Source: Runella sp. CRIBMP (lineage in GTDB: Bacteria > Bacteroidota > Bacteroidia > Cytophagales > Spirosomataceae). Taken from it: DNA of 64,000 bases. Below, in pieces: positions 1 to 64,000 of this stretch. Both the position numbers and the translations under genes were made by a program. The stretch spans positions 1-64,000 of the forward strand of contig NZ_JAAAKZ010000022.1 in assembly GCF_009905605.1 (NCBI RefSeq). The letters run 5' to 3'. Numbering within the stretch: position 1 is the first letter of the stretch; every line of letters starts with the position of its first letter. The notes under the pieces are model-generated. The model saw only the letters and a program-made list of their open reading frames with translations. It did no database searches and was not told where the DNA came from.

Positions 1-315
1 TTTTTATCGCTCTGAACTTATCCACACTTGGACTACTTTGCCATCATTCGGTGGCTCCCTTCTGCATCATTTTACAGCGGTTCTTTTCTGCCAAATCAGA
101 TTACCTTAACCCGATATAGTTATACAGCCCAGCTAGCGGCAAGATTCACAGGCCTTATCTCACTGTACAGCAGGCAGCCCCTTCAACAATTTCTGTTAAG
201 GAGGCTCGCGCGCCCCCTACTGTAAAAGGGGCAAAATCCATTTTTCAACCATATCTTTATTCATAATTCCCATTGTAGTATGTTTCAACAGTTCGCACCT
301 TAAAATTCACCCTTT
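1..315. other. No supported gene
   Basis: The first 315 bases hold only a short reading frame (28-225) with no recognisable domain and a composition that does not look like a protein. A TAA at 301-303 lies in frame just before the first supported gene. A gene truncated by the window edge cannot be excluded. Confidence 0.4.
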
Positions 316-666
316 ATGCAATTGCCTACCAATGCCATTTACTCTGATATTGTGGCCATTGGGGATATAAAAACCACTTATATTTATGTGTTATACTATA
401 CAGGATCAGGGCAGCAAGCTTCGGATTATTCGGTGGATATTTACCAATGTGGGCAAGATGCTCCTGCGGGAAATTTCCTCGTCAAAACTGACAATATTCC
501 AGCGGCACGGATACAGGTAGATATGTGGCATACCCTATACACCCTTAACTATGCGATGACGACCAACGGTAGCGGCACCAATGCGGGGCCAAGTGGGGCC
601 AACACAGGCCCTAACGGTCAAACAGTTCCCTCAATGAGTCAATGGTTGCCGCCCATTCCTTCGTAA
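316..666 (+). CDS. Hypothetical protein, 116 aa
   Basis: I do not recognise the family. The protein has no signal peptide or membrane segment. Residues 15-85 look like one compact, aromatic-rich beta domain (TTYIYVLYYTG, YSVDIYQCG). The tail, from about residue 84, is a low-complexity Gly/Asn/Pro/Thr stretch ending in SQWLPPIPS. The ATG at 316 follows an in-frame TAA at 301-303, so the frame cannot extend upstream without a frameshift. A strong hairpin 20 bases after the stop (686-728) supports a real transcription unit. It could be the 3' end of a broken larger gene, because the N-terminus starts directly in the domain. Confidence 0.45.
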   Translation: MQLPTNAIYSDIVAIGDIKTTYIYVLYYTGSGQQASDYSVDIYQCGQDAPAGNFLVKTDNIPAARIQVDMWHTLYTLNYAMTTNGSGTNAGPSGANTGPNGQTVPSMSQWLPPIPS

Positions 667-685
667 GCTAAGGGAGTAATAAAAT

Positions 686-728
686 AAGTAAAAACAGTGT
701 TATCGTATGATAAATACTGTTTTTACTT
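686..728. terminator. Hairpin terminator
   Basis: Thirteen-base perfect arms, AAGTAAAAACAGT (686-698) and ACTGTTTTTACTT (716-728), enclose a 17-base loop. It lies 20 bases after the 116-aa gene, and its run of T in the descending arm fits termination on the plus strand. Confidence 0.6.
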
Positions 729-849
729 AGCTATTGTAAATTCCTATGAAAGTGGTTCATCGTCATATTTATCAAATCAATAATGTTGTTAGCACTTCCT
801 TTCAAGTCCTTTGGAGTAATGGTGTTGAGCCGTTTACCACGACGTTTAC

Positions 850-3654
850 TTAAAACCGTTCAAGCGTCAAATCATCAAAATAAGCGGTTCCTTCCGAATC
901 TGCTGCCGTATAACCTAAACGGCAACTGATTCTCACATAACCATCACCAGAATTGAAAGGAAGCACTACCTGTGTCCAGTCAGTTGTACCCTTAATGTCT
1001 TTACTTCTCGGAGGAAAACTAGCACTGTCTATGCTTGTGCTGACACTCAAACATCCCCCTACCCCTCCTGGGTTGGCATTGGTGGTAACGTTTTCAGTTT
1101 TAATCCAGCACTTCAAAACATAATTGGTATAAGGCGCAAGAAAAAGAACCTGATACGCCTGTACATCATTGCTTTGCACAGGCCCAGCTACGGGACCCGA
1201 ATAAATCCTGATGCAATTGGAGCCGTTGCGCCCTTGCCCTACTAGCCACGAGAATACTGCCTGATCGGGTTTATACCCGCCTTTTAGCCAATAGGAAAAA
1301 GCACCAGCGTTTACAAAGTTAACAGCGTTCTCAAAATCGGCGTTAGGGATCAAAGGAAACCCCTGGTTTAATGTTAACTTTAGGGAGGCAGTGGTACAGA
1401 AAGAGGGATTGTTTCTATTGCAGACCGAATAGACCAGACTGTCGGTCCCGGTATTTTCATTTGAAATATAACTGATGGTTCCGTCGGGATTGACGGTGGC
1501 CGTTCCATGGGTTGGGTTGACAACAATTACGGGTAAAGAGACTTGTGTCAAATTTGTTATGGCCGAACCATCAGGATTAAAGTCATTGGCTAGGACTGTA
1601 ATTTTCTTGGCATATCCTGCTGCCGCCGACGAAATATCTGCTTTGGCCATTGGAGTTCCACATCCCTTAATCAAGGCCGTAAATACGCTTCCTTTAGACG
1701 ACTCAAAGCCTGGCAGCAAACTAACACCGTGGCCCGCCCAATACATTACCGTACTACCAACGGGTATTTCTTGCGTTGAAACAATGGTTTGTACCACCTG
1801 CTCAACTCCCGACGAAGCAGTTGCTGAAAGCACCGTAGAATCGTCCACAATCGTAACTGTATATGGCTGACTTGACAGAGCTCCACAACCGTAACTACAA
1901 GTCACTGTGTAATTTGTGGTGGAAGTTGGGCTGACCGTAATAGAAGAAGTCGTTTCGCCATTTGACCATAAAAGCGTTCCATAACAGCCATAGGCCGAAA
2001 GTTTAGTAGCAGAACCTGGACAAATGGTATTTACCCCATAAATACTTGGTGGATCAATGCCGCATTCTTTACCGTAATTTCCACTGATAGGACTCGAAAC
2101 AGCAGAAGCTCCGTTGGAATCCGTCACGCGAATTCGCGCACTGTAAGGTCCTGGCTGAGGAATTAAATACTCGAAAACGCGGCTATTTAGAGGAGTCGTC
2201 TCAAAAATACCATCGTTGTTCACGTCAAATTCAACCGTAAAAGAGTCTTGGTCGGGATCGGTGGTAGAATTGGCATCAAAGCGGGTGCCATTGTCTGAAT
2301 AAGGGATGTTAGGATAATAAGGTTTCAAATAAGGCTTGGGGGCTTGGTTGCCTGCCGTAACCGATAAAGTGAAACGCGAGGAAACGGTCCGGTATCCCTG
2401 CCTGTCCCCTACAACAATACTGAAAGAATTAGTTGTCCCCGCTTGAAAATATGGCGTTTTAAAAGTAGTGTCTACATTCAACTGGTGCAGTGCCAGTTCG
2501 TCAATGAGCTGCCCATTGTAATCGTATAAATGCGCATAAGCAATACTATCGGGACTAGAAGCGGCGAATCTTATATTCAACAATCCAGCAACGGGGCTTA
2601 CGGTTCCATTGGTTAAGACCGTTAAATTGGGTCCAAAATGGCTTGCTTTTCTTTGACGGTTGAAATAATAACTTTCATTTAACATTAATGCTGAACCATA
2701 TTCCAATCGAGTATAATTTCCCGAATATAGAGCAGGAAAAAAGCTACCTCTTATTCCCCTTAGTCCACTGCCCATCAATCCTCCAAAAAAATTATCGTCG
2801 TGACGAGCATCGTGGTAATTTAAACCAAAGGCATGACCCATCTCATGGCATAAAGCCCCGAGGTAGGAAGAAGCCACAGTACTAAATGTATTTCTTTCAA
2901 ACCAAGCAAAGGACACATCTTGAACCAAGGGATAAGGGCCCAATTCGGGAATAATTTGGCCGGCATAATTCGTATTATCCAGCAACCGTTGAGGATTGAA
3001 TAATTGAATGACATTACTACCCAACTCAGCTGTCGACGAATTATTTCCATTCCCACTATCACCCCCACCCCCTCTTGCTACTCCACCTATAAAACTTCCA
3101 TCCGGAAGTTGCACCTGCGTTTCCGGGATAAGTACCCACACTTCTCCTTCTAAATCAATGGTTAGACCTGCATTTTTGGCGGCAAACTTAGTATTATTAA
3201 ATAACTCTATATCATTATTACCTCTTAGTTCATTATCCGTTTCGGAAACGTTGACCAAATGGATTTTGGGTCTGGGCGAATCCTCTTCAGTTTCAAAAAT
3301 AAACGTTTTGGGGCCAAAACCATTTTGTTCCATATTATCACGAAACCACACTTGCGCCATTTCTATGGCAAATTGCAGATTCTCTTTATAATTGGCTTGG
3401 GGAGTACGATTGGAGGGAACAACATAGCCTATTCTGACTTTTGCAGGCGGCCATGGAAGTATGCCGCTACCACCAGTTCGAGCCGCCGCCGATACCCTGT
3501 TTATATTTTCAAAAGGCGCTTGATAATCGATGTTTGTACCATTTAAAAGTGGGGTTTGAGCATTTAATAAAATACCAGTACTCAAACAGCAAAAAGTTAG
3601 AACCAACAAACCTATTTTCATCTTTTTCATGGACATTATTTTTTCAGCACGCAT
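850..3654 (-). CDS. Secreted zinc metalloprotease with PKD-like and cadherin-like modules
   Basis: This 934-aa protein has an N-terminal signal peptide (hydrophobic stretch about residues 14-30, cut near NAQ). The true start may be one of the Met residues at 8, 10 or 12. A metalloprotease domain covers about residues 60-310, with HEMGH at 270-274, Gly277 and a Met-turn-like GGLMGSG near 291-297. The third ligand would be His281, one residue further than in the usual HExxHxxGxxH metzincin motif. Downstream come an Ig/PKD-like domain (about 435-525, with aspartate-rich turns), a second beta domain, a cadherin-like segment (about 660-750, NPDGTISYISNENTGTDSLVY) and a C-terminal carbohydrate-binding-like jelly roll (about 755-934). 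The protein is probably exported to digest or bind an extracellular substrate. No type IX secretion tail is obvious. Confidence 0.75.
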   Translation of the reverse strand: MRAEKIMSMKKMKIGLLVLTFCCLSTGILLNAQTPLLNGTNIDYQAPFENINRVSAAARTGGSGILPWPPAKVRIGYVVPSNRTPQANYKENLQFAIEMAQVWFRDNMEQNGFGPKTFIFETEEDSPRPKIHLVNVSETDNELRGNNDIELFNNTKFAAKNAGLTIDLEGEVWVLIPETQVQLPDGSFIGGVARGGGGDSGNGNNSSTAELGSNVIQLFNPQRLLDNTNYAGQIIPELGPYPLVQDVSFAWFERNTFSTVASSYLGALCHEMGHAFGLNYHDARHDDNFFGGLMGSGLRGIRGSFFPALYSGNYTRLEYGSALMLNESYYFNRQRKASHFGPNLTVLTNGTVSPVAGLLNIRFAASSPDSIAYAHLYDYNGQLIDELALHQLNVDTTFKTPYFQAGTTNSFSIVVGDRQGYRTVSSRFTLSVTAGNQAPKPYLKPYYPNIPYSDNGTRFDANSTTDPDQDSFTVEFDVNNDGIFETTPLNSRVFEYLIPQPGPYSARIRVTDSNGASAVSSPISGNYGKECGIDPPSIYGVNTICPGSATKLSAYGCYGTLLWSNGETTSSITVSPTSTTNYTVTCSYGCGALSSQPYTVTIVDDSTVLSATASSGVEQVVQTIVSTQEIPVGSTVMYWAGHGVSLLPGFESSKGSVFTALIKGCGTPMAKADISSAAAGYAKKITVLANDFNPDGSAITNLTQVSLPVIVVNPTHGTATVNPDGTISYISNENTGTDSLVYSVCNRNNPSFCTTASLKLTLNQGFPLIPNADFENAVNFVNAGAFSYWLKGGYKPDQAVFSWLVGQGRNGSNCIRIYSGPVAGPVQSNDVQAYQVLFLAPYTNYVLKCWIKTENVTTNANPGGVGGCLSVSTSIDSASFPPRSKDIKGTTDWTQVVLPFNSGDGYVRISCRLGYTAADSEGTAYFDDLTLERF

Positions 3655-4342
3655 TTGTCAAAGGTAATTTGCTTGGTTGTCACCAAGTAATATATGACTC
3701 TAGAGATGCATCACATCTTTCCCACAGTTTTGAAAAGTGGAATGTGGTGGGCTTTTTTCTACTTTAAATTTTATCCCAAATTAGGAATATACGGGATAAA
3801 AAAATATGAGTTAAAACATCCTTTTGACTGATTTTTTACCAAAAATGCCAAATTCGCTTAAAAGCAAAGGAGTAATAGTAAACCCAGAGTATAGCCCTAG
3901 TGCCTTACTATATGGTGTATACGACATCAAAAATCTCCACATAATGGCTGTGTTACTCTATTAAATAATTTTGATTTTGAAATTTACGCTCATTTTAATT
4001 ACCAAGGTAGCTATCAACAATAGGCGGTTTTATCTGCTTTTAAATGTCGTAAAAAATTGAGTGAGTGTTGCTGTATGTTTTCAAATATAGTAGAAACAAA
4101 ACCTACGTTTATTAGCTAGCAAACTGAGTTAGACTTTTATTTATTTGGATATCCCTGCGCAGATTCAGATTTGATTGTGTTGCAGGCCAAGAGTGCTTCG
4201 GTAGAAATTGTTGAAGATCCCATCCAACCAACATTTCATAAACTTCTTAATACAAATTTTACAGCTGCCAAAAATCATTCAATCTTCTCCTGAAAAATCA
4301 GCAGAAACCCTGATGGGTGTTTTGGGGATAGCTTGCATTTAA
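3655..4342. other. Intergenic, no supported gene
   Basis: About 690 AT-rich bases lie between the metalloprotease start and the rep region. A stretch near 4160-4292 on the plus strand can be read as about 45 residues (SDLIVLQAKSASVEIVED and onward to a TGA), which may be a gene remnant, but I recognise no family and there is no start codon in place. Confidence 0.4.
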
Positions 4343-4380
4343 TACATATTTATGGCTTTATGTAAAACCATAAATATGTA
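4343..4380. repeat. AT-rich inverted repeat after rep
   Basis: Perfect 13-base arms TACATATTTATGG (4343-4355) and CCATAAATATGTA (4368-4380) flank a 12-base spacer. The TATTTATGG core recurs at 6330-6340, 6672-6700 and, in variant form, 7355-7395 around the partition genes. It lies directly after the rep stop codon, so it could be a terminator, but the shared motif favours a protein-binding site such as a partition site. Confidence 0.5.
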
Positions 4381-4385
4381 AAACC

Positions 4386-5750
4386 CTACCCCAGCCACCC
4401 TATAAGCCTTAATTTGGACTTTAATTCCGCTTCTTTTAGCTCAAAGTCTTTATTGACAACAGAAAATCGCTCGGGGAATTTTTGCATGGCTTTCATGAAA
4501 ATAAGGGTTTGAACATGCTCTCTGTTCAGATTTTCTGCATCGTCTTTCTTTCTATCCCAATCTCGGCTGTACTTTAACCCTTCAATGATTTGTTGGCGTG
4601 TTTCAGGTGTTTGCTCAAAAATCTCAGCAACTATCAACTTTTGCTTTTCATAGTGATCAATTCTAAGATTTTCCAGCTCGTTCTCCAATGCCCCTCTTTC
4701 ATTTGCCTTTTCTTGTTGTTGCGCTGCTATTTTAGTTCGGTTTTGCCGCTTTACTTCAATAGGGTCAATTACTCCTTTTGTAGAAATCATCTTTGCCATG
4801 TATGCAGGAATATTTTTAATTTTCTCGCCTGCTTTTATTCTATTGAGTGTATAAACAATTCCCGTTTTTACGTCATCGTATGTATATTTTGACAACCACT
4901 GCTGCAATGTCTGGTCAGGGATTAAATCAGCTGTTAAGATTGAAAGCTCATTCAGAGCCGTTTCTTTTTCGGTCGAAAACAAAGCCAGATCGGGCAGTTG
5001 CTTTCTTTCTGGCAAATGTGTCAGTATATTGAACTTTATCTTTACAACCTTCCTACCTTGCTTTATTTCTTCAAATGAAAATTTAATGTCGGTGTCTCGG
5101 TTTGCATTCAAATCTTCCTGGGCTTTTAGAATTACTTTGTCTTTGAAGTGACCATACAAAGCGTATTCATCAGCGGCAATTCCTAAGATTAATTTCAGCT
5201 CATCAATATCAAACGTACGGCTGCCTATTTTCTCGTATTGCTTCAACAACTCATAAATCCGTATCGAGTGAACGCTTTTTATTGAAAGTATGCTCCTAAT
5301 ATCGTATATCAGGTATCTGGCTTTGAGCTCCAATAAAAAAGGTTTTAGTCGCGGTTCAAATGTCACCCAAATGCTTTTCTCCGTATCTTTTTTAGCTCTT
5401 TCATCAATCACTCTTTCAATACCTGTGAATAGTGGAATGGTAAGCTCGGTTTTAAAACCATCTCTTTCGCTCTGTATGGCAATGATTTTCTTTTGGAGTC
5501 CAAGGGCTGCTTCTCTTAAAAATTGATAAATCTCCCCTCCCTTACTCAATCCAAATTCATCAATTACTTGTCCTACATTGATTTTATACTCTTTGAAATC
5601 GGCATCGGAAGGATGTATCATTGATAAAGTAATGGCAAAGATTCGTGTTTCCCAAATATCAAACTTGTATCTTGCCTCTACTAATTCATTGGCTTTTTTA
5701 ATAAATCTAACGTCTTCTTTGACATACTCTTTCCTGATTTTTTTTGACAT
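4386..5750 (-). CDS. Replication initiator protein, Rep_3 family
   Basis: This 454-aa protein is the plasmid replication initiator. Residues 15-245 match the Rep_3 (RepB/RepE/PI-type) fold of two winged-helix domains: ANELVEARYKFDIWETRIF begins the first, and RYLIYDIRSILSIKSVHSIRIYELLKQYE is the typical link into the second. The 200-residue C-terminal extension is rich in charged helix (about 320-420) and has no recognised domain. The ATG at 5750 is preceded by an AT-rich leader without a clear Shine-Dalgarno, as is usual in Bacteroidota. An inverted repeat 37-78 bases upstream carries a half-iteron sequence and probably serves for autorepression. Eight iterons lie beyond it, and ParA and its partner are encoded 0.6-1.6 kb upstream on the same strand. 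Confidence 0.93.
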   Translation of the reverse strand: MSKKIRKEYVKEDVRFIKKANELVEARYKFDIWETRIFAITLSMIHPSDADFKEYKINVGQVIDEFGLSKGGEIYQFLREAALGLQKKIIAIQSERDGFKTELTIPLFTGIERVIDERAKKDTEKSIWVTFEPRLKPFLLELKARYLIYDIRSILSIKSVHSIRIYELLKQYEKIGSRTFDIDELKLILGIAADEYALYGHFKDKVILKAQEDLNANRDTDIKFSFEEIKQGRKVVKIKFNILTHLPERKQLPDLALFSTEKETALNELSILTADLIPDQTLQQWLSKYTYDDVKTGIVYTLNRIKAGEKIKNIPAYMAKMISTKGVIDPIEVKRQNRTKIAAQQQEKANERGALENELENLRIDHYEKQKLIVAEIFEQTPETRQQIIEGLKYSRDWDRKKDDAENLNREHVQTLIFMKAMQKFPERFSVVNKDFELKEAELKSKLRLIGWLG

Positions 5751-5786
5751 AACATATTATTTATTAATGTATAATGATGCAAATTA

Positions 5787-5828
5787 AGAATAACTATCAC
5801 TAATATAAAATCAAGTGATAGTTATTCT
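5787..5828. promoter_or_regulatory. Probable Rep autoregulatory operator
   Basis: Perfect 14-base arms agaataactatcac (5787-5800) and gtgatagttattct (5815-5828) lie just upstream of rep. The half site gtgatagtta equals the 3' part and flank of several iterons (ggtgatagttaa). In Rep_3 plasmids the initiator dimer typically binds such an inverted half-iteron to repress its own promoter; that role here is inferred. Confidence 0.65.
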
Positions 5829-5900
5829 GTGATATTTTATGGTTAGTGATTTTTTTCGTAGTAATGGTGATAGTTCGCTTACAATCATTCACCTGAAAAG

Positions 5901-5927
5901 TTATCCACATTCCACTTTTGTGGATAA
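5901..5927. promoter_or_regulatory. Two facing DnaA boxes
   Basis: TTATCCACA (5901-5909) and its reverse complement TGTGGATAA (5919-5927) match the consensus DnaA box exactly. They lie between the first and second iterons and suggest that host DnaA takes part in origin opening. Confidence 0.8.
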
Positions 5928-6114
5928 CTTTATTTTCGTAGTAATGGTGATAATAGTTCGTAGTAATGGTGATAGTTAACGTAGTAATGGTGATAATAGA
6001 TTTTGATATTTCGTAGTAATGGTGATAGTTAACGTAGTAATGGTGATAATAGATTTCATAACACTATGTAAATCAGAGTGTTATGAGGGCCGAAAGTATT
6101 ACATATTGTTATTC

Positions 6115-6233
6115 ATACATTATTTAAAACAACACAGAGACCGTTGTTTTTATTTTTTTTTTCAAAAAGGGTAAAAAAAAGTTTTTTAGAAGAAATTTAC
6201 ATCTGTTTTTAAAATTACCGCAAAATACAGTTT
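6115..6233. other. AT-rich tract, probable unwinding element
   Basis: This stretch between two iteron groups is dominated by runs of T (about 6149-6162) and A (6174-6180). It is the most likely DNA-unwinding element of the origin. The assignment is by position and composition only. Confidence 0.5.
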
Positions 6234-6314
6234 CGTAGTAATGGTGATAGTTAGCTGCAAAAAATCGTAGTAATGGTGATAATAACGCCTGTTGTTAATT
6301 TTGCATAAAAATTG

Positions 6315-6365
6315 ATGTAATACCAAATTTATGTATTTATGGCATTATGTATTTACATAATTACT
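6315..6365. repeat. AT-rich par-type repeats upstream of rep origin
   Basis: The segment carries TGTAATACC, TATGTATTTATGG and ATTATGTATTTACATAAT, sharing the TATTTATGG and TTATGTA elements of the repeats at 4343, 6663 and 7338. It lies just after the stop of the small RHH-like gene. Probable binding site for the partition or copy-control proteins. Confidence 0.4.
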
Positions 6366-6380
6366 GGTGTAATTGAATAA

Positions 6381-6662
6381 TTATTCAATTAGCTTGTGCT
6401 TTTGGGTGTATTCTTCCAAGGCTTCTACAAAAAGGGCCTTTATCTTTTTCTTTTTCTTAAAGCCCAGTTCTTTTATGGTATCCATTAATTCCGTAGGTAT
6501 ATGAACCGTAAATTTAGTCTCGGCTACTTTGGGAGTCTTGTCAGGTTCAGATTTGCTTCGGTCCTGTATTGGTGTTATCTCCTGCAAAGGAGTATTATCT
6601 TCTTTGTCTTTTAGTTTACCCCCCAACGTGGCCAACTGATTTTTGAAATTATCCTTTTTCAT
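6381..6662 (-). CDS. Small RHH-like partition partner of ParA
   Basis: This 93-aa basic protein lies 54 bases after parA on the same strand. The first 45 residues are charged and probably disordered. Residues 50-90 (KFTVHIPTELMDTIKELGF, then helices ending EALEEYTQKH) have the beta-strand and two-helix pattern of ribbon-helix-helix DNA-binding proteins. Small RHH proteins often serve as the centromere-binding ParB partner in type Ib plasmid partition systems, where ParA is also short, as here. Repeats on both sides of the gene are candidate binding sites. The fold and role are inferred from pattern and position. Confidence 0.65.
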   Translation of the reverse strand: MKKDNFKNQLATLGGKLKDKEDNTPLQEITPIQDRSKSEPDKTPKVAETKFTVHIPTELMDTIKELGFKKKKKIKALFVEALEEYTQKHKLIE

Positions 6663-6716
6663 ACTTGTGTATTTATGGTATTACATATTTATGGTATTAT
6701 GGTTTTATGTAAAATA
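6663..6716. repeat. AT-rich repeats between parA and its partner gene
   Basis: Two near copies of TATTTATGGTATTA (near 6671 and 6689) followed by TATGGTTTTATGTAAAA fill the gap between the two partition genes. The same words occur at 4343-4380 and 7338-7405. They may be the partition-site array or an operator. Confidence 0.5.
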
Positions 6717-7316
6717 TTACAGATATTCCAAAATTTCTTTTGTTAGGTTAAATATCTCCTGTTGGGCTTTATCATCTTCTGTTTCAAAGACACCGCCAGT
6801 AATCGGTGAACGAGCGTAGCTAACTCTCTGCGAAATCATCGTGTCTAAGATGGGCATTTCATACTGTTCGAGAAGCTGTTTAATGTCATCGGTTAAGCTA
6901 GTGCGGTGTTGAATCATATTCAGCACAATAGCGGCCTTTAGGTTGGGACGTTTTGTCTGGGCCTGTTTAAGTAAAGCAATCGTTGCTTTGATTGCCATGA
7001 CATCCAATACACCTGCTTTGGTGGGGACCAAAACGAAATCGGATAGTTGAAAAAAGTCAGGCAGCTTACTGCTCAAATATGGTGGTGTATCAATTATGGC
7101 AACATCGTAGCTTTTGCTCGCTTTTGCAATCTCATCAATCGGTAAAAGGTCAATCCCTTTTAATCCGACCAACTCACCTAATCCTGCTATGCTTCCTTGC
7201 GGGTCGCTGTCTAGTATGGCTACCCGAACGGAATTCTGTAAACAATATCCAAGATTAAGGGCGATGGTAGTTTTGCCAACACCTCCTTTTTGGTGGGCTA
7301 TGGTAATGATTTTCAT
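6717..7316 (-). CDS. parA: ParA-family partition ATPase
   Basis: This 199-aa protein has the deviant Walker A motif KGGVGKTT at residues 10-17, the Walker A' segment (AILDSDPQGS, about 36-45) and the Walker B region (VAIIDTPPYLS). Its length matches short ParA proteins of the type Ib or MinD-like group, without an N-terminal DNA-binding domain. It probably positions plasmid copies by ATP-dependent binding to the nucleoid, working with the small protein encoded downstream. The frame is open to 7370, but the ATG at 7316 puts the canonical MKIITIAHQKGG at the N-terminus and is preferred. AT-rich repeats lie directly upstream and downstream. Confidence 0.92.
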   Translation of the reverse strand: MKIITIAHQKGGVGKTTIALNLGYCLQNSVRVAILDSDPQGSIAGLGELVGLKGIDLLPIDEIAKASKSYDVAIIDTPPYLSSKLPDFFQLSDFVLVPTKAGVLDVMAIKATIALLKQAQTKRPNLKAAIVLNMIQHRTSLTDDIKQLLEQYEMPILDTMISQRVSYARSPITGGVFETEDDKAQQEIFNLTKEILEYL

Positions 7317-7337
7317 GTATGAATTGTTGTGTTTTAC

Positions 7338-7405
7338 ATTCAAATATAATACATAATTATGTAAAACCATATTAATGTAATTATGGTAATATGTAATTAT
7401 GTAAA
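7338..7405. repeat. AT-rich repeats upstream of parA
   Basis: ATAATTATGTAAAACCATA, ATGTAATTATGGTAATATG and TAATTATGTAAAA are variants of the words seen at 4343, 6315 and 6663. The position directly upstream of the parA start suggests an operator or centromere that binds the partition partner. Confidence 0.5.
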
Positions 7406-7876
7406 AATTGAAATGGCAATATTAAAAATTAATATATTTCGGGTTTTTAACGTTTTTATATCGTTACTATAATACATTATTTGTAAATCATTCATGTTAA
7501 CAGTAGCCGCTATTGATTTGCCCATTGTATAATCCATTTAGTACGTTAAACATAAAGTCACTTATTTATAGAAATATCCATCAGTATGCTGTTTTGTATA
7601 AACAAAAAGGAGCTTGTTTCACTGAATCTCTAAACAGGCATTGGTTGAAATTATGGAAGTTAAATTTTTGAATGAAGAACCTATACTTTTAGAATAATCA
7701 AAACCTATTATAGTCCCCCAAATCTGTTGCAATTTAAGCAATGAGTTGGGTTTTAGTTATTTAAACACTACAGTACGAATTAGAATCAGGTAAAAAAAAT
7801 AACGTAAAATTAAAAGAACTTTGAGAGAAGATATTGATATATACCCTCAAAATATGGAAAAAATTAAGGAAACTGC
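7406..7876. other. Intergenic, no supported gene
   Basis: About 470 AT-rich bases separate the partition locus from the DUF4143 ATPase. I see no reading frame, hairpin or repeat worth naming. Confidence 0.4.
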
Positions 7877-7909
7877 TTTTCAATAGTAATACTTTTTGCA
7901 TTATATTTG
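7877..7909 (+). promoter_or_regulatory. Predicted Bacteroidota promoter
   Basis: TATATTTG (7902-7909) matches the Bacteroidota -7 element TAnnTTTG. A TTTT block near 7877-7880, 21 bases upstream, is an acceptable -33 element. The ATPase start codon follows 18 bases after the -7 element. Confidence 0.45.
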
Positions 7910-7927
7910 TGCATATAGTTAGTATTT

Positions 7928-9109
7928 ATGATACAAAGAGCATTATTCAGCGAGTTAGAGGGACACCTAGCCAAACCACAGGCTACGGTCATTACGGGCA
8001 TGAGAAGGGTGGGAAAAACTACCGCTTTGAAATTTTTACTGGCTAAAACCGCCCACCCCAATAAGCTGTATTTAGACTTTGAGAAGATAGACAACCGTAT
8101 TTTGTTTAGCCAAAACAGCTACCAAGCCATCGAAGCAGGCTTGGAGGCGTTGGGGTTGGCCCTCAATCAACCCGCAGTGCTGGCCCTAGATGAGATTCAA
8201 TTGGTGCCCAACTCGCCGAGCGTCATTAAGTACCTTTACGATACCTACGCCATTAAGTTTATTCTAACGGGTTCGAGTTCTTATTACCTAAAGAATCACT
8301 TTACAGAAAGTCTGGCTGGACGCAAACGTATTTTTGAGATGTTCCCCCTCGGTTTTGATGAATTCTTACAATTTCGGGGATTTGCGCGTTCGCAGTTTGA
8401 ACATACCGCCCAAAAACCATTTTCGGAACCCATTTATCAAATTTTCCGACAAGAATACGAAACCTATTTGAGGTTTGGAGGCTTTCCCGAAGTCGTTTTG
8501 GCCGAAACGGCCGACGATAAAACCGCTTTTCTCAAAGACATCATCAATGCTTACATTGAACTCGACATCAAACTATTATCTGATTTTCGGGTGAGCAATG
8601 ATTTGTACAAACTTTGCCAGCTGCTAGCCTCACGCACGGGCAGCCGCTTGGACGTCAGTAAATTGAGCAGTATTTCGGGGATTAATCGTAACAAACTTAC
8701 CGAATACATGGCTTTGTTTGAATACACCTACTTTATTCACCTGATTCCGTCCTTTACCAAAAACAAAGACAAGGAAATTGCGGCCCAACGCAAGGTGTAT
8801 ATTGCCGATACGGGTATGTTGCAAATACTGGCCCAAGTAAGCAGTGGGCAAGTATTTGAAAATGCAGTAGCCTTACAATTACTGCGGCTGGGTGAAGTGG
8901 CGTACTACCAAAAAAAATCAGGACAGGAAATCGATTTTATTCTGAACAAAGAAACGGCCATTGAAGTCAAAGAAACGCCTTCTTATCCAGACCTCAAAAC
9001 ATTGAACTATCGTTCCAACGATCTCGAACTGCCCTATAGCCGCCTAGTGGGCCGGCACTTCACCAATTCCGATTTTCAGGAATGGTATTGGGGTGGCGGC
9101 ATTTTTTAA
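7928..9109 (+). CDS. ATP-binding protein, AAA_14 plus DUF4143
   Basis: This 393-aa protein has Walker A GMRRVGKTT at 24-32, Walker B VLALDEIQ at 84-91 and a sensor-like ILTGSSSYYL segment near 115-125, which together define the N-terminal AAA domain. The C-terminal DUF4143 part ends with GQEIDFIL and IEVKET, matching the PD-(D/E)xK-like pattern of this family. The biochemical role is not established; members are common on accessory DNA. A second, distant copy is at 51178-52338. The gene appears monocistronic, with a predicted promoter just upstream and a terminator 230 bases downstream. Confidence 0.88.
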   Translation: MIQRALFSELEGHLAKPQATVITGMRRVGKTTALKFLLAKTAHPNKLYLDFEKIDNRILFSQNSYQAIEAGLEALGLALNQPAVLALDEIQLVPNSPSVIKYLYDTYAIKFILTGSSSYYLKNHFTESLAGRKRIFEMFPLGFDEFLQFRGFARSQFEHTAQKPFSEPIYQIFRQEYETYLRFGGFPEVVLAETADDKTAFLKDIINAYIELDIKLLSDFRVSNDLYKLCQLLASRTGSRLDVSKLSSISGINRNKLTEYMALFEYTYFIHLIPSFTKNKDKEIAAQRKVYIADTGMLQILAQVSSGQVFENAVALQLLRLGEVAYYQKKSGQEIDFILNKETAIEVKETPSYPDLKTLNYRSNDLELPYSRLVGRHFTNSDFQEWYWGGGIF

Positions 9110-9338
9110 TGCCTTTTTGTAGCATAAAACAACATTTATTCCTATGTTCACTGGCGAAAAACGAAGCCCAATAGACCGGTATAATTATCCATAACTCACG
9201 TTTGTTAGCGGGTTTGTATATAGGCAAGAATTCTGGGTAGCACTATTTAGAGTAAGAGGCATAAGTTAAGTACGAGCATAGAAGGAAACAGTTATTATTC
9301 CCTGAAGCAGAATGTTAAATTAAATGTACTTGACCTAA

Positions 9339-9388
9339 TAAAAAAATCTGGCGCTTTGGTATTAACTACCAAAGCGCCAGATTTTTTT
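9339..9388. terminator. Bidirectional hairpin terminator
   Basis: A near-perfect long stem pairs aaaaaaatctggcgcttt with its complement around a short loop near 9362-9366. Runs of A and T flank it on both sides. It lies between convergent genes (ATPase on plus, lipoprotein on minus) and can end both transcripts. Confidence 0.85.
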
Positions 9389-9416
9389 ATTGACTTATTT
9401 AAGCAAGTCGGACTAC

Positions 9417-9968
9417 CTACCATACCGTGACCTGTCCTCTAGTCGGGAAAAGCGCCATCGAGCTAGGTTTTGCGCTACACAGAGTATTAGAGAAATAAGA
9501 AAAACTGATCTGATCATCTTTATTCCCATTATCCACAACTTTCGTAAGTACACGTCTTCCGGTCAAATCAGTGCCACCACTATTACCTGAGGTAATGACA
9601 CCACTCAGCCATGCTACATTGTCGACAATGGTCATGCAATCAATGGTAGCATGAAATCCACCACCGCCATTTTCCTGCGAAGACCGGTCGGAGTACTGAC
9701 CATTTACACTTCCATCAGCCATCATATTAGCTACCAGCGAATAATTTGCATCAGCACCTGGACCATAATTAGGGGTATCAATATCGGGCCCACCGGCAGA
9801 AACATGGTGAACAATGCCCACCCTCCTGGAGGCCATGGCAGTAGCGTTTTTGTCTTGTTGCCGTGCATCGGGGGATGGGGTGAGGCTTTCGTTGGTACAA
9901 CTGATCAGAGTGGCAAATACTCCCAATGGTAATAGAATCAACCGTGTCAAAATTTTTGAGCTTTTCAT
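9417..9968 (-). CDS. Putative lipoprotein, 183 aa
   Basis: The N-terminus MKSSKILTRLILLPLGVFA followed by TLISC is a lipoprotein signal with lipobox Cys24. The mature part starts with a low-complexity linker (residues 25-48) and continues as a small beta-rich domain containing HHVSAGGPDIDTPN (about 55-68) and FHATIDCMTIVDNVAWLSG (about 104-122), with a C-terminal Cys. I do not recognise a named family. It is probably anchored in the outer membrane or facing the periplasm. The bidirectional terminator at 9339-9388 lies directly downstream. Confidence 0.65.
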   Translation of the reverse strand: MKSSKILTRLILLPLGVFATLISCTNESLTPSPDARQQDKNATAMASRRVGIVHHVSAGGPDIDTPNYGPGADANYSLVANMMADGSVNGQYSDRSSQENGGGGFHATIDCMTIVDNVAWLSGVITSGNSGGTDLTGRRVLTKVVDNGNKDDQISFSYFSNTLCSAKPSSMALFPTRGQVTVW

Positions 9969-10646
9969 TGTAGTAGGGATTTAAAATGTTGAAAAATAAA
10001 AGGAAAAATCAAAAGAGTTAGGCTGATGCGCGATCGAGGCCGGTGCATCGCCAGCGTTGACTTTAGGGACTTCGGCCCAACTTTGTACAGATGATTAGGC
10101 AGAGGGAGAAGAATTTTCTTATTGAATCTAAAACAGTGGGGGAAAAGACCTTTATAAATAGATCAGATTGGGGAAATAAAAGAGAGTTTTTCATACGAAA
10201 CGCGTGTTAAAAAAAGTAGGGTAAAGTGTAATTATAAACGTGTAAAAAGTGAGACGTCCCAAGCGTGAAAACGCTCCCGCAAAAGCAGCCAAGGCTGGCA
10301 TTTCGAGCACCGAATCATGAAGTCATGGGAGTGATAAGCATGGGTGAGCACCTGCCAAAACAGTAAAGAGCTTTCATCAAATTTTGGTTTAAAGGTTTAG
10401 AGAATAGCCGTTAGGGCATTGCCTTGACAAAAGTAAAGAGCCGCACTTTGATGATGTTGGTCTATTTGCGCAATTTGTTAGTCTATCGTTCCAGACTTAG
10501 TTTATTGTTCCAAAAACTTAGTTTATTATCCCAATAGTTTTTTTGAAGAGCAAAAATGAATACTTAACCGAAAATAAAAAGCCGGCAATGAGATGAAGAA
10601 TATGGCGGTCAGTTTCAGATTTATTGAGTCAGAGATTTAGATTCCA
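9969..10646. other. Region of probable gene decay
   Basis: No intact gene is present. On the minus strand, about 10245-10400 reads open for some 50 residues (for example FWQVLTHAYHSHDF and LLLRERFHAWDVSLF), which looks like protein but is not a family I recognise. About 10030-10090 reads VQSWAEVPKVNAGDAPASIA. Both lack starts and are broken by stops, as are the two pseudogenes that follow. Confidence 0.35.
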
Positions 10647-10937
10647 TTAAGTCAAACTTGCTAATAACATCCCGAAAATGGAGTGTTTTTGGCAGATTTT
10701 GAATGAAGAGTTTATTGATACATCAGAATGAATAACGTCCAAATCGGCCGCTTTTTGTAAATAAACCATGCCGCTGTCTTTCTCCCCCATGCCTGCGTAC
10801 ACCATCGGCTTAAAAACATTATTGGCTGATAAAGAAAATCTTGCTGGCCAATAAAAGCCTAACCTTCGAAGTAATTGCATCTCATCGAAGGTTGTGCTAT
10901 CTCGCTTCACTAAGTCAACGTCGATTTTCGTTCGCAT
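10647..10937 (-). pseudogene. C-terminal fragment of a TPR-type protein
   Basis: The 96-residue frame contains PMVYAGMGEKDSGMVYLQKAADLD (here split for reading: YAGMGEKD and YLQKAADLD). This resembles the last TPR of proteins with the pattern YaaLGekdkAfexLekA, followed by a tail similar to the usual short C-terminus. The N-terminal two-thirds expected for such a protein is missing, and the start codon lies inside the remnant of the neighbouring dehydrogenase. Probably a truncated remnant; identification is tentative. Confidence 0.35.
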
Positions 10938-11452
10938 TTAAAGACGCCATATCTATCACAAAGTGATACTTCACATCGCCTTTCAACTACCGTTCGTACG
11001 CTTTGTTGATCTGTTGTATATCAATCATTTCAATGTCTGCGACAATGTTATGCTCACCGCAGAAGTTCAACATTTCCTGGGTCTCAGCAATATCGCCAAT
11101 CATAGAACCAGCAAAGCACTTACACCCCATAATCAGACTGAAAGCTACGATGGGCAAATGGGTGCTTAGGAGCGCCAACAAGCGCCCGCGAACCGTCTAC
11201 ACGAAGCAAGTTCAAATAATTATTGATATTATGTTCAGCTAGACACGGCATCAAGAATGAAGTGAAGTTTCCCTCGGTACGCCGCTATTTGCTCTTAGTC
11301 TTTTGACAACACGACTTCATCGGCTACAAGGCGTTTGACTTCTGCAAAATTTGATTCTGATGTGGTAAAAGCAACGACATACGCCCCCATTGCTTTGGCA
11401 ATCTTGATGGCCATGTGATTAGTGAAAGCAAAGCTGGCGGGATAAGCCGCAC
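10938..11452 (-). pseudogene. Zinc-type alcohol dehydrogenase remnant
   Basis: Pieces in several frames align with the NAD(P)-dependent CAD/YahK-like alcohol dehydrogenases. In order they are NHMAIKIAKAMGAYVVAFTT, VADEVVLSKD, then LHFILDAV, HNINNYLNLLRVDG, AGSMIGDIAETQEMLNFC, IVADIEMIDIQQINKAYER and finally KYHFVIDMASL. Stops interrupt after SKD (TAA) and after AYER (TAG at 10987-10989), and at least two frameshifts separate the pieces. The N-terminal catalytic zinc domain is absent, so this is the C-terminal half of a dead gene. Confidence 0.8.
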
Positions 11453-11794
11453 GGTGTGAAAGGATTATGTATTATACATAAGGCGCAAAAGTAGCGACTA
11501 CTGTCGGAAACAGGCTGGTACGCTCTATAACCACAGTATCCCGGTGATACTAAAATTTTGGCTTGGCTTAGCTCTTGGCAAATCTAAGTAAGTTAACCAG
11601 CTTTCTATCAGATATTTACACTGTTGTACAAGTTTAGCTACTAACGATAGCTTACGGGTAACAGCACAATTATTGTCGGTATAGAGTCTGTTTCATGGGG
11701 TAACCCGAGTTACTGAAACGTATTTTTTTACAAAAGAAATTGATTTTCTTCTCCAAAACGCCGCTTTTTTACCCGTTTTGACTCTGAACGGCCA
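11453..11794. other. Intergenic, no supported gene
   Basis: About 340 bases lie between the dehydrogenase remnant and the Crp/Fnr regulator. No reading frame or hairpin stands out. Confidence 0.4.
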
Positions 11795-12391
11795 TTATTT
11801 CAAATTGGACTTAGCCTCTTTTAAACGCTTTTTAATCTTACTTAAAAACTCTGGTGAAATACCCAGATATGACGCTACTAACCTCTGTGGAATCCGTAAC
11901 TCAATCTTGGGATATTTTTTTAAAAAAGCTAAATAACGATCCTCAGCTGTCATGCTGATATTCTGTAATATACGTTGCTGAAAAGACACAAATGCCCTTT
12001 GGGTGAGGATCCTGAAATAGCGTTCCATCTTTGGTACGTTTTCATAAAGTGTTTCCAGGTTTTCATAAGGTAACTCCAAAACTACACAGTCTTCAATAGC
12101 CTGCACATTAAAGGTAGCGGGCACTTGCATGATAAAACTGTTTAAATCGCTAATCCACCAACCTTCAATGGCAAACTGGACAATGTGTTCTTGCCCATTT
12201 AGATCCACAAAATAGGTACGCATGCTTCCCTCAATTACAAAGTTTGTGCAACGGCTGACTGCGCCTTCATGTACCACAAATTGGTGTTTCTTTATTCTTC
12301 GTTCCCGAACAAGGGACACAATTAATTCTTTATCTCGGTCAGAAAGCCAAATCTCCTTTTCGAGGCTTTCAAGTAGTAAATCTGCCTTCAT
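11795..12391 (-). CDS. Crp/Fnr-family transcriptional regulator
   Basis: This 198-aa protein has an N-terminal cyclic-nucleotide-binding-like beta barrel (about 25-115) and a C-terminal helix-turn-helix (about 165-192, RIPQRLVASYLGISPEFLSK). It lacks the Cys cluster of Fnr and looks like the Bacteroidota Crp group in which the ligand is often unknown. It is divergent from the flavodoxin operon starting at 12496, with 104 bases between, and is the likely regulator of that operon. A similar regulator is encoded at 48668-49252. Confidence 0.85.
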   Translation of the reverse strand: MKADLLLESLEKEIWLSDRDKELIVSLVRERRIKKHQFVVHEGAVSRCTNFVIEGSMRTYFVDLNGQEHIVQFAIEGWWISDLNSFIMQVPATFNVQAIEDCVVLELPYENLETLYENVPKMERYFRILTQRAFVSFQQRILQNISMTAEDRYLAFLKKYPKIELRIPQRLVASYLGISPEFLSKIKKRLKEAKSNLK

Positions 12392-12495
12392 CTTGAACTA
12401 GTTCAACTAAAAACGATAATCTAGTTTATTTCGCCCCCCTTGGCTACTCTGTAATTTTGCAACCAACAAAACGCGGGTAAACCGAATGTAAAATT

Positions 12496-13098
12496 ATGAA
12501 AATAGCAATTATTTATCACAGTGGCTTTGGGCATACCAAAATGGTGGCCGAGCGGATTGCCGAAGGTGCAAGAAAAGTAGTGGACGATGTCATTTTGCTT
12601 ACAAGCAAAATGGCGATACAGCATCCCCACTTGTTGATTGAATCTGATACTTTGGTTTTTGGTAGCCCCACTTACTTCGGAAATGTTTCAGCCGAGTTTA
12701 AGCTCTTTATGGAGTCTACTGGTTCGGCGTGGGCCAATCAACATTGGAAAGACAAATTGGCGGCGGGTTTCACCAATTCATCCAGCATAAATGGTGACAA
12801 GCTTAATACGCTTACTAACTTATCCATTTTTGCTGCTCAACATGGTATGTTATGGATCCCGCTTGGAATAATGCCTCAATACGATTCTGCTGGTAAACAA
12901 TTGTCCGAGCCCAATGGAATGGCCAGCTATCTAGGATTGATGACCTTATCCAGTAATTCCCATGAAGAATTTTACGATCCAGCAGATCTGCATACTGCTG
13001 AACTTTTTGGGCAACGCATTGCTACGCTTACACAACAACTTAAAGCCGACTCGAAATCCAACATAGAAAACTTCACATTTCTAACAGCAAAACAATAA
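12496..13098 (+). CDS. Flavodoxin-like NAD(P)H-dependent FMN reductase (WrbA-like)
   Basis: This 200-aa protein starts with a beta strand and the FMN-phosphate loop YHSGFGHT (7-14), followed by the second flavin-binding stretch VFGSPTYFGN (about 54-63) and FTNSSSINGDK (about 94-104). These are hallmarks of WrbA-type quinone or FMN reductases. It is probably cytosolic and reduces quinones or flavin by two electrons. It is the first gene of an operon: the DoxX gene follows after 5 bases. A possible promoter -7 box TAATTTTG lies at 12452-12459, between this gene and the divergent regulator. Confidence 0.85.
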   Translation: MKIAIIYHSGFGHTKMVAERIAEGARKVVDDVILLTSKMAIQHPHLLIESDTLVFGSPTYFGNVSAEFKLFMESTGSAWANQHWKDKLAAGFTNSSSINGDKLNTLTNLSIFAAQHGMLWIPLGIMPQYDSAGKQLSEPNGMASYLGLMTLSSNSHEEFYDPADLHTAELFGQRIATLTQQLKADSKSNIENFTFLTAKQ

Positions 13099-13103
13099 TT
13101 AAA

Positions 13104-13553
13104 ATGAAAACACAACTAATAACCACAACTGAAAACTGGGGAGCAACAGCGATTCGTTTTGCTCTGGGAATTGTTCTCTTCTCACATGGTGCCCAGAGTA
13201 TGCTCGGTTGGTTTGGTGGTTTTGGATTACAATCCACCATCGAATTTCTTTCTGCCAATATGGGATTACCTGCGCTCATTGGGTATGCAGTAATCTGCAT
13301 TCAATTCTTTGGATCATTGATGCTAGTGACAGGACTACTGACCCGAGTTGCCGCATTAGGTGTTTTCGGAATCTTCATTGGAATGGCCACCTATCATTTC
13401 GATTATGGATTTTACATGAACTGGTCGGGCACAAATGCTGGTGAAGGCTTTGAATATCACATACTTGTGTTAGCCATGTGCGTAATGCTTTTCATTTCAG
13501 GAGGTGGAGCACTTTCGGTAGATTACAAAATATTGAAAAGCCATCCATTATGA
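13104..13553 (+). CDS. DoxX-family membrane protein
   Basis: This 149-aa protein has four predicted membrane helices and the DoxX features RFALGIVLFSHGAQ at the first helix and GYAVICIQFFGSLMLVTGLL in the second. DoxX proteins are small inner-membrane proteins linked in some systems to redox stress or quinone-dependent thiol/thiosulfate oxidation; the reaction here is unknown. Pairing with a flavodoxin-like reductase in one operon fits a quinone or stress role. The stop overlaps the next start as ATGA at 13550-13553, suggesting translational coupling. Confidence 0.85.
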   Translation: MKTQLITTTENWGATAIRFALGIVLFSHGAQSMLGWFGGFGLQSTIEFLSANMGLPALIGYAVICIQFFGSLMLVTGLLTRVAALGVFGIFIGMATYHFDYGFYMNWSGTNAGEGFEYHILVLAMCVMLFISGGGALSVDYKILKSHPL

Positions 13554-14170
13554 TCCGCTGGGTACTCGTCTTTGCTGGGATGGTCGCCGTGGCTGCCGTT
13601 AACGCACAACCCACCACTATTGAAACAATGGTGGGTAAACAGAATTACTTCTACCAGCATACTATTTCAAAAAGCCTTGGAAGTTCCCGATTTGGTTTTA
13701 TGCATACATCATCGCTTCATGCATTTTATGAAGGTGATGACATGAATGAATTGATGAGCCAAACTTATGTTACTTATTCAGTGATGCGATTTCTCAAGCT
13801 TGGGTTGGGCACATTTTATGCCAGTAAACCAGGCATCTCTCCAGCAGTATCTCTTCAATTTCGATATGCACATCGTGACTTCCAGGCTTTTTTGGTTCCA
13901 CGTGTTGATCTTAAAAAAAATGGTTCCGTAGAAATGATGATACTGTTGGAGTATACTCCCGCAATTACTGAACGTATTCATTTTTATTCACGTGCCCAGT
14001 TTATGACCAATTATGGCCCTAAACATCACAACAGAAGTTTTCAAAATTTTCGGGCTGGGCTTCATATAAGACAAACGGTGGTGGGTATTGCCTTAAATAT
14101 TGACCAACGGGGAAAGACCATTTCCACACTTTATAATCCAGGAGTGTTTCTTCGTTATGAGTTGCATTAA
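13550..14170 (+). CDS. Predicted outer-membrane beta-barrel protein
   Basis: The start at 13550 gives a 206-aa protein with signal peptide MIRWVLVFAGMVAVAAVNAQ and overlaps the DoxX stop by four bases. The frame is open further upstream, but that part is the DoxX coding region in another frame. The mature protein has alternating hydrophobic strands ending in aromatic residues (LGLGTFYAS, LQFRYAHRDFQAFLV, GVFLRYELH), as in small outer-membrane barrels of Bacteroidota. No named family is recognised. It is third in the operon of flavodoxin, DoxX and others. Confidence 0.65.
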   Translation: MIRWVLVFAGMVAVAAVNAQPTTIETMVGKQNYFYQHTISKSLGSSRFGFMHTSSLHAFYEGDDMNELMSQTYVTYSVMRFLKLGLGTFYASKPGISPAVSLQFRYAHRDFQAFLVPRVDLKKNGSVEMMILLEYTPAITERIHFYSRAQFMTNYGPKHHNRSFQNFRAGLHIRQTVVGIALNIDQRGKTISTLYNPGVFLRYELH

Positions 14171-14248
14171 AATGCTTCTACCCTGAAAATATCCTTTTCC
14201 TGCCAGTTCAAACATTACTTACTTTAAAACTAATTCAACTACATTATT

Positions 14249-14581
14249 ATGAAAACACTTATCTGTATACTCCCAATACTTATATCCATTGAGACAAATG
14301 GCTTCAGTGAATCGACTAGCCGTAATCTACACATGCCATCAATTGGATATTGGGTGGTAGAAACTAATCCCCAAAAATGTGATCTTTCTTTAGTATACTA
14401 CTATGACAATAACGATGACCTAATCCATTCAGAAGTTATCGTCTTAGGACCCAAAAATTTTCCTAACAATAGACTGAAAAGAAAATTAAATAAAAAACTT
14501 AAACATTTTATATTGAAGGAATCCTCGGACAGTACGACCGAAACAGATAATCAGTGGGTTTTAGCAACAAAAAAGAAATGA
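14249..14581 (+). CDS. Small secreted protein, 110 aa
   Basis: The protein starts with a signal peptide (MKTLICILPILISIETNGFS) followed by a short beta-rich stretch, GYWVVETNPQ and LSLVYYYDNNDD, and a very basic helical segment (about residues 75-90, rich in Lys/Arg/Leu). I do not recognise the family; similar short periplasmic proteins with a GYWVVE motif occur in Bacteroidota as far as I recall. It ends with TGA overlapping the next start (ATGA, 14578-14581). Operon member, function unknown. Confidence 0.6.
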   Translation: MKTLICILPILISIETNGFSESTSRNLHMPSIGYWVVETNPQKCDLSLVYYYDNNDDLIHSEVIVLGPKNFPNNRLKRKLNKKLKHFILKESSDSTTETDNQWVLATKKK

Positions 14582-15021
14582 ACAAGATTTATTTAATATT
14601 AGCCTTAACAGCTGGGTTTGTCTTGCCACTGCAAATTGCTTTTAACAATAAGCTTACTTCTTTTTCGGGTAATGCGATCACGTCGTCATTGATTTCATTT
14701 TCGGTAGGCACAATTGCGTTGATTATTTATAGCGTAAGTAATCCTACGGCATTATATAAATCATTCTTACAACTCGGTCAGTCTCCACCTTATGCGTGGC
14801 TTGGGGGGCTGGTGGGTGCATTTTATATTATTTCAACCATAGTTGCCTCACCTAAGCTGGGAATAGCCGTTTTTTTAGGACTTGTCATTTGTGGACAAAT
14901 GGCTATGTCACTATTGTTGGACCATTATGGCTTATTTGGTATGCCTGTAAAACCCTTTAATTGGGTGAAGGGAATAGGTCTAATGTTAGTTTTAGCTGGA
15001 ATTTTACTGATAAAGAAATAG
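14578..15021 (+). CDS. YdcZ/DUF606-family DMT transporter
   Basis: The ATG at 14578 overlaps the preceding stop by four bases and yields 147 aa, the usual single-module length of DUF606 proteins, with about five membrane helices. Conserved features are the first helix with PLQIAFNNKL, a GLVGAFYIISTIVASPKLG stretch in the third helix and GQMAMSLLLDHYGLFG in the fourth. Family members are drug/metabolite-type transporters with unknown substrates. It is the last gene in the operon starting at 12496; no clear terminator follows. Confidence 0.8.
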   Translation: MNKIYLILALTAGFVLPLQIAFNNKLTSFSGNAITSSLISFSVGTIALIIYSVSNPTALYKSFLQLGQSPPYAWLGGLVGAFYIISTIVASPKLGIAVFLGLVICGQMAMSLLLDHYGLFGMPVKPFNWVKGIGLMLVLAGILLIKK

Positions 15022-15137
15022 CTAAGACTGAAAAAAAATATCTGCCTAGGAAATAAACTTGATTTCCTGAATCGATATTTGAAAGAGGCTAAAAACGTCC
15101 CGAGGACTATCTTTGATCTTAGGTAAACTATCGGCAT

Positions 15138-15238
15138 GTAACCTAAACGTATAGTCTGGCAACCTTTTCTTCCCCAATTTCAGGTTACCAAACAAAATGA
15201 TCGGGTTAAGTAACCTGAGGTAACTAATAGGTTACCTA
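15138..15238. repeat. Cluster of GGTTACC half sites
   Basis: Within 100 bases there are GTAACCT (15138), AGGTTACC (15182-15189), GGTTAAGTAACC (15204-15215) and the inverted pair AGGTAAC/GTTACCT (15218-15224 and 15231-15237). The density and the two orientations suggest binding sites for a dimeric protein. No gene lies close downstream apart from a pseudogene. Confidence 0.35.
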
Positions 15239-15539
15239 CATAAACATAGTGTTTTTTCTAACCCTTACGTTCCATTTTTCGGGAGCCAGCATTACGTTTC
15301 CATATGGTATCATTACATTATGGATTACCTGCTAAAAAGGGAGTGCTTCCCGACCCTGCTGGATTGATTAGGACAACATAGAGGTCTCATAAAAACAGAG
15401 GTACAGATTTCCTGAAAACCCGAGATAAAAAGCAGTAATACAGGCCAAAAAGTCGGTTTCCATAATAGTTTCATACTGAATTTTATGTTGAATAGGATCT
15501 CTTAAACACGCAGAAGTTTACGTAAATAACCTAGTGTTT
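15239..15539. other. Intergenic, no supported gene
   Basis: About 300 bases between the GGTTACC cluster and the cysteine-desulfurase remnant. Nothing recognisable was seen. Confidence 0.35.
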
Positions 15540-15856
15540 AAATTTGTACAGTCGCACTTTACACTTCTGAATGTTGCTTTTCCCAACCTTCATTCTTCGG
15601 AGTATTTGGTCAGTCAATTGAATCTGTATGGGATTGCGAATCGGGTGGTAGTGCTTGTTCCAATCTACATATGTCTCACTCTCATGTATTGACGGCACCG
15701 CAAAGCAATGTTGAGTTGGAAAATGTTCGGTTTTCATTTAACAAGAACAATACACCAGCCGATGTGGATTACATTATTCAGAGCCTTAAAAATATATACC
15801 ACTCCGATCGTCATTTGTACATCAGAAACCCCGTTCGTGCAAAAATTTCAGCTTGA
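15540..15856 (+). pseudogene. Cysteine desulfurase (NifS/IscS-like) 3' remnant
   Basis: Two frames together give the C-terminal third of a class V aminotransferase-type cysteine desulfurase. The first reads LNVAFPNLHSSEYLVSQLNL and YGIA. The second continues with SGGSACSN, which contains the active-site Cys loop, then SHVLTAPQSN and VRFSFNKNNTPADVDYIIQS. A frameshift lies near 15645 between YGIA and SGGSAC, and the N-terminal PLP domain is absent. The gene is dead, but the conserved loop makes the identification firm. Confidence 0.8.
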
Positions 15857-15980
15857 AAGCAAAAGGAAAGCCTATTTACTCAAAAGGGTGTCAGTTTGAA
15901 GCTAATTCCATTGAGTCGGCGCCGATGGCGCAGAATAAATAATTTAATTGCCGTGTATTATTGGTGGGGGGAATAGTTCT

Positions 15981-16013
15981 GAAAGCCCCAAATCAATGTT
16001 TTGAGGCTTTTTA
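15981..16013. terminator. Terminator of the 16-34.6 kb operon
   Basis: AAAGCCCCAAA and TTTTGAGGCTTT form a stem with one mismatch around a short loop, with a run of T (plus strand) and the complementary run on the other side. It lies 15 bases past the stop of the last gene of the long minus-strand operon. Confidence 0.6.
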
Positions 16014-16027
16014 CCTTTAGAGCAGAT

Positions 16028-17509
16028 TTAAAGTTTGATATTAAATATATCATAAAGTGCCTGTTTTGCGGCGTGATAACCGCACATCCCGTGAACTCCT
16101 CCTCCGGGAGGGGTAGAAGAGGAACAGATATATAACCCCTTTGTGGAGCTGCGATACGGAGACCACCTCAATGCCGGCCGTGTAAAGAGTTGGTCGAGGG
16201 TTAAAGCACCGCCGTTAATATCTCCCCCGATATAATTGGGGTTGTATTCTTCCATTTGGGCCGTATTGAGCGTATGTCTTGCCAAAATTCGCTCTCTAAA
16301 ACCTGGCGCAAAACGTTCAATTTGCCTTTCTATGGTGTTTGTCATGTCTTTAGTGGAACCGTTTGGGACGTGGCAATAACCCCACAACACATGTTTGTCT
16401 TTTGGAGCACGGGTAGCATCAAAAAGACTTTGTTGGGCTAGCAAAACAAAAGGTTTTTCAGCATGGGAGCCATTCCAAACCGATTGCTCGGCGGCGGCTA
16501 TTTCCTGAAAAGTATTTCCGAGGTGCAACGTACCAGCAGCCCTAGCTGCTTCGGAGCGAAACGGAACGGGGCCATCCAATGCCCAATCAACCTTAAAAAC
16601 GCCCATCCCATAACGGTATTTTTCAAGCTGCCATTTATAAATAGCCGAAAACTGATGTCCAGCAATTTTGAGTAACTGTCGCGGTGTAATGTCGAATAAA
16701 ATTGTTTGGGCGGAAGGCAGTTGCGAAAGTGATTGAACGTAAAAATCTGTTTCAATTTTGCCCCCAATTGACGTAAAATACGAAGCTAAGGCATTGCTGA
16801 TTTGCTGAGAGCCTCCCTTAGGAATGGGCCACCCTTGCACATGCCCAGCGGTCAGTAAGATCAAACCGATGGCGGAAGTAGTCAAGTGACTGAGGGGTAA
16901 AATCGAATGCGCCGCCATCCCGGCCCACAGCCCTTGCGCGGCTGGGGTTTTGAACTTTTTAACCAACCAAGAAGCTGGCGCTAAGGCATTAAGGCCGAAT
17001 TGAGCAAAACTAATCGGGTTTTCGGGAAAGCGCAAAGGACCTAAAATGCCCGAAATAAGGGACGTCCAGTGTTTTTTAATGGGGTATATCAAGGATAGGT
17101 ACTTTGCCTCGTCTATTCCCAATAATGAAGCTGTTTTGTCAATGGATTGGGCAAGTACCGCCGCGGTTCCATCGTCAAATGGGTGGGCTGCCGCAATGGG
17201 AGAATAAAGATATTCCAAGCCATGTTTCTCTAATGGTAAAGTGCTAAAAAAAGGAGAGGCCACCGCCATAGGATGAATAGCTGAGCAAATATCATGTTTA
17301 AAGCCTGGCAGGGTTAATTCTGCCGTTCGTAAGCCACCTCCAATCGTAGATTTTCCTTCTACCAGCAAAACCTGTAGCCCTGCTTGTTGCATAGTAATGG
17401 CCGCGGATAGCCCGTTTGGGCCAGAACCAACCACAACAGCATCAAAATCATAGCTTTTTGCCCCCCGAAAGGAGGGCTGGGTTGTAATAAATGGTTGGTT
17501 ATTTTTCAA
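16028..17509 (-). CDS. FAD-dependent oxidoreductase, phytoene-desaturase-like
   Basis: This 493-aa protein has the dinucleotide-binding motif GSGPNG at 28-33, an acidic residue after the second strand (VEGKSTIGGGLRT, about 50-62) and a C-terminal FAD-binding stretch STPPGGGVHGMCGYHAA (about 466-482). These define the COG1233 family, which includes CrtI and retinol-saturase-like enzymes. Neighbours give no carotenoid pathway, so the substrate is unknown. It is the last gene of the long minus-strand run, 47 bases after soxC, with a terminator immediately downstream. It has no signal peptide and is probably cytosolic or membrane-associated. Confidence 0.8.
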   Translation of the reverse strand: MKNNQPFITTQPSFRGAKSYDFDAVVVGSGPNGLSAAITMQQAGLQVLLVEGKSTIGGGLRTAELTLPGFKHDICSAIHPMAVASPFFSTLPLEKHGLEYLYSPIAAAHPFDDGTAAVLAQSIDKTASLLGIDEAKYLSLIYPIKKHWTSLISGILGPLRFPENPISFAQFGLNALAPASWLVKKFKTPAAQGLWAGMAAHSILPLSHLTTSAIGLILLTAGHVQGWPIPKGGSQQISNALASYFTSIGGKIETDFYVQSLSQLPSAQTILFDITPRQLLKIAGHQFSAIYKWQLEKYRYGMGVFKVDWALDGPVPFRSEAARAAGTLHLGNTFQEIAAAEQSVWNGSHAEKPFVLLAQQSLFDATRAPKDKHVLWGYCHVPNGSTKDMTNTIERQIERFAPGFRERILARHTLNTAQMEEYNPNYIGGDINGGALTLDQLFTRPALRWSPYRSSTKGLYICSSSTPPGGGVHGMCGYHAAKQALYDIFNIKL

Positions 17510-17556
17510 TGGGTTAAAATTGGGATTTCAGTTTTGCTTATTAAAAGGGAACATTT

Positions 17557-18795
17557 TTATTTTTCTGGTTTGAACAGCACCGCACCGTCGCGCTTGATTT
17601 GCCAAGCCGTAATGGGATTGAAATGATAACCGCCCGACTCGCCACGTGCTTCCACCAGTTGCTTCAGCGTGGGTTGGGTATAACCCGTTTCGTCGGTGAC
17701 GCGACTCATGATCTCGGTTTCATCGCCTTTCCATTGCCACAAATACCGAAAAGCAGTATGCGCTTTGTCCAGGATCGGGTCCTGAAGGGCTGCCAGGTGC
17801 CACGACTTACCTGCATCAGTGCTGACTTCCACCCGCACTACTTTTCCGCGCCCGCTCCAGGCAATGCCCCGAATCTCAATCCAGCCTTTTTCTACGCTTT
17901 GGGGGTACGAAGGAAAGGTGATGATGGAGCGTGCGTCCATGTCAAAACTGAACTGCCGTACTCTGCCGTTGACACTTTCGGTGTATTTGGAGGTTTCTTC
18001 GCGGGTCATGAACGGCTGATCGGAAAGCTCCAGTCGACGCAGCCATTTGACGCTCGTGTTTCCTTCCCAGCCCGGCAAAAACAACCGCAGCGGATAGCCC
18101 TGCTCGGGACGGAGGGCTTCGCCGTTTTGAGCGTAGGCCAAAATAGCATCGTCCCAACCTTTTTTGACGGGAATGCTGCGGGTCATGACGGCAGCATCGC
18201 CTCCTTCGGCCAGAAACCACGTAGCGTTGGGTTTGATGCCCGCTTCCCGGAAGATCGTGGAGAGTTTCACACCCGTCCATTCACTTTGGCTGGTCAAGCC
18301 GCACACATCCTGCGGACGGAGAGTTTCTTTGCCCGAACGGAAATTGCCCGAACATTCCAAAAAAGCAATTCGTGACACCGACGGAAAACGCTTTAGGTCA
18401 GCCACTTTGAAAATGAGGGGTTTTTCCACTAACCCATGAATTAGCAATTCGTGTTTGGCGGGATCAATGGCAGGTACGCCGCCGTGGTTACGTTCAAAAT
18501 GCAGATCGGAAGGGGTGATCATTCCGTAAATATCCTGCAACGGCGACCGCGAAGAGGTGGCAGAGGGGTCTTTGAGCAATTTTTCAAACGGCGACCGGGT
18601 GCCCAGCTCTCCGGGCGGTACCCCTGGGACTTTGGTGGGGTCATCGTCCAACGCTGACTGCGGAATGCCTTTTTGGAGGGTATGTCCGTGCGCATTTTGA
18701 ACAAGGGCGACGGCGACCGTGGCCGCTCCGCCGAGGAGTTTACGCCGCGAGAGTTTCTCCGTAAACTGACTGAGTTGAATGAGGGTGTTTTTCAT
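17557..18795 (-). CDS. soxC: Sulfite dehydrogenase molybdopterin subunit, SoxC-like
   Basis: This 412-aa protein begins with a twin-arginine signal (SRRKLLGGAATVAVALV, residues 16-32), so it is exported folded to the periplasm. The sulfite-oxidase fold is shown by the Cys ligand of the molybdenum in FLECSGN (about 152-158), by EWTGVKLSTI, and by GYPLRLFLPGWEGNTSVKWL (about 246-265). The C-terminal dimerisation domain (about 295-400) has VEVSTDAGKSW. SoxC acts with a cytochrome c subunit, and the next gene upstream encodes a c-type cytochrome overlapping by four bases. The pair should oxidise sulfite, or a related sulfur species, and pass electrons to the respiratory chain. The usual SoxXYZAB genes are absent. 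Confidence 0.88.
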   Translation of the reverse strand: MKNTLIQLSQFTEKLSRRKLLGGAATVAVALVQNAHGHTLQKGIPQSALDDDPTKVPGVPPGELGTRSPFEKLLKDPSATSSRSPLQDIYGMITPSDLHFERNHGGVPAIDPAKHELLIHGLVEKPLIFKVADLKRFPSVSRIAFLECSGNFRSGKETLRPQDVCGLTSQSEWTGVKLSTIFREAGIKPNATWFLAEGGDAAVMTRSIPVKKGWDDAILAYAQNGEALRPEQGYPLRLFLPGWEGNTSVKWLRRLELSDQPFMTREETSKYTESVNGRVRQFSFDMDARSIITFPSYPQSVEKGWIEIRGIAWSGRGKVVRVEVSTDAGKSWHLAALQDPILDKAHTAFRYLWQWKGDETEIMSRVTDETGYTQPTLKQLVEARGESGGYHFNPITAWQIKRDGAVLFKPEK

Positions 18796-19421
18796 TTTAC
18801 TTCCGGTCCTCCTTTCCGGTCGTCGGGAACGAACAGTTTTTGTGCGGGCATGATGACTTTGGGAAGCGATTTGGCATCAATCACGGTTTTTTCGTCGATG
18901 AGTTTGTTAGCGCTCAACAGATAAGCCGTCAAATGGTAAACCTCTTCATTGGTCAGTGAGCCAGGTTGGTTGAACGGCATAGCCCGGCGTATGTAGTCAA
19001 ACACCGTGGTGGCGTAGGGCCAATAATTGCCGATGGTTTTTTCGGCCCGCTTTTCTTTATCGCCAGCGGCAGTTGTGGTCACCAGTGAGCCATTCGGCCC
19101 GCCGATGCCGCCTGCTCCGTGACAGGCCACGCATTTGCTATCAAAAATGATTTTGCCCTTGGTGGCAAGACCAGAACCCGCCGGCAAGCCTTTGCCATCG
19201 GGACGGATGTCAATGTCTAATCGGTCAATTTCGGCCTTTGTGGCCGGACGCCCGAAACCGAAAGAGGCGGGGTGTTGCGTGGTATCAGAAATCGCCAAAT
19301 ACTGGTTTGGGGCTTGAAAATCGTCGTTTCCGGTATACAAAACTCCCAATACCGAAAACAGTATCGGGAGTTGAACATACAACTTTAAGCTTAGGGCAAA
19401 AGGTCTTTGCATTGGAATCAA
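18792..19421 (-). CDS. SoxD-like cytochrome c
   Basis: This 209-aa protein has an N-terminal membrane or signal segment (about 12-30), then a linker, and one CVACH haem site at 97-101. The distal ligand is probably the Met in RRAMPFNQPG (about 155-164). The region matches the monohaem cytochrome partner of SoxC-type sulfite dehydrogenases. Its stop overlaps the soxC start by four bases, supporting a functional pair. Located in the periplasm, it should accept electrons from SoxC. It is shorter than proteobacterial SoxD, which has two haems, so this is the one-haem form. Confidence 0.82.
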   Translation of the reverse strand: MIPMQRPFALSLKLYVQLPILFSVLGVLYTGNDDFQAPNQYLAISDTTQHPASFGFGRPATKAEIDRLDIDIRPDGKGLPAGSGLATKGKIIFDSKCVACHGAGGIGGPNGSLVTTTAAGDKEKRAEKTIGNYWPYATTVFDYIRRAMPFNQPGSLTNEEVYHLTAYLLSANKLIDEKTVIDAKSLPKVIMPAQKLFVPDDRKGGPEVK

Positions 19422-19487
19422 TGGGGGTTATTCGTTCAATTTGTCAATGAATGGGTAAGTTAAAACAAATTGAGAAAAAAAGCGCGA

Positions 19488-20369
19488 TCAATGGTCTCCG
19501 TGGTATTTTTCTCCTGCCTTGACGGCCAATGCCAACGTGTTTTCTTTGGTCGGAAGCGGGCAGGTGGCGTAAGGTGTGAAGGCACACGGCGGATTGTACG
19601 CTTTGTTGAAATCAATGTACGTATAGCCCTCAGCGTCAGGAGCGGGGGCGTCGAGAAAACGTCCGCCGCCGTACGAGCCGTGTTTATTGGTCAAGTCGCC
19701 AAACACGAAATGCGGACGCTCTTTGGAGCCGACGGCGTCGAGGCTGTACTCTTTGCCGCCGAAGGTGAAGACAAACTTACCGGGCGATTCCTGCTCGTAC
19801 GTGCGCCCCGTGATATCGGTAATGCTCAGTTTTTTCCCAACCGTCGGAATGAACTTTGCCTTTACGCGCCAATCCTGACTGATGGGAAACGTTTCGATTC
19901 CCTTAATTCCTTTCAGGTACGGCCCTTCCAGATCACGCAGACGAATGGCGTATTTGTCGCCCCGCTGAATGATGAACCAGCGCAGGGTTTTGTGTTTCAA
20001 CACGGTAGGTTTGCCCTGATACGGAAAAAGTTCGGCGGCGGTTACGGGTTGGTCGCCCAACGCGACCGACGCGTCTTTGGCAGCTTCAAAGGTTACTTTG
20101 CCATTTTTTAAAATGACCTTTCCCAAAAAAGCATCGCTGTGATCTTCGGGAAATACAATGCTGTTTTTGGCATTACCGCCAATGGTATTTTCGCCCTCCT
20201 GCAACCAGAACAAACCCGCCAGATTGAGCCAGCCTTCTTCTTTTTTAAGGTCGTCGATGCGTTTTTGATGCCAGGTTTTGATCTCTGCTTCGTAGGAGGT
20301 CTCTACCGTAAAAGCCAACAGGAAGACCGACAAAAACAGTACTGCTGCGTGTGTTGCGTACTTTTTCAT
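19488..20369 (-). CDS. Secreted DUF1684 protein
   Basis: This 293-aa protein has a signal peptide (residues 1-23) and then the family's typical opening WHQKRIDDLKKEEGWLNLAG with FWLQEGENTIG. The C-terminus has the conserved HGSYGGGRFLDAP, YTYIDFNKAYNPPCAFTPY and TCPLPTKENTL. DUF1684 members are widespread secreted proteins without assigned function. It lies 66 bases upstream of the SoxD-like gene and 77 after the TPR gene in the same run, which links it to the sulfite-dehydrogenase module by context only. Confidence 0.85.
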   Translation of the reverse strand: MKKYATHAAVLFLSVFLLAFTVETSYEAEIKTWHQKRIDDLKKEEGWLNLAGLFWLQEGENTIGGNAKNSIVFPEDHSDAFLGKVILKNGKVTFEAAKDASVALGDQPVTAAELFPYQGKPTVLKHKTLRWFIIQRGDKYAIRLRDLEGPYLKGIKGIETFPISQDWRVKAKFIPTVGKKLSITDITGRTYEQESPGKFVFTFGGKEYSLDAVGSKERPHFVFGDLTNKHGSYGGGRFLDAPAPDAEGYTYIDFNKAYNPPCAFTPYATCPLPTKENTLALAVKAGEKYHGDH

Positions 20370-20446
20370 GATGAATGAATTTTGAGTGAAAAATGAGAGA
20401 TAATAGATGGATATTGTTAAAAATCAGCGGTTAATAATTGGGTTTG

Positions 20447-22180
20447 CTAAAGCGGGAACAGGCCTTTGTCGCCAAATTTGGATACTTCTGCCAGTTGGGC
20501 GGCATATTCGTTGGCTTTGGCACGGTCTCCTTTTTGTTTGTATACCCTGTACAATCCCCAGTAGGCGTTGGCGGTATGGGGATAGCGTTCCAACAGTTGT
20601 TCGTAGGCCTTTACGGCTTTGTCGTATTGGCCCGCTTTAAGGTGGGCTTCGGCCAAACTGATCAGCACCGGACGCGCGTACGACGGCGGCTCACTGTAAC
20701 CGAGTTCAACTTCCTTGGTCTTGGCTTTTTCGAGGAGGGCTACGGCTTCCGGGTAGTTGTTTTCGGCGCTTTTGATGACCCCCTGCAATTCCAGCGACGC
20801 CACGTTCAGGTCGTTGATGCGACGGGTGGCAATGATCTCTTTGGCGGAGCCCTGATTTTCGTTGCGCCAGAGCAGCGCGTCGAGGGCATTGACGAAGCGC
20901 TTGGCGTCGTCGATGCGGCCGTTTTTGACGGCCTGCATGCCCGACGCGAAGTAAAACAGCGCATCTTTGTACGCGATGGCTTTGCCGGTAAAGAGGCTGT
21001 CTTTGTCCAATCGAATGGCGGCCAATCGGTCAGCGGCTTTTTGGTAAAACCCAAAACAAAGCTCCATTTTGGCGGGCGCGATCACCCCCTGATAGAAGAA
21101 ACGGCCTTCGTATTTGCGTTTCCGTTCTTTCGTGGCAGGCATATTTTGCAGCTTTTCCGCGTAATACAGGGCCGTTTGATACCGACCGTTTTCGGCGCAG
21201 TTGGAGAGCAGGTAATTAATGTTGTGGATATAGTTCCAGGCATCGACCTCGGGAATATTTTGTTGCTTCATGTAAATTGAATCCACCTTTACGGCCGCTA
21301 CAAACGCATCGTGCGCTTTTTTGTATTCGCCCAATTTGTAATACACGTGGCCCGGCATGTGAACCATGTGCCCCGAATTGGGGGCGAGTTTTGGTAGTTT
21401 TTCAGAACTTTCGAGGGCCTGTTCCGGACAGCAGTTTTCTTTTAAATGGATCCAATAATGATGGGCCGCCGCGTTGTTGGGATGCTCGCGGAGCAGGTCT
21501 TTCAGCAAGTATTCGGAGTAGAGTTGCCCTTCGCGGGGGTTGAGTTTGGCATCGTAGCCACCCATTTTGCTCAAGGCCAAAAACAGCTTGGCATCTACAT
21601 CCTGCGGGTATTTGTGGATGATGAGTTCCAGCTTTTTCTGATACGCCGCTTTCCCGCCTTCAGCGTCGCCGTCACGTAGTAAAATGGCTTCGGCGTATAG
21701 TTTTTCGCGTTCCGTGGCGTTGTCTTTCAGGGCTTTCAGCTTACGGAGGGCCAGTTTTTGGTCGTTCTTAAACTCATCTCCTTCAATAGCCCCAATGGCG
21801 CTGTACAATCCGTAATAGGGCATAATCGCCGCAGAATCGTGCCGAATGGCTTCTTTGAAGGCGCGGTACGCCTCAAAATCCCAGAAACAGTGCAGCAACT
21901 GAATACCCTGATTAAAAAAAGCCTGCGTTTTGGCCGATTGGGTCGAGATGGGAAAATTCGCGGAACCAATACCGGTCAGCAGTTGCGGTACGGGCAGGTT
22001 ATGCACAAACACCGTTTCCTTGCGGTATTCCTGAATGTGATTCAGATGGTCGTGGCCGGACCTATCGTGGGCTTCCTGCCGGTGGCCATCGTGCGCCGGT
22101 TCCTGCGGCTCACTCTGCCGAACCCGCTGCGCCGTGGCGCTGAAGGCGAGTAAACAAAAAAGAAAGATGCGAAAGACCAT
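20447..22180 (-). CDS. Secreted tetratricopeptide-repeat protein
   Basis: The start at 22180 gives 577 aa with the signal peptide MVFRIFLFCLLAFSATAQ; the 16 upstream residues in the open frame lack signal character. The mature protein begins with a His-rich linker (about 20-50) and continues as a helical repeat protein. Clear TPR units include the block HMPGHVYYKLGEYKKAHDAF (about 272-291) and the last two repeats near 515-570 (AYEQLLERYPHTANAYWGLY). The pattern CFWDFEAYRAFKEAIRHD near the N-terminus is typical of a family often found with periplasmic oxidoreductases. Role unknown; it may scaffold or handle the substrate of the operon. Confidence 0.78.
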   Translation of the reverse strand: MVFRIFLFCLLAFSATAQRVRQSEPQEPAHDGHRQEAHDRSGHDHLNHIQEYRKETVFVHNLPVPQLLTGIGSANFPISTQSAKTQAFFNQGIQLLHCFWDFEAYRAFKEAIRHDSAAIMPYYGLYSAIGAIEGDEFKNDQKLALRKLKALKDNATEREKLYAEAILLRDGDAEGGKAAYQKKLELIIHKYPQDVDAKLFLALSKMGGYDAKLNPREGQLYSEYLLKDLLREHPNNAAAHHYWIHLKENCCPEQALESSEKLPKLAPNSGHMVHMPGHVYYKLGEYKKAHDAFVAAVKVDSIYMKQQNIPEVDAWNYIHNINYLLSNCAENGRYQTALYYAEKLQNMPATKERKRKYEGRFFYQGVIAPAKMELCFGFYQKAADRLAAIRLDKDSLFTGKAIAYKDALFYFASGMQAVKNGRIDDAKRFVNALDALLWRNENQGSAKEIIATRRINDLNVASLELQGVIKSAENNYPEAVALLEKAKTKEVELGYSEPPSYARPVLISLAEAHLKAGQYDKAVKAYEQLLERYPHTANAYWGLYRVYKQKGDRAKANEYAAQLAEVSKFGDKGLFPL

Positions 22181-22264
22181 AGAATGAAAAGAATCAATGT
22201 GTTGGGTGGAATGACCGGCAGCATGCATTGTTCATGCCGCCGGTAACGTCGGGTTTTTGTGGAA

Positions 22265-23725
22265 TCAGTCCAGTAATTTTTTGTTGGTAACGATCTCTAC
22301 GTTGGGCAATGGCAAAATGTAATTCACGTCCGTAGGTTTCACTTCCGGAGCGCTCAGGGCACTGCTCGCTTTAGCAGGCAGGGGCAACAGATTGCGCAGC
22401 AGGTCGTTGGAGCGGAAGCCTTCGCCCAACAGCTCGATTCGACGCTCTTTCAAAATGGTATTGACCAGGGCCGTGGGTGTTTCGAGGGCGCTTGCGGGGA
22501 ATACATAGGCGGCATCGGAGCGATTCCGAACGGCCTTCAGCAACTCCGTGGCTTTGGCGACATCGCCCGTGCGGGCGGCAGCTTCGGCGTAGTTGAGCAG
22601 CACTTCCGAATATCTGATAATGGGGAGATAGTCCAAAAACGGCGAAGGTTTGTTGTATTTGGTCAAAAACTGAACGCCCGAAGCGGTTCGCGCAAACGTG
22701 CGCCGCAAGTCAGTGGATTTCCATTCGGTATCGCCCCAGATTCCCGTTGGGTTCAGGTTGTATTCTGAATTGGCATTGTACACGTACGGAAAAGAAGATT
22801 GTCCGCCGACGTTGTCCAATTCCGTCATCGGTACCGACAGGATCGACTCGGTGCTGGTGTAGTTGGTGGTGAAAATTTCCACGATGTTTTGCAGCTTATG
22901 CGCTACTCCCGACGAAGCGGCAAAAGGTGCTCCCGTCGACACGATCTTTTTCGCTTCCTCGATCACTTTGGCGTAGTTGCCGCTGTTGAGGTACACACGG
23001 GTTTTGAGCGCAATGGCGGTGTTGCGGTGCGCACGGGTGGTATTCAGCAGGGCAGAAGCGTAATTGAGCGGAAGGTCTGCTTCGGCTTCGTCGAGGTCTT
23101 TGATGATCTGAGCGTATACCTCGGCCACGGTGCTGCGTTTGAGGTCATTGTTGGCGGTGTTGGTTTCGGCCTGCAACCGCAGCGGTAAACCTGGCGAAGT
23201 GCCCTTGTTTTCGTTGTAGGGACGGGCGTAGAGCGTTACCAAACTGTAATAACTCAATGCCCGCAGAAACTTGGCTTCGGCGATGTACTGCTTGGTCAGC
23301 GCGGCACTTACCTTGGTGGGATTGTCGGTCAGACCTTTGATGAGAATGTTGGCATTATTGATGGACGTGTACGCCGCCGACCAAAACCCAGCCACAAAGT
23401 TGGAGCCTGAATTTAAGGTTTGGTTCCACGCCTCAAAGGCCGTGAAGGTATTGCTGGTGCGGTTGATGAATTCTTCCCCCCGGGCTTCGGTGTAGATGTA
23501 ATAATTGCCGCCGTAAAAGTTTCCGCTTTTGACGGATTTATAGATTCCGTTGACCAATCCCAAAATACGATCGGGGGTGTCGAACGCATTGGCTCCGCTG
23601 ATGGAAGTTTCGGGGGCAGGGTTCAATAATGTTTGGTCGTCGCAGCTTGAGATGGTGAGCAATAGCCCCACGCACAAAGCGCCGGGGATACGACGAACGG
23701 TTGGATATGTGTGTACTCTTTTCAT
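22265..23725 (-). CDS. SusD/RagB-family nutrient-binding lipoprotein
   Basis: This 486-aa protein has a lipoprotein signal with lipobox near LLTISSC. The SusD fold is indicated by the N-terminal part (NAFDTPDRILGLVNGIYKSV), the helix AEAKFLRALSYYSLVTLYA, and the C-terminal block RYSEVLLNYAEAAARTGD followed by KERRIELLGEGFR. SusD proteins sit on the cell surface as a lid on SusC and bind the substrate. Its partner SusC is encoded 39 bases upstream. The ligand is not predictable from sequence. It is the second of two such pairs in this operon. Confidence 0.93.
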   Translation of the reverse strand: MKRVHTYPTVRRIPGALCVGLLLTISSCDDQTLLNPAPETSISGANAFDTPDRILGLVNGIYKSVKSGNFYGGNYYIYTEARGEEFINRTSNTFTAFEAWNQTLNSGSNFVAGFWSAAYTSINNANILIKGLTDNPTKVSAALTKQYIAEAKFLRALSYYSLVTLYARPYNENKGTSPGLPLRLQAETNTANNDLKRSTVAEVYAQIIKDLDEAEADLPLNYASALLNTTRAHRNTAIALKTRVYLNSGNYAKVIEEAKKIVSTGAPFAASSGVAHKLQNIVEIFTTNYTSTESILSVPMTELDNVGGQSSFPYVYNANSEYNLNPTGIWGDTEWKSTDLRRTFARTASGVQFLTKYNKPSPFLDYLPIIRYSEVLLNYAEAAARTGDVAKATELLKAVRNRSDAAYVFPASALETPTALVNTILKERRIELLGEGFRSNDLLRNLLPLPAKASSALSAPEVKPTDVNYILPLPNVEIVTNKKLLD

Positions 23726-23764
23726 ACGCTTGATTTCGTTATACGTTCTGATAATGGCTTATGA

Positions 23765-26700
23765 TTAAAAACTTACGTTGAGGCCGAAGGTGAATGTCCG
23801 GGCCTGACCCACTGAGTTCTTCTCGACACCCGGAGTAGTGTTGGAGTTGCCGTTGACCGATGATTCGGGGTCGGTGCCCGTATAAGGCGTCAGCAAAAAC
23901 AGGTTGGAGCCCTGGGCGTAGACGCGCACCGTGCTGAGTCCGATCTTAGTAAACACGGGATTGGCGGGAATTCGGTAGCCCAATGACGCATTTTGTAGGC
24001 GCAGAAAATCCGCTTTTTCGGCATTGGTGGAAACGGGAAACGACGAGCCACTCGACAATTGGTCGTTGTAGACCAAGCGGGGAATGTCGGTGATGTCGCC
24101 TGGTTTTTGCCAGCGTTTCAGGATCTCGGTGGAGTTGTTATAAGCCCGTTGGTCAAGTAACGTAGCGCGCGTTCCGTTCATGATCAGGTTGCCGCCCGAG
24201 AACGAGAAGTTGATGCCCAAATCGAAGTTTTTGTACTTGAGAGTGTTACCGAATCCACCGTACCATGTAGGAATGGCATTGCCGATGAGGTAATAATCTG
24301 CTCCAGTGATGGCCGCAGCTTTGGTGCCGTCGAGGTAGGTCCACTGACTTTGACCCGGCAGCACGACTTGGCTGTACTGCACTTTTTCTCCCTTGGCATT
24401 GATGAAGATCCGTTGGCCGTTTTCTGGGTTGACACCCGCCGTTTTGGCACCGTACAAACTGCCGACTGAATACCCGACGCGGGTGATATTAGTGGTTTCG
24501 TAGGATACGTGGGTGGTGCCCACAATGTCGGTACTTCCGTCGGCGAGGGCGGTTACTTTATTGGTTAATTTGGTGAAATTCAACGAGGTATTCCACGAGA
24601 AGTCTCCCTTACGCAGTACATTGCCAGTGATGCCCAATTCGATTCCCCGGTTGTACATTGAGCCTACGTTACCCAAAATAGCGTTGCCTGGAATTCCTTT
24701 GGAAACCGCCTGCGGCGCGCTCAGGATCAGACCGTCCACGTCGTTGTTGAAGTACGTCAATTCTACCTGAATGCGGTCGTTCCAAAAGCCCAAATCCGCC
24801 CCGATGTTGGTTTGGTTGCTGGTTTCCCAGCCTAAGTTCGGATTTCCTGCTTGCGAAATGGCCCAGGTTGGCGCATTTCCGTACAAAGAGCCGCTGTACA
24901 ATTCCAACGAACTGTAGGCATCGCTCAGGTTTCCGTTGCCGACACGCCCCCAGCTGGCGCGGAGTTTGACGTTGCTCAGAACGGCGGAAAGGGGAGAGGT
25001 TTTGTAAAACTCTTCTTCTGACAGCGCCCAGCCTGCCGACACGCCGCCGAAGTTTCCGTATTTTCGGCCGCTGCCCAGGGCCGAGTTTCCGTCACGTCGG
25101 GCATTGATGGTGACGAAGTATTTTTTGCCGAAGTCATAGCTTAAACGGGCAAAATACGATAAAAAGGCGCGCTCGCTGATGTCATTGCCCGTGGCGGAAA
25201 TAGCTCCCCAGTTGCCCTGATAATTATCAAAGAAGGAGTCCGATGTTTGGGTGCGGGAAGCCCCCCAAGCGTTGTTGTTGAATTTTTGCAGGTCATATCC
25301 CAACAAAGCCGAAAGCGAGTGCTTTGCCCCAAACGCAGTGTTGTACGAAAGGGTGTTAGTCCAGTTCCAGTTGTCGCGGAGTGCGGTGGTGTTAGTGGCG
25401 TTTCCTCGACTTGAAAACCCGTTTCCCTGAATGGCACTGTCGAAGCTGACGTTGTCGGTACGGAGCCGGTCTACGGAATAAGAGGTCGTAAAATCAAGGT
25501 TTTTGAGCAGCTTGGCTACCGCCGAGAAACTGCCGATGATGCGGTCATTTTCGGACGTATAGCGGTTTTCGCGCAGCAGCGCTACGGGGTTACCCCAGTT
25601 GCTTACCACTTGGTTGTTACCCATGCCGATGGTGTTGGGAGCGGCGGGGTTGATGTTGTACGAGCCGTCGGGATTGAAGGCTGCCACGTTGGGCGGCAGC
25701 GCAATGGCCAGACGAGCCGCTCCCACCAGAAAGAAGTTGGAATTGGGCAGCGACCCGGCATAAGGCGATTCGTTGTAGCTTGAATTATAGGAAACGCTCC
25801 CTTTTAATTTCAGCCAATTCGTGATTTCCTGATCGATGTTGAAACGAACCGATTTTCGGTTGAATTCATTGCCGACCAAAAAGCCGTTTTGCTTGGTGTA
25901 ATTGGCCGAGAAATAATACGAAGTGCTCGGCGTTCCTCCCGAAATACTTACATTATGGTTTTGGGAAGTTCCCGTGCGGTAGATGTAATCGTACCAACGG
26001 GTATCAATCGGATTTTTGTTTTCGTCATAATTGGGGAAAAACAGTGCCGATGCAACTTTATCGTTAGTGGCATTGCCCCCCAATATTTTGGCATTCAGCA
26101 CAGCTTCGTTTTTGATGGCGATGTATTGCTCGGCATTCAACAATTCTGGCAAACGGACCACGTCCGACACGCCCGCCCAAGTCTCGTAGGTGATGCGCGG
26201 CTTGCCAGCTTTGCCCCGTTTGGTCGTGATGAGCAATACACCCGCTGCGGCCCGCGAGCCGTAAATGGACGTGGAGGCGGCATCTTTTAATACATCAATT
26301 GACTCAATATCAGCGGGGTTAATATCGCCAAGTGGATTGTTGGGCACGGCCGTACTGGTCGAGACGTTTCCGGTATTGATGGGGATCCCGTCTACAACTA
26401 CCAGCGGATAAGAGCTCAATGAAATAGAGTTGACCCCCCGGATACGAATCACAGGCGGGTTGTTGAGGACACCGTTGGGCTGCGCGATGCTTACCCCGGC
26501 AGCCCTTCCCTGCAAGGCCTGGTCAAAGCTCTGTACTGGTTGCTCTTTGACCACATCGCCAGTGATGCGTACCGCAGAACCCGTAAATTCGGCTTTGGTT
26601 TGCGTTCCATAGCCTACAACGCGTACCTCGTTTAGTTGTTTGGTGTTTGATTTTAAGCCGATAGAAAAAGTAGATTGATTACCAACAATTTTTTCGATTG

Positions 26701-26941
26701 AAGTATAACCGATAAACGAAAAAATGAGGGTTGCGCTTTCGGGCGCATTAAGTTTGAAATTTCCCTGCTGGTCCGAAATGGTCCCGTTGGTGGTCCCTTT
26801 GATAATGACCGAAACCCCTGGTAACGGCTCTCCAGCCTCTTGGTCTCGGATGGTTCCTGAAATTGCTTTTAATTGAGCAAACGCCGATAAGGCCGTGCTT
26901 GCCACTAAAAGAATAATAATGGGTAGTGTTCTGATTTTCAT
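23765..26941 (-). CDS. SusC/RagA-family TonB-dependent transporter
   Basis: The preferred start at 26941 gives 1058 aa beginning MKIRTLPIIILLVASTALSA; the extra upstream residues in the frame do not form a signal. A carboxypeptidase-like regulatory domain follows (about 28-105, PGVSVIIKGTTNGTISDQQG), then the plug with VVGYGTQTKAEFTGS and ASTSIYGSRAAAGVLLITTK, then the barrel with the C-terminal ARTFTFGLNVSF. The protein imports a ligand across the outer membrane with energy from TonB. No anti-sigma/STN domain is present. It pairs with the SusD gene downstream. Confidence 0.94.
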   Translation of the reverse strand: MKIRTLPIIILLVASTALSAFAQLKAISGTIRDQEAGEPLPGVSVIIKGTTNGTISDQQGNFKLNAPESATLIFSFIGYTSIEKIVGNQSTFSIGLKSNTKQLNEVRVVGYGTQTKAEFTGSAVRITGDVVKEQPVQSFDQALQGRAAGVSIAQPNGVLNNPPVIRIRGVNSISLSSYPLVVVDGIPINTGNVSTSTAVPNNPLGDINPADIESIDVLKDAASTSIYGSRAAAGVLLITTKRGKAGKPRITYETWAGVSDVVRLPELLNAEQYIAIKNEAVLNAKILGGNATNDKVASALFFPNYDENKNPIDTRWYDYIYRTGTSQNHNVSISGGTPSTSYYFSANYTKQNGFLVGNEFNRKSVRFNIDQEITNWLKLKGSVSYNSSYNESPYAGSLPNSNFFLVGAARLAIALPPNVAAFNPDGSYNINPAAPNTIGMGNNQVVSNWGNPVALLRENRYTSENDRIIGSFSAVAKLLKNLDFTTSYSVDRLRTDNVSFDSAIQGNGFSSRGNATNTTALRDNWNWTNTLSYNTAFGAKHSLSALLGYDLQKFNNNAWGASRTQTSDSFFDNYQGNWGAISATGNDISERAFLSYFARLSYDFGKKYFVTINARRDGNSALGSGRKYGNFGGVSAGWALSEEEFYKTSPLSAVLSNVKLRASWGRVGNGNLSDAYSSLELYSGSLYGNAPTWAISQAGNPNLGWETSNQTNIGADLGFWNDRIQVELTYFNNDVDGLILSAPQAVSKGIPGNAILGNVGSMYNRGIELGITGNVLRKGDFSWNTSLNFTKLTNKVTALADGSTDIVGTTHVSYETTNITRVGYSVGSLYGAKTAGVNPENGQRIFINAKGEKVQYSQVVLPGQSQWTYLDGTKAAAITGADYYLIGNAIPTWYGGFGNTLKYKNFDLGINFSFSGGNLIMNGTRATLLDQRAYNNSTEILKRWQKPGDITDIPRLVYNDQLSSGSSFPVSTNAEKADFLRLQNASLGYRIPANPVFTKIGLSTVRVYAQGSNLFLLTPYTGTDPESSVNGNSNTTPGVEKNSVGQARTFTFGLNVSF

Positions 26942-27047
26942 ACGTATTTCATTAATAACTAATATGTATTTTGTGGTAAGTAATGGTCTGCTTTCCAAAC
27001 ATTGACGTCCGGAAAGCAGGGGTATTTATAGAAGTTGTTGAAGTGCA

Positions 27048-28736
27048 TCAATCGTATTTTCCGGCTTCGAGCGTACTTCTCGACAAGGCATATTTTTTGT
27101 TGTAGCGGTCAAGCACTACCCTAATGGAGTCTTTGTTTTCGTTGATGCCCGACAGAATCACCCGCGCACCGCCGTTCAGCACTTCATAGTTCAGCACCAT
27201 GCGGTGACGTTTGGCGGGGCGGGATTCCGCCTGAATTCCCTTGGTGCGTCGTGTAGAACGGGCAATGGATTCGATCTTAGGGTCTTCTGGCCCGATGATG
27301 GCCAGGACTTCTTTCGGAATCCAGTTGTCTTCTTTGGGCTTTTCGCCTTTCTTTTTAGCGGCGGCATTTGTGCGCCCGTCGCCGCCAAAATCGGTTCGGT
27401 TGCCCAGGAACTCACGCCCTTCCTGACGGTTTCCGCGATTTTTATCCTGCAGGTACAGGGTCTTATGGACTGTATCTGCTTCGTAATAGAAGACGCGCTG
27501 CCCCCCAGCGACTCCAGTCAGCTCAAATGTGCGGTTGATGTCGCGCATAGGAGCGCCGCCGCCGTTCGAGAGGTCCAGTTCCACGGGCTTATTAACTTTG
27601 AATGTAAGCGTAGTCCATTTTTCAAACGTGGCCTGCTGCCAGCGAACCGTATCCAAGGGCGAGTACGGAATGACCTGATTGTTTAACTTAAATTCGGTCA
27701 CGTTATAATTGCCGCGCAGTTCGGGGATACCTTTGAGCGCCGGCTGTTTGTAGGGATCGTACAGGAAATTAACCACCGCCAAATACGTAAATACGGGCAA
27801 AAAAATGATAATGGTCGCGGTTTTGAGGGTAATGCGCGTCACGCGCTGCCAAGCCTCCGAAAACACTGGATAGTAGGTATTTGGGAAGGTATATTTTTCC
27901 AAAATCAGCAGATTGTAGAGTTTGGGAATATAATCCACCAACAAAAAAGCCGAAAACAACACAAAATAGGAACTGTACACGTGCACACCGCCGTCGTAGG
28001 CGAAATTGACGTACACAATGTCGGCCAAGGCACCAAAAAGTAGAATTGCCCCCCAAAATGTAGTAGCGCGGAAGAATAAAAATGCTCCTGCCAATACTTC
28101 CACTACTCCTGTAAATACTTCATACCAAGGCACAATGCCGATGGAAAGCCAATAGATTTTTTGCAGGGTCAGGTCACCGAAATTGGTATTCAGAATCCCC
28201 CACGAAGGATACGGAAGCTGCGTAGGGGTCAATTTGGTAAACCCAAATCCGATGATGCCGATGCCCGCCCGGTAGCGCACGATGACCTTTAGCCAGTAAT
28301 ACAGCAGGTTATACTCGGCTCTTTCCTTTTGACGATAGATCGCAATCCCAGTCCAAATGAAGCCTAGCACGGTGGCAAAGATCAGGGTGATGATCCATAC
28401 GGCATAGCCGTTGAGATTGCTGCCGAAAAGGGTGTTACCGAAAAAATTCAGGCCAGAGCCAAAACGCGCTACATCGTATAGGTCGCGGTAATGTAGGTGA
28501 AGCCAATCAAAAGTCAAAACCTCTTTGTACCAGTCCAAGTTATTGGGCAGCGACATGCTGACAAAAAACACGAACGCAATTCGGAACAGCACCTTTTGCC
28601 AGGGTTTCCATTCGGAAACAGTACTTGGTTCGAGGTATTGGGGGAAAGGTTCGGCCGATGAGGAAGTTGTCGCGGAGGAAGGCGCACTCATTCCTAAATC
28701 CAGTCGTTCAGAAGTAATTTTCAATGTCTTAGCCAT
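27048..28736 (-). CDS. DoxX-like membrane protein with long extramembrane tail (copy A)
   Basis: This 562-aa protein has a cytosolic N-terminus of about 45 residues and seven or eight membrane helices up to about residue 325. They include RAGIGIIGFGFTKL, VVEVLAGAFLFFRAT and GAILLFGALADIVYVNFAYDGG, which resemble DoxX/DoxD-type helices. A soluble tail of about 230 residues follows, with a beta-rich part (about 345-450) and a basic, low-complexity insertion (about 445-500, Lys/Pro-rich) absent from copy B. Copy B is encoded 27 bases upstream. DoxD/DoxA form thiosulfate:quinone oxidoreductase in Acidianus, so a sulfur-linked redox role is plausible beside soxC, but this is inference. Confidence 0.7.
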   Translation of the reverse strand: MAKTLKITSERLDLGMSAPSSATTSSSAEPFPQYLEPSTVSEWKPWQKVLFRIAFVFFVSMSLPNNLDWYKEVLTFDWLHLHYRDLYDVARFGSGLNFFGNTLFGSNLNGYAVWIITLIFATVLGFIWTGIAIYRQKERAEYNLLYYWLKVIVRYRAGIGIIGFGFTKLTPTQLPYPSWGILNTNFGDLTLQKIYWLSIGIVPWYEVFTGVVEVLAGAFLFFRATTFWGAILLFGALADIVYVNFAYDGGVHVYSSYFVLFSAFLLVDYIPKLYNLLILEKYTFPNTYYPVFSEAWQRVTRITLKTATIIIFLPVFTYLAVVNFLYDPYKQPALKGIPELRGNYNVTEFKLNNQVIPYSPLDTVRWQQATFEKWTTLTFKVNKPVELDLSNGGGAPMRDINRTFELTGVAGGQRVFYYEADTVHKTLYLQDKNRGNRQEGREFLGNRTDFGGDGRTNAAAKKKGEKPKEDNWIPKEVLAIIGPEDPKIESIARSTRRTKGIQAESRPAKRHRMVLNYEVLNGGARVILSGINENKDSIRVVLDRYNKKYALSRSTLEAGKYD

Positions 28737-28763
28737 TGTTTGAAAAGATTTTAAACGTAGAGA

Positions 28764-30107
28764 TTAGAGTTTCAGACCGCGCCGACGCCCTGTTTTTTGA
28801 GCTTCAAACATCAGGTATTTTTTGTTGATTTTCTTCAGGACCGCCGTCAAAGAATCTTGGCGCTCATTGACTCCCTTCAGCACGATGGTAGAGTCGTTGG
28901 GCTGTGAAAAGTGCAGCGTCAGGGTTTCGTTTGCGTGGTTTTTGTTGCGATTTTTGAGGTGTAGCACCTGCTTTTTAGTATCCACTTCGTAGCTATAATA
29001 ATGCCGCCCCTGCGAGCCCGCGTATTCATAATCACGGTCTTCATCGTTCCGGTGGATTTCTTCAGTGGTGGTCACCTCCAAAATCACCGGACGATTGGAC
29101 TTGATGCTGACAGTATTCCATTTTTCAAATACCACATCTTGCCAGCGATTAGCATCCGTTTTAGAGTAGGGTAAAATGGTATCGTTTAATTTGAATTCAC
29201 TTACGTTATAAAGGCCTTCGGTTTTGGGCAATCCTGCTTTTTGCGGAAATTGATAAGGACCTTGGCGGTATCCCGCGTAGGTTTTATATCCATACAATGC
29301 CACGAAAAAAAATATAAAGGCGGTTTTGAGCGCTAAGCGAGCTTTTTGCCCTTTCTCTGAAAAAACAGGCTTGAAATGTGCAGGGGCGGTGGCTTGTTCT
29401 AGGGAGAATAAATTGAACAACCGCAGGCCGTCGTATGCAAAAAGAAATAGGGCTAGGGTGATCAGATAAAAACTGTAAACGTATTCGCCACCTTCATAGG
29501 CGATGTTAGAAACAAACACATTACCCGTAAACGGAATGATGATTAACGTCCCGATGGTGGTGGTTTTGCGATTGAGCAGTAGTAGACCGCCAATGATTTC
29601 GACCAAGCCGAGAAAGGATTGGGAATTTGGAACGACCCCCAAACCCAACGAAAACAGCTTCCAAGCCGTGAAATCTCCGTAATTAGTATTCAAATTACTG
29701 ATAGAAGGCAACGGTGCCTGTAATGGAAACAACTTGATAAATCCATAAGCAATAACGCCAATGGCCAACCGATACCTAACGAGCACCCGAACCCAGTAGT
29801 ACAGGCGGTCGTAATCGGTTTTTGAGGTATCGCGAAGCGACCAAATCACCGCGCCTATGCCCGCCAATGCTGCCACAATGAGCCAATTGAGAAAAGTATC
29901 CGCCCCAGCAAATGAGGGGGAGTACCGTGACAAATAAAATATGTCACGGTAACTGATACTAAACCAATTTATTGTTCCCAAATTTTTAAAGAATCGAGCA
30001 TCCAGCGGCAACACCTGAATGAAAAAGTACAGCGCAAAAAACCGGAAGACCGCCTTTTCCGTATTCGACCACGTCGAATCCAAAATGATTTTATTCCTGT
30101 TGGTCAT
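28764..30107 (-). CDS. DoxX-like membrane protein with extramembrane tail (copy B)
   Basis: This 447-aa paralogue of copy A shares segments such as YRAGIGIIGFGF versus YRLAIGVIAYGFIKLFP, and NTNFGDLTLQKIYWLSIGIVP versus NTNYGDFTAWKLFSLGLGVVP. It also shares the tail motif YNVTEFKLNNQVIPYSP versus YNVSEFKLNDTILPYSK. It has about seven membrane helices and a shorter soluble tail (about 300-447) without the Lys/Pro insertion. The two genes probably arose by tandem duplication and may form a heteromer. It lies between the SusCD pair at 30179-34586 and copy A. Confidence 0.7.
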   Translation of the reverse strand: MTNRNKIILDSTWSNTEKAVFRFFALYFFIQVLPLDARFFKNLGTINWFSISYRDIFYLSRYSPSFAGADTFLNWLIVAALAGIGAVIWSLRDTSKTDYDRLYYWVRVLVRYRLAIGVIAYGFIKLFPLQAPLPSISNLNTNYGDFTAWKLFSLGLGVVPNSQSFLGLVEIIGGLLLLNRKTTTIGTLIIIPFTGNVFVSNIAYEGGEYVYSFYLITLALFLFAYDGLRLFNLFSLEQATAPAHFKPVFSEKGQKARLALKTAFIFFFVALYGYKTYAGYRQGPYQFPQKAGLPKTEGLYNVSEFKLNDTILPYSKTDANRWQDVVFEKWNTVSIKSNRPVILEVTTTEEIHRNDEDRDYEYAGSQGRHYYSYEVDTKKQVLHLKNRNKNHANETLTLHFSQPNDSTIVLKGVNERQDSLTAVLKKINKKYLMFEAQKTGRRRGLKL

Positions 30108-30178
30108 CTTTGTAAAAATGTTGAGTATGAAAGGATAGACCTGGATAGTTTTCGAAACTTTCCAAATGTTTAAAGTCT

Positions 30179-31522
30179 TTAATAACCAGGGTTTTGAGTC
30201 AATGCTTTGTCCGATAAAAGTTGCTGTACCGGAATGGGTAACAGCAGGCGATTTGCGTCCGTAACACCGAAGACGGCTGCTGCCCGACCCGTACGAACAA
30301 TGTCAAACCACCGGTGCGGCTCCAGTGCAAACTCAATACGACGCTCATTCTCAATGGCCAACAGCAATTCATCTTTAGTAGCAGCGGCACTTGCTACCAC
30401 ACCAGCACGATCACGAACGGCATTCAAATCCGCCAGCCCTACGGTCAGTTTGTCCTGTTGCGCCCTGGCTTCCGCCCTAATCAGGTACAGTTCTGCTGCC
30501 CTAAGAATATAAGAAGGGTCTGAAGCCGGGTTGCGGTAATACAGATTTCCGTACCAGCGGTTTTGGTTGTCTTTGGCCACCAACGAGCTGCGCGTTCCGC
30601 CCACGGCGGGGTTATTGAGCAGCGTGACCAGTGCGTCGTTGGGTGCCCACTGACGCGTACCGCCGTTGGTCTGGGGTTGCCATTGTCCTCGGTGACCGTT
30701 TACTTCGGTGGTACCGTTGTAGAAAATTTCAAAGACGGATTCGGCAGTGCCTCGGGCGTCGTTGGCAAAAAACGCGCTGAATGGCTTTAATAGTCGGTAA
30801 TTAGTTGCGTCGGTAATCACCTTGTCGGCATATTCTTCTGCTTTTACCCATTCTTTTTGGTACAAATGATAGCGTGCACGGAGTGCCCACACGGTTTTGC
30901 GCGTAGCACGGTAGCGATCGGTCGTGGCGGGAAGAAGCGGCTCGGCGGCCTCCAGATCTTTCAACACCTGCGCGTAGGTTTCGGCCTGACTGCTGCGGGC
31001 GATGCCCACATTATCGGTAGGGTTAACGGTGGGCTTGGTGATCAGCGGTACGCCGCCCCACGTGCGGGCCAAATCAAAATAGGCCAACGCACGGATGAAA
31101 TACGCCTCGCCAATGTACTGATTTTTCAGCGCCTGTGTGAGTTGCGGATCCGTGACAGTCGCCACTTTTTCAATAACATTGTTGGCGCGGTTAATGGTCC
31201 GATAAATCGCAATCCATGCTCCGCTGATGGTGGAGTTATCAGCATTTACTCTTTTATTGATAAACTCCTGCACCTGCGATTGGGAGCCAGTCCAAACAAT
31301 ATTGTCGCCTGAAAGATAGCCTATCGACTGAAAACTTGTCCCATAATAGCCCCCATCGGCCAAGGCACTATACACACCTCTGATGGCTGTTTCGGCAGAG
31401 GTTCGATCTACGATGGTTACCACGTCAGAAATGGATTCTTTGGGCTTTACGTCCAGAAAGGAATCACAGCTTACCAGTACTGTTATCAATGACACTGACA
31501 GAATATATTTTGTTACTTTCAT
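30179..31522 (-). CDS. SusD/RagB-family lipoprotein
   Basis: The start at 31522 (MKVTKYILSVSLITVLVSC) gives 447 aa with a lipobox LVSC; the 45 codons upstream in the open frame lack signal character and overlap the end of the SusC gene. SusD features are GEAYFIRALAYFDLARTWGG, TETYAQ-like QAETYAQVLKDLEAAEPLLP and, near the C-terminus, YILRAAELYLIRAEARAQ with ENERRIEFALEPHRWFD. It should sit on the outer face with the SusC encoded 28 bases upstream. The ligand is unknown. Confidence 0.93.
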   Translation of the reverse strand: MKVTKYILSVSLITVLVSCDSFLDVKPKESISDVVTIVDRTSAETAIRGVYSALADGGYYGTSFQSIGYLSGDNIVWTGSQSQVQEFINKRVNADNSTISGAWIAIYRTINRANNVIEKVATVTDPQLTQALKNQYIGEAYFIRALAYFDLARTWGGVPLITKPTVNPTDNVGIARSSQAETYAQVLKDLEAAEPLLPATTDRYRATRKTVWALRARYHLYQKEWVKAEEYADKVITDATNYRLLKPFSAFFANDARGTAESVFEIFYNGTTEVNGHRGQWQPQTNGGTRQWAPNDALVTLLNNPAVGGTRSSLVAKDNQNRWYGNLYYRNPASDPSYILRAAELYLIRAEARAQQDKLTVGLADLNAVRDRAGVVASAAATKDELLLAIENERRIEFALEPHRWFDIVRTGRAAAVFGVTDANRLLLPIPVQQLLSDKALTQNPGY

Positions 31523-31550
31523 TGCTTTAATGAATTTGTACATAACTGAA

Positions 31551-34500
31551 TTACAAAGAGATATTGACTCCAACTTGTACACCCAATGGCTGCGGAGGGG
31601 TTCCCAAATCAATTCCCTGCTGGTTTTGGTCACTACTCGCGCTCGACTCTGGGTCAAGCCCCGTGTATTTGGTCAATAAAAAAAGGTTGGTTCCTGCCAC
31701 ATACACCCGTAGGGATTCCGCACCGATTTTCCGGGTCACGGCCTTGGGAAGGGTGTAACCGATATTGAGCGAGCGCAGGCGCAGGAAAGAGCCGTCTTCC
31801 AACCAGCGGCTGCCACCATCGCGATAGTTGTTGACGTTGACACCGTCGGGTCGAGGCGTATCGGTGATGTCGCCAGGTTTTTGCCAGCGGTCGTTGTTGC
31901 TCGCCAGAATCACCCGGGCAGCATCGCGGGCACCACCACCTTCACCGAAGAAGCGGTTGTGGTTATATATTTCGTTGCCGTATTGGAAAGAGAAAAAGAA
32001 ATTGACGTCAAAGCCTTTGTAAGACAGGTTGTTGGTCAGTCCACCGAAGAGTTTGGGCCAAATACTACCCACAATCTGACGGTCGGCTACCGTAATTTGT
32101 CCGTCTTTGTTGACATCATCATAGATCACATTACCCGTTTCCGGATTAACGCCCAGTTCTTTGTACACCCAAAACGAATACATCGGTGTGCCTTCCTGAA
32201 GCAGGATCAGATCACGACTTCCGTAGCGCAGCGGGTTGGGGAGTTTCTCAATGTTGTTGACATTTTGCGCTATGTTTAGACTGGTGGTCCAGTTGAAATA
32301 GCCTTTGCGTACATTGACGGTATTGAGCACAAATTCAAAGCCTTTGTTACTGATCTCGGCGGCGTTTGACCAGTAGCCGCTGAAACCAGTGGCGGCGGGC
32401 AATGCCAATTGTAACAGGCCGTTGGAAGTGTATTTGTTGTAATAATTCAGTTCAAACGATACGCGAGAATTCAGTATGGATGCATCCAGCCCAACGTTAA
32501 ACTGACGGGTGCGTTCCCATTGCAGGTCTGAGTTGCCGAGTTGTTGCGGAGCAATACCTGCACTTCCCTGATACGAGGCTCCGCCCGTCCAAAGGCCCTG
32601 AGAGGCAAAATTCCCGATGCCGTTTTGGTTTCCAGTGATACCGACACTGCTTCTGATCTTGAGGTCGTTCAGCCATTGGACATCCCGCAGAAAGGATTCC
32701 TGTTTGGCGCGCCAGGCCAGACCGACCGACGGGAAGTAGCCCCATTGGCGGTTGTTGCCGAAACGGGACGAACCGTCGGCGCGCAGGCTGAAATCGATCA
32801 GGTATTTGCTCGCAAAACTGTAATCCACTTTTCCGAAAAATGACGCCAGATTGCTCTTGGTCCAGCTTTGAGAGCCGGCCGTGGTGGCGGCGGATGATAT
32901 CTGCGTAAACTGATTATTGGCAAAACCTCTTCCTTCGGCGTAGGTGCGGGTTTGCAGGTCGCTTTGCAGGGTGTTTCCGATCAATACCCCAAACGAGTGC
33001 TGCGTGCCGATTTTCTTCCGGTAGGTCAGCGTTTGCTCATTCAGCCAAGTCGTAAACTGCGTGATGGACGAGGTTGCCAATCCGTTGGGGCTTCCCGAAA
33101 TCAGCAGATTGTTCCAGTATTCTGATTCGTTGTAATTGTTATAATCAATCCCCCAACTGCTTCTGAATTTAAGATTAGGCAACAGTTCGGCATCGGCGTA
33201 GAGGTTTCCGATGTAGCGCAGACTGGTAGAATTGACGTTATAATTATCTAATAAAAGTGTCAGGTTATCAAAGCCAGCACGGCCAACCAACACACCCTGC
33301 TCATTGACGGGAGATAAATACGTAGGGGTGTGCAGAGCAGCTTGCAACAATCCCCCCGCAGGGCCGTCGCCAGCGCGGGCCTGATTGCGGTAGGTGCGGG
33401 TAAAGCTGTTGCTCACACCCACCTGAATTTTATCGTTGACCTTCTGGTCTAAATTGACCTTGAAGCTGGCGCGTTGGAATTTGATGGGTTTGATGATCGC
33501 TTCCTGGTTGTTGAACCCGCCACCGATGTAGTATTTGGTGGTTTTAGTTCCTCCTGCGAGAGATAAATCATAGTTTGAAAGGCTGGATGTGCGGAATAGT
33601 TCGCCTAAGCGGTCGTAGGTCTGCTGCTCTTCTGACAGTCCGCGGCCACCTTCGGAGACAGGCCGAAAGGGGCGGTTGACAAAGGTCCGGTTCAACGAAG
33701 GCGTATCTTTGCCCGTGTTGATCCACCATTCATTGACCAGCTGCGCGTGCTCGGGCCCCGTGGTCAGCTCCCAGAGTTTGGTGGCTTTGGCCTGTCCGTA
33801 GGAAGCATTGAAACTAACCTTTGGTTTTTGCTCAAAACTGCCCCGCTTGGTAGTAATCAAAATGACCCCGTTGGCTCCGCGTGAGCCATAAAGCGCGGTC
33901 GCTTCAGCATCTTTAAGGACTTCAATACTTTCAATATCGTTGGGATTCAGGTCGGCAATAGGGGACGTGGCTTTTCCGCCAGTACCGATGGTTTGCAGAC
34001 TGTTGTTGTTGATAAAAACGCCGTCTACGACGTACAGCGGGTCATTGTCGGCGTTGATGGAAGTAGCGCCCCTTACCCTGATATTAATTGCTTCGCCAGG
34101 CACTCCCGTATTGGAGGAGATTTGAACGCCCGAGACTTTACCTTGTAATTGTGCATCAAAACTGCCCGCCTGAATGGTTTTAGTGTCGCTTGGGTCAATC
34201 TTGGCAATTGAACCAATCAGGTTTTTACGTTCGAGGGAGCCATAACCGACGACAACGACTTCCGAAAGCTGTTTAGAATCAGGATTTAGGGCAATTTCGA
34301 CGGTATTAGACTCAACGATTGTTTCTTTTGGTTCATATCCGATGAAGCTTACTACGAGTATGAAAGGAAGTTTTTGGCCCGTTTTTAGGAAAAACTGCCC
34401 TTCTACGTCTGTAGTCCCGCCGTTGGTGGTTCCTTTGATGAGGACTGCGGCCCCAATGAGTGGCTCTCTTGTTTTAGCATCAATGATTTTACCCGTTAGG

Positions 34501-34586
34501 GTCGCGTTGATGACTGGGTTATTTTGCGATTGGGATAGGATGGGAAACCAAATAACTAAACCCCACAGGAGTAGTTTTTTTTTCAT
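31551..34586 (-). CDS. SusC/RagA-family TonB-dependent transporter
   Basis: This 1011-aa protein starts with a signal peptide (MKKKLLLWGLVIWFPILSQS), then a regulatory beta-sandwich (about 28-105), a plug with VVVVGYGSLERKNLIGSIAK and ATALYGSRGANGVILITTKRG, and a barrel. It is the first gene of the long minus-strand run, so its upstream region (34587-34840), containing a GC-rich inverted repeat, probably holds the operon promoter. It is clearly different from the second SusC in the operon, so the two pairs may take up different ligands or different forms of one ligand. Confidence 0.94.
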   Translation of the reverse strand: MKKKLLLWGLVIWFPILSQSQNNPVINATLTGKIIDAKTREPLIGAAVLIKGTTNGGTTDVEGQFFLKTGQKLPFILVVSFIGYEPKETIVESNTVEIALNPDSKQLSEVVVVGYGSLERKNLIGSIAKIDPSDTKTIQAGSFDAQLQGKVSGVQISSNTGVPGEAINIRVRGATSINADNDPLYVVDGVFINNNSLQTIGTGGKATSPIADLNPNDIESIEVLKDAEATALYGSRGANGVILITTKRGSFEQKPKVSFNASYGQAKATKLWELTTGPEHAQLVNEWWINTGKDTPSLNRTFVNRPFRPVSEGGRGLSEEQQTYDRLGELFRTSSLSNYDLSLAGGTKTTKYYIGGGFNNQEAIIKPIKFQRASFKVNLDQKVNDKIQVGVSNSFTRTYRNQARAGDGPAGGLLQAALHTPTYLSPVNEQGVLVGRAGFDNLTLLLDNYNVNSTSLRYIGNLYADAELLPNLKFRSSWGIDYNNYNESEYWNNLLISGSPNGLATSSITQFTTWLNEQTLTYRKKIGTQHSFGVLIGNTLQSDLQTRTYAEGRGFANNQFTQISSAATTAGSQSWTKSNLASFFGKVDYSFASKYLIDFSLRADGSSRFGNNRQWGYFPSVGLAWRAKQESFLRDVQWLNDLKIRSSVGITGNQNGIGNFASQGLWTGGASYQGSAGIAPQQLGNSDLQWERTRQFNVGLDASILNSRVSFELNYYNKYTSNGLLQLALPAATGFSGYWSNAAEISNKGFEFVLNTVNVRKGYFNWTTSLNIAQNVNNIEKLPNPLRYGSRDLILLQEGTPMYSFWVYKELGVNPETGNVIYDDVNKDGQITVADRQIVGSIWPKLFGGLTNNLSYKGFDVNFFFSFQYGNEIYNHNRFFGEGGGARDAARVILASNNDRWQKPGDITDTPRPDGVNVNNYRDGGSRWLEDGSFLRLRSLNIGYTLPKAVTRKIGAESLRVYVAGTNLFLLTKYTGLDPESSASSDQNQQGIDLGTPPQPLGVQVGVNISL

Positions 34587-34675
34587 TTCTTTGTATTGGT
34601 TAAATTAAATAATTGGGTGAGATAACCGCCGAAAACGATTATCTGAGTCATTTGCCAATGAGCCCCTTTGTCTGT

Positions 34676-34840
34676 TTACCTCGGCCGGTCCAGTTGCCGC
34701 TGGATCGGCTTTAGTTGATTGTTTTTATATTTAATTCTATAGAAAATATATAGTAAATTGGCGCATAACGGAGCAACTGGACACGTATTAGACAACCACC
34801 GTCGGCAACGGCCAGTCGCCCACGTTATGCGCCAAGGAAA
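34676..34840. promoter_or_regulatory. GC-rich inverted-repeat region upstream of the SusCD-DoxX-SoxC operon
   Basis: In AT-rich surroundings this segment is rich in G and C. It has 13-base perfect arms TTGGCGCATAACG (34758-34770) and CGTTATGCGCCAA (34823-34835) around 52 bases, and a second pair gtccagttgc (34688-34697) and gcaactggac (34773-34782). The two hairpins are mutually exclusive in part, so an attenuator is possible. The GTTATGC/GCATAAC ends also resemble integron attC boxes, but the rest of the attC pattern is missing. Confidence 0.4.
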
Positions 34841-35573
34841 TTTATTTAATCAGGACGGGAGCTTGAATAGTTGCAGGTTGGCCTGCTGGTTTCAATCGAT
34901 GTCTCCTTTTAAGAGCCATACCACCCTATTCGTCTGACCATTGGTCGACGGATTTGAATCAAGAGTATTAACTTTCATATACCTATGTTTATCAATAATT
35001 AGATGAAAGTATTTACCTCATTCTGTCTTTGTGCAGGTGGTTTACAAGAAGACAGGTAGCAGTTGGTATTTCTTTAAATTACAAAAACTATAACTTCGGT
35101 TGGATAAGTATTGTTTGATGGTGCAATGTTAGAAATCCATTTCGAGAATACCAAGTAAAAAATTTAATTTTTTCAATAATATAACCCCTAAAACATATCT
35201 GTTTATAGGATATATTCAAGAGTAAATGAGGAGAGTTTTTTGTGTAAAAAGCCCTTAAAATAACTATATGTTTAATTTTTTATGGCTATTGTACCAAATT
35301 TTATCCCGTTGTCCAGAAAGTACATAAATACACAACAGTGCATATCAGGCATTACGGCATAAAGTCCTATTAGTCAGTAGACTAATAAAAAGTGGCAATT
35401 GTAATTGCCTCGGTAGGTAACTCAATGAATGTACATTGTTACGAAAGTGTACTTTCGATATTCATTTGATGTCATTGGAGCAAAAAACAATGAGCAAACT
35501 AATCAAAAGAGAAGACAGTAAGGATAAGCATAGATTTGCCTAATGCCTTCATCAGGAGTGGATGTTCAAAAAT
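34841..35573. other. Intergenic with small palindromes
   Basis: No intact gene is present. Two palindromes stand out: ATTAGTC/GACTAAT (35369-35386) and CGAAAGT/ACTTTCG (35442-35457). They could be operators, but no start codon lies close enough to assign them. A stretch near 35499 reads MSKLIKREDSKDKHRF before a stop and is not supported as a gene. Confidence 0.35.
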
Positions 35574-35613
35574 AAACTGGAAATTGACCCTGCGGAGGGT
35601 TAATTTCCAGTTT
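35574..35613. terminator. Terminator of the chromate/SOD operon
   Basis: AAACTGGAAATT and AATTTCCAGTTT, extended by ACCCT/AGGGT, form a strong stem around a four-base loop. It lies just past the superoxide dismutase stop codon at 35627 and ends the minus-strand operon running from 39009. Confidence 0.75.
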
Positions 35614-35626
35614 GGGCAGCGCATTT

Positions 35627-36349
35627 TTATTTGGTTAATTTAAGGGCCGCGTCAAGTCGTTGGGCTGCATTGTCCCAGTTCATGTAGTTGAACAACTCAT
35701 CCACAAAGTCGGCACGCTTATTTTTGTATTTGAGGTAATAAGCATGTTCCCATACATCCACCACCATGAGTGGCACTATGCCCCATACGGTGAGTTTTTC
35801 GTGGTTTTCAACCTCCAAAATCATCAAGCGGTTGCTGGCAGGATGGTAGCCCAATAGCCCCCAACCGTTGCCGTCCACGTTTTTGGAGTGGTGCGACAAG
35901 TGCACTTTCATCCTATCGAAACTACCGAAATCTTTTTCAATGCGCTTCATCAAATCGCCCGTGGGATCGTTTTTTTTGTTGGTGATGTTGGTCCAGAAAA
36001 TCGTGTGCAGCACGTGGCTCGACAGGTGGAGCGAGAGTTTTTTTGTCCAGTAATCCACGCCTTCAAAATTACCTGATTCCAAGGCCGATTTTATCAGGCC
36101 CGTGGCTTTGTTGGCCGTAGTAACCGCCCCTCAGTGGTGCGCCGTGTAGTGCAATTTCAGCACATCGGCGGGCATAAAAGGCTCTAAAAACGTGTCTGAA
36201 TAAGGTAACGCCCCCAACACAAACTTCCCTGTTTCGTCGGTAAGCTTGTCGCCACCTTCGGCAAGATTCGCACTGAAAACATCGTTGCCTTTCAAGAGGC
36301 TTGCGCCCGTCAGCAGGGCGGTATTGGCAAGGAATTGATTACGATTCAT
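35627..36349 (-). pseudogene. Superoxide dismutase (Fe/Mn type) interrupted by TGA
   Basis: One frame encodes a secreted-type superoxide dismutase of about 240 residues, broken only by a TGA at 36131-36133. Before it are a signal-like N-terminus (MNRNQFLANTALLTGASLL) and the N-terminal ligand region LKLHYTAHH. After it come HVLHTIFWTNITNK, NGWGLLGYHP and the metal-binding VDVWEHAYYLKYK. Everything else looks intact, including lengths and ligands, so the mutation appears recent. Alternatives are a sequencing error or readthrough. Separate expression of the C-terminal part is possible but would lack the first histidine ligands. Confidence 0.85.
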
Positions 36350-36915
36350 GGTCTCAGTGCTTGTTTAATTGTTTTCAAAAAATCTAAGTTTTGGAAGAAA
36401 AACACCCGTATAGAATGTATATATTTGAATTTGCTGCCCGCTGCAAATTGCTGATAAACATTCATATAGCCTAATTGCACATGGGCATGACTGTTGAAAT
36501 TATAGTCCAAACCCACAAAAAGGCGGTTTTGCTCGAATACGTCATAGACATTCGTCCACTGCATGGTACGCACTTTGCCGTATTTGTTGTGCAACTGTAT
36601 TTGGTGCCAAATACGGTGTTCGGGCATCGAAACGTTGGCGTGACCCTCCTCGGGAAAGTGATTGATGAAGGCGTAGCCGTTTGTAAACTTCAGATCATCT
36701 TTGAAACAATACATCAAACCCAGGCGAATGATGCCTTTTGAGGGTTCTTTGATGAAGTGATCGGTGGTACGAAAATGGAAATCACCCCAAAGTCCCCATT
36801 TGTCCGAAAGGCGGGTTTGATTGAAGTACCTTGCCCAAACTTGCTGTTCATCAGTGGGAAGTTTGGGCAAAAACAGCACTTGTCAATAAGCAAAAAAGGT
36901 ACGATTTTTTTTCAT
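36346..36915 (-). pseudogene. DUF2490 protein with broken signal peptide
   Basis: The open frame from a GTG at 36879 encodes about 177 residues of a DUF2490 outer-membrane-type protein (DEQQVWARYFNQTRLSDKWG, then barrel strands such as FVGLDYNFNSHAHVQLGY). Upstream, an ATG at 36915 starts MKKN, but the run of eight A shifts the frame and a TGA follows. The lost signal LLTSAVFAQTS is readable in another frame, so two indels, near 36905 and 36855, separate it from the mature part. Export is therefore probably lost. The gene sits between chrA and sod and overlaps the latter by four bases. Confidence 0.65.
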
Positions 36916-36948
36916 TGATCAATAATTATGAATGATATGGGTTTGATC

Positions 36949-38100
36949 CTATAATTTTAGTAAATATCCGACTGCCGCCGCGGCAATGATGATGTACGGC
37001 TCTTTTATTTTTTTGACGTAAATCAAGGCTAACATTGCCGCCACGGCGATGAGTGCCGTTGGGATGTCAATGATGCTTTGCCTGGCAATGACCAACACCG
37101 CTCCCACCAATGCGCCCACCACTGCCGCCGTGATGCCATCCACAAACGCTTTGATAGATTTATTTTTAGCGATTTTCTGAAAATACGGAGCGGGTAAAAT
37201 CGTAAAGAGATAGCAGGGTAAAAAGGTAGCCAAAGCCGCTACGCACGCCCCCCAGAAACCATTGACCAAATACCCAATAAAAGCGACAGTAATGACAACG
37301 GGTCCAGGTGTAATCATCGCTACCGCCACGGCGTCCAGAAACTGTTGCTCGTTGAGCCAGCCGTATTCCTCCACGACCCCAGCGTGTAAAAAGGGTACAA
37401 TCGCCAAGCCGCTTCCGAATACGAAAGCTCCCGCTTTGGCAAAGAAAAGGGCAATTTTCCACAGCGTCGTCGATTCATATTGCCAAAAATCTATTTGTAA
37501 GAATACCAATCCTTGGGCTGCGTTTGAAGGTATTTTGGGCGGATTTTTGACAAACATGTACAACAAACCTGCCGCTACAAAAAGCAATACCTGTTCTTGT
37601 TTGGTAATAAACGTAACCGTACAAGCCCCTAAAAAAAACGACCAAAGTAGCCAATTGGTTTTCAAGGAGATAAGCGTAAATTTTCCAATAGATTTTGGGG
37701 TGAGTTTGTACGAACTTAGGGCAATAATTCCGATAGCCGCTGCCCCAATGCCGTAAAAAACCGACTGCATCCACGGTAGCCCGCCGAATTGCTGGTAGGC
37801 AATGCCCAGCAAAAGCACCATCATAAATGAAGGAAGTACAAAAGCAGTCCCAACGAGCGTGGCCCCCAAGACTCCATAATGCACATAGCCCAGATAAATG
37901 CTCAATTGTGCCGCCAAGGGCCCAGGAGCAAGTTGCGCCAACGCCAATCCGTTTTTATATTCTTCTTCTGAAATCCACTGACGATGTTCCACCAAATCTT
38001 TGTGCATGTAGCCTACCAACGCCACAGGTCCGCCAAAACCTGCATAGCCGAGTTTTAGAAAGTAAAACGTTAAGTCTTTCAGTGAATACTGTACTGTCAT
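36949..38100 (-). CDS. chrA: Chromate transporter ChrA
   Basis: This 383-aa inner-membrane protein has two CHR modules. The first (about 8-180) carries FLKLGYAGFGGPVALVGYM and ALAQLAPGPLAAQLSIYLGY. The second (about 210-383) carries FFAKAGAFVFGSGLAIVPFL and AMITPGPVVITVAFIGYL. These duplicated FG and PGP motifs are characteristic of long-chain CHR transporters, which export chromate. It lies 78 bases after a ChrB-domain regulator on the same strand, so the unit is a chromate-resistance operon with regulation by the fused sensor. Confidence 0.92.
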   Translation of the reverse strand: MTVQYSLKDLTFYFLKLGYAGFGGPVALVGYMHKDLVEHRQWISEEEYKNGLALAQLAPGPLAAQLSIYLGYVHYGVLGATLVGTAFVLPSFMMVLLLGIAYQQFGGLPWMQSVFYGIGAAAIGIIALSSYKLTPKSIGKFTLISLKTNWLLWSFFLGACTVTFITKQEQVLLFVAAGLLYMFVKNPPKIPSNAAQGLVFLQIDFWQYESTTLWKIALFFAKAGAFVFGSGLAIVPFLHAGVVEEYGWLNEQQFLDAVAVAMITPGPVVITVAFIGYLVNGFWGACVAALATFLPCYLFTILPAPYFQKIAKNKSIKAFVDGITAAVVGALVGAVLVIARQSIIDIPTALIAVAAMLALIYVKKIKEPYIIIAAAAVGYLLKL

Positions 38101-38178
38101 CGTTCTATGTAATTTTCGGGTAAAGTTTTACTAAACCGATTTCCCAAAATAGAACAAAACTTACCTTTTGTATATTCT

Positions 38179-39009
38179 TTACTTTTTTTTGGTTTTTCGA
38201 TAAGAAGAGGCGTTCTCACCCATTGTTTTTTTGAAAATTCGGGTAAAGTGGCTTTGATCCGAGAAGCCAGTTAAGTACGCAATTTCCGTCAGGGTGTGGT
38301 CAGAGTTCTCTAACAGATCAAGGGCTTTTTCGATGCGGAGTTTGCGGATGTATTCACCATAGCTGACGTTTTCAAAATACTTGGAAAACTCCCTAGACAA
38401 ATAAGCGGGATTGATGTCCAGTTCTTTGGAAATATCTTTGAGCGACAACTGCGTATCAATCTGGTCCTGAATTATGTTTTTAAGCGTAATCGCCCACGCC
38501 GGTTTGCGTCTGGAAGGGCTTTCCGCAAATGCTTTTTTTACAATATTGACCAACAAATCTTCAAAAGGAGTCTGCAAATGTTTGATTCCATGTAAGTGAG
38601 TTGCCCAACTGTACAGGGCATCATAGAGTATCATTCCCTGTTCCAACAGTGCGTAGTCGTCCGTAAAGTTGTACGCAAGTCCTGCAGAAATTGCCCACAA
38701 ACCCGCCGCTTCTGCCGCCAATTCGTGGCGGTCCGTATCGGCTCCCCTTACCACCGCCGCCATGATATGCACGGCAGTATCCTGAATGACGTATTTTTCA
38801 ATGAGGCAATCGAAGGTACATTTATCGCCGTAGTGAGTCAGCTCGACGTTCGGTACATCAAATGGAATGGCGTTAAGTGCTTTAGCTTGGGAAAGGACTT
38901 CATCGAAAGGTACAAAGATAAATTCGGCCGCAGGATCAATGAATTTTCGGATGAGCCATGGGCAGGCGATGCGGTCAATTTTGGGGCGTGCACGGGTAAT
39001 CCATTTCAT
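38179..39009 (-). CDS. ChrB-domain sensor fused to AraC-type HTH regulator
   Basis: In this 276-aa protein, residues 1-150 match the chromate-resistance ChrB C-terminal domain (MKWITRARPKIDRIACPWLI, then CTFDCLIEKY, HIMAAVVRGADTDRHELAAEAAGLWAI written here in parts). Residues 175-272 form an AraC-type pair of helix-turn-helices (SLKDISKELDINPAYLSREF and LTEIAYLTGFSDQSHFTRIF). The classical ChrB is a separate regulator, so this is a fusion in which the ChrB domain probably senses chromate or its stress and the AraC part activates chrA. It is the first gene of the chrA operon. Confidence 0.85.
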   Translation of the reverse strand: MKWITRARPKIDRIACPWLIRKFIDPAAEFIFVPFDEVLSQAKALNAIPFDVPNVELTHYGDKCTFDCLIEKYVIQDTAVHIMAAVVRGADTDRHELAAEAAGLWAISAGLAYNFTDDYALLEQGMILYDALYSWATHLHGIKHLQTPFEDLLVNIVKKAFAESPSRRKPAWAITLKNIIQDQIDTQLSLKDISKELDINPAYLSREFSKYFENVSYGEYIRKLRIEKALDLLENSDHTLTEIAYLTGFSDQSHFTRIFKKTMGENASSYRKTKKK

Positions 39010-39096
39010 AGATTCACAAAGAAGATACTACCTAAAAAAAGAAACGGCATGGAATATTTTCACTAACATTACTATTTGATTCAAACGCTGAAACAA

Positions 39097-40167
39097 ATGG
39101 CATCTCACAAAATTATTGATTTATTGGGCGACAAAGCCGATTTTCTTTTAAATCACGAATCAAAAACGATTCCAAAAGAGCAGCTTTACCTCCCCAATCC
39201 GCACTTCATTGACCAAGTTTGGCTTCATTCAGACCGCAACATCAACGTACTGCGTAATTTGCAAACAATTTACGCTCACGGACGATTAGCAAATACAGGC
39301 TATGTTTCTATTCTGCCCGTTGACCAAGGTGTGGAGCACAGTGCGGGGGCATCGTTTGCCCCAAATCCACTTTATTTTGATCCCGAGAATATCGTCAAAT
39401 TGGCGATTGAGGGGGGCTGTAATGCCGTAGCAAGTACGTATGGTGTATTGGGGTCGGTGGCCCGAAAATATGCTCACAAGATTCCGTTTATCGTAAAAAT
39501 CAACCATAATGAGTTTCTGACTTACCCCAACAAATTTGACGAAATCATGTTTGCTGGCATCAAATCCTGTTGGAATATGGGCGCGGTGGCCATAGGGGCC
39601 ACGATTTATTTTGGAAGCGAAGAATCAGGCAGGCAGATACAGGAAGTAAGCAGGGCGTTTGAGATGGCCCATGAATTGGGCATGGCAACGATCCTGTGGT
39701 GCTATCTTCGGAATCCTGCTTTCAAAAAAGCAGATAAAGACTACCACCTCTCCGCCGATTTGACAGGGCAGGCCAACCATTTGGGCGTAACCATCCAAGC
39801 CGACATCATCAAACAAAAACTCCCCGAAAACAACGGCGGTTATTTGGCCTTGAACACCAAAGAATCGGCCTATGGCAAAAATGACCCTCGCATTTATAAC
39901 CAACTCACAACCGAACACCCCATTGATCTGTGCCGCTACCAAGTAGCCAACTGCTACATGGGGCGAGCGGGTTTGATCAGTTCGGGGGGAGCATCAGGGC
40001 AAAATGATTTTGCGGAAGCCGTCGAAACCGCCATAATCAATAAACGAGCTGGGGGCACAGGGCTCATCAGCGGTCGGAAAGCGTTCCAACGCTCGATGGG
40101 AGAAGGAGTAGAACTATTGAACTTAATTCAGGAGGTGTATTTGGACAAATCAATTACAGTGGCTTAG
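39097..40167 (+). CDS. fbaB: Class I fructose-bisphosphate aldolase (DhnA/FbaB type)
   Basis: The ATG at 39097 gives 356 aa starting [15 protein letters not shown]; the frame also opens at a TTG at 39076, which is less likely. Family features include [20 protein letters not shown], the Schiff-base region [16 protein letters not shown] and [13 protein letters not shown], and a C-terminal phosphate-binding [14 protein letters not shown]. The enzyme interconverts fructose 1,6-bisphosphate and two triose phosphates in the cytosol. It is divergent from the chromate operon with 87 bases between. A metabolic gene of this kind on a plasmid is not unusual for Cytophagales. Confidence 0.92.
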
Positions 40168-40202
40168 TTGACCATAACGAATATAAACCTAAACTAAACA
40201 CA

Positions 40203-40650
40203 ATTGAAAAACTTTCACTATTCGCCCTTGCCAGGATTGGCCTCGTCGTACTTTCATCGCATGATATGTACCTCAAGATGAAATCATTTTAAGTAACACC
40301 CAACCAAAACACCGTTTGTTTACATCTATAACGGCACTTTCAGTAAAAGCGAGAAAGTCACTGCACGCGACCGCATGATTGACGTGAGCCTGCTCAACAA
40401 TGGTAAAAAGATCCATCCTGCTGAATCAAGCTGGACCGAAGAAAATAGCCAAACGGTGCTGCGCTATAATACGGGGCAGATGGGCGATAAACTGACCAGC
40501 GATTACAAAGCGGCGTTGGGCTATCCTGTAGAGTTTGTGCCGTTAAGTAACCCTTATTCAGCCAAAGCAGGCGGTGAACTTTCGTTGAGACTCCTCAAAA
40601 AGAGCAAACTCCTTGCCAATGAGTTGGGCAGCTACTTGGGTCGTTCCTGA
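40203..40650 (+). pseudogene. DUF4198 protein remnant
   Basis: The remnant begins with a signal-like KLSLFALARIGLVVL, then SSHDMYLKMKSF, and hits TAA at 40290-40292. After a frameshift it continues as FVYIYNGTFSKSEKVTARD, then DVSLLNNGKKIHP, and the C-terminal ALGYPVEFVPLSNPYSAKAG with LRLLKKSKLLANEL. This matches secreted DUF4198 proteins, which are often found near metal-related genes. A stretch expected between VLRYNTGQMG and the next block is missing (internal deletion), and the C-terminus is truncated. Dead gene. Confidence 0.75.
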
Positions 40651-40683
40651 AACCTTACCCCTATTATATTGGGGTAAGTTTCC
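40648..40683. terminator. Hairpin terminator
   Basis: GAAACcTTACCCC and GGGGTAAgtTTCC form a stem with a nine-base AT loop just past the DUF4198 remnant's stop, followed by T-rich sequence. Confidence 0.6.
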
Positions 40684-40833
40684 TTCAATTCACGAATAGT
40701 TTCAAACATGTGTTTTCATTAAGCAAGTCAGGAGAAAGTTAGTAATGATAAGTTTTAATCTCTGGATTTACCAAGGTTGTTACAATATTTTTGTCAGTTA
40801 AAGCCTTGATTTAGAGTAATGAAAACAAGCCTA

Positions 40834-41925
40834 CTATTTTCCAGAAAGTATTTTTTGTACCTCTGGCAGGATGCGTGAATCTCCCCTTTTGATAATCTTT
40901 AAATTTCGGTCAAGTAAAAAATACGTTGGATAAAATGTAATATTGAATGCTTGCGCTAACGTTTCATGGCCTTGGCGCAGTTCTTCGATTTGATCCCAAT
41001 GAATTTCTTTCTTAGCGATTATATCGCGCATTGCTTGACTGGGGATGGTATTTTCACCCGCAATGCCGACAATTTTAAGTCTTGATTCATCAAAATTACT
41101 GTAGAGTGACTTTAATTCGGGTATAGCTTTCAGACAGGGACCGCACCAGCTTCCCCAAAAATCCAACAAAATATACTCAGATTTTATCGTTGACAGGTTT
41201 AACTCAGTATTCAGGATAGTTTTCTTTTTGAAGGACTTAATTCTAACCCCTTCACCAAAGCTTTCTGTTTTTGTCATTTCATCCGTTATCTCTTTCATCA
41301 AAGGATGATTTGCCCAATTAGAGGAGTATCGTTCAAGTTGCTGCTTGAGTGTTTGTCTTGGCCAAGCATTCCACCTACCCGCCAATAGATAGAAATTGAT
41401 GAAGCTGGTTTGTCCCGAAAAAATAAGACTGTCCAAAGCTTTATTAAAAACGCGAACTAACGCATCCGTTTTTAATCTTTGCACCTCTGCCCCTATGGTA
41501 TCTCCGGCCTGAATACGCTTATTTGCCTCAATAGTATTCTGCATCAGTTGGGATCGTAAAGGGTTAATTTGAAGGGCCTCAAACGTTACCCATTGGTTGG
41601 TCAAAGCACTGTTAGCGCTCACCAGATTCCCCGTTGTGTCAAGGATTACTTTCATTTCATTGTCCCAAATGAAGGTAATTTGAGATTGCTGTTTACCACT
41701 AACTTTTAGGTTAAAAAAGCTTACAGGATGCTTTTTTCGTTCAATAACTACATTGGATTGAGGCTTGACAATAAAAGAATCAATAACCTGAAAATCTTTA
41801 TATCTTGACATTACTTCAAGATAGGCAGTTAGGGGATAGGGAGTTTGATTCAAAAAAGTCAGTTTTTGTCCCTGCCCATATAAGGCGACTAAAGAAAAGC
41901 ATAACAAGTATAGATAGGTTTTCAT
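40834..41925 (-). CDS. TlpA-like thioredoxin with N-terminal extension
   Basis: This 363-aa protein has a signal peptide (MKTYLYLLCFSLVALYGQGQ). A beta-rich N-terminal half (about 20-240) resembles the DUF4369-type region seen in Bacteroidota TlpA proteins. The thioredoxin fold in the C-terminal third has WCGPC at 260-264, preceded by LLDFWGS, and a conserved cis-Pro near YPTYFLLD (about 330). It is a periplasmic thiol:disulfide oxidoreductase. The gene stands alone on the minus strand; no cytochrome c biogenesis gene is adjacent, so the partner is unknown. Confidence 0.85.
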   Translation of the reverse strand: MKTYLYLLCFSLVALYGQGQKLTFLNQTPYPLTAYLEVMSRYKDFQVIDSFIVKPQSNVVIERKKHPVSFFNLKVSGKQQSQITFIWDNEMKVILDTTGNLVSANSALTNQWVTFEALQINPLRSQLMQNTIEANKRIQAGDTIGAEVQRLKTDALVRVFNKALDSLIFSGQTSFINFYLLAGRWNAWPRQTLKQQLERYSSNWANHPLMKEITDEMTKTESFGEGVRIKSFKKKTILNTELNLSTIKSEYILLDFWGSWCGPCLKAIPELKSLYSNFDESRLKIVGIAGENTIPSQAMRDIIAKKEIHWDQIEELRQGHETLAQAFNITFYPTYFLLDRNLKIIKRGDSRILPEVQKILSGK

Positions 41926-42376
41926 AACTGTAGGTAAGTAGTATTTAGCGAAGAATAATAAATGCCAAAATACTGATTTGAAAGGTATTACCTAAAAAAT
42001 ATGTTAAAAAGTTATCAAGCGGCCATTCTTATGTCTCAGTCCCTGGTTGACAGTACTACCTCTAAGCAACGCCTGAATTCCTGTCCTTTTTTGCTGCATC
42101 GTGGCCTTTTTTCTTCGTAGCGTGAATTAACACTCGCACGGCCATGAACCAAACACCACATAAATGGCGTAGATTATATCATTCCCTTATATTTCCGTCA
42201 ATAGTTTGTCCCAATTTCGATGTCTTTTTTGTAACTGTTTAGGTACTCTTTTTAATTAAAAAGTACAATTTTTAGTCAACGCAAACCTTATAAACTCAAA
42301 AAATGCAGTGTTTTTCTCAAAGGTCGCAAGTCCAGTAGGATACGCCCCGAACTACGTGGAAAGTTTCACGTCTTAA
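41926..42376. other. Intergenic, no supported gene
   Basis: About 450 AT-rich bases between the thioredoxin and the collagen-like lipoprotein gene. No frame, hairpin or repeat was identified. Confidence 0.4.
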
Positions 42377-43018
42377 TCAATTCGGTTTAACATGAAAATA
42401 CGCTTCAACCGCCTGACTGTCTTTCCAATTGATGCGGGCGTTCTGCAGGTTCGTGGCAAAGGTATTGGTAGGGGCAATCAAAATAACTTTCACATCACCT
42501 CGGTAGTTCAGCAGTGACTGGTTGCCATTACGTGGGCTGGTCAGGATGGCCCGAATACGGACCTTATCGGCCAGGGTTTGTGCCGTGGATTCGATTACGC
42601 TGACGGGCTCGGTCGGGTCAACACCGAGTATAATATAACGAACCGAACTCAGCGTCCAACTATTGATTTCATCGCGCAAATAAACCAGCACAACGCCCTG
42701 GTCAGCGATTTCGGCGTACTTCTCAGGCGTTAGTGACAGATACCCAGTTGTCGTGTAAGTCTTTGTTATACTGTTGTATTCGGGAGTACAGCAGACGCTA
42801 AAGCGCTGATTTTTATAGATATAGCTCCAAGCGTTGACAGTGCCTGGTTCCCCCTTGGGTCCCTGCGTGCCGGGGTCACCTTTGGGGCCTTGTGCTCCGT
42901 CTTCACCTTTAGGGCCTTGTGGGCCAGGCGTCTGATTCGTCTGACAGGAGGCCAAACTCAGCAGCAGGCCGAACAGAATAAATGAGGTGGAGAAAATATT
43001 CTTAAAAAAGGTTGTCAT
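42377..43018 (-). CDS. Lipoprotein with collagen-like repeat
   Basis: This 213-aa protein has a lipoprotein signal with lipobox LASC (Cys25). Residues 32-58 are nine uninterrupted Gly-X-Y triplets (GPQGPKGEDGAQGPKGDP and on to GEPG), mostly GPK/GDP/GEP, which should form a short triple helix. The following domain (about 62-213) contains FSVCCTPEYNSITKTY, a beta-rich part and no assigned family. The probable layout is a surface-anchored trimer with the globular domain outside. Similar collagen-stalk lipoproteins occur in Bacteroidota. Confidence 0.8.
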   Translation of the reverse strand: MTTFFKNIFSTSFILFGLLLSLASCQTNQTPGPQGPKGEDGAQGPKGDPGTQGPKGEPGTVNAWSYIYKNQRFSVCCTPEYNSITKTYTTTGYLSLTPEKYAEIADQGVVLVYLRDEINSWTLSSVRYIILGVDPTEPVSVIESTAQTLADKVRIRAILTSPRNGNQSLLNYRGDVKVILIAPTNTFATNLQNARINWKDSQAVEAYFHVKPN

Positions 43019-43239
43019 TTTATGAAATTTTGTCAGTTGATTTAAGGAAAATGAATTGGTTGATGCAAAATTGGGCCGATAGCTGCCTGCGATAAAGATG
43101 CCGCTGCCTGAATTGCCTGATTGGCTGCATCAACTGTTAAAAAAGTGTGGTAATCCGTGCTTGGCGTACTGCTCATTTTTAGCTCATTAGGCTATGATGC
43201 CTGCTAATGAAATCCCTCCTGCTTTTTTTCAAAAGGATA
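43019..43239. other. Possible small remnant
   Basis: On the minus strand about 43060-43170 can be read as MSSTPSTDYHTFLTV followed by Ala/Gln-rich sequence. It resembles the start of some SRPBCC proteins, but the similarity is too weak to call. Confidence 0.2.
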
Positions 43240-44114
43240 AAGTGCTAATCAATCCAGCAGGCATTGATTTAACCGACTGCCTTCTTCACAATGGGGTGTA
43301 TGCGCTCTCTGCTCAAAAATCGCAATCTGTAAGTTGTTGAAACTAAACTGGTCTTTGCTTGCTCCCACAAGAAGGACATTCCGGTTTAGTAATCGTAGCG
43401 TCCAAGCGCCAGAAGTACAGGCTGCGTTAGTTTATCTAAACCTAGGAAAATGTCAATATCTCGAAAAAGTACCCACTATACATAGTCAATCATCGTCATA
43501 TTGGTGGTAACTCCTTCCCAAAGCGGAGTTGCATCAACGGTCGTAATTATACCAGCCTAGGGGACTGTACAAAAACATAAACTGATGAAACGAGCTTCGG
43601 GCTAGGCAGCGTTCAATGCGGGTAGTGCAGTCAAACTCGGTTGTAAAGCTGCTTTTCGCTCCGGCGTAGCATCTTGCTCAAAAAAATCAAATTGAGCCTG
43701 ATTGGTGCGGTTACTGAAGTCAGGACTTACCTCTATCAGAAGCAGATGGGATACATACTGAGGGTAGCGCTTGGAATACTCAAGAGTCAAAAAAGCATGT
43801 CTGGAGTGACCCGCCAGTGTAAACTACTTAATACCCAGTGTTTGTCTAACGGGCTCCATATTCTCAATCAGGACGTCCATGCTGATGGCGCCCGTATTGG
43901 GCTGGGGGCTGGTTGCCTGAGCAAAGCTACGATGGTCGATAAAGAGGAGTTGAAGTTGTTGGCGAATATCTCCCATAAATGTCCGTGGATAATAGGCGGC
44001 GCTTCCAATAACAACCATTGGCGGCCCTTCACCGTCAATCGTGTAACGTAAGAGAAAACGTTCACTGGAAATGGTTCCCTGAGGAGTCATGATATGGATG
44101 ATCTTAGCGAGCAC
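43240..44114 (-). pseudogene. Alpha/beta hydrolase, multiply disrupted
   Basis: Successive pieces give a full-length alpha/beta hydrolase of about 290 residues. They are FLLRYTIDGEGPPMVVIGSA, FIDHRSFAQA, IENMEPVRQTLGIK, FTLAGHSRHAFLTLEYSK (nucleophile Ser in GHS, normally followed by Gly, here Arg), VDATPLWEGV, FRDIDIFLGL, QPVLLALGRYDY and SAHTPHCEEGSRLNQ. Lesions are TAG at 43824-43826, a TAG near 43603, another TAG before FRDID, TAA after GRYDY and at least one frameshift before SAHTPH. All domains can still be followed, so decay is moderately recent. DUF4345 protein is encoded just upstream. Confidence 0.82.
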
Positions 44115-44134
44115 TCAAAATAAATCAAGATGCT

Positions 44135-44554
44135 TTATGGATGAACTGGAAATGGCCTTGCTTTCCGTGTTACCCAGGATAGGGTCAGAGCAATGATGAA
44201 GAAAAGGGTCTCCATGATCAGCCATTGCCGACCAAACGCTCCCAGAGGTCCTTCCACAAACAAAGTTATGACTCGTGAGAGCGCGTAAAATCCCCACAGT
44301 AAACTTAGAAAGAGCAGCCCTTTCTGCACATCCTGTACCATCAGGTAAAGCAAGCTGATGAATAATGTGAGCCCCACACCACCGTAAACGCCCCGAATAG
44401 AGCTGAAGGCATCGGTGTTGGTGAGTTTTACCTGAACTAGACTCATCACTGATTGCGGATTGGAAAAAGCCATGAGGCTAACGGACAATAAGGCTATTGC
44501 TGATACAAGAATAAACCCCTGAGCAATTCGTTTAAAAATCGTTTGTGTTTGCAT
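44135..44554 (-). CDS. DUF4345 membrane protein
   Basis: This 139-aa protein has four predicted membrane helices (about 15-34, 57-78, 82-98, 108-130). The segment NTDAFSSIRGVYGGVGLTLF and the Arg in LSRVITLFVEGP match the DUF4345 family, which has no known function. The ATG at 44554 follows a TTTG-poor leader. It lies 20 bases upstream of the alpha/beta hydrolase pseudogene on the same strand, so the two were probably an operon. Confidence 0.75.
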   Translation of the reverse strand: MQTQTIFKRIAQGFILVSAIALLSVSLMAFSNPQSVMSLVQVKLTNTDAFSSIRGVYGGVGLTLFISLLYLMVQDVQKGLLFLSLLWGFYALSRVITLFVEGPLGAFGRQWLIMETLFFIIALTLSWVTRKARPFPVHP

Positions 44555-44881
44555 GGTCTTAGTGGACGATTATGATGCAAATTTAAGCGTCCTTTTTCCA
44601 CCAAATGTTGGTATTTGCCAAGATTTCAGGGCTTAATGGTGTTTATGAACTTACTTATATTTTCCCAACAGCTTTTTTCAAATGGATGTAAAAGGGGGAT
44701 AAACGGCCTTGATTAAGAAGCCTTTCGCCAAGAAACGGTCGCTAAGATGCTGGCTGGCCACAAGGAACTGTCCGTCTAAAATGGACCACCTCACACATCC
44801 CAAAAATAACGGACCAATTAATTTATAAATACTCATAGTTGGAGTTTTTTATAACACAAATTATTATTTTTAGAGAACGGT
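44555..44881. other. Intergenic, possible trace of a transposase
   Basis: About 330 bases. A short plus-strand stretch near 44715-44780 reads EAFRQETVAKMLAGHKELSV, which could be a trace of an IS-type OrfA, but it is too short to be sure. Confidence 0.25.
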
Positions 44882-45634
44882 CTAAGGGCAATTGTACTCC
44901 CAAAAAGACTGTAAAGTAGTATTCTTGATAAGTATGGTAAGCTGTGTAGGGCGAGAGCGACTGTCGAATTGGTAAGTCATGGGGCTTTCTTCTGAACCCA
45001 ATTGGGCTTTGACAGGTAAATTTTTTAAACTTTCCCCTAATATTGGCCCCAAAAGAAATTTGCCTGCCGAGAATGCCGGAAGCTCAATACCCAAAGCGTA
45101 TTCAGCTATTCGAGAATAATTTTTTTTAGTTAAATCATAGGTGTATTTATAAACATTGACTCTACCCTGATCATCCGTAACTGTATTTTCTACCATATTG
45201 CCATCTTTATAAATGCGCTTTGATGAAACATACATCTTGCCATTTACCCGATATTCTACAGTAGACAAATACCCGTCAGCGTTGTAGGTAATTACATGTT
45301 GATTACCAAAAATTGGTTCAAAAATGGAAATGATTCGACCCTGACTGTCTTTAGTAATCGTATATTGATATGTTTTAGTTGCGCCTGATGGCGATTTATC
45401 CACAATAACTAATTTTGACGCTTCATAAGTATAAGTAGTACTGGTTGACGAATTTACTCGCTCCACAGATGCTATGCGCGTTTGCTCATCAAATTTATAA
45501 AGAAACCTTTCTGTGCCCGAAAGCACTGAGGAAGTAGAAAATATTGAGGAAACAAAACAATCTTCAGGTGTAATGTCAGTTTTAGATTTGGAGCAGGCTC
45601 CTAAGAGCAGAAAAAATAACAGAATTTTGCGCAT
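44882..45634 (-). CDS. Putative lipoprotein with YD-like repeats
   Basis: This 250-aa protein has a lipoprotein signal with lipobox LLGAC (Cys15). The body consists of beta-hairpin repeats of the form Y-x-D-x-x-G-R-I (YKFDEQTRIASVERV, YTITKDSQGRIISIFEP, ITYNADGYLSTVEYRV, VTDDQGRVNVYKYTY), similar to the DUF4595/YD-repeat-like lipoproteins of Bacteroidota. Function unknown; probably surface or periplasmic. It is a single gene in its strand context. Confidence 0.7.
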   Translation of the reverse strand: MRKILLFFLLLGACSKSKTDITPEDCFVSSIFSTSSVLSGTERFLYKFDEQTRIASVERVNSSTSTTYTYEASKLVIVDKSPSGATKTYQYTITKDSQGRIISIFEPIFGNQHVITYNADGYLSTVEYRVNGKMYVSSKRIYKDGNMVENTVTDDQGRVNVYKYTYDLTKKNYSRIAEYALGIELPAFSAGKFLLGPILGESLKNLPVKAQLGSEESPMTYQFDSRSRPTQLTILIKNTTLQSFWEYNCP

Positions 45635-45773
45635 ATATGATTATCACTTGTTTTCAACATTTTTTCTAATTCTGCCTGCTTTTCTTGGCTTAATATCGGT
45701 TCATTAGTATGTCCCATGAGCGCAACTTAATTCTTTAAACTATTCTTGAACAACTACTTAGCGATTATTGGCT

Positions 45774-47333
45774 TTACTTATCCATTCGCATGATAAACAC
45801 ATCATTAAGGCCGGCTGAAGTAACAGTGGAAGTCCCGATGGAAGAAGTTCCCTGATAATAACCGATTACAAATAAACTCCCATTCTCTTTGGCAGCAATG
45901 CCGCTTACATATTCAAAATTCGTCCCCCCCGCCGATTTAACCCATTGAATTATACCATTATTATTATACTTCGCCACAAAAATATCACTTTGCCCAGCAG
46001 CCGTTGTAGAGATGGTACCAAAGCTCGCGGTATAAAAATAATAACCCGTCATATAAGCATTACCGCTTCCATCCAATACTATACCTTCTGGTATTTTAGG
46101 ATTATACCCTGAAGCCGAACGTACCCATTGTAAGATACCACTGCTGTTATATTTAGCAATATAGGCATTGCCTGAAGTAGAATTGAGCGTCGTATCACCA
46201 AAAGCAGCCGTTCCCCCATAATTGCCTGCGATATGGGCATTGCCGTTGCCATCCACGGCAAGACAATAGGCATAGTCGGAGCTTGTACCACCGGGCGACT
46301 GTACCCAAACCCAAGCATCTGTCACCGGATCATATTTGGTTAAAAATATTTCTGTGTTACCCATAGCGGTTTTAGAAATAGAACCAAAGTTGATCGTACC
46401 CGAATAATATCCCGTTATGTATACTTTCCCACTATTATCTAAGCCGATGTCGATCCCAAAATCATCAGACGCACCTCCGGCAGATTTTACCCATTGAAAC
46501 GTGCCATTACTGTCATATTTGGCCAGAAAGATATCTCTCATCCCTGCAGAGGTCAATGTGGTAATGTTTGGTGTAATATTAAAACTGGCAGTACCCTGGT
46601 AATTGCCTGTTACATATACACTACCATTCGCGTCCAGTGCAATTGCCTGACCATAATCCGCCGCCGCCCCTCCGGCAGATCTTACCCATTGAAACACTCC
46701 ATTGCTGTTGTATTTAGCCAAAAATATATCGCTAATCCCTGAAGAACCTATAATTGCCTGGTTAGGAGTATTTTTGCCAAAAGTTGCCGTGGCCTGAAAA
46801 GAGCCAGTCATATACACATTTCCGCTACCGTCTATGGCAACATCGTAACCAAGATCACCAAAAACTCCTCCCGCAGATTGAACCCAAAGTAAGTTGCCGC
46901 TGCTGTTGTACTTTGCTAAGAAAATATCACTGAAACCTACAGAAGTTATTGAAGTATTGCCAATGTTAGCGGTGCTGTTAAAATATCCTGTCACATACAC
47001 ATTCCCGCTGCCATCTACGGCAACACCTTGCGGTAAATCATCTTCGGTTCCTCCCGTAACTGCAAATACCTGTGCATTGGGAGAACTGTAATTATCACTG
47101 TACGCCTGATAACTGCACAGCCATTTATTAACGGTATACACCCTTAAACATTTGAATGTCAAATCGTAAGCAATATCACCTTCCTGCGGGTTCGGCAAGG
47201 CCAAGATATCATCATAACTAAGGCGTGGGTGAGTAACTGCGGGTGTAATGCCGTTGGGAGTAATGGTTACATTTTGGGCATTCAAACCGATAAGCGTTCC
47301 TAAAAGGTACGCTAGAAGCAGCATTTTTTTCAT
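45774..47333 (-). CDS. Secreted SBBP-repeat beta-propeller protein
   Basis: This 519-aa protein has a signal peptide (residues 1-19) and a short N-terminal module common in Bacteroidota surface proteins (LPNPQEGDIAYDLTFKCLRV). Residues 90-515 hold about six SBBP repeats of roughly 62 residues, each with GSGNVYVTGY, a Thr/Gly-rich loop, SDIFLAKYNSSG and LQWVRSAGG. They should fold into a beta propeller. The C-terminus ends with VFIMRMDK and no type IX sorting domain. The repeats have similar DNA, so recombination between them is possible. Confidence 0.85.
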   Translation of the reverse strand: MKKMLLLAYLLGTLIGLNAQNVTITPNGITPAVTHPRLSYDDILALPNPQEGDIAYDLTFKCLRVYTVNKWLCSYQAYSDNYSSPNAQVFAVTGGTEDDLPQGVAVDGSGNVYVTGYFNSTANIGNTSITSVGFSDIFLAKYNSSGNLLWVQSAGGVFGDLGYDVAIDGSGNVYMTGSFQATATFGKNTPNQAIIGSSGISDIFLAKYNSNGVFQWVRSAGGAAADYGQAIALDANGSVYVTGNYQGTASFNITPNITTLTSAGMRDIFLAKYDSNGTFQWVKSAGGASDDFGIDIGLDNSGKVYITGYYSGTINFGSISKTAMGNTEIFLTKYDPVTDAWVWVQSPGGTSSDYAYCLAVDGNGNAHIAGNYGGTAAFGDTTLNSTSGNAYIAKYNSSGILQWVRSASGYNPKIPEGIVLDGSGNAYMTGYYFYTASFGTISTTAAGQSDIFVAKYNNNGIIQWVKSAGGTNFEYVSGIAAKENGSLFVIGYYQGTSSIGTSTVTSAGLNDVFIMRMDK

Positions 47334-47671
47334 AACATAAGGAGAAATATTGTGGCAGTTCCAAATAGAGCTGTAAGTATACTTATTTTACAGTCTCTTG
47401 CAAAGCTAAAAGACAGCTTAGTAAAGCAATAACAGTATTGACTTATCAATGCTATATATTAAGGTAATTAATATATTTACAGTAAATCCGCCACGTAGAC
47501 ACGTAGATCTGGCCTTTCCAACATGAGTGAACTGAGATCGAAAGTATCAGTGATAACAAACGCAAAAATGATAAAATTAACATGGCCGTTCTAAGCCTTC
47601 AATCAGGGCATTCAGCGATTAAAAGCAGCCGTCTTACTTTACTTACTTTCCTTTTTGATACGCACTGATCT
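47334..47671. other. Intergenic, no supported gene
   Basis: About 340 bases between the SBBP gene and the resolvase remnant. No supported feature. Confidence 0.4.
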
Positions 47672-48213
47672 TTACCCCCGAAGTCGCAGATATTTATAAA
47701 ACGTCATTTTGGTAATACCCACGGTTTTGGCAATTTCATCAACGCCCAATTTTTCCTCTTTGTAATACATTTCGGCCAACATTGCTTTTTTCTGCGCTTC
47801 GGCCGAAAGCCCGCTGCTTCGTCCACCTTTTCGCCCCCGGGCACGAGCGGCTTCCAATCCCGCTTTGGTTCGCTCCCGAATCTGGTCCCTCTCCAACTCG
47901 GCCAGAATCGCCCCTGCGGCGTAGTGGTATCAATCGAGTCGGTCAGGCTGCGCAGGCCCACTCCGCGTTTCTCAAATTCCGCTACCAGTTCCAATAGATT
48001 TTTTAGAGAACGACCTAAACGTTCGAGATTGTAGATACAGACCACATCTCCTTTGCGAAGTTGGGACATCATCTTCTCCAATTCAGGCCAGTCGGCTTTG
48101 ATGTCTGAAGCTTTTTCCTGAAAGATCATTTCGCAACCCGCTTTAGTGATGTCATCCTAGGGTGATTCTAAATTTTGGTCTTTTGTTGACACTCTGGCGT
48201 AACCAATCAGCAT
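47672..48213 (-). pseudogene. Serine resolvase/invertase, disrupted
   Basis: Reading from an ATG at 48213 gives MLIGYARVSTKDQNLES with the catalytic Ser in RVST, then TAG at 48157-48159, and the same frame resumes as DITKAGCEMIFQEKASDIKA. It continues with VVCIYNLERLGRSLKNLLEL and TTTPQG. There a small deletion plus frameshift removes the expected RLIFxIF segment. The other frame then gives AELERDQIRERTKAGLEAAR and a C-terminal helix-turn-helix (VDEIAKTVGITKMTFYKYL). The protein would be a Pin/Tn3-type resolvase. Both lesions make it inactive. It marks a former mobile element. Confidence 0.88.
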
Positions 48214-48354
48214 TTGTATAGGTTTAATCAATGATTTTAAAAATTAATTATACTTTGATTGCTATACAAGTTTTTATTACTAAATGGGTTGGTTTTGGGT
48301 TGATTTTATGAGTTTGGGAGTTAAGGCAAAAAAGTATTATCAAACCCGCGTTTG

Positions 48355-48609
48355 TTTGTACAGGACAAGACAACACCTCAACAAAACAGCCATATTGAAG
48401 CTTATCATTCCATTATGGAAAGTGCTGTTTGTCAGAGTGTTTAATTCAAAGATTTAAATGATATTAAAAAAATTATGAATGATTTTAGAGGTTTTTATAC
48501 TTTTGAAAGTATACACAGGGGCATCGGTTTTCAAAGTCCCGCTGACTTCTTAAAAACCAAGGGGTTTGATATGAAAGATAACCCCATTTATCAAATCAGT
48601 ATAACCTAA
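48355..48609 (+). mobile_element. IS3-family transposase (OrfB) 3' remnant
   Basis: The plus-strand frame reads TTPQQNSHIEAYHSIMES, a TAA at 48442-48444, then FKDLNDIKKIMNDFRGFYTF, ESIHRGIGFQSPADFLKTKG and a true stop at 48607-48609. This is the C-terminal part of the rve integrase domain of IS3 transposases, containing the catalytic Glu region (IEAYHS). The upstream half of OrfB, OrfA and the terminal repeats are not visible. Dead fragment. Confidence 0.78.
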
Positions 48610-48667
48610 AATAAGGATAGTCCTGTGTCCAGTTTTTAGCGGTCAGCACACCATTAATTACTAAAAC

Positions 48668-49252
48668 ATGAAAAAAATCGTCCTTCAAGAAAAATTACGC
48701 GAACTCGTTCCCATGACCGAGCAACAGTATGCTTACGTCTTAAGCCATTTTTCTTGCAGGCAATTAAAGAAAAAGGACTATTTGTATACCCATGGAGAGA
48801 TATGTAAGTATGTGGTTTATTGCGAAGAAGGATGTTTTCGAAAGTTTTTTCTTGATACAAATGGTAACGAAATAGTGGTTGAATTCAATATTGAAGGCTA
48901 TTGGGTTGGTGATCTTCACAGCAGAGTCAATAAGGTTCCCACCAAATTCTTCTTTCAGGCCCTGGAGGACAGTACTCTGCAAGTTGCCAGCGTGGCTGAC
49001 TGGGATAAACTGGCCAGCGAAATCCCTTCGCTGGCAGAAGTGCGTACTAAGGTAGAAAAAAGAAACCATCATGCCGATATTGAACAGTTAATGCTCCAGA
49101 AATATAGTACAGCAGAAGAAAAACTCGACTTCCTGATGAAGAAACTTCCCGGAATCACCAACCGCATCGCCGGTAAATACATTGCTTCTTATCTGGGTAT
49201 CGAACCAGAATCCTACAGCAGATTAAAAAACAAACTTACCAGAAAAACATAA
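48668..49252 (+). CDS. Crp/Fnr-family transcriptional regulator
   Basis: This 194-aa protein has an N-terminal cyclic-nucleotide-binding-like barrel (about 20-110, ICKYVVYCEEGCFRKFF and VVEFNIEGYWVGDLHS) and a C-terminal helix-turn-helix (about 162-188, RIAGKYIASYLGIEPESYSR). It resembles the regulator at 11795-12391 in layout but the two are far diverged. The methyltransferase gene begins 61 bases downstream on the same strand, with its own TAnnTTTG box between, so the regulator may control it. Confidence 0.85.
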   Translation: MKKIVLQEKLRELVPMTEQQYAYVLSHFSCRQLKKKDYLYTHGEICKYVVYCEEGCFRKFFLDTNGNEIVVEFNIEGYWVGDLHSRVNKVPTKFFFQALEDSTLQVASVADWDKLASEIPSLAEVRTKVEKRNHHADIEQLMLQKYSTAEEKLDFLMKKLPGITNRIAGKYIASYLGIEPESYSRLKNKLTRKT

Positions 49253-49263
49253 CATACATCAAT

Positions 49264-49293
49264 CTTTTCTGGAAGGGTCAGATGGTAGCTTTG
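49264..49293 (+). promoter_or_regulatory. Predicted Bacteroidota promoter
   Basis: TAGCTTTG (49286-49293) matches TAnnTTTG, with a TTTT block near 49264-49267 at the usual distance. It lies 21 bases before the methyltransferase ATG. Confidence 0.45.
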
Positions 49294-49313
49294 CATTATA
49301 AACACAACTGATT

Positions 49314-50126
49314 ATGAATGCAATAGCAGAACAAACCTACAATCGGATCGACAATCATCTTTACAACACACAAGGCGATTCCTGGTGGCAGGAAAATGCC
49401 GTACTTTACTTTTTAAAAACGGGCTTGAACCCCTGTCGATTCCCTTATTTCCTTAACGCATATAACCAACAGCTAAAAATGAGCGCAGTTGATAAAACAG
49501 CCTTGGACATTGGCTGCGGGGGCGGAATATTGGCCGAAGAGTTTGCCGCAGCAGGCTTTAAGGTAACAGGGATTGACCCTTCAGAGGCCTCGCTCGAAAC
49601 CGCTAAAAATCACGCCAACTATTCCGGGTTGGACATTGAATACCAAACAGGCACAGGTGAAAACCTTTCCTTCCCGGACAACTCATTTGACGTAGTTTAT
49701 TGCTGTGATGTGCTGGAGCACGTGCGTGATCTGCCTAAGTGTATGTCAGAAATAGCTCGTGTGCTTAAACCTGGGGGAGTATTTTTCTACGACACCATTA
49801 ACCGGACTTTCCAAAGTAAACTGATTGCGATTAAAATTATGCAGGAGTGGAAATGGACGGCTTTTATGCCCCCTAACCTGCATGTGTATGACATGTTCAT
49901 CAAACCCAAAGAACTTGATGCATTGATGAAATCCAACGGACTTCAGCCCAAAGATGTGAAAGGGATGAGTCCGGGAGTGAACCCGTTTGAGATAATTTCT
50001 CTGTGCCGCCAACGGATAAAAGGGGAAATAACCTATGGAGAAATGGGTCGCAGGATAAGGTTCAGAGAGAGTAATGATTTAAGTATGAGCTACATGGGCT
50101 TTGCTATTAAAAACAGCATAAATTGA
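49314..50126 (+). CDS. Class I SAM-dependent methyltransferase, UbiG-like
   Basis: This 270-aa protein has methyltransferase motif I LDIGCGGGILAEEF (about 64-77), motif II GIDPSEASLE (about 89-98), motif IV FDVVYCCDVLEHV (about 121-133) and ARVLKPGGVFFYDTINRT (about 145-162). The N-terminal DNHLYNTQGDSWW and the motif around the C-terminus resemble 3-demethylubiquinone 3-O-methyltransferases. Bacteroidota use menaquinone, so the true substrate is probably another small molecule. The gene follows a Crp/Fnr regulator and is followed by a hairpin at 50220. Confidence 0.82.
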   Translation: MNAIAEQTYNRIDNHLYNTQGDSWWQENAVLYFLKTGLNPCRFPYFLNAYNQQLKMSAVDKTALDIGCGGGILAEEFAAAGFKVTGIDPSEASLETAKNHANYSGLDIEYQTGTGENLSFPDNSFDVVYCCDVLEHVRDLPKCMSEIARVLKPGGVFFYDTINRTFQSKLIAIKIMQEWKWTAFMPPNLHVYDMFIKPKELDALMKSNGLQPKDVKGMSPGVNPFEIISLCRQRIKGEITYGEMGRRIRFRESNDLSMSYMGFAIKNSIN

Positions 50127-50219
50127 CAAGCTCAAAAACAACACCAGACTGTATTGCTTTATAAGCCAATAACGGCAATTATACTATGCTCATGCAAATG
50201 TTGCACTTCTGTTCCAAGT

Positions 50220-50274
50220 GTTTCATGTTTCAGTGTTTCACAGCCCCAGTCTCTGAAACATTGAAACATGAAAC
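50220..50274. terminator. Long hairpin after the methyltransferase gene
   Basis: Two 21-base arms (50220-50240 and 50254-50274) pair with a single mismatch; each arm is built of the word GTTTCA or its complement TGAAAC repeated three times. A T-rich tract follows. It fits a terminator for the methyltransferase transcript, and the triple TGAAAC repeats could also bind a protein. Confidence 0.6.
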
Positions 50275-50442
50275 AACGGGCTTTTTGTTTTTATTAGTAA
50301 CGGCTGATAAAAACTCAACCAATGTATATTACTTTTAAAAACAGGTGTCTGAGCCTGAATAAAAAATAGCTGTACAGGATAGGATGGGGGGTATGTTAAC
50401 TACAATCATGTTCGGGGGATGCAAATTAGGCAGTTTGGTCCA

Positions 50443-50751
50443 TTACACAGCAACTGGTTCTACAGGCATACATCTTCGTAAAGCCTGCTCAATTACTTGG
50501 TCGCACTCTGCCAAGGCATTCTGATAAATCTTATAAAAAGCTAAGGAGGCCTGCAATTCGAAAAGCAGCTCCTGTCTCCACCAGCCGTCAAGCGATTGAG
50601 CGATTTTCTCTTTGGATTTTTTCATACGTACGTCAACTAACGAGGCTAAATAATGGGGATCTCGGGTACTGGCCAGAATAGTTTCAATAATAGCAAGGCC
50701 CGATTTCCCTGTAATATTTCGGATAGCCACATGCAGTCGAACGTTCATCAA
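50443..50751 (-). mobile_element. IS110-family transposase internal fragment
   Basis: The 102-residue frame reads MNVRLHVAIRNITGKSGLAI, DPHYLASLVDVRMKKSKEKI and LFELQASLAFYKIYQ. These match the segment between the DEDD catalytic domain and the Transposase_20 domain of IS110 transposases. Both ends of the transposase are missing, and no flanking repeats are seen. It starts inside the last codons of the gene upstream, so it looks like a recombination scar. Confidence 0.75.
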
Positions 50752-51005
50752 CCGAAGCCCTGATTTTTATACTCACGTTCACTAAGGGCAACGTTTACAT
50801 CCAAATCAAATTTGTCCAGGTAATGATACCCTTTTAGCTTTCGGTCAAAATGAATTTTGGCATTGTAGGTATCGGGCAGATAGCGAAGGTCGTTTTTAAG
50901 GTTTTTTTCAGAACACTCACACAATCGCATCAACTCGGCGGTAGGTACGAGACGGGTATTGATTTTTTGGAGCCTTTCAAACTGCGGTTTACTGATTTTT
51001 TTCAT
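50748..51005 (-). pseudogene. Truncated WYL-type transcriptional regulator
   Basis: From the ATG at 51005 the 85-residue frame reads KISKPQFERLQKINTRL and AELMRLCECSEKNLKNDLRYL (helix-turn-helix). The linker IHFDRKLKGYHYLDKFDLDV and VALSEREY follows, as in WYL-domain regulators before the ligand domain. It stops just there, exactly where the IS110 fragment begins, so the WYL domain appears lost through the insertion or a deletion. A functional short DNA-binding protein is possible but less likely. Confidence 0.6.
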
Positions 51006-51177
51006 AATATAAAATTGCGGGTACGTAGATTGCACGCAAGGTAAAGTACTTTGTTTGCATCAAAATTATAAGATTATAAGCCAGGCGAAGACGATTTTCC
51101 TTTTTAAAAGTGTAGACATATTTTATAAAAAATAGGTACATTTACCATGAAAAACCAAAATCAAATTTTCGATTTTC

Positions 51178-52338
51178 ATGGAAGTTTTAAGAAATATTAC
51201 GCCTCTTTTAAACGAATATTTAACCATTTTTCCTGCCGTTGGCATTGTCGGGCCGCGTCAGGTGGGCAAAACTACCCTTGCCAAAAGTCTGGCAAAGCAC
51301 CAATCGGTTCATTATTTGGATCTGGAGACAGCGGCCGACCGCCAAAAAATGACCGACCCGTCGCTGTATCTGGAGCAATATTTGGATAAACTGGTGATTT
51401 TTGACGAGATACAGCAAATGCCCGAGTTGTTTGCCGAACTGCGGGGCCTTATTGACCGAGACCGACGCGCGGGTCGATTTCTGTTATTGGGTTCGGCCTC
51501 TCCTGAGTTGGTACGTCGCAGTGCCGATTCGCTGGCGGGAAGAATCGGCTACATTGAGTTGACACCGCTGCTGTTGGGAGAAGTGGACAACAGCGAACCC
51601 ATGAAACTGTGGAGTCGGGGCGGGTTTCCGTTGGCTTTTCTGACGCCTTCCGACCGCAGCAGTATGATTTGGCGAAAGAATTTTATCCGCACCTACATTG
51701 AAAAAGACCTGGCCATGTTGGGGTTAAGTGCGGAAAGTAGGACAATTGAGCGGTTTTGGCGCATGTTGGCGAGTTCGCACGCCAATCTTTGGAACGCCGA
51801 AAGTATTGCCCGCTCCATGGGGCTTACGGCTCCGACGGTAAATCGTTATTTGGATTTTATGGAAGGCGCGTTTTTGGTGCGACGATTGATGCCCTATTCG
51901 GTCAATATTCAAAAAAGATTGGTAAAATCTCCCAAAATCTATTTGAGAGACAGCGGTATTTTACACGCTTTCAAGGACTTAAATTCAGTGGAGAGCCTCC
52001 TGGGAGACCCTCAGGTGGGCGCTTCCTGGGAAGGATTTGTGATTGAACAGATCATTGATGCTCTTTCGGGCGACCTGCAACCGTATTTTTACCGTACCCA
52101 TCAAGGGACAGAATGTGATTTGGTATTGGAAAAAAATGGACACATTAAAGCCGCTATCGAAATAAAGTTAAGCAGTGCCCCCACCGTTGAAAAAGGGTTT
52201 CGTGTGGCCATGGAGGATTTAAAAGCGGAGAAGGTATTTGTGATTGGTCGCGTAAAGGAAAGCTATCCGTTTCAGGAAAATGGGTGGGTTGTTTCATTGG
52301 AAACGTTTTTACAGCAGTTTTTGCCACAAATTACATAA
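51178..52338 (+). CDS. ATP-binding protein, AAA_14 plus DUF4143
   Basis: This 386-aa protein has Walker A GPRQVGKTT at 25-33, Walker B LVIFDEIQ at 72-79 and LLLGSASPEL near 107-116. The C-terminal DUF4143 domain includes the PD-(D/E)xK-like segment YRTHQGTECDLVLEKNG and IEIKLS. It is a remote paralogue of the gene at 7928-9109. A variant promoter box TACATTTA at 51137-51144 lies upstream. The 3' end abuts a Cas4 remnant. Function of the family is not established. Confidence 0.87.
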   Translation: MEVLRNITPLLNEYLTIFPAVGIVGPRQVGKTTLAKSLAKHQSVHYLDLETAADRQKMTDPSLYLEQYLDKLVIFDEIQQMPELFAELRGLIDRDRRAGRFLLLGSASPELVRRSADSLAGRIGYIELTPLLLGEVDNSEPMKLWSRGGFPLAFLTPSDRSSMIWRKNFIRTYIEKDLAMLGLSAESRTIERFWRMLASSHANLWNAESIARSMGLTAPTVNRYLDFMEGAFLVRRLMPYSVNIQKRLVKSPKIYLRDSGILHAFKDLNSVESLLGDPQVGASWEGFVIEQIIDALSGDLQPYFYRTHQGTECDLVLEKNGHIKAAIEIKLSSAPTVEKGFRVAMEDLKAEKVFVIGRVKESYPFQENGWVVSLETFLQQFLPQIT

Positions 52339-52340
52339 AC

Positions 52341-52547
52341 ATTAATGCTACCCTTGTCAATTACTACTTTTTGTGTCACCGCAAACTGTGGCTACACGCT
52401 CACGCGATCCGTATGGAACACACGTCAGAGATGGTGTACGAAGGCAAGCTCATCGGCGAGGAAAGCTATCCACAACGCGCCGAAAAAAATCAGGAAGTGG
52501 AAATTTCCTACGAACTCCCCTCTAATGCCTGGAACCTACTCTCTTAA
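52341..52547 (+). pseudogene. Cas4 (DUF83) N-terminal remnant
   Basis: Immediately after the DUF4143 gene, in another frame, is a stretch of about 55 residues: NATLVNYYFLCHRKLWLHAH, then IRMEHTSEMVYEGKLIGEES and YPQRAEKNQEVEIS. This matches the N-terminus of Cas4-type CRISPR exonucleases, including the first Cys of the iron-sulfur site (CHRKLWL) and the EHTS/GKLIHE region. The normal protein is about 160-200 residues; here the similarity stops near 52512 and an unrelated tail runs to a TAA. No ATG precedes it in frame, and no CRISPR array or other cas gene is present. Confidence 0.75.
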
Positions 52548-53377
52548 GCGTACCTCAGTGGAATTGAAATTCCTGCTGAAAGGGCACTGAAAATGATACC
52601 ACATCCCCATCATGACTCCCTTTCCTGAACGCAAAATCATCACCCCCTAAACACTTAACCATAGACTGCGCCAATGGTGGTGTCTTACGGCTAATGCATA
52701 AGAGAGTAGAGTAACTCACTGGCTGACCGATTAAATGACAAAGTCGGGCTAATGGTCGTGCCTCAGTTTGTCAAGATTTATTTAAAGTTGTTGTTCCAAA
52801 CGGTTAAGGCGCTGGGTGTAAGGCTTAAAAATCGGTTTTCGGTTTGAATCAATTTAGCTATGGCAAAGTGAATTTTTAGCGGTTTTATCCATCGTATTTT
52901 TAACTACCCACCCCCGAAAGTAAGCCACAAAAACTCAGGTTGCTCAACGTTCCCAAACAGCGAAATAGTAGAAGATTAAATATGTACAATTGGCAAAAAA
53001 ATGGGGTACTCTTACCCCATCGGGAATTGAAAGTCCCAAAAATAGGCAGCAACTATTCCAGCAAATGGTGGTATTGTTCTTTTATAAGCCTACAGAAACA
53101 ATTTATGTAACTTTTGGCTACTAACTCTGTAAAATACGATTCTCCTAAAATGTCTCAAAACGAGGGTTATAATGGGTGGGCAAAGTAAAATTAGGGGTGA
53201 ACTTGTTGTTAGTTTTAACAGGACTAACAAAAAGAACAATTGTAGACAAACATATATTGTATCCAAGATAAGCTGATTTTAACATATGAAATTTTCAGTT
53301 TTACCCCGACTTTACCCCGATTGTCGGCCTTAACAGCTTATGAATTAAATTATGTCACACCATTATTAAGCATTATT
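52548..53377. other. Intergenic with possible remnants
   Basis: About 830 bases without a supported gene. A plus-strand stretch near 52720-52845 reads LADRLNDKVGLMVVPQFVK and LLFQTVKALGVRLKN, which looks protein-derived but has no start and no recognised family. A small hairpin TTGTTAGT/ACTAACAA lies at 53206-53230. Confidence 0.35.
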
Positions 53378-54595
53378 ATGGAGCAATTATTAACAGACAT
53401 TGTATGTTTTTCTCACTTGCGATGGAATTTTGTCTACCAAAGACCGCAACATTTGTTGAGTCGATTTGCGCATGATTCGCGCGTTTTTTTTATTGAAGAA
53501 CCCATTTTATACGAAGGTATTGATAAAATCGAGCTTAGTTCACCTCAAAAAAATCTTTGGGTTGTTACTCCATTTCTCCAATCATCTACCACTGCCTGTA
53601 TATTGGAAAGGCAAAAAAAATTATTAACAGTATTGTTTTATCAAAAATCAATCAAAGATTATCTATTTTGGTACTATACTCCCTTAGCGCTGGACGTCAG
53701 CGACATTTTTCGGCCGCGTCTTATCGTCTATGATTGTATGGATGAATTATCGGCCTTTAAGTTTGCACCCATCGAATTGAAACAAAAAGAGAGAGCGCTT
53801 TTTGCGAAGGCCGATATCGTTTTTACGGGAGGGTTAAGCATTTTTGAAGCTAAAAAAAAGGTCCATGAAGCCGTCTATTGTTTTCCCAGTAGTATTGACA
53901 AAGCCCACTTCTACCAAGCGCGAAAATACAGTAAAGAACCTACCGATCAATTGCTAATTCCTCATCCCCGCATCGGTTTTTATGGGGTTGTAGACGAACG
54001 ATTTGACATAGAGCTGCTGAAGAACGTGGCTCAAATGCGCCCGCAATGGCATTTTATTATTATTGGTCCTATTGTCAAAATTGATTCAACCAGTCTGCCG
54101 CAGGAGGATAATATCCATTATTTAGGCAGCAAAAAATATGAAGAATTACCGCTTTATTTAGCGGGTTGGGACCTGGCTACCTGCCTATTTGCCCGCAATG
54201 AATCTACACGTTACATTAGTCCTACCAAAACCCCTGAATATCTGGCGGGAGGCAAACCAGTCATTTCAACGCCCATAAAAGATATAGTGGATACCTACGG
54301 AAAAAATGACTTAGTGCACATTGTCGAAACCCCAGAGGAATTTATCGAATGTACAGAAAAAGAGCTGGCAATAACTGATAAGCAACATTGGTTGCAAAGA
54401 GTAGATGCCTTTCTTCATGATAATTCTTGGGATGCTACATGGGCAAGTATGGCCGCTTTGGTACGCCATCGGTTGAAAACAAAAAAAGATACGGCACCAA
54501 AAAATGAAAACCGTAAGGCTATTTTGCAGGCCCAGGGTTTGTCTGACATAAGGACGGATATCGGTAGGCCTATGTTCAAAGAAAATAGTGTATGA
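53378..54595 (+). CDS. Glycosyltransferase, GT4-like
   Basis: The ATG at 53378 gives 405 aa starting MEQLLTDIVCFSHLRWNFVY and QRPQHLLSRFA, the typical opening of a clade of glycosyltransferases involved in surface polysaccharides. The C-terminal half has the donor-binding block RIGFYGVVDERFDIELL and IIGPIVKID, then YLGSKKYEELP and TPEYLAGGKPVISTPI, as in GT4 enzymes. The stop overlaps the start of the next gene by four bases (ATGA), so the two products are coupled and probably act together. Confidence 0.85.
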   Translation: MEQLLTDIVCFSHLRWNFVYQRPQHLLSRFAHDSRVFFIEEPILYEGIDKIELSSPQKNLWVVTPFLQSSTTACILERQKKLLTVLFYQKSIKDYLFWYYTPLALDVSDIFRPRLIVYDCMDELSAFKFAPIELKQKERALFAKADIVFTGGLSIFEAKKKVHEAVYCFPSSIDKAHFYQARKYSKEPTDQLLIPHPRIGFYGVVDERFDIELLKNVAQMRPQWHFIIIGPIVKIDSTSLPQEDNIHYLGSKKYEELPLYLAGWDLATCLFARNESTRYISPTKTPEYLAGGKPVISTPIKDIVDTYGKNDLVHIVETPEEFIECTEKELAITDKQHWLQRVDAFLHDNSWDATWASMAALVRHRLKTKKDTAPKNENRKAILQAQGLSDIRTDIGRPMFKENSV

Positions 54596-56769
54596 CTTCT
54601 GAAAATATTCAAAGTTTCGATCCAGATATCTGGGCTGGTATGGAATGTAGTTATAACCGGGTAGGAGATATATTTATTGATCAATTATCCCAAAGTCAAC
54701 ATTATGAACGGTTAGACGACATTGAGCACTTTGCTCGCTTAGGTATAAAAGCCTTGCATTATCCGTTACTTTGGGAACGTTATCAACCCCAACTAGCATC
54801 TCCCATCCAGTGGGATTGGGCAGCATCACAACTAAACAAGTTGCGTTCTCTTTCCATATTGCCAATAGTTGGACTGCTTCATCACGGGAGTGGTCCTTCT
54901 TTTACTCATTTATTAGATGATGGTTTTGCCGAAGGGCTGAGTGCTTTTGCCAAACAAGTCGCTAATGAGTTTCCTTGGCTTACCCATTATAAACCCATCA
55001 ATGAGCCATTAACGACGGCGCGTTTTGCAGGTTTGTACGGACTTTGGCACCCCCATGCCAAAAATGATGTAGTCTTTGCCAAAATATTACTGAATCAATT
55101 AAAAGGCATCGTCCTTTCAATGCAAGAAATCAGGAAAATTAACCCCGATGCAAAATTGATTCAAACCGAAGATTTAGCCAAAACCTACAGTACCCCTTCG
55201 TTACAATATCAAGCCGATTTTGAAAATCAACGGCGGTGGTTGACCTATGATTTTCTAATGGGCAATTTTGATCGTAATCATCCCTTGTGGAGTTATTTTT
55301 TTGATTTAGGTATCCCCGAAAGAATGCTTTTATTTTTTTCAGACAACCCTTGTCCTCCAGATTTATTGGGGGTAAATCACTATGTTACCTCAGAACGCTA
55401 TCTTGACGACAATCTTTCTTTATATCCATCTCATCTTCATGGCGGTAACGGCAAAGAAGCTTACTCTGACATTGAAGCAGTTAGAATTAATCATGGTCAA
55501 CCTTCGGGTTTAAAAATATTGCTTAAAGAACTTCATCAACGTTATCCCATCGACATTGCATTAACGGAGGTTCATCTGCACTGTACCCGAGAAGAACAAC
55601 TGCGGTGGTTGAAACACGTTTGGGACATCTGTATAGCATTAAATCAGGAGAAAGTGAACGTAAAAGCACTTACCGTATGGTCACTACTAGGTGCATACGG
55701 GTGGGACAAATTGCTTACTCAACCTAATGGTGAATACGAATCTGGTATTTTTGATTTGCGCTCGCCAGCGCCCCGGCAAACCGCTTTGGCGCACTATGTT
55801 AAGGCCTTGAGCACGGGCACTCCCTTTTATCATCCCTTGTTACAACAAAAGGGGTGGTGGCAAAAGGAAAGCCGATTTATTCACCCGCCGTTGGCTAGAA
55901 GTATAGACGGGCCAGTGGAGGTGTCTTCGCCTCCCTTATTGCTATTAGTGGATAATGGTTCTTTGAGCCGGGCATTTGAAGTGAGTTGCCATCAGCGGGG
56001 AATTCAGTACCAGGTGCTCACCCATCAGTTAAGGAATCATGGAGTTGGTAGTAGCTTAGAGGAAGCTGTTCTTCACTATAAGCCTTGGGCCATTGTAAAT
56101 GCTACCGATTATACAAAAAGGATGAATAATGAGCAGAAAGTTGGGAATAGCATGATGCATCAGGTAAAGGAGATGAGACAGTTAATCGCTATTTGTGAAA
56201 AATACAACATAAAGCCACTTACACTATCCTCGGTATTGGTATTTGATGGTACCAAGAACAGCCCCTATTTGGAGAGTGATGATGTGAAGCCGCAAAGCTT
56301 CTTCGGAAAAAACATGGTTGAAATTGAGGAAATGGCGGTGGGTGGTCATTGTCAAGCATTAATCATTCGCAGTGGATTTTGCTTCAGCCCTTGGGAATCA
56401 CTGGATTTGGGTAAGGGTAGTTCAAGTTATTTGGAAAATCATTATTCCTTTTTTGACTCAGAGCGTACGATTATTTCTCCTACTTACACCCCAGATTTAG
56501 TAAATATGGCACTCGATTTATTAATTGATAATGAAAGTGGAATTTGGCATTTGAGCAATCGGGGAGAAATGAAATGTTCCGACTTTGTTCGAGAAATAAA
56601 TCGTCGGAAGGGCGCTGTTATCCAACAAAAAACTCTTTTGCCACCAAAAAGAGTCACGCCCTTACCTTACCGCCCGCTTTACTATGCTTTGGGTAGCGAA
56701 AAAGGGAATTTCCTTCCAGTTATCGACGATGCTTTAGATCGGTATTTTGCTGAAGCGAGTTTTAAATAA
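54592..56769 (+). CDS. Fusion of GH1-like glycosidase and RmlD-like reductase
   Basis: In this 725-aa protein, residues 10-415 match family 1 glycoside hydrolases: acid/base Glu in INEP (136-139), GVNHYVTSERYL (about 260-271) and nucleophile Glu326 in ALTEVHLH. Residues about 445-725 resemble RmlD-type dTDP-4-dehydrorhamnose reductases: VNATDYTKRMNNE, SSVLVFDGTKNSPYLESDD and SFFGKNMVEIEE. The usual N-terminal glycine motif is reduced to VDNGSLSRAF, and the catalytic Tyr of YxxxK is replaced by Phe (FFGKN), so redox activity is doubtful. Both GH1 catalytic residues are kept. The overlapping glycosyltransferase suggests that the pair makes or remodels a surface glycan. Confidence 0.85.
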   Translation: MTSENIQSFDPDIWAGMECSYNRVGDIFIDQLSQSQHYERLDDIEHFARLGIKALHYPLLWERYQPQLASPIQWDWAASQLNKLRSLSILPIVGLLHHGSGPSFTHLLDDGFAEGLSAFAKQVANEFPWLTHYKPINEPLTTARFAGLYGLWHPHAKNDVVFAKILLNQLKGIVLSMQEIRKINPDAKLIQTEDLAKTYSTPSLQYQADFENQRRWLTYDFLMGNFDRNHPLWSYFFDLGIPERMLLFFSDNPCPPDLLGVNHYVTSERYLDDNLSLYPSHLHGGNGKEAYSDIEAVRINHGQPSGLKILLKELHQRYPIDIALTEVHLHCTREEQLRWLKHVWDICIALNQEKVNVKALTVWSLLGAYGWDKLLTQPNGEYESGIFDLRSPAPRQTALAHYVKALSTGTPFYHPLLQQKGWWQKESRFIHPPLARSIDGPVEVSSPPLLLLVDNGSLSRAFEVSCHQRGIQYQVLTHQLRNHGVGSSLEEAVLHYKPWAIVNATDYTKRMNNEQKVGNSMMHQVKEMRQLIAICEKYNIKPLTLSSVLVFDGTKNSPYLESDDVKPQSFFGKNMVEIEEMAVGGHCQALIIRSGFCFSPWESLDLGKGSSSYLENHYSFFDSERTIISPTYTPDLVNMALDLLIDNESGIWHLSNRGEMKCSDFVREINRRKGAVIQQKTLLPPKRVTPLPYRPLYYALGSEKGNFLPVIDDALDRYFAEASFK

Positions 56770-57643
56770 AATGGCCTTATACCCTTACACCACTAAAAGG
56801 TAAACTTACTCGCTCACGGCTTTATCTCTTCTGACTTTTACCCGTTGCGGTGCGGATAGCGGCAATTTCTCGTGGGTTGTACGCATAGCCATCTGGACAG
56901 AAGATATCATGGAACCATAAATTCGGATCTTCTCCGCATCATTGAAAAATTGCCCCTACAATTCCGCATTTATTAGTCCTTGATAGACATGGGGAGGCAC
57001 CCTATAATAGCGGTAGATGGAACGTGAAACTCAATCTCTAAGGTGGTTCTTTCGTGCCCTACTGAATTCAAAGAGGAAGATTTGAAAGGAATTCTCTCCT
57101 TTTGCTTTATTGATGGGTTTTAATGAAAGTAAAAATATATAAGATAAATGAGGGGTTTTTGAAAAATCATTTAACCACTCTCAGCGTGAAGAATGAAGTT
57201 ATCGGAACATGGGACAACATTATTTTCTACTTATTACGAAAAAAAGTATTCCATTATTAACAATTACAATTTTTTGGGGTCTTGGATGCCCAGTGAGGTT
57301 ACAGTTCCCCAGTCTTAACCAGGGAATTTATTCCGTGATTTTTTGTTAGATCCTGATTTTTTGTAAAAATCCTCTCATGTAAGCTTGTAGAAGCATTTAC
57401 GCAAAAAAAACTGTGGGAATTTGATTTCTGGAACAGTGTTTTCAGGATTTAAGCAGGCAAAAGTTAATGCCCCTGAAAACTTGTTGATAGGGAAGAATGG
57501 CTCTTATGTTTGGAGTTTATACCAACTATCCTTTTCGGGGGTGTACAGTACAGTACTTCCATTAGTAATGCATAGTGCAAGTTGTTAATATTTCACATAA
57601 AAACTTTCAAAGGGTAGGTTTCTAAACATTAACTTCAAAGACC
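56770..57643. other. Intergenic containing a KTSC remnant
   Basis: Apart from the KTSC pseudogene (listed separately), this 870-base stretch before katE holds no supported gene. A possible -7 box TAGGTTTC lies at 57615-57622, 22 bases before the catalase start. Confidence 0.4.
56822..57085 (-). pseudogene. KTSC-domain protein remnant
   Basis: Two minus-strand frames give KSSSLNSVGHERTTLEIEFH, the KTSC signature start, then IYRYYRVPPHVYQGLINAEL and FFNDAEKI. After a further frame change follow WFHDIFCPDGYAYNPREIAA and IRTATGKSQKR with TAA at 56822-56824. At least two frameshifts and a stop are present. KTSC proteins are small and of unclear function; the domain occurs also in lysyl-tRNA-synthetase-associated and phage-type proteins. 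Confidence 0.65.
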
Positions 57644-59818
57644 ATGAATACACCTAAAAATAATAAACCCCTGACAGAAAAGCAGGTTGATCTTTCAAAA
57701 AATATCGAAAACGGGCAAGACCAATTCTTAACCACTAACCAAGGGGTAAAAATCAACGACAATCAAAATTCACTCAAAGCAGGAGCTCGAGGACCGTCAT
57801 TGCTGGAGGATTTTATTTTACGGGAAAAAATCACTCATTTTGACCATGAGCGCATTCCCGAACGAGTCGTACATGCGCGAGGAGAAGGGGCTCATGGCTA
57901 TTTTCAGGTCTATGAATCAATGGAAAAGTACACTAAAGCCGCTTTTTTACAGGATTCTGAAATAAAAACGCCCGTATTTGTGCGATTTTCAACCGTAGCG
58001 GGTTCACGTGGGTCTACTGACTTGGCCAGAGACGTTAGAGGCTTTGCTGTCAAGTTTTATACTGAAGAAGGAATTTATGACTTGGTTGGTAATAATATGC
58101 CTGTTTTTTTTATTCAGGACGCCATAAAATTCCCAGATTTGGTTCACGCAGTAAAACCTGAGCCGCATCATGAAATGCCTCAGGCGGCTTCGGCACATGA
58201 TACTTTTTGGGATTTTATCTCATTAATGCCCGAAAGTATGCACATGATTATGTGGGTGATGAGCGACCGCGCCATCCCCCGTAGTCTACGCATGATGGAA
58301 GGATTTGGAGTACATACCTTTCGTTTTATTAACGCGGCTGGAGAATCTCATTTTGTCAAATTTCACTGGAAGCCCCTCTTGGGCGTTCATTCGGTCTGTT
58401 GGGATGAAGCGCAGAAAATTTCGGGTAAAGACCCCGATTTTCATCGTCGCGATTTGTGGGAAGCCATCGACAGCGGCAACTTTCCTGAATGGGAATTGGG
58501 TATTCAGATTGTATCTGAAGAAGAAGAACATTCATTTGAATTTGATTTATTGGACCCAACCAAACTTATACCAGAAGAACTGGTGCCCGTCCAACGAATC
58601 GGCAAATTGGTTTTAAATCGGAATCCAAATAACTTTTTTGCCGAAACCGAGCAGGTAGCATTTCATCCTGGACACATCGTACCAGGCATTGATTTTACCA
58701 ATGACCCATTATTGCAGGGACGGTTATTTTCATATACAGATACTCAACTTTCCCGCTTAGGAAGCCCTAATTTTCATGAAATTCCTATCAATCGTTCATT
58801 AGCTCCTGTGCATAATAACCAGCGTGATGGTCATATGCGACAAACCATCAATCAAGGTAAAATCAGTTATGAGCCAAATACACTTGGCGGAGGGTGTCCT
58901 TTTCAATCCAAAATGAGTCAAGGAGGGTTTAATAGCTATAATGAGCGAATTGAGGCCCATAAGGTTCGAGAGCGCAGTCCAAGCTTCTTTGACCATTTCA
59001 GTCAAGCAACGCTTTTTTTTAATAGTCAGTCAGAGCACGAACAAAATCACATTGTGGATGCCCTTAGCTTCGAATTAGGGAAAGTGGAAACAGAAGCGAT
59101 TCGGAAGAGAATGCTTAAAATGCTGTGGTATGTAGACAAGGGCCTAGCCGCTAAAATAGCTTACAATTTAGGCTTATCGATTCCTTCAAACTTAGATAGC
59201 CCGTTAAATCATAGCTACCCGGCCGATGCAGATGTCGATAGCTATCAACCCATGATTGTTAAATCTACGTTAGAAAAATCTGAGGCGTTAAGTATGGTCT
59301 CCACCCTGAAAAATTCTATCCTCACCCGTAAAGTAGCTATTTTAGCCGCGGAAGGAGTAGATGAAAAAGCCCTCAAAATCATGAAGGACGCCTTATTGGC
59401 TCAGGGAGCGGTAGTAGAGGTAATTGCCCCGAAACTGGGCTATATCATCTCAGAAAATAATAAAGAAATCAAAGTCGATAAAAGTTTCTTGACAAGCGCT
59501 TCGGTACTTTATGATGCTGTGTATGTCCCGGGTGGCGCCAACAGTGTTGTCAGCTTGGAAGCGGAAGCTGATGCTATTCATTTTCTAAATGAAGCCTTTA
59601 AACATTGTAAAGCCATTGCGGCAGACGCGTCGGCGCTTCAAGTGTTGAGGGGTACCTATTTTGGCAGTAAGATTCCTGAGAATCCACACCAAACGTCTCA
59701 GGTACTTGAAGGAGTGTTAATCAATGAAACAAGCGAAGCATTGGCCGATGATTTTATAGAAGCTATTTCCCAGCATCGCTTCTGGCAACGGGAAAAGAAG
59801 AATAAAGTTCCTGCCTAA
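57644..59818 (+). CDS. katE: Catalase HPII (large-subunit haem catalase)
   Basis: This 724-aa protein contains all features of clade 2 large catalases. These are the active-site His77 in [17 protein letters not shown], the conserved [21 protein letters not shown] (about 107-127, given in part), and the haem-ligand Tyr in [15 protein letters not shown] (about 360-375). A C-terminal DJ-1/PfpI-like domain follows (about 560-724, [17 protein letters not shown] and [12 protein letters not shown]). The protein degrades hydrogen peroxide as a cytosolic tetramer. No oxyR or perR gene lies nearby. The gene appears monocistronic. Confidence 0.95.
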
Positions 59819-59864
59819 AAAAGTTGCTTTCCAATACGATGTGTCAATCAGCCCAATAGGCTCC

Positions 59865-60285
59865 TTACTTCAATAGGACAGGTAACCTATGAAAGCCTTT
59901 GAACATAAAGCTCTCGCTACGAATAGCATAGTCTTTGGTCGATTGAAGCTGTAGATTATACAATCGCTGAATCAGCGATTGTATAGCTATGCTTACTCTA
60001 GACGGGCCAAAATAGCCCCCAAACAAAAATGTGGACCATACGCACACCAAATATGTCGGTTTTCAGCTCAACTAATGTCATACTTTTCTGGCTCTGAAAA
60101 AATGGTTTCGTCGTGGTTTGCGGCTGATAACCCTAAAGCCAGCAGTTGCCCAGCCGGAATCTGGTACTGATCCACCCATAGAGGCTTAGTTGTAATACGG
60201 AAAGTAAATGGGACATAGGTGTCAAATCGAAGTATCTCTTCAATTGCAGCGTTAATCAATGACGTATTCTCTTGAAGTTATACTA
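59865..60285 (-). pseudogene. Cytochrome P450 3' remnant
   Basis: The minus-strand frame begins at LINAAIEEILRFDTYVPFTF, followed by QIPAGQLLALGLSAANHDE and SEPEKYDIS. TGA at 60068-60070 interrupts, then NRHIWCAYGPHFCLGAILAR carries the haem Cys loop. The final frame gives SIAIQSLIQRLYNLQ and FKGFHRLPVLLK. A frameshift lies after ARLE. The N-terminal two-thirds is absent. A perfect palindrome at 59957-59985 falls inside the last part. Confidence 0.85.
59957..59985. repeat. 29-base palindrome in the P450 remnant
   Basis: Arms TATACAATCGCTGA (59957-59970) and TCAGCGATTGTATA (59972-59985) are exact complements around one A. A perfect 14-base-arm palindrome in former coding sequence is unusual. 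It could form a hairpin terminator for the catalase transcript, or be a site made by insertion. Confidence 0.6.
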
Positions 60286-60515
60286 ATTCAACAATGTGTG
60301 ACACTAGGGCAAAAATTCCGTTGGCTATGAGATTTGTAAGTAGTGATTGTACTTGATCATACTGGATGACAATCCAAAAAGAGCCTGCTTCGTATAGACA
60401 GGGACTGTGGCTGATAAATGGATTGAGGATAAGCTAAGGCTACGGGGGTTAGCTGAAACGAAACGTTGGTCTTTCCCATTAAAATTTAGAAAACTAAGAA
60501 ACGTGATAGACTAGA

Positions 60516-61280
60516 TTATTCCCCATATTCAATTACCATGCAGTTAGAACAGAACCAGGGGGATTTCTCTCCGTAAAAATCCAGCGTAACCGAACCATCG
60601 GCAGAAAATGCCCCGTTTTTATTTCGGACCAAAACGCGGTTACCCGTTGGCTTATGAACTGCCGTTATCTTATAGCGTCCGATTGGTATATCCACTAATT
60701 GGCCAAACGTGTCACTACTAGGAGGACCACACCGCCGAGTAAGAATTTTCCCCACAGACCCGTCTACCAAGTTGCCTACTGGGGTTAGTGTAAATTCAAT
60801 GTTCTCGACATCAAATAGCGAACTACCAATTACTTTGTCTAGCGTAATGGTACCGCCATAGTAGAGGCCCGGCTCATCTGGATACTCACCAGACAAAACC
60901 CACCTAAAATTTCGAACCGCACCTTCCTGAGTAAAACCTCCTACTTCTTCTGGCCGTAACCGAAATTTATAGGCTATACCGTTATAGTTTGTCTTAATTT
61001 CAGCCGAGGCTGTATAGGTACTGGCTGCTGCAGGTAGCTTTATACTATAAGTGCCATCAGCATTGGTAATGCTCACTAGGTTGCTGTTATATAGCCAGTT
61101 GTTATCTGCTACAACTTGAACGCCCTGTAAAGGTTTGTCCTGATCGTCTAGGACCTTTCCAACTAAGTGGCCTTTTTTGGATGTTGTTGATGCTGGCTCC
61201 TCATCGAAGATCGTACAACTAGAAAATAGTATCTGACACGCAAGGATTATCAGGATGTTAGAGTTGTGTAAACTTATCAT
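60516..61280 (-). CDS. Lipoprotein with carboxypeptidase-like regulatory domain
   Basis: This 254-aa protein has a signal peptide ending in the lipobox FSSC (Cys about 22). Residues 38-125 form a CarboxypepD_reg-like beta sandwich (HLVGKVLDDQDKPLQGVQVV, then TNADGTYSIKLPA). The C-terminal part (about 130-254) is beta-rich with a CGPPSSDTFG turn and a final WFCSNCMVIEY, whose two Cys may form a disulfide. It is probably on the surface or in the periplasm. Function unknown. Confidence 0.7.
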   Translation of the reverse strand: MISLHNSNILIILACQILFSSCTIFDEEPASTTSKKGHLVGKVLDDQDKPLQGVQVVADNNWLYNSNLVSITNADGTYSIKLPAAASTYTASAEIKTNYNGIAYKFRLRPEEVGGFTQEGAVRNFRWVLSGEYPDEPGLYYGGTITLDKVIGSSLFDVENIEFTLTPVGNLVDGSVGKILTRRCGPPSSDTFGQLVDIPIGRYKITAVHKPTGNRVLVRNKNGAFSADGSVTLDFYGEKSPWFCSNCMVIEYGE

Positions 61281-61510
61281 ACTACGTTGGGTTAAAATAT
61301 TTTATCTGTTATTGTTTAGAATAAGTGCTATCTGCCAAAACCTGTATGGTTTGTGCTTGAAAATACCGAGGCTGTAGGAATATTAGTAAGTATTGCAGGT
61401 TTTATGAGTGATAATTAAAGTTTGATTAAATAAGCAATTGTAGATTTTCTGAGACAAAAGAAATTCCTACCTGATGTCCGATAAGGAGCGATTGTCTGCA
61501 ATGCTACCAA

Positions 61511-62074
61511 TCAGGCATTAATATAGTTGTCAGTATCCTTTTGCAGTGTTGTTTCACGATATAAAACCAATGCTAATAGCGACCAGCCAACCAATGAGTA
61601 AATACTACTTAGATGTAACCCTAGATTGGTATCTTGTACGGCAAAAGAAAAAGGCAACCAAAGACCAACGACCAGCGGAACCCAACGTTTCCAGCCACGT
61701 AATCGATTGGCACGCAGTACAGCTACACCAACTATTAGCATTAAAATATTGCCTAATGGCCACCCAATATCGAATATCCAGAAAATAAAGGGCTTGTAAG
61801 TAGGTGCCATCAATTGCCATAAATTCGAAATATTGGCCAATATTAAAGTGTACACTACCAGCCAAGTGATGTTTCGGCTGTAACGGTTGTTACCAGTCAG
61901 CTTGTGCCGTTGAAGAATTACCAGACTAGCCATCCACCCAGTCATATAAATAAGCCCCCAAGCTCCCGTCCACCGAGAGTTTGCGGCGGGTGGATAGTAC
62001 TCTTCAACGTAAAAGCCTATACATAAAAATGGTGCTGCCAACAAGGCGAATACACACAAGTTTCTAGAAGACAT
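61511..62074 (-). CDS. Membrane protein of unknown function, 187 aa
   Basis: The sequence shows about six hydrophobic segments (near 5-22, 38-55, 68-86, 92-120, 128-146 and 155-173). The first loop has FYVEEYYPPAANSRWTGAWG, and PFIFWIFDIGWPLGNILML lies in the fourth. I do not recognise a family. It stands alone between a lipoprotein gene and a long intergenic region. Confidence 0.6.
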   Translation of the reverse strand: MSSRNLCVFALLAAPFLCIGFYVEEYYPPAANSRWTGAWGLIYMTGWMASLVILQRHKLTGNNRYSRNITWLVVYTLILANISNLWQLMAPTYKPFIFWIFDIGWPLGNILMLIVGVAVLRANRLRGWKRWVPLVVGLWLPFSFAVQDTNLGLHLSSIYSLVGWSLLALVLYRETTLQKDTDNYINA

Positions 62075-62841
62075 AATTGATCAATACTAAGGTGTTTGAA
62101 TGGCTGTAGATTTACAATTTCAAAAGTAAAGCATGGTCAGGTAGGCTTAAAGCTTTATTCTCCCAATTCGCAAAATCATATGCTCAAATGATAAAATCAC
62201 TACTTGAAATGTTAAAAGTTAGTTGCTATGCTCCTTTTCTAGCTAACTTCAGACGAGATTAAACTGGGAAAACTGTACCAAAAAAAATAATATTTTTTAA
62301 ATCGGTGACGTAACACCTATCTGCGGAGGCTTCAAAAATTGACCGTCTTGCCAGGTAAGGCGAAAACACTGGGAAGGCCACCTATACTATTGGGACCACC
62401 CAATATACGGTTCATATAAAAGTTGTTTGAATCATTGGATTGACATCTTTACTTTAAGGCATAATTCATAAAGTTGTCTGTATCTAAACAATTGTATGTT
62501 TTGTGCAAAAAGAAATCATTTATTGATGGTCAATCATGAATAGACGTGTACTTGAGTATATGACCAGTACCATAAACCAGAGTGCTATTTCAAACGAGTT
62601 AAGTATTGTATAGGCAACAGACGTTTAATTTCTCTGGCTGAACGAATGTTTGGCATCTTTGCATAATTTATTGAACTAGGGTTAGTTGGTTGATAATGCC
62701 TAATAAGAATTGCGCTTAATTTCCATTTCACTAAGCGGTTAACTTTTTTCTTATCACTAAAATGATCGCGCATTTTCTACAAAAACTTCTTATATTTCAA
62801 TCAGCAGAGGATTCTCAACACCATGTACCACGCTGATAACC
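62075..62841. other. Intergenic, no supported gene
   Basis: About 770 AT-rich bases lie before the sensor gene. On the minus strand near 62315-62420 the sequence can be read as WQDGQFLKPPQIGVTSP and a few preceding residues, perhaps a fragment of a transposase or other decayed gene, but it is not identifiable. A short minus frame at 62585-62773 is not supported. Confidence 0.35.
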
Positions 62842-64000
62842 ATGACGCTACGCTTTTGGCTATTTCTTTGCGGTCTCTTATCTATGGGAGACACTTTTTT
62901 GTGGGCTCAATCTGGTAATACCCAGGAAACGGTAAACCAGCACCTTGAACGGGCTGAAAAACTCACTTCTTCCCAGCCCGAAAAAGCGTTAGTTGCCGCA
63001 AAAACCGCCCTGACGCTGGCCCAAAAAAACAAACTGACTTTATCCGAAGGGAAAGCCTTTCAACGGCTGGCCCGTATCTATGCCGAACGAGACGACTACG
63101 TCAGTGCCCTTAATGCGGCCAAAAACGGGCTTTCTATTTTCCATAAGCTGGGTGAGCAGCGCAACGTTTGCCGCATGTATATGGCAATGGGCGTCATTAA
63201 CCGCTACCTGAAACTGTATGATGCTAGTATTGAGGCTAACCTGGAAGCCCTGAAAATCGCAGAAGCCGAGCAGGACACTGCTCTGCTCGGTGCCATCTAT
63301 GGCAATTTGGGAAACGTGTACTTCGACCAGAAAGACTACGACCGCTCCCTGCAATCTGGCCTGAAGGCCCTGAATATACAAATGGCCCAGAGGGATAGTC
63401 AGGCAGTAGGCAATACGTTTCATAACCTAGCGAGAATTTACCGCATTCGCCGGGAGTTCGGTAAAGCCAGAGAGTTTTACAACAAATCGCTCGCCATTGA
63501 CCTAAAAAAAGGCAATCAATTAAACATCGGCGGCTCTTACCTAGATTTAGCACTTCTTTACCGGGATATGGGTGATTTTAAGCAAGCCCTGCAGTATACG
63601 CAGCGGACACTGGCCATCGCCAACCGAATCAAGTCCAAAAGCCTTCAGCAACAGGCCCTCGCCAACTTACCCCTGATTTATGGCGTGTTGGGGAATCCTG
63701 AGAAAGCCGTGATTGCCCTAAAGCAGTACGAAGAACTGAAAGACAGTTTGCAATCAGCGGAGTTGTCCAAGCAGATTGCCGACCTACAAGCCAGCTATCA
63801 AGGTGAACAGAAAGACCGTGAACTGAGTTTGCAAAAACTTCGTCTGGAAGCTCAGCAGGCATCATTAAGCCGGCAACGTACGCTGATCGTTTCATTAATT
63901 GTTTTCGTATTGCTGGGGGCACTGATTGGATATCTGCTTTTCAATCGGTACAAACTCCGGCAGCGCAACCTTAAGCTTTCGCTGGAAAATGAACAATACC
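62842..64000 (+). CDS. TPR sensor protein, 5' part (runs off the window)
   Basis: Starting at the ATG at 62842 the frame stays open to the window end (386 codons), so the gene is partial. The signal peptide is MTLRFWLFLCGLLSMGDTFL followed by WAQ. Residues about 30-300 form TPR repeats with units such as GAIYGNLGNVYFDQKDYDRS and GSYLDLALLYRDMGDFKQAL. A coiled segment (about 305-345) leads to one membrane helix (about 347-367, TLIVSLIVFVLLGALIGYLL). This layout is typical of Bacteroidota TPR sensor histidine kinases or LuxR-type regulators; the output domain lies beyond the window. Confidence 0.8.
   Translation, partial: MTLRFWLFLCGLLSMGDTFLWAQSGNTQETVNQHLERAEKLTSSQPEKALVAAKTALTLAQKNKLTLSEGKAFQRLARIYAERDDYVSALNAAKNGLSIFHKLGEQRNVCRMYMAMGVINRYLKLYDASIEANLEALKIAEAEQDTALLGAIYGNLGNVYFDQKDYDRSLQSGLKALNIQMAQRDSQAVGNTFHNLARIYRIRREFGKAREFYNKSLAIDLKKGNQLNIGGSYLDLALLYRDMGDFKQALQYTQRTLAIANRIKSKSLQQQALANLPLIYGVLGNPEKAVIALKQYEELKDSLQSAELSKQIADLQASYQGEQKDRELSLQKLRLEAQQASLSRQRTLIVSLIVFVLLGALIGYLLFNRYKLRQRNLKLSLENEQY

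Follow-up and report, generated by a model that had tools for sequence, protein, structure and literature searches.

A dense group of GGTTACC-like half sites, lying between an exporter gene and a broken gene remnant on a Runella contig, raises the question of what such sites are for. The initial annotation of the window (the whole 64,000-nucleotide stretch analysed here) read them as operators, possibly of a gene lost at 15.5 kb, or as an attachment site.

Sites at 15138-15237 and the surrounding element

Half sites of the forms GGTTAC, GTAACC, GGTAAC and GTTACC, once merged, start at 15138, 15184, 15210, 15220 and 15231, five within 101 bp. Across 300 dinucleotide-preserving shuffles of the window, the densest 101 bp contained one, two or three half sites in 13, 258 and 29 cases, respectively, and never at least four; the described density of five in about 100 bases thus holds, no shuffle having exceeded three. 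The AGGTAAC-N6-GTTACCT arrangement that had been singled out is also present, as an exact pair at 15218-15237. Over the entire window the half sites have an ordinary frequency (53 versus 47.6 +/- 6.4 in shuffles), and GGTTACC is not enriched (7 observed, 6.97 expected). The site cluster is a real, locally significant feature, and its first reading was too narrow. The half sites are better read as parts of whole 9-bp near-palindromes, AGGTWACCT (W = A or T), the last three of which have centres 10 and 11 bp apart. On sequence evidence, the cluster extends beyond its first description, with homology to Runella plasmids covering 15077-15378.

14554..15021, plus strand: left neighbour, DMT_YdcZ-type exporter gene (Pfam PF04657)
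15077..15378, plus strand: whole recurring non-coding element, diverged copy, from blastn homology
15077-15190, 15218-15304 and 15290-15378: element segments A, B and C
15121-15129 (1 mismatch), 15136-15144 (1) and 15182-15190 (1), no strand: first three AGGTWACCT-type sites
15208-15216 (1 mismatch), 15218-15226 (2) and 15229-15237 (0), no strand: last three AGGTWACCT-type sites
15290..15378, plus strand: segment C, relic of a 10-11-bp phased GTATC/GGTATCATTA array with the conserved right edge, ending in AGGACAACATA
15560..15860 (limits by eye), plus strand: right neighbour, frameshifted remnant of a NifS-like cysteine desulfurase C-terminus
16028..17509, minus strand: FAD-dependent oxidoreductase

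In the window, the sites belong to a diverged version of a plasmid-borne Runella element that is non-coding and in which AGGTWACCT sites at helix-like spacings are followed by an array of 10-11-bp units. A BLAST query with positions 15022-15560 matched 5 of 39 genomes, the window's own (G000) and four of the same genus; the match in G006 was limited to 15477-15550, outside the array. Homologues of the element were found by blastn on Runella rosea (G010) unnamed1, unnamed4 and unnamed5, on G002:C263 and G002:C202, and on R. aurantiaca YX9 (G012) contigs C35 and C46, the closest to the window being the array of G012:C35 (89%). The plasmid records matched were those of R. rosea HYN0085 unnamed1, unnamed4 and unnamed5, and another element copy used as query gave a weak match to the R. 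slithyformis plasmid record pRUNSL04.

Aligned copies contain up to about 15 AGGTWACCT sites over some 350 bp, with centre-to-centre spacings mostly of 10, 11, 15, 21, 24-26 and 46 bp, near whole or half helix turns. Their site plans follow spacings of 10/11/21 or 15/25/46 bp before giving way to the second array, with its 10-11-bp units GTAAGGATACC and ATTACGTTAC; segment C of the window was assigned to this part by alignment with the other copies and from the half-site list. Of 11 related stretches one had no site; the 75 spacings measured in the other 10 comprised 19 of 9-11 bp, 6 of 15 bp, 15 of 19-22 bp, 19 of 24-26 bp, 2 of 35-36 bp and 8 of 46 bp, with 6 longer. A periodicity scan gave a broad peak at 11-12 instead of 10.5, and the term 'phased' therefore rests on the spacing list. 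Several copies end at their right edge in AGGACRAYACA, and several differ by gaps ending inside AGGTWACC sites (gap placement being the aligner's), as expected of recombination between repeats.

Exact GGTNACC cores number 2 in the window, 3 in G012:C35, 10 in G012:C30 and 12 in copy b of R. rosea unnamed1. Sites were more conserved than spacers both among seven copies (94% versus 83%) and between the window and those copies (86% versus 65%), in columns chosen by site and thus partly circular, and no clear difference was seen between the window and G012:C35 (43/45 site and 66/72 spacer positions kept). On a pond contig (L156), whose MAG bears an Alphaproteobacteria label probably through misbinning, the array is intact, with 15 cores at the Runella spacings. 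Some 1.9 kb away, in the opposite orientation and beyond ORFs that look IS3-like by eye, is a counterpart of the window's FAD oxidoreductase that is nearly identical to it. No small ORF in the element was common to at least three of nine regions (80 ORFs examined), Rfam gave no match to 14-17 kb of the window at E up to 1, and GC skew in six plasmids revealed no consistent position of the element. A second short repeat at 15477-15565 recurs on G006:C43 and G012:C4 with 73-76% identity; the blastn matches there take in this repeat alone, without the NifS-like remnant behind it.

Distribution and plasmid context

Within 13 Runella genomes, the strict pair pattern AGGTWACC-N1-20-GGTWACC had 74 matches, 68 of them in arrays on six contigs (G010 C2, C5 and C6; G012 C30; G002 C202 and C263) and 6 elsewhere; its reversed control had 51. 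All 36 matches in R. rosea were on the plasmids C2, C5 and C6, and the window's own array, too diverged for this pattern, is not among the 74. A family-wide search matched 8 of 121 genomes, every one Runella, four of which (G001, G006, G009 and G011) have the 10-bp array part only. Phage records held no match to the element, and neither of two conserved element words was found in viral contigs. Plasmid unnamed1, where an intact array lies at 37165-37568, has two inverted array copies, one array per plasmid being otherwise usual. The named carrier plasmids were typed as non-mobilizable and have no annotated feature beneath the element, and no published title on the element was among the matches listed.

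The window's contig (72,197 bp) encodes Rep3, ParA and a 93-aa ribbon-helix-helix (RHH)-like partner and carries 22-bp iterons and DnaA-like boxes. It is plasmid-like by this content, its ends having no exact overlap.

4386..5750, minus strand: Rep3 replication initiator gene, context outside the element
5840..6270, no strand: 22-bp iterons TTCGTAGTAATGGTGATAATAG and DnaA-box-like 9-mers (5901-5909, 5919-5927), without AGGTWACC
6381..7370, minus strand: RHH-like partition partner of 93 aa (6381-6662) and ParA (6717-7370); AT-rich repeats of their own lie close by

The iterons at 5840..6270 are the likely oriV, the boxes at 5901-5927 having been called with what we take to be the DnaA-box consensus. 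The 93-aa partner weakly matched a CopG-family protein in the PDB (E 0.06), and G012:C35 has the same Rep/ParA/93-aa set as the window. A tRNA search of the window found none. R. rosea unnamed5 (L064, NZ_CP030855; 46.8 kb) has no Rep3 match, no ParA in its annotation and no other iteron-like arrays.

Serine recombinases and a possible accessory site

Only two ORF families (at least 70 aa) are common to the three R. rosea plasmids with arrays, a serine recombinase and the response regulators/kinases, and the recombinase is the sole one of the two missing from the three array-free plasmids. Array and recombinase were thus together on three of six plasmids of one strain, a small sample, and both absent from the other three, and the only three Resolvase-domain genes of R. 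rosea are those on its array plasmids. Among unnamed1, unnamed4 and unnamed5 the proteins are 99-100% identical, and they share 96% identity with the pRUNSL04 protein, whose best sequence matches among structures were Gin and gamma-delta resolvase. The recombinase gene of unnamed1 is flanked by the two inverted array copies, and that of unnamed4 is about 24 kb from the array. The window retains a broken counterpart:

47704..48207, minus strand: serine recombinase pseudogene, counterpart of the recombinase of the R. rosea array plasmids (Pfam PF00239 in two pieces, internal TAG)

Its remaining 141-aa ORF is 92-93% identical to the R. rosea proteins, and near the end of contig G012:C35 is an incomplete Resolvase match with a TAG. 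An array built to the same plan from other words, TGGTAATACAT at 11 bp and GTAATGATAC at 10 bp, follows the recombinase genes of pSP2_2 and G004:C49, whose proteins are identical to each other (and so one case) and 72% identical to those of R. rosea. Clustering of 18 contig sets placed the recombinase on 10 of 15 sets and on none of three array-free plasmids, a non-independent count because several sets were chosen for having a recombinase.

Our preferred reading, at a probability of roughly 0.3, is that the array serves plasmid maintenance by the recombinase, as an accessory or architectural site. The array would be coated by a small DNA-binding protein, perhaps RHH-like given a 9-bp palindrome every 10-11 bp, that bends or wraps the DNA, and the wrapped DNA would form the accessory region of the plasmids' serine-recombinase maintenance system, for multimer resolution or inversion. 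Its role would be akin to that of the accessory sites and bending protein in Sin res, or of the Hin/Gin enhancer sites. That three coexisting plasmids carry this array is in keeping with a site not causing incompatibility. The window copy would most likely be non-functional, with the recombinase broken and the array diverged. The Runella element resembles Sin/Tn3-type res and the Hin/Gin enhancer in being non-coding multi-site DNA, with a Gin/gamma-delta-family serine recombinase on the R. rosea array plasmids. Unlike them, it spreads as many as about 15 short sites of 9 bp across some 350 bp and often lies far from the gene; one near-identical recombinase occurs without an array, and the crossover site is a candidate only.

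That recombinase, on the R. aurantiaca contig G012:C40 (35.2 kb), is 99-99.5% identical to those of R. rosea in the complete absence of GGTWACC, which lowers the odds for an accessory site. The array contigs G012:C46, G002:C202 and G002:C263, all incomplete, have no recombinase, and pRUNSL04 has an intact one with its array reduced to a relic. Near-identical recombinases on three different plasmids indicate that the gene module spreads by itself, and this near-identity together with IS3-like borders means that the link between array and recombinase may be hitchhiking. In unnamed5 the module spans about 1.2 kb (L064:10955-12166; also L025:6210-7560) and is bounded by inverted copies of TGTCCTGTACAAACAAACGCGGGTTT, whose outer bases resemble the ends of IS3-like insertion sequences, by what we take to be the IS3 end rules; the module may be a passenger cassette mobilised in trans.

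The array as the recombinase's own res site was rejected, there being no AGGTWACC upstream near the gene: the upstream region was free of it in eight of nine cases compared, unnamed1 being the exception, with its array further upstream. A check for a dyad crossover site next to the array found AGGACRAYACA half-sites at the right edges of several copies and a palindromic junction at three places, sequences that also match IS3-like ends. Phased arrays were absent beside related recombinases at the loci inspected in Emticicia (two), Hymenobacter (two) and Aureispira (one), as well as at those of Runella G001:C31 and G002:C120; the L097 locus has 21-bp repeats before a Rep gene.

Other readings of the array

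The best surviving alternative, to which we would give a modest chance, is an iteron-type replication origin whose initiator, encoded elsewhere (e.g., a satellite primase-helicase), binds AGGTWACCT as P4 alpha does at ori. The P4 sites are octamers. Excerpts of PMC6092414 and PMC4234260 provided the basis of comparison with P4 and PICI origins: like P4 alpha/ori and PICI pri-rep-ori, the Runella element is a cluster of short iteron-like sites in non-coding DNA, but it has no adjacent initiator gene or DnaA box, and most carriers have a Rep3 oriV elsewhere. The iteron-like architecture, with usually a single array per plasmid, speaks for an origin, as does unnamed5: it gave no Rep3 match, none of the six of its proteins scanned has a replication domain, and tandem arrays exceeding two copies (periods 8-34) were not found apart from the element. 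The window, unnamed1 and unnamed4, however, have Rep3 with its own 22-bp iterons, no DnaA box (at most one mismatch) occurs in any of 11 element stretches, and sharing by three coexisting plasmids should cause incompatibility. Neither primase-helicase family searched is present in all array genomes: VapE occurs in G010 and G002 but not in G000 or G012, and DUF3987 in G012 and G002 but not in G000 or G010. With distributions that do not match the array genomes, both were rejected as the trans initiator. The array as iterons of Rep itself (oriV) was also rejected, since the rep genes have other, 22-bp iterons, with the DnaA-like boxes at 5901-5927 there instead.

In other hosts, GGTWACC arrays adjoin replication genes in 8 of 10 neighbourhoods, picked by eye from 33 arrays after 160 of 197 matching stretches had been scanned. 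These genes encode VapE, DUF927 (three), D5_N/DUF5906 (two), PriCT_2 and DnaB, on loci of other bacteria and viral contigs (L117, L175, L228, L211, L227, L130, L169 and L239); in L239, the DnaB case, the array is inside an ORF, and L120 and L169 are from one MAG with the same spacings. Such neighbours are a lead towards origin function and point to a possible shared iteron word, but GGTWACC-type words may recur by convergence.

A centromere-like partition site, acted on by an RHH protein with ParA, is unlikely. RHH-bound centromeres include omega-parS of pSM19035. The Runella array shares short repeats, part of them at 10-11-bp spacing, with this system and with ParR-parC of R1 and pB171, but unlike them it lies away from the par genes, which have other repeats, and is shared by coexisting plasmids. 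As far as excerpts of PMC9426499 describe them, 10-11-bp short repeats are a usual target of ParR, an RHH protein, which is a likeness in favour of a centromere; the excerpts also treat partition incompatibility. Also in favour, large contigs of G006, G009 and G001 carry similar 10-bp-unit arrays between RHH-like and 70-aa genes. These arrays (L044:1092-1882, L045:1165-1958 and L046:1163-1960) are of the 10-bp phased ATTACGTTAC/ATTACGTATC type and are flanked by a gene that looks RHH-like by eye and by a conserved gene of 69-70 aa, neither with an NCBIfam match; they look like the operator or centromere of an unnamed element. Against a centromere, the window's par genes (6381-7370) have their own, different repeats beside them, searches of G000, G010 and G012 did not find the RHH-like gene of G006/G009, and incompatibility would be expected of three plasmids sharing one array in a single cell. 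The array as the par centromere was rejected because it does not adjoin parA/parB-type genes in the window, and the G006/G009 gene was rejected as array binder by its absence from those three genomes.

Structured single strands, either RNA or single-stranded DNA resembling an oriT or single-strand origin, are an improbable basis for the element; on this reading hairpins would arise from the inverted AGGTAACC/GGTTACCT pairs. In its favour, each of two intact copies folds much more stably than its 100 shuffles (z -6.8 and -5.4), and the central base of the first two sites co-varies between copies (A/T or T/A), so that complementarity is kept. Near-palindrome arrays, however, fold well whatever their function; the window copy reached a z of only -1.96, with 3 of 100 shuffles as good, G012:C46 has one such pair non-complementary, and Rfam gave no match at E up to 1.

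Still less probable are arm-type binding sites or the attachment region of an integrative element. Arm-type sites are bound by the tyrosine integrases of lambda and of CTnDOT-like elements. The Runella element similarly has several short, irregularly spaced sites, but many more of them, with no annotated adjacent integrase and no tRNA. One GGTTACC array in Dyadobacter, which we take to belong to the same family of bacteria as Runella, does have on one side what looks by eye like the end of a tRNA and on the other a tyrosine integrase of the Arm-DNA-bind_5 type; it was the one integrase-adjacent array seen, and its contig is unrelated. Against attachment, the tyrosine integrases of R. rosea are annotated on the array-free unnamed2 and unnamed6, and none is annotated on unnamed1, unnamed4, unnamed5 or pRUNSL04 in partial gene tables; nor does the window contain a tRNA. 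The attachment site first suggested is accordingly kept as a rival of low standing, the array having no integrase beside it on these four plasmids. GGTTACC triplets 9 bp apart, in several sets, occur on Bacteroidales/Prevotella contigs (L110, L115, L125, L126, L138, L149, L157 and L179), three or more of which are from one Prevotella MAG.

Gene control accounts for the element least well. The NifS-like remnant at 15.5 kb had no Pfam match, and its 61-aa piece (15671-15856) matched NCBIfam TIGR03402 at E 5e-5 and 22 bits, far below the cut-off of that model. The window copy is behind the exporter gene, those of unnamed4 and unnamed5 lie between converging genes (an ISL3 transposase gene splitting the array in the latter), the pRUNSL04 relic between two same-strand genes and the G002:C202 copy between diverging ORFs. 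No promoter-type placement is thus kept among the copies, which makes an operator for the remnant unlikely, and the annotation next to the copies in R. rosea and pRUNSL04 includes no NifS-like gene. In the 7,129,087-base genome (55 contigs) there is a single exact AGGTAAC-N6-GTTACCT pair, and with up to two mismatches the pattern was found at 18 places, fewer than the 44 of a reversed control pattern; this leaves no sign of a regulon, which is refuted by the criterion that the initial annotation set for its genome-wide search. With one exact pair and copies between converging genes, genome-wide recurrence upstream of genes was absent, and a transcription operator or regulon was rejected. From the first description, the idea of clustered protein-binding-type sites stands, with the same sites and spacings on other Runella plasmids, and the gene-control role falls; control of the lost gene is contradicted by copies that adjoin unrelated genes, including between converging 3' ends, and by the lack of a genome-wide excess. 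An operator of that gene or a chance cluster is hence barely tenable, since the sites resemble operator half sites by eye but the element recurs beside unrelated genes on many plasmids with no genome-wide excess, and chance is excluded by the shuffles and by homology.

An operator, an oriV and a centromere are together argued against by the differing neighbours, by oriV iterons and par repeats distinct from the array, and by the coexistence of three copies in one strain; plasmid upkeep seems a likelier role for the element than switching a gene since lost. A wider proposition, unlikely as a whole, is that Runella plasmids have an undescribed kind of cis-acting maintenance site, comprising up to 15 helically spaced 9-bp palindromes and a second phased array. 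The recognition words of this site would change with the recombinase subtype, and the site would decay on recombinase loss; the array-free recombinase contig G012:C40 lowers the odds here too. If the accessory-site reading is right, this is a recurring non-coding locus of Runella plasmids, invisible to plasmid typing, that may explain the upkeep of several related plasmids in one cell. AGGTWACCT would provide a short, testable recognition site for isolating the putative binder, and even if the element is merely a variant of an iteron or centromere, it would still be a useful marker of this plasmid family.

Follow-up and report, generated by a model that had tools for sequence, protein, structure and literature searches.

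A Bacteroidota operon of SusCD pairs, DoxX-like proteins and a SoxC-type enzyme with a possible role in organosulfur use

Many soil and freshwater Bacteroidota encode dozens of SusCD pairs per genome, with ligands that are mostly not known. An operon of Runella sp. CRIBMP, found in a window of 64,000 nucleotides (the whole stretch of DNA analysed, from contig NZ_JAAAKZ010000022.1), raises the question of what such pairs import when they are encoded together with two DoxX-like proteins and a SoxC-type enzyme. SusCD loci for polysaccharides or peptides have the same adjacent, TonB-linked susC and susD genes in an operon-like arrangement, but compared with glycan loci, redox enzymes here replace the glycosidase or sulfatase. 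The reading we favour, at a probability of roughly 0.47, is that the operon represents a Bacteroidota locus for organosulfur use, in which a ligand would be taken up by TonB-dependent transport, its sulfur would end as sulfite, and the sulfite would be oxidised to sulfate in the periplasm. If true, this sulfur-implying backend would supply a testable ligand class, make these bacteria participants in the organosulfur cycle and place DoxB and DoxA, which have no direct curated-family match, in a defined context. Such a route from SusCD through a DoxX-like pair to SoxC is apparently undescribed: in the open-licence literature, no title or abstract among the matches listed concerned a SusCD-SoxC or SusCD-DoxX locus.

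Layout of the operon

Eleven consecutive open reading frames, all on the minus strand, fill positions 16028-34586. Together with profile searches they confirm the eleven-gene operon and the gene order given in a preliminary description: SusC1, SusD1, DoxB, DoxA, SusC2, SusD2, TPR, DUF1684, cytochrome c, SoxC and FADox. The TonB-linked outer membrane transporter SusC1 (31551-34586) reaches 831 bits with TIGR04056 (cut-off 368) and is followed by the lipoprotein SusD1 (30179-31522; PF14322 and PF07980 above cut-off). The longest frame for SusD1 extends to 31657, and its start is most likely the ATG at 31522 rather than a TTG overlapping SusC1. Downstream of DoxB and DoxA, a second set begins with SusC2 (23765-26998; TIGR04056, 809 bits, cut-off 368) and continues with SusD2 (22265-23725; Pfam SusD families above cut-offs), a TPR protein (20447-22228; TPR families) and a DUF1684 protein (19488-20369; PF07920, 134 bits, cut-off 25). 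The last gene, FADox (16028-17509), encodes an FAD-dependent oxidoreductase with matches to NAD_binding_8 and FAD families, and to NCBIfam below cut-off. None of the eleven products matches a glycosidase, lyase or sulfatase in Pfam or NCBIfam, in agreement with the earlier remark that glycosidases and sulfatases are missing.

Some details of the preliminary description had to be revised. The largest intergenic gap is 77 bases when the longest frames are used and the SusC1/SusD1 overlap is set aside, and becomes the 106 bases reported earlier if SusC2 starts at an ATG near 26941, its probable start. Instead of two four-base overlaps there is only one, between cytochrome c and SoxC (18792-18795). 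An 11-bp hairpin past FADox (15982-16010, minus strand) had been called a terminator; it has no U-run, is absent from the list of a consensus terminator scan, and folds no better than 24/200 and 32/200 shuffles of the two stretches folded. The same scan gave no minus-strand terminator-like site between genes within the operon, which is compatible with a single transcript for the whole operon without proving it. Site numbers in the sigma-70-type and terminator scans were at chance level, and the Bacteroidetes-type promoter pattern, used in what we take to be its usual form, was found 3 times against 4.1 expected, with no instance upstream of SusC1. The operon genes have a GC content of 45-55%, against 43.8% for the window.

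The SoxC-type enzyme and the DoxX-like pair

The product of 17557-18795 looks like a molybdenum sulfite dehydrogenase of SoxC type, as had been suggested, since it passes the curated TIGR04555 cut-off (478.8 against 420 bits) and carries the expected active-site residues. R102, H104, C148 and R153 are invariant among 23 aligned sequences and correspond to R55, H57, C104 and R109 of SorA (2blf numbering), presumably the molybdenum-ligand cysteine and the substrate-site arginines and histidine of sulfite oxidases. The loop C-x-G-N-x-R, which matches C104 and R109 of SorA, is present in 77/77 distinct Bacteroidota SoxC sequences, drawn from two sets of loci (L037-L076 and L077-L156) with some genomes in common; C-A-A-N takes its place in two sox-cluster SoxC and in 2xts, the only ones compared. 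The arginine that distinguishes the window SoxC from free-standing proteobacterial SoxC is missing in the aligned non-Bacteroidota free-standing sequences, even near sulfonate genes, and is thus not a required mark. The substrate would be sulfite. A simple pattern search found a twin-arginine-like N-terminus in 66/77 homologues. In a tree of 44 rows, with six long branches flagged, the window SoxC lies inside a Bacteroidota clade, with no other SoxC singled out as sister, and its identity to the non-Bacteroidota plasmid matches listed is at most 59%.

The adjacent c-type cytochrome (18792-19421; PF00034, 43.8 bits) is presumed to be the electron acceptor of SoxC. The cytochrome next to SoxC has a single CXXCH in 93/93 loci (some genomes counted twice), and the NCBIfam SoxD profile gave no match in the operon protein, so the earlier label "SoxD-like" was loose. 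Two further facts speak against the favoured reading: the window genome already has a SorA-like pair, the enzyme and its small cytochrome, and in one genome (G054) the cytochrome-SoxC pair stands next to Hsp70 without a strong DoxB.

DoxB (28764-30107, 447 aa) and DoxA (27048-28736, 562 aa) have no credible Pfam or NCBIfam match. The AlphaFold2 model of DoxB (pLDDT 88) combines a helical half, presumably the membrane part, with a lipocalin-like C-terminal barrel; Foldseek returned weak matches to the barrel only, none at E<=0.001. Residues 107-242 matched a DoxX-type alignment (hhalign 97.2%, E 3.1e-11) made of four proteins, three chosen from weak DoxB matches and the fourth a DoxX protein, so that L167, which itself matches Pfam DoxX (25.4 bits, cut-off 23.6), serves as the bridge. 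This places DoxB in the DoxX superfamily, a kinship that for the pair is one of profile-profile matches through intermediates rather than of a direct Pfam match. DoxA is homologous to DoxB over its whole length (profile-profile, 100%, E 1e-114), has an insert ahead of the last strands, and gave a weak model (pLDDT 67).

These comparisons bear on whether the locus serves inorganic sulfur oxidation, with DoxBA resembling thiosulfate:quinone oxidoreductase and SoxC acting as a sulfane dehydrogenase. The closest solved relative of SoxC is 2xts, which scores 351 bits where SorA scores 132, and the helical half of DoxB shares the DoxX-type profile with the superfamily of DoxDA. However, in contrast to DoxDA, the pair shows no Pfam match to DoxD/DoxA profiles at E<=10, carries the C-terminal barrel and consists of tandem paralogues; the earlier analogy to electron transfer from DoxX to quinone finds no kinship beyond the wide superfamily. 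The locus shares the SoxC family with SoxXYZABCD, but its active-site loop differs, the partner is monohaem and SoxY is missing: PF13501, the one further Sox component sought, matched 0/149 genomes and did match a positive control record. Moreover, SusCD would be needless for thiosulfate. The absence of SoxY, the loop and the lack of a DoxD/DoxA match led us to reject a thiosulfate pathway, whether modelled on Sox or on DoxDA, and we regard inorganic sulfur oxidation in general as very improbable.

A conserved core with movable parts

The operon is a member of a conserved Bacteroidota system. We examined the best 80 of 227 DoxB loci with flanks of 8-10 kb per side, and found DoxA in 80, a SusC1 homologue of at least 800 bits in 76, SoxC in 61 and a FADox homologue in 55. 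SusC1, SusD1, DoxB and DoxA occur together in 70/70 loci with full flanks and constitute the core; SoxC is a frequent, not an obligatory, partner. The DoxBA core spans Runella, Spirosoma, Pedobacter, Mucilaginibacter, Chitinophaga and Hymenobacter. By genome, among 149 that include the window's own, 30 have DoxB and SoxC, 4 DoxB alone, 1 SoxC alone and 114 neither, where DoxB means matches of at least 429 bits plus one of 329, and seven YeiH places below 30 bits and one LLM fragment are omitted. SoxC lies within 15 kb of DoxB in 27/31 genomes and within 40 kb in 29/31. All p-values for such associations are too small because the relatives have common ancestry.

Could these nonetheless be SusCD loci of the usual kind for glycans or other nutrients, beside which SoxC stands without sharing their function? 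The homologous loci lacking SoxC that the preliminary description had named as evidence against a joint system do occur in part (4/34 strong-DoxB genomes and 11 of the best 80 loci, the latter being 19 SoxC-less loci minus eight set aside, two as short contigs, L077 and L123, and six, L082, L088, L090, L126, L132 and L140, where a cassette moves the expected place of SoxC to or past the end of the stretch), and SusCD pairs are very common, the window genome having 76 SusD-like candidates at first look, of which 10 were scored. Yet SoxC above cut-off is nearly confined to DoxB genomes among the 149, and the DoxB-SoxC linkage is kept through at least four gene orders in several families: the cytochrome-SoxC pair follows DoxA in some and YeiH in others, and elsewhere lies upstream of SusC1 or is divergent (gene labels being best phmmer matches to window proteins in chosen examples). 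The association of SusCD, the DoxX-like pair and SoxC noted earlier hence recurs and survives rearrangement, and since the eleven products also include no glycosidase or sulfatase, we consider a chance neighbourhood improbable.

SusC2, SusD2, TPR and DUF1684 form a separable, optional cassette, another respect in which homologous loci depart from the joint system of the preliminary description. A close relative retains an in-frame deletion scar of the cassette that includes the 5' end of SusC2. A SusD2 orthologue above 800 bits is present in 16/149 genomes; DoxB occurs in 15 of these and lies within 25 kb of SusD2 in 12, and the TPR gene usually travels with the other three. The solved relatives of DUF1684, 2lnu and 2lok, are uncharacterised.

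Possible ligands and sources of sulfite

In the organosulfur reading, SusC1-SusD1 would take a sulfur-containing organic ligand across the outer membrane, and DoxB and DoxA would act on it or hand it on at the inner membrane. Its sulfur, released by DoxBA, FADox or other enzymes, would become sulfite, which periplasmic SoxC would convert to sulfate, with electrons passing through the adjacent monohaem cytochrome c to the respiratory chain. The same backend would be served by SusC2-SusD2-TPR-DUF1684 as a second import cassette, an interchangeable one, and by a further set seen in some relatives, module III, as a third. We infer that SusCD imports the source of the sulfite, and that DoxB, DoxA and the CrtO/phytoene-desaturase-like FADox have roles in sulfur use.

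Module III comprises SusC3, SusD3, an amidohydrolase, a sulfonate-monooxygenase-like LLM enzyme and an amino-acid permease. It lies within one same-strand run with the locus in three genomes (G001, G004 and G013), and in G075 save for 2.6 kb not covered; on a Spirosoma plasmid it adjoins the cytochrome-SoxC pair. Among solved structures, those named methanesulfonate sulfonatase and alkanesulfonate monooxygenase come nearest to its LLM enzyme, which scores 424 bits to 7olf, 204 to 7jv3 and 183 to 1m41 and falls below the NCBIfam cut-offs; we take 7olf and 7oh2 to be sulfoquinovose monooxygenases and 7jv3 to be MsuD. The enzyme occurs in 30/149 genomes, 14/34 with DoxB against 16/115 others. The likeness to the FMNH2-dependent SsuD, MsuD and sulfo-ASMO exists through these relatives only, as the window genome gave no match at E<=1e-30 and has one other LLM protein. 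None of the best 80 named DoxB loci contains the LLM enzyme within the flanks covered, which leaves one plasmid and some genomes of the window's family as the basis for a link to sulfonates. The import of a sulfur ligand and its periplasmic oxidation, as proposed earlier, find partial support in such organosulfur genes in the clusters of some relatives; a Sox-type thiosulfate pathway finds none.

Alternatively, the SusCD pairs may import peptides that peptidases cut, SoxC merely clearing sulfite from cysteine and methionine breakdown. An S51 cyanophycinase-like peptidase is found in 30 of the best 80 DoxB loci, linked to its own SusC1 subtype, and some relatives have an M19 dipeptidase, an M28 peptidase, an amino-acid permease and a methionine aminotransferase in the cluster. 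However, the window operon contains no such gene, 0 of the best 80 named loci have M19 or methionine aminotransferase, and DoxBA would be left unexplained. Cysteine dioxygenase, present in 4/149 genomes, all of other families, was found in 0/34 DoxB genomes. We consider peptide use doubtful, if a serious contender.

In favour of the organosulfur reading, a YeiH-family gene accompanies 40 of the best 80 DoxB loci. PF03601 matches 46/149 genomes at E<=0.001, none of them the window's, and co-occurrence with DoxB by genome is weak (p 0.03, kinship ignored). Sulfite resistance in Salmonella is reported to depend chiefly on YeiH (PMC12880088). As sulfite is toxic, the locus might instead serve envelope stress or redox balance, DoxBA, FADox and SoxC repairing or detoxifying reactive sulfur species and SusCD supplying a cofactor; a neighbouring open reading frame with a superoxide-dismutase domain, and neighbouring ChrA/ChrB genes, would fit. 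Against this, up to three SusCD pairs per cluster in some relatives suggest bulk uptake, and the genome already has its SorA-like pair, which makes a stress function quite improbable.

Returning to organosulfur use, we sought one sulfite source common to all loci. The search covered four candidates, namely TauD, Xsc, cysteine dioxygenase and the monooxygenase of module III, and none of them explains the window genome, which has no TauD, no Xsc over cut-off and no cysteine dioxygenase. DoxB and DoxA, perhaps with the FAD enzyme, might themselves be a new membrane-bound system that frees the sulfur of the SusCD-delivered ligand as sulfite at the envelope, in genomes where the search for known sulfite-releasing enzymes found none; we hold this idea to be unlikely.

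Organosulfur use also gains support from plasmids outside the Bacteroidota that carry a free-standing soxC-cytochrome pair: 4/12 annotated contexts include genes of sulfonate or taurine type in the vicinity. In those four, from Methylobacterium NMS14P, Caballeronia, Methylosinus and Pseudomonas, SoxC is accompanied by a small cytochrome c and no sox cluster surrounds the pair, as in the window. The importer of sulfonate-degrading Proteobacteria, where seen, is of ABC type, whereas the window has SusCD pairs and DoxBA. A methanesulfonate locus of Filomicrobium encodes a SoxC-SoxD pair together with a sulfite exporter (PMC4433239).

The operon and its conserved core

ORF calling in the window recovered eleven open reading frames in succession on the minus strand at 16028-34586, and profile searches identified most of their products: SusC1 and SusC2 score 831 and 809 bits against TIGR04056, SoxC scores 478.8 bits against TIGR04555 (cut-off 420), and there is profile support for the two SusD proteins, the TPR protein, DUF1684, a cytochrome c (cytC) and an FAD oxidoreductase (FADox). 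The two DoxX-like proteins, DoxB and DoxA, gave no credible direct family match in these searches. The eleven-gene operon of the preliminary description is therefore borne out. A scan found no terminator-like sites on the minus strand between the operon genes, and the terminator proposed for the operon end did not hold up, as the hairpin 3' of the last gene lacks a U-run and folds no better than shuffled sequences. Two further features flank the operon: a small DoxX protein above the Pfam cut-off (13104-13553), on the opposite strand ~2.5 kb past the 3' end, and an ORF (35627-36082) whose sole match is to the Fe/Mn superoxide dismutase C-terminal domain.

DoxB was detected at ≥444 bits in 34 of the 149 genomes compared, counting the window genome, and the commonest order in the fetched loci is SusC1-SusD1-DoxB-DoxA-cytC-SoxC-FADox. 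Scanning named genomes of bacteria and archaea gave 227 confirmed DoxB loci, and neighbours were counted in the best 80 of these, whose titles name genera and orders that we take to be Bacteroidota. In this set, collected via DoxB and so containing it by construction, DoxA is found in all 80 loci, SusC1 (≥800 bits) in 76, cytC in 65, SoxC in 61, FADox in 55, a YeiH-family gene in 40 and an S51 peptidase in 30. The cytC-SoxC pair lies 3' of DoxA, 3' of YeiH, 5' of SusC1 (seven loci, each titled Chitinophaga) or divergent from SusC1 (L104, L117, L139). That the neighbours are retained despite changed gene order speaks for a shared function. The system is widespread; no description of it surfaced among the open-licence papers listed by the literature searches. 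A Hymenobacter volaticus plasmid (L161:9296-17073) carries SusCD, with SusC annotated in two pieces, DoxB and then a DoxA-sized protein; SoxC is not among the annotated genes of this stretch.

SoxC and DoxB co-occur in 30 of the 149 genomes; four have DoxB without SoxC (G016, G030, G055, G078), one has SoxC without DoxB (G054) and 114 have neither. Within the window's family (91 genomes) the corresponding counts are 28, 4, 1 and 58. Fisher tests gave p = 5e-26 and 4e-18, respectively, both ignoring shared ancestry. TIGR04555 was above cut-off in 30 genomes, and a two-piece copy is present in G081, at whose locus (L052) SusD1, DoxA, SoxC and FADox are fragmented, as from assembly errors or decay. 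SoxC lies ≤15 kb from DoxB in 27/31 cases and ≤40 kb in 29/31, the exceptions being G002, where SoxC sits on a 3.5-kb draft contig, and G054, where SoxC-cytC adjoins Hsp70 and a methyltransferase.

DoxA and DoxB are homologous along their entire length. In the predicted structure of DoxB (pLDDT 88) seven long helices precede a lipocalin-like barrel, and Foldseek returned weak matches, to the barrel only. Residues 107-242 match a small DoxX-type profile (97.2%, E 3e-11), three of whose four members were taken from weak DoxB hits, one of these (L167) being above the Pfam DoxX cut-off. No column of either alignment holds a cysteine in at least half of the sequences, which argues against thiol chemistry.

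SoxC and sulfite

The closest solved structure to the window SoxC is 2xts (351 bits), presumably Paracoccus SoxCD, followed by SorA (2blf, 132 bits). All 77 distinct Bacteroidota-locus sequences longer than 350 residues carry the active-site loop E-C-[SA]-G-N-[FY]-R, whereas 2xts and the two sox-cluster SoxC sequences compared have E-C-A-A-N-[GS]-G. In SorA the loop reads C104-S-G-N-S-R109, and the aligned positions of its R55 and H57 are taken in the window SoxC by R102 and H104. Moreover, SoxY was found in none of the 149 genomes, while the same model was positive in a Paracoccus record. Taken together, the loop, the SorA alignment and the absence of SoxY favour sulfite over protein-bound sulfane sulfur, and sulfite oxidation is quite probably the job of the operon SoxC. 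The cytC partner has a single haem motif in all 93 loci counted.

A simple reading of the loop is weakened by the free-standing SoxC sequences aligned from outside Bacteroidota, which have C-x-G-N without the loop arginine, even near sulfonate genes. Fifteen non-Bacteroidota plasmid records were examined of 458 plasmid records with a match: one lacked annotation, two were sox clusters and 12 were free-standing contexts. Sulfonate- or taurine-type genes lie nearby in four of the 12, namely Methylobacterium NMS14P, Caballeronia, Methylosinus (a PhnD/SsuA-type binding protein) and a Pseudomonas plasmid (TauD/TfdA-type dioxygenases); the viewed stretches of the other eight held no clear sulfonate gene.

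The window genome has a second pair (L158:8748-10517), a SorA-like enzyme (253 bits; SorA cut-off 600) followed by a small cytochrome. In relatives, a SorA-like gene lies ≤5 kb from 7/44 YeiH-family genes and 6/36 genes for LLM sulfonate-monooxygenase-like enzymes, so these neighbours are common to sulfite enzymes of two lineages.

The optional cassette and module III

SusC2-SusD2-TPR-DUF1684 forms a cassette that lies within the operon in the window and some relatives and apart from it in others. A SusD2 orthologue (>800 bits) occurs in 16/149 genomes, 15 of which also have DoxB, and is ≤25 kb from DoxB in 12; in the remainder it is 126 kb away (G006), on another contig (G028, G048) or without DoxB (G063). 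In G003, whose DoxB is 91% identical to that of the window, the DoxA-cytC gap (L037:8665-8799) holds a 44-codon in-frame ORF joining the start of SusC2 to the end of DUF1684. This scar is most simply read as a cassette once present and then lost by deletion at a short stretch of shared sequence (A-G-E codons). On that reading the core can do without the cassette, and the cassette is no recent insertion in the window.

The same-strand run of G001, G004 and G013 also includes, before or after cytC-SoxC, an M19 dipeptidase, a LigB-type dioxygenase and module III (SusC3, SusD3, an amidohydrolase, the LLM enzyme and an amino-acid permease). G075 has the same run, 2.6 kb of the stretch excepted, and the intervening module accounts for the large DoxB-SoxC distances in G013 and G075. 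SusC3-SusD3-amidohydrolase-LLM-permease is found in G006 and G036 too, and with cytC-SoxC on a Spirosoma oryzicola plasmid, where DoxBA is absent from the 41 kb viewed. The LLM enzyme resembles alkanesulfonate monooxygenases, scoring 424 bits to 7olf and 420 to 7oh2 (deposited as methanesulfonate sulfonatase and alkanesulfonate monooxygenase; we take both to be sulfoquinovose monooxygenases), 204 to 7jv3 and 183 to 1m41, and falls under the SsuD equivalog cut-off (249 vs 518). It occurs in 14/34 DoxB genomes vs 16/115 others, but in none of the 80 named DoxB loci within the flanks searched, and a genome search did not find it in the window genome. The missing sulfite source in the window genome is both the chief weakness of the reading and its chief point of interest. 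Within module III of G013 (L071:9657-10988) lies a more distant DoxB-like protein (255 bits), as also in G075 (L072).

Importers and transporters

SusC1 falls into two types across the 78 of 80 DoxB loci compared. With an S51 peptidase between SusD1 and DoxB, it scores 970-1208 bits in 22/23 loci (one fragment, 293); without it, 1250-2134 bits in 52/55 (the others 1137, 281 and 263). In L111, L152 and L156 an S51-linked SusCD pair (SusC 929-953 bits) precedes a second SusC and one DoxBA. Different importers thus feed one backend, as would suit a family of related ligands. That SusCD takes up an organosulfur ligand, as first proposed, is a likely inference, and we put the reading as a whole at slightly under even odds (about 0.47).

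One example YeiH-family gene matches PF03601 (E 2e-50) and scores 95 against the YeiH subfamily cut-off of 232.6. A Salmonella yeiH mutant is described as highly sensitive to sulfite (PMC12880088). PF03601 genes are missing from the window genome, and ChrA/ChrB may stand in for the missing YeiH as an oxyanion transporter. Upstream of the operon, the same strand encodes a ChrA-type transporter and a ChrB-AraC fusion (36949-39009), and both families recur near DoxB loci L062, L069, L070, L078 and L149.
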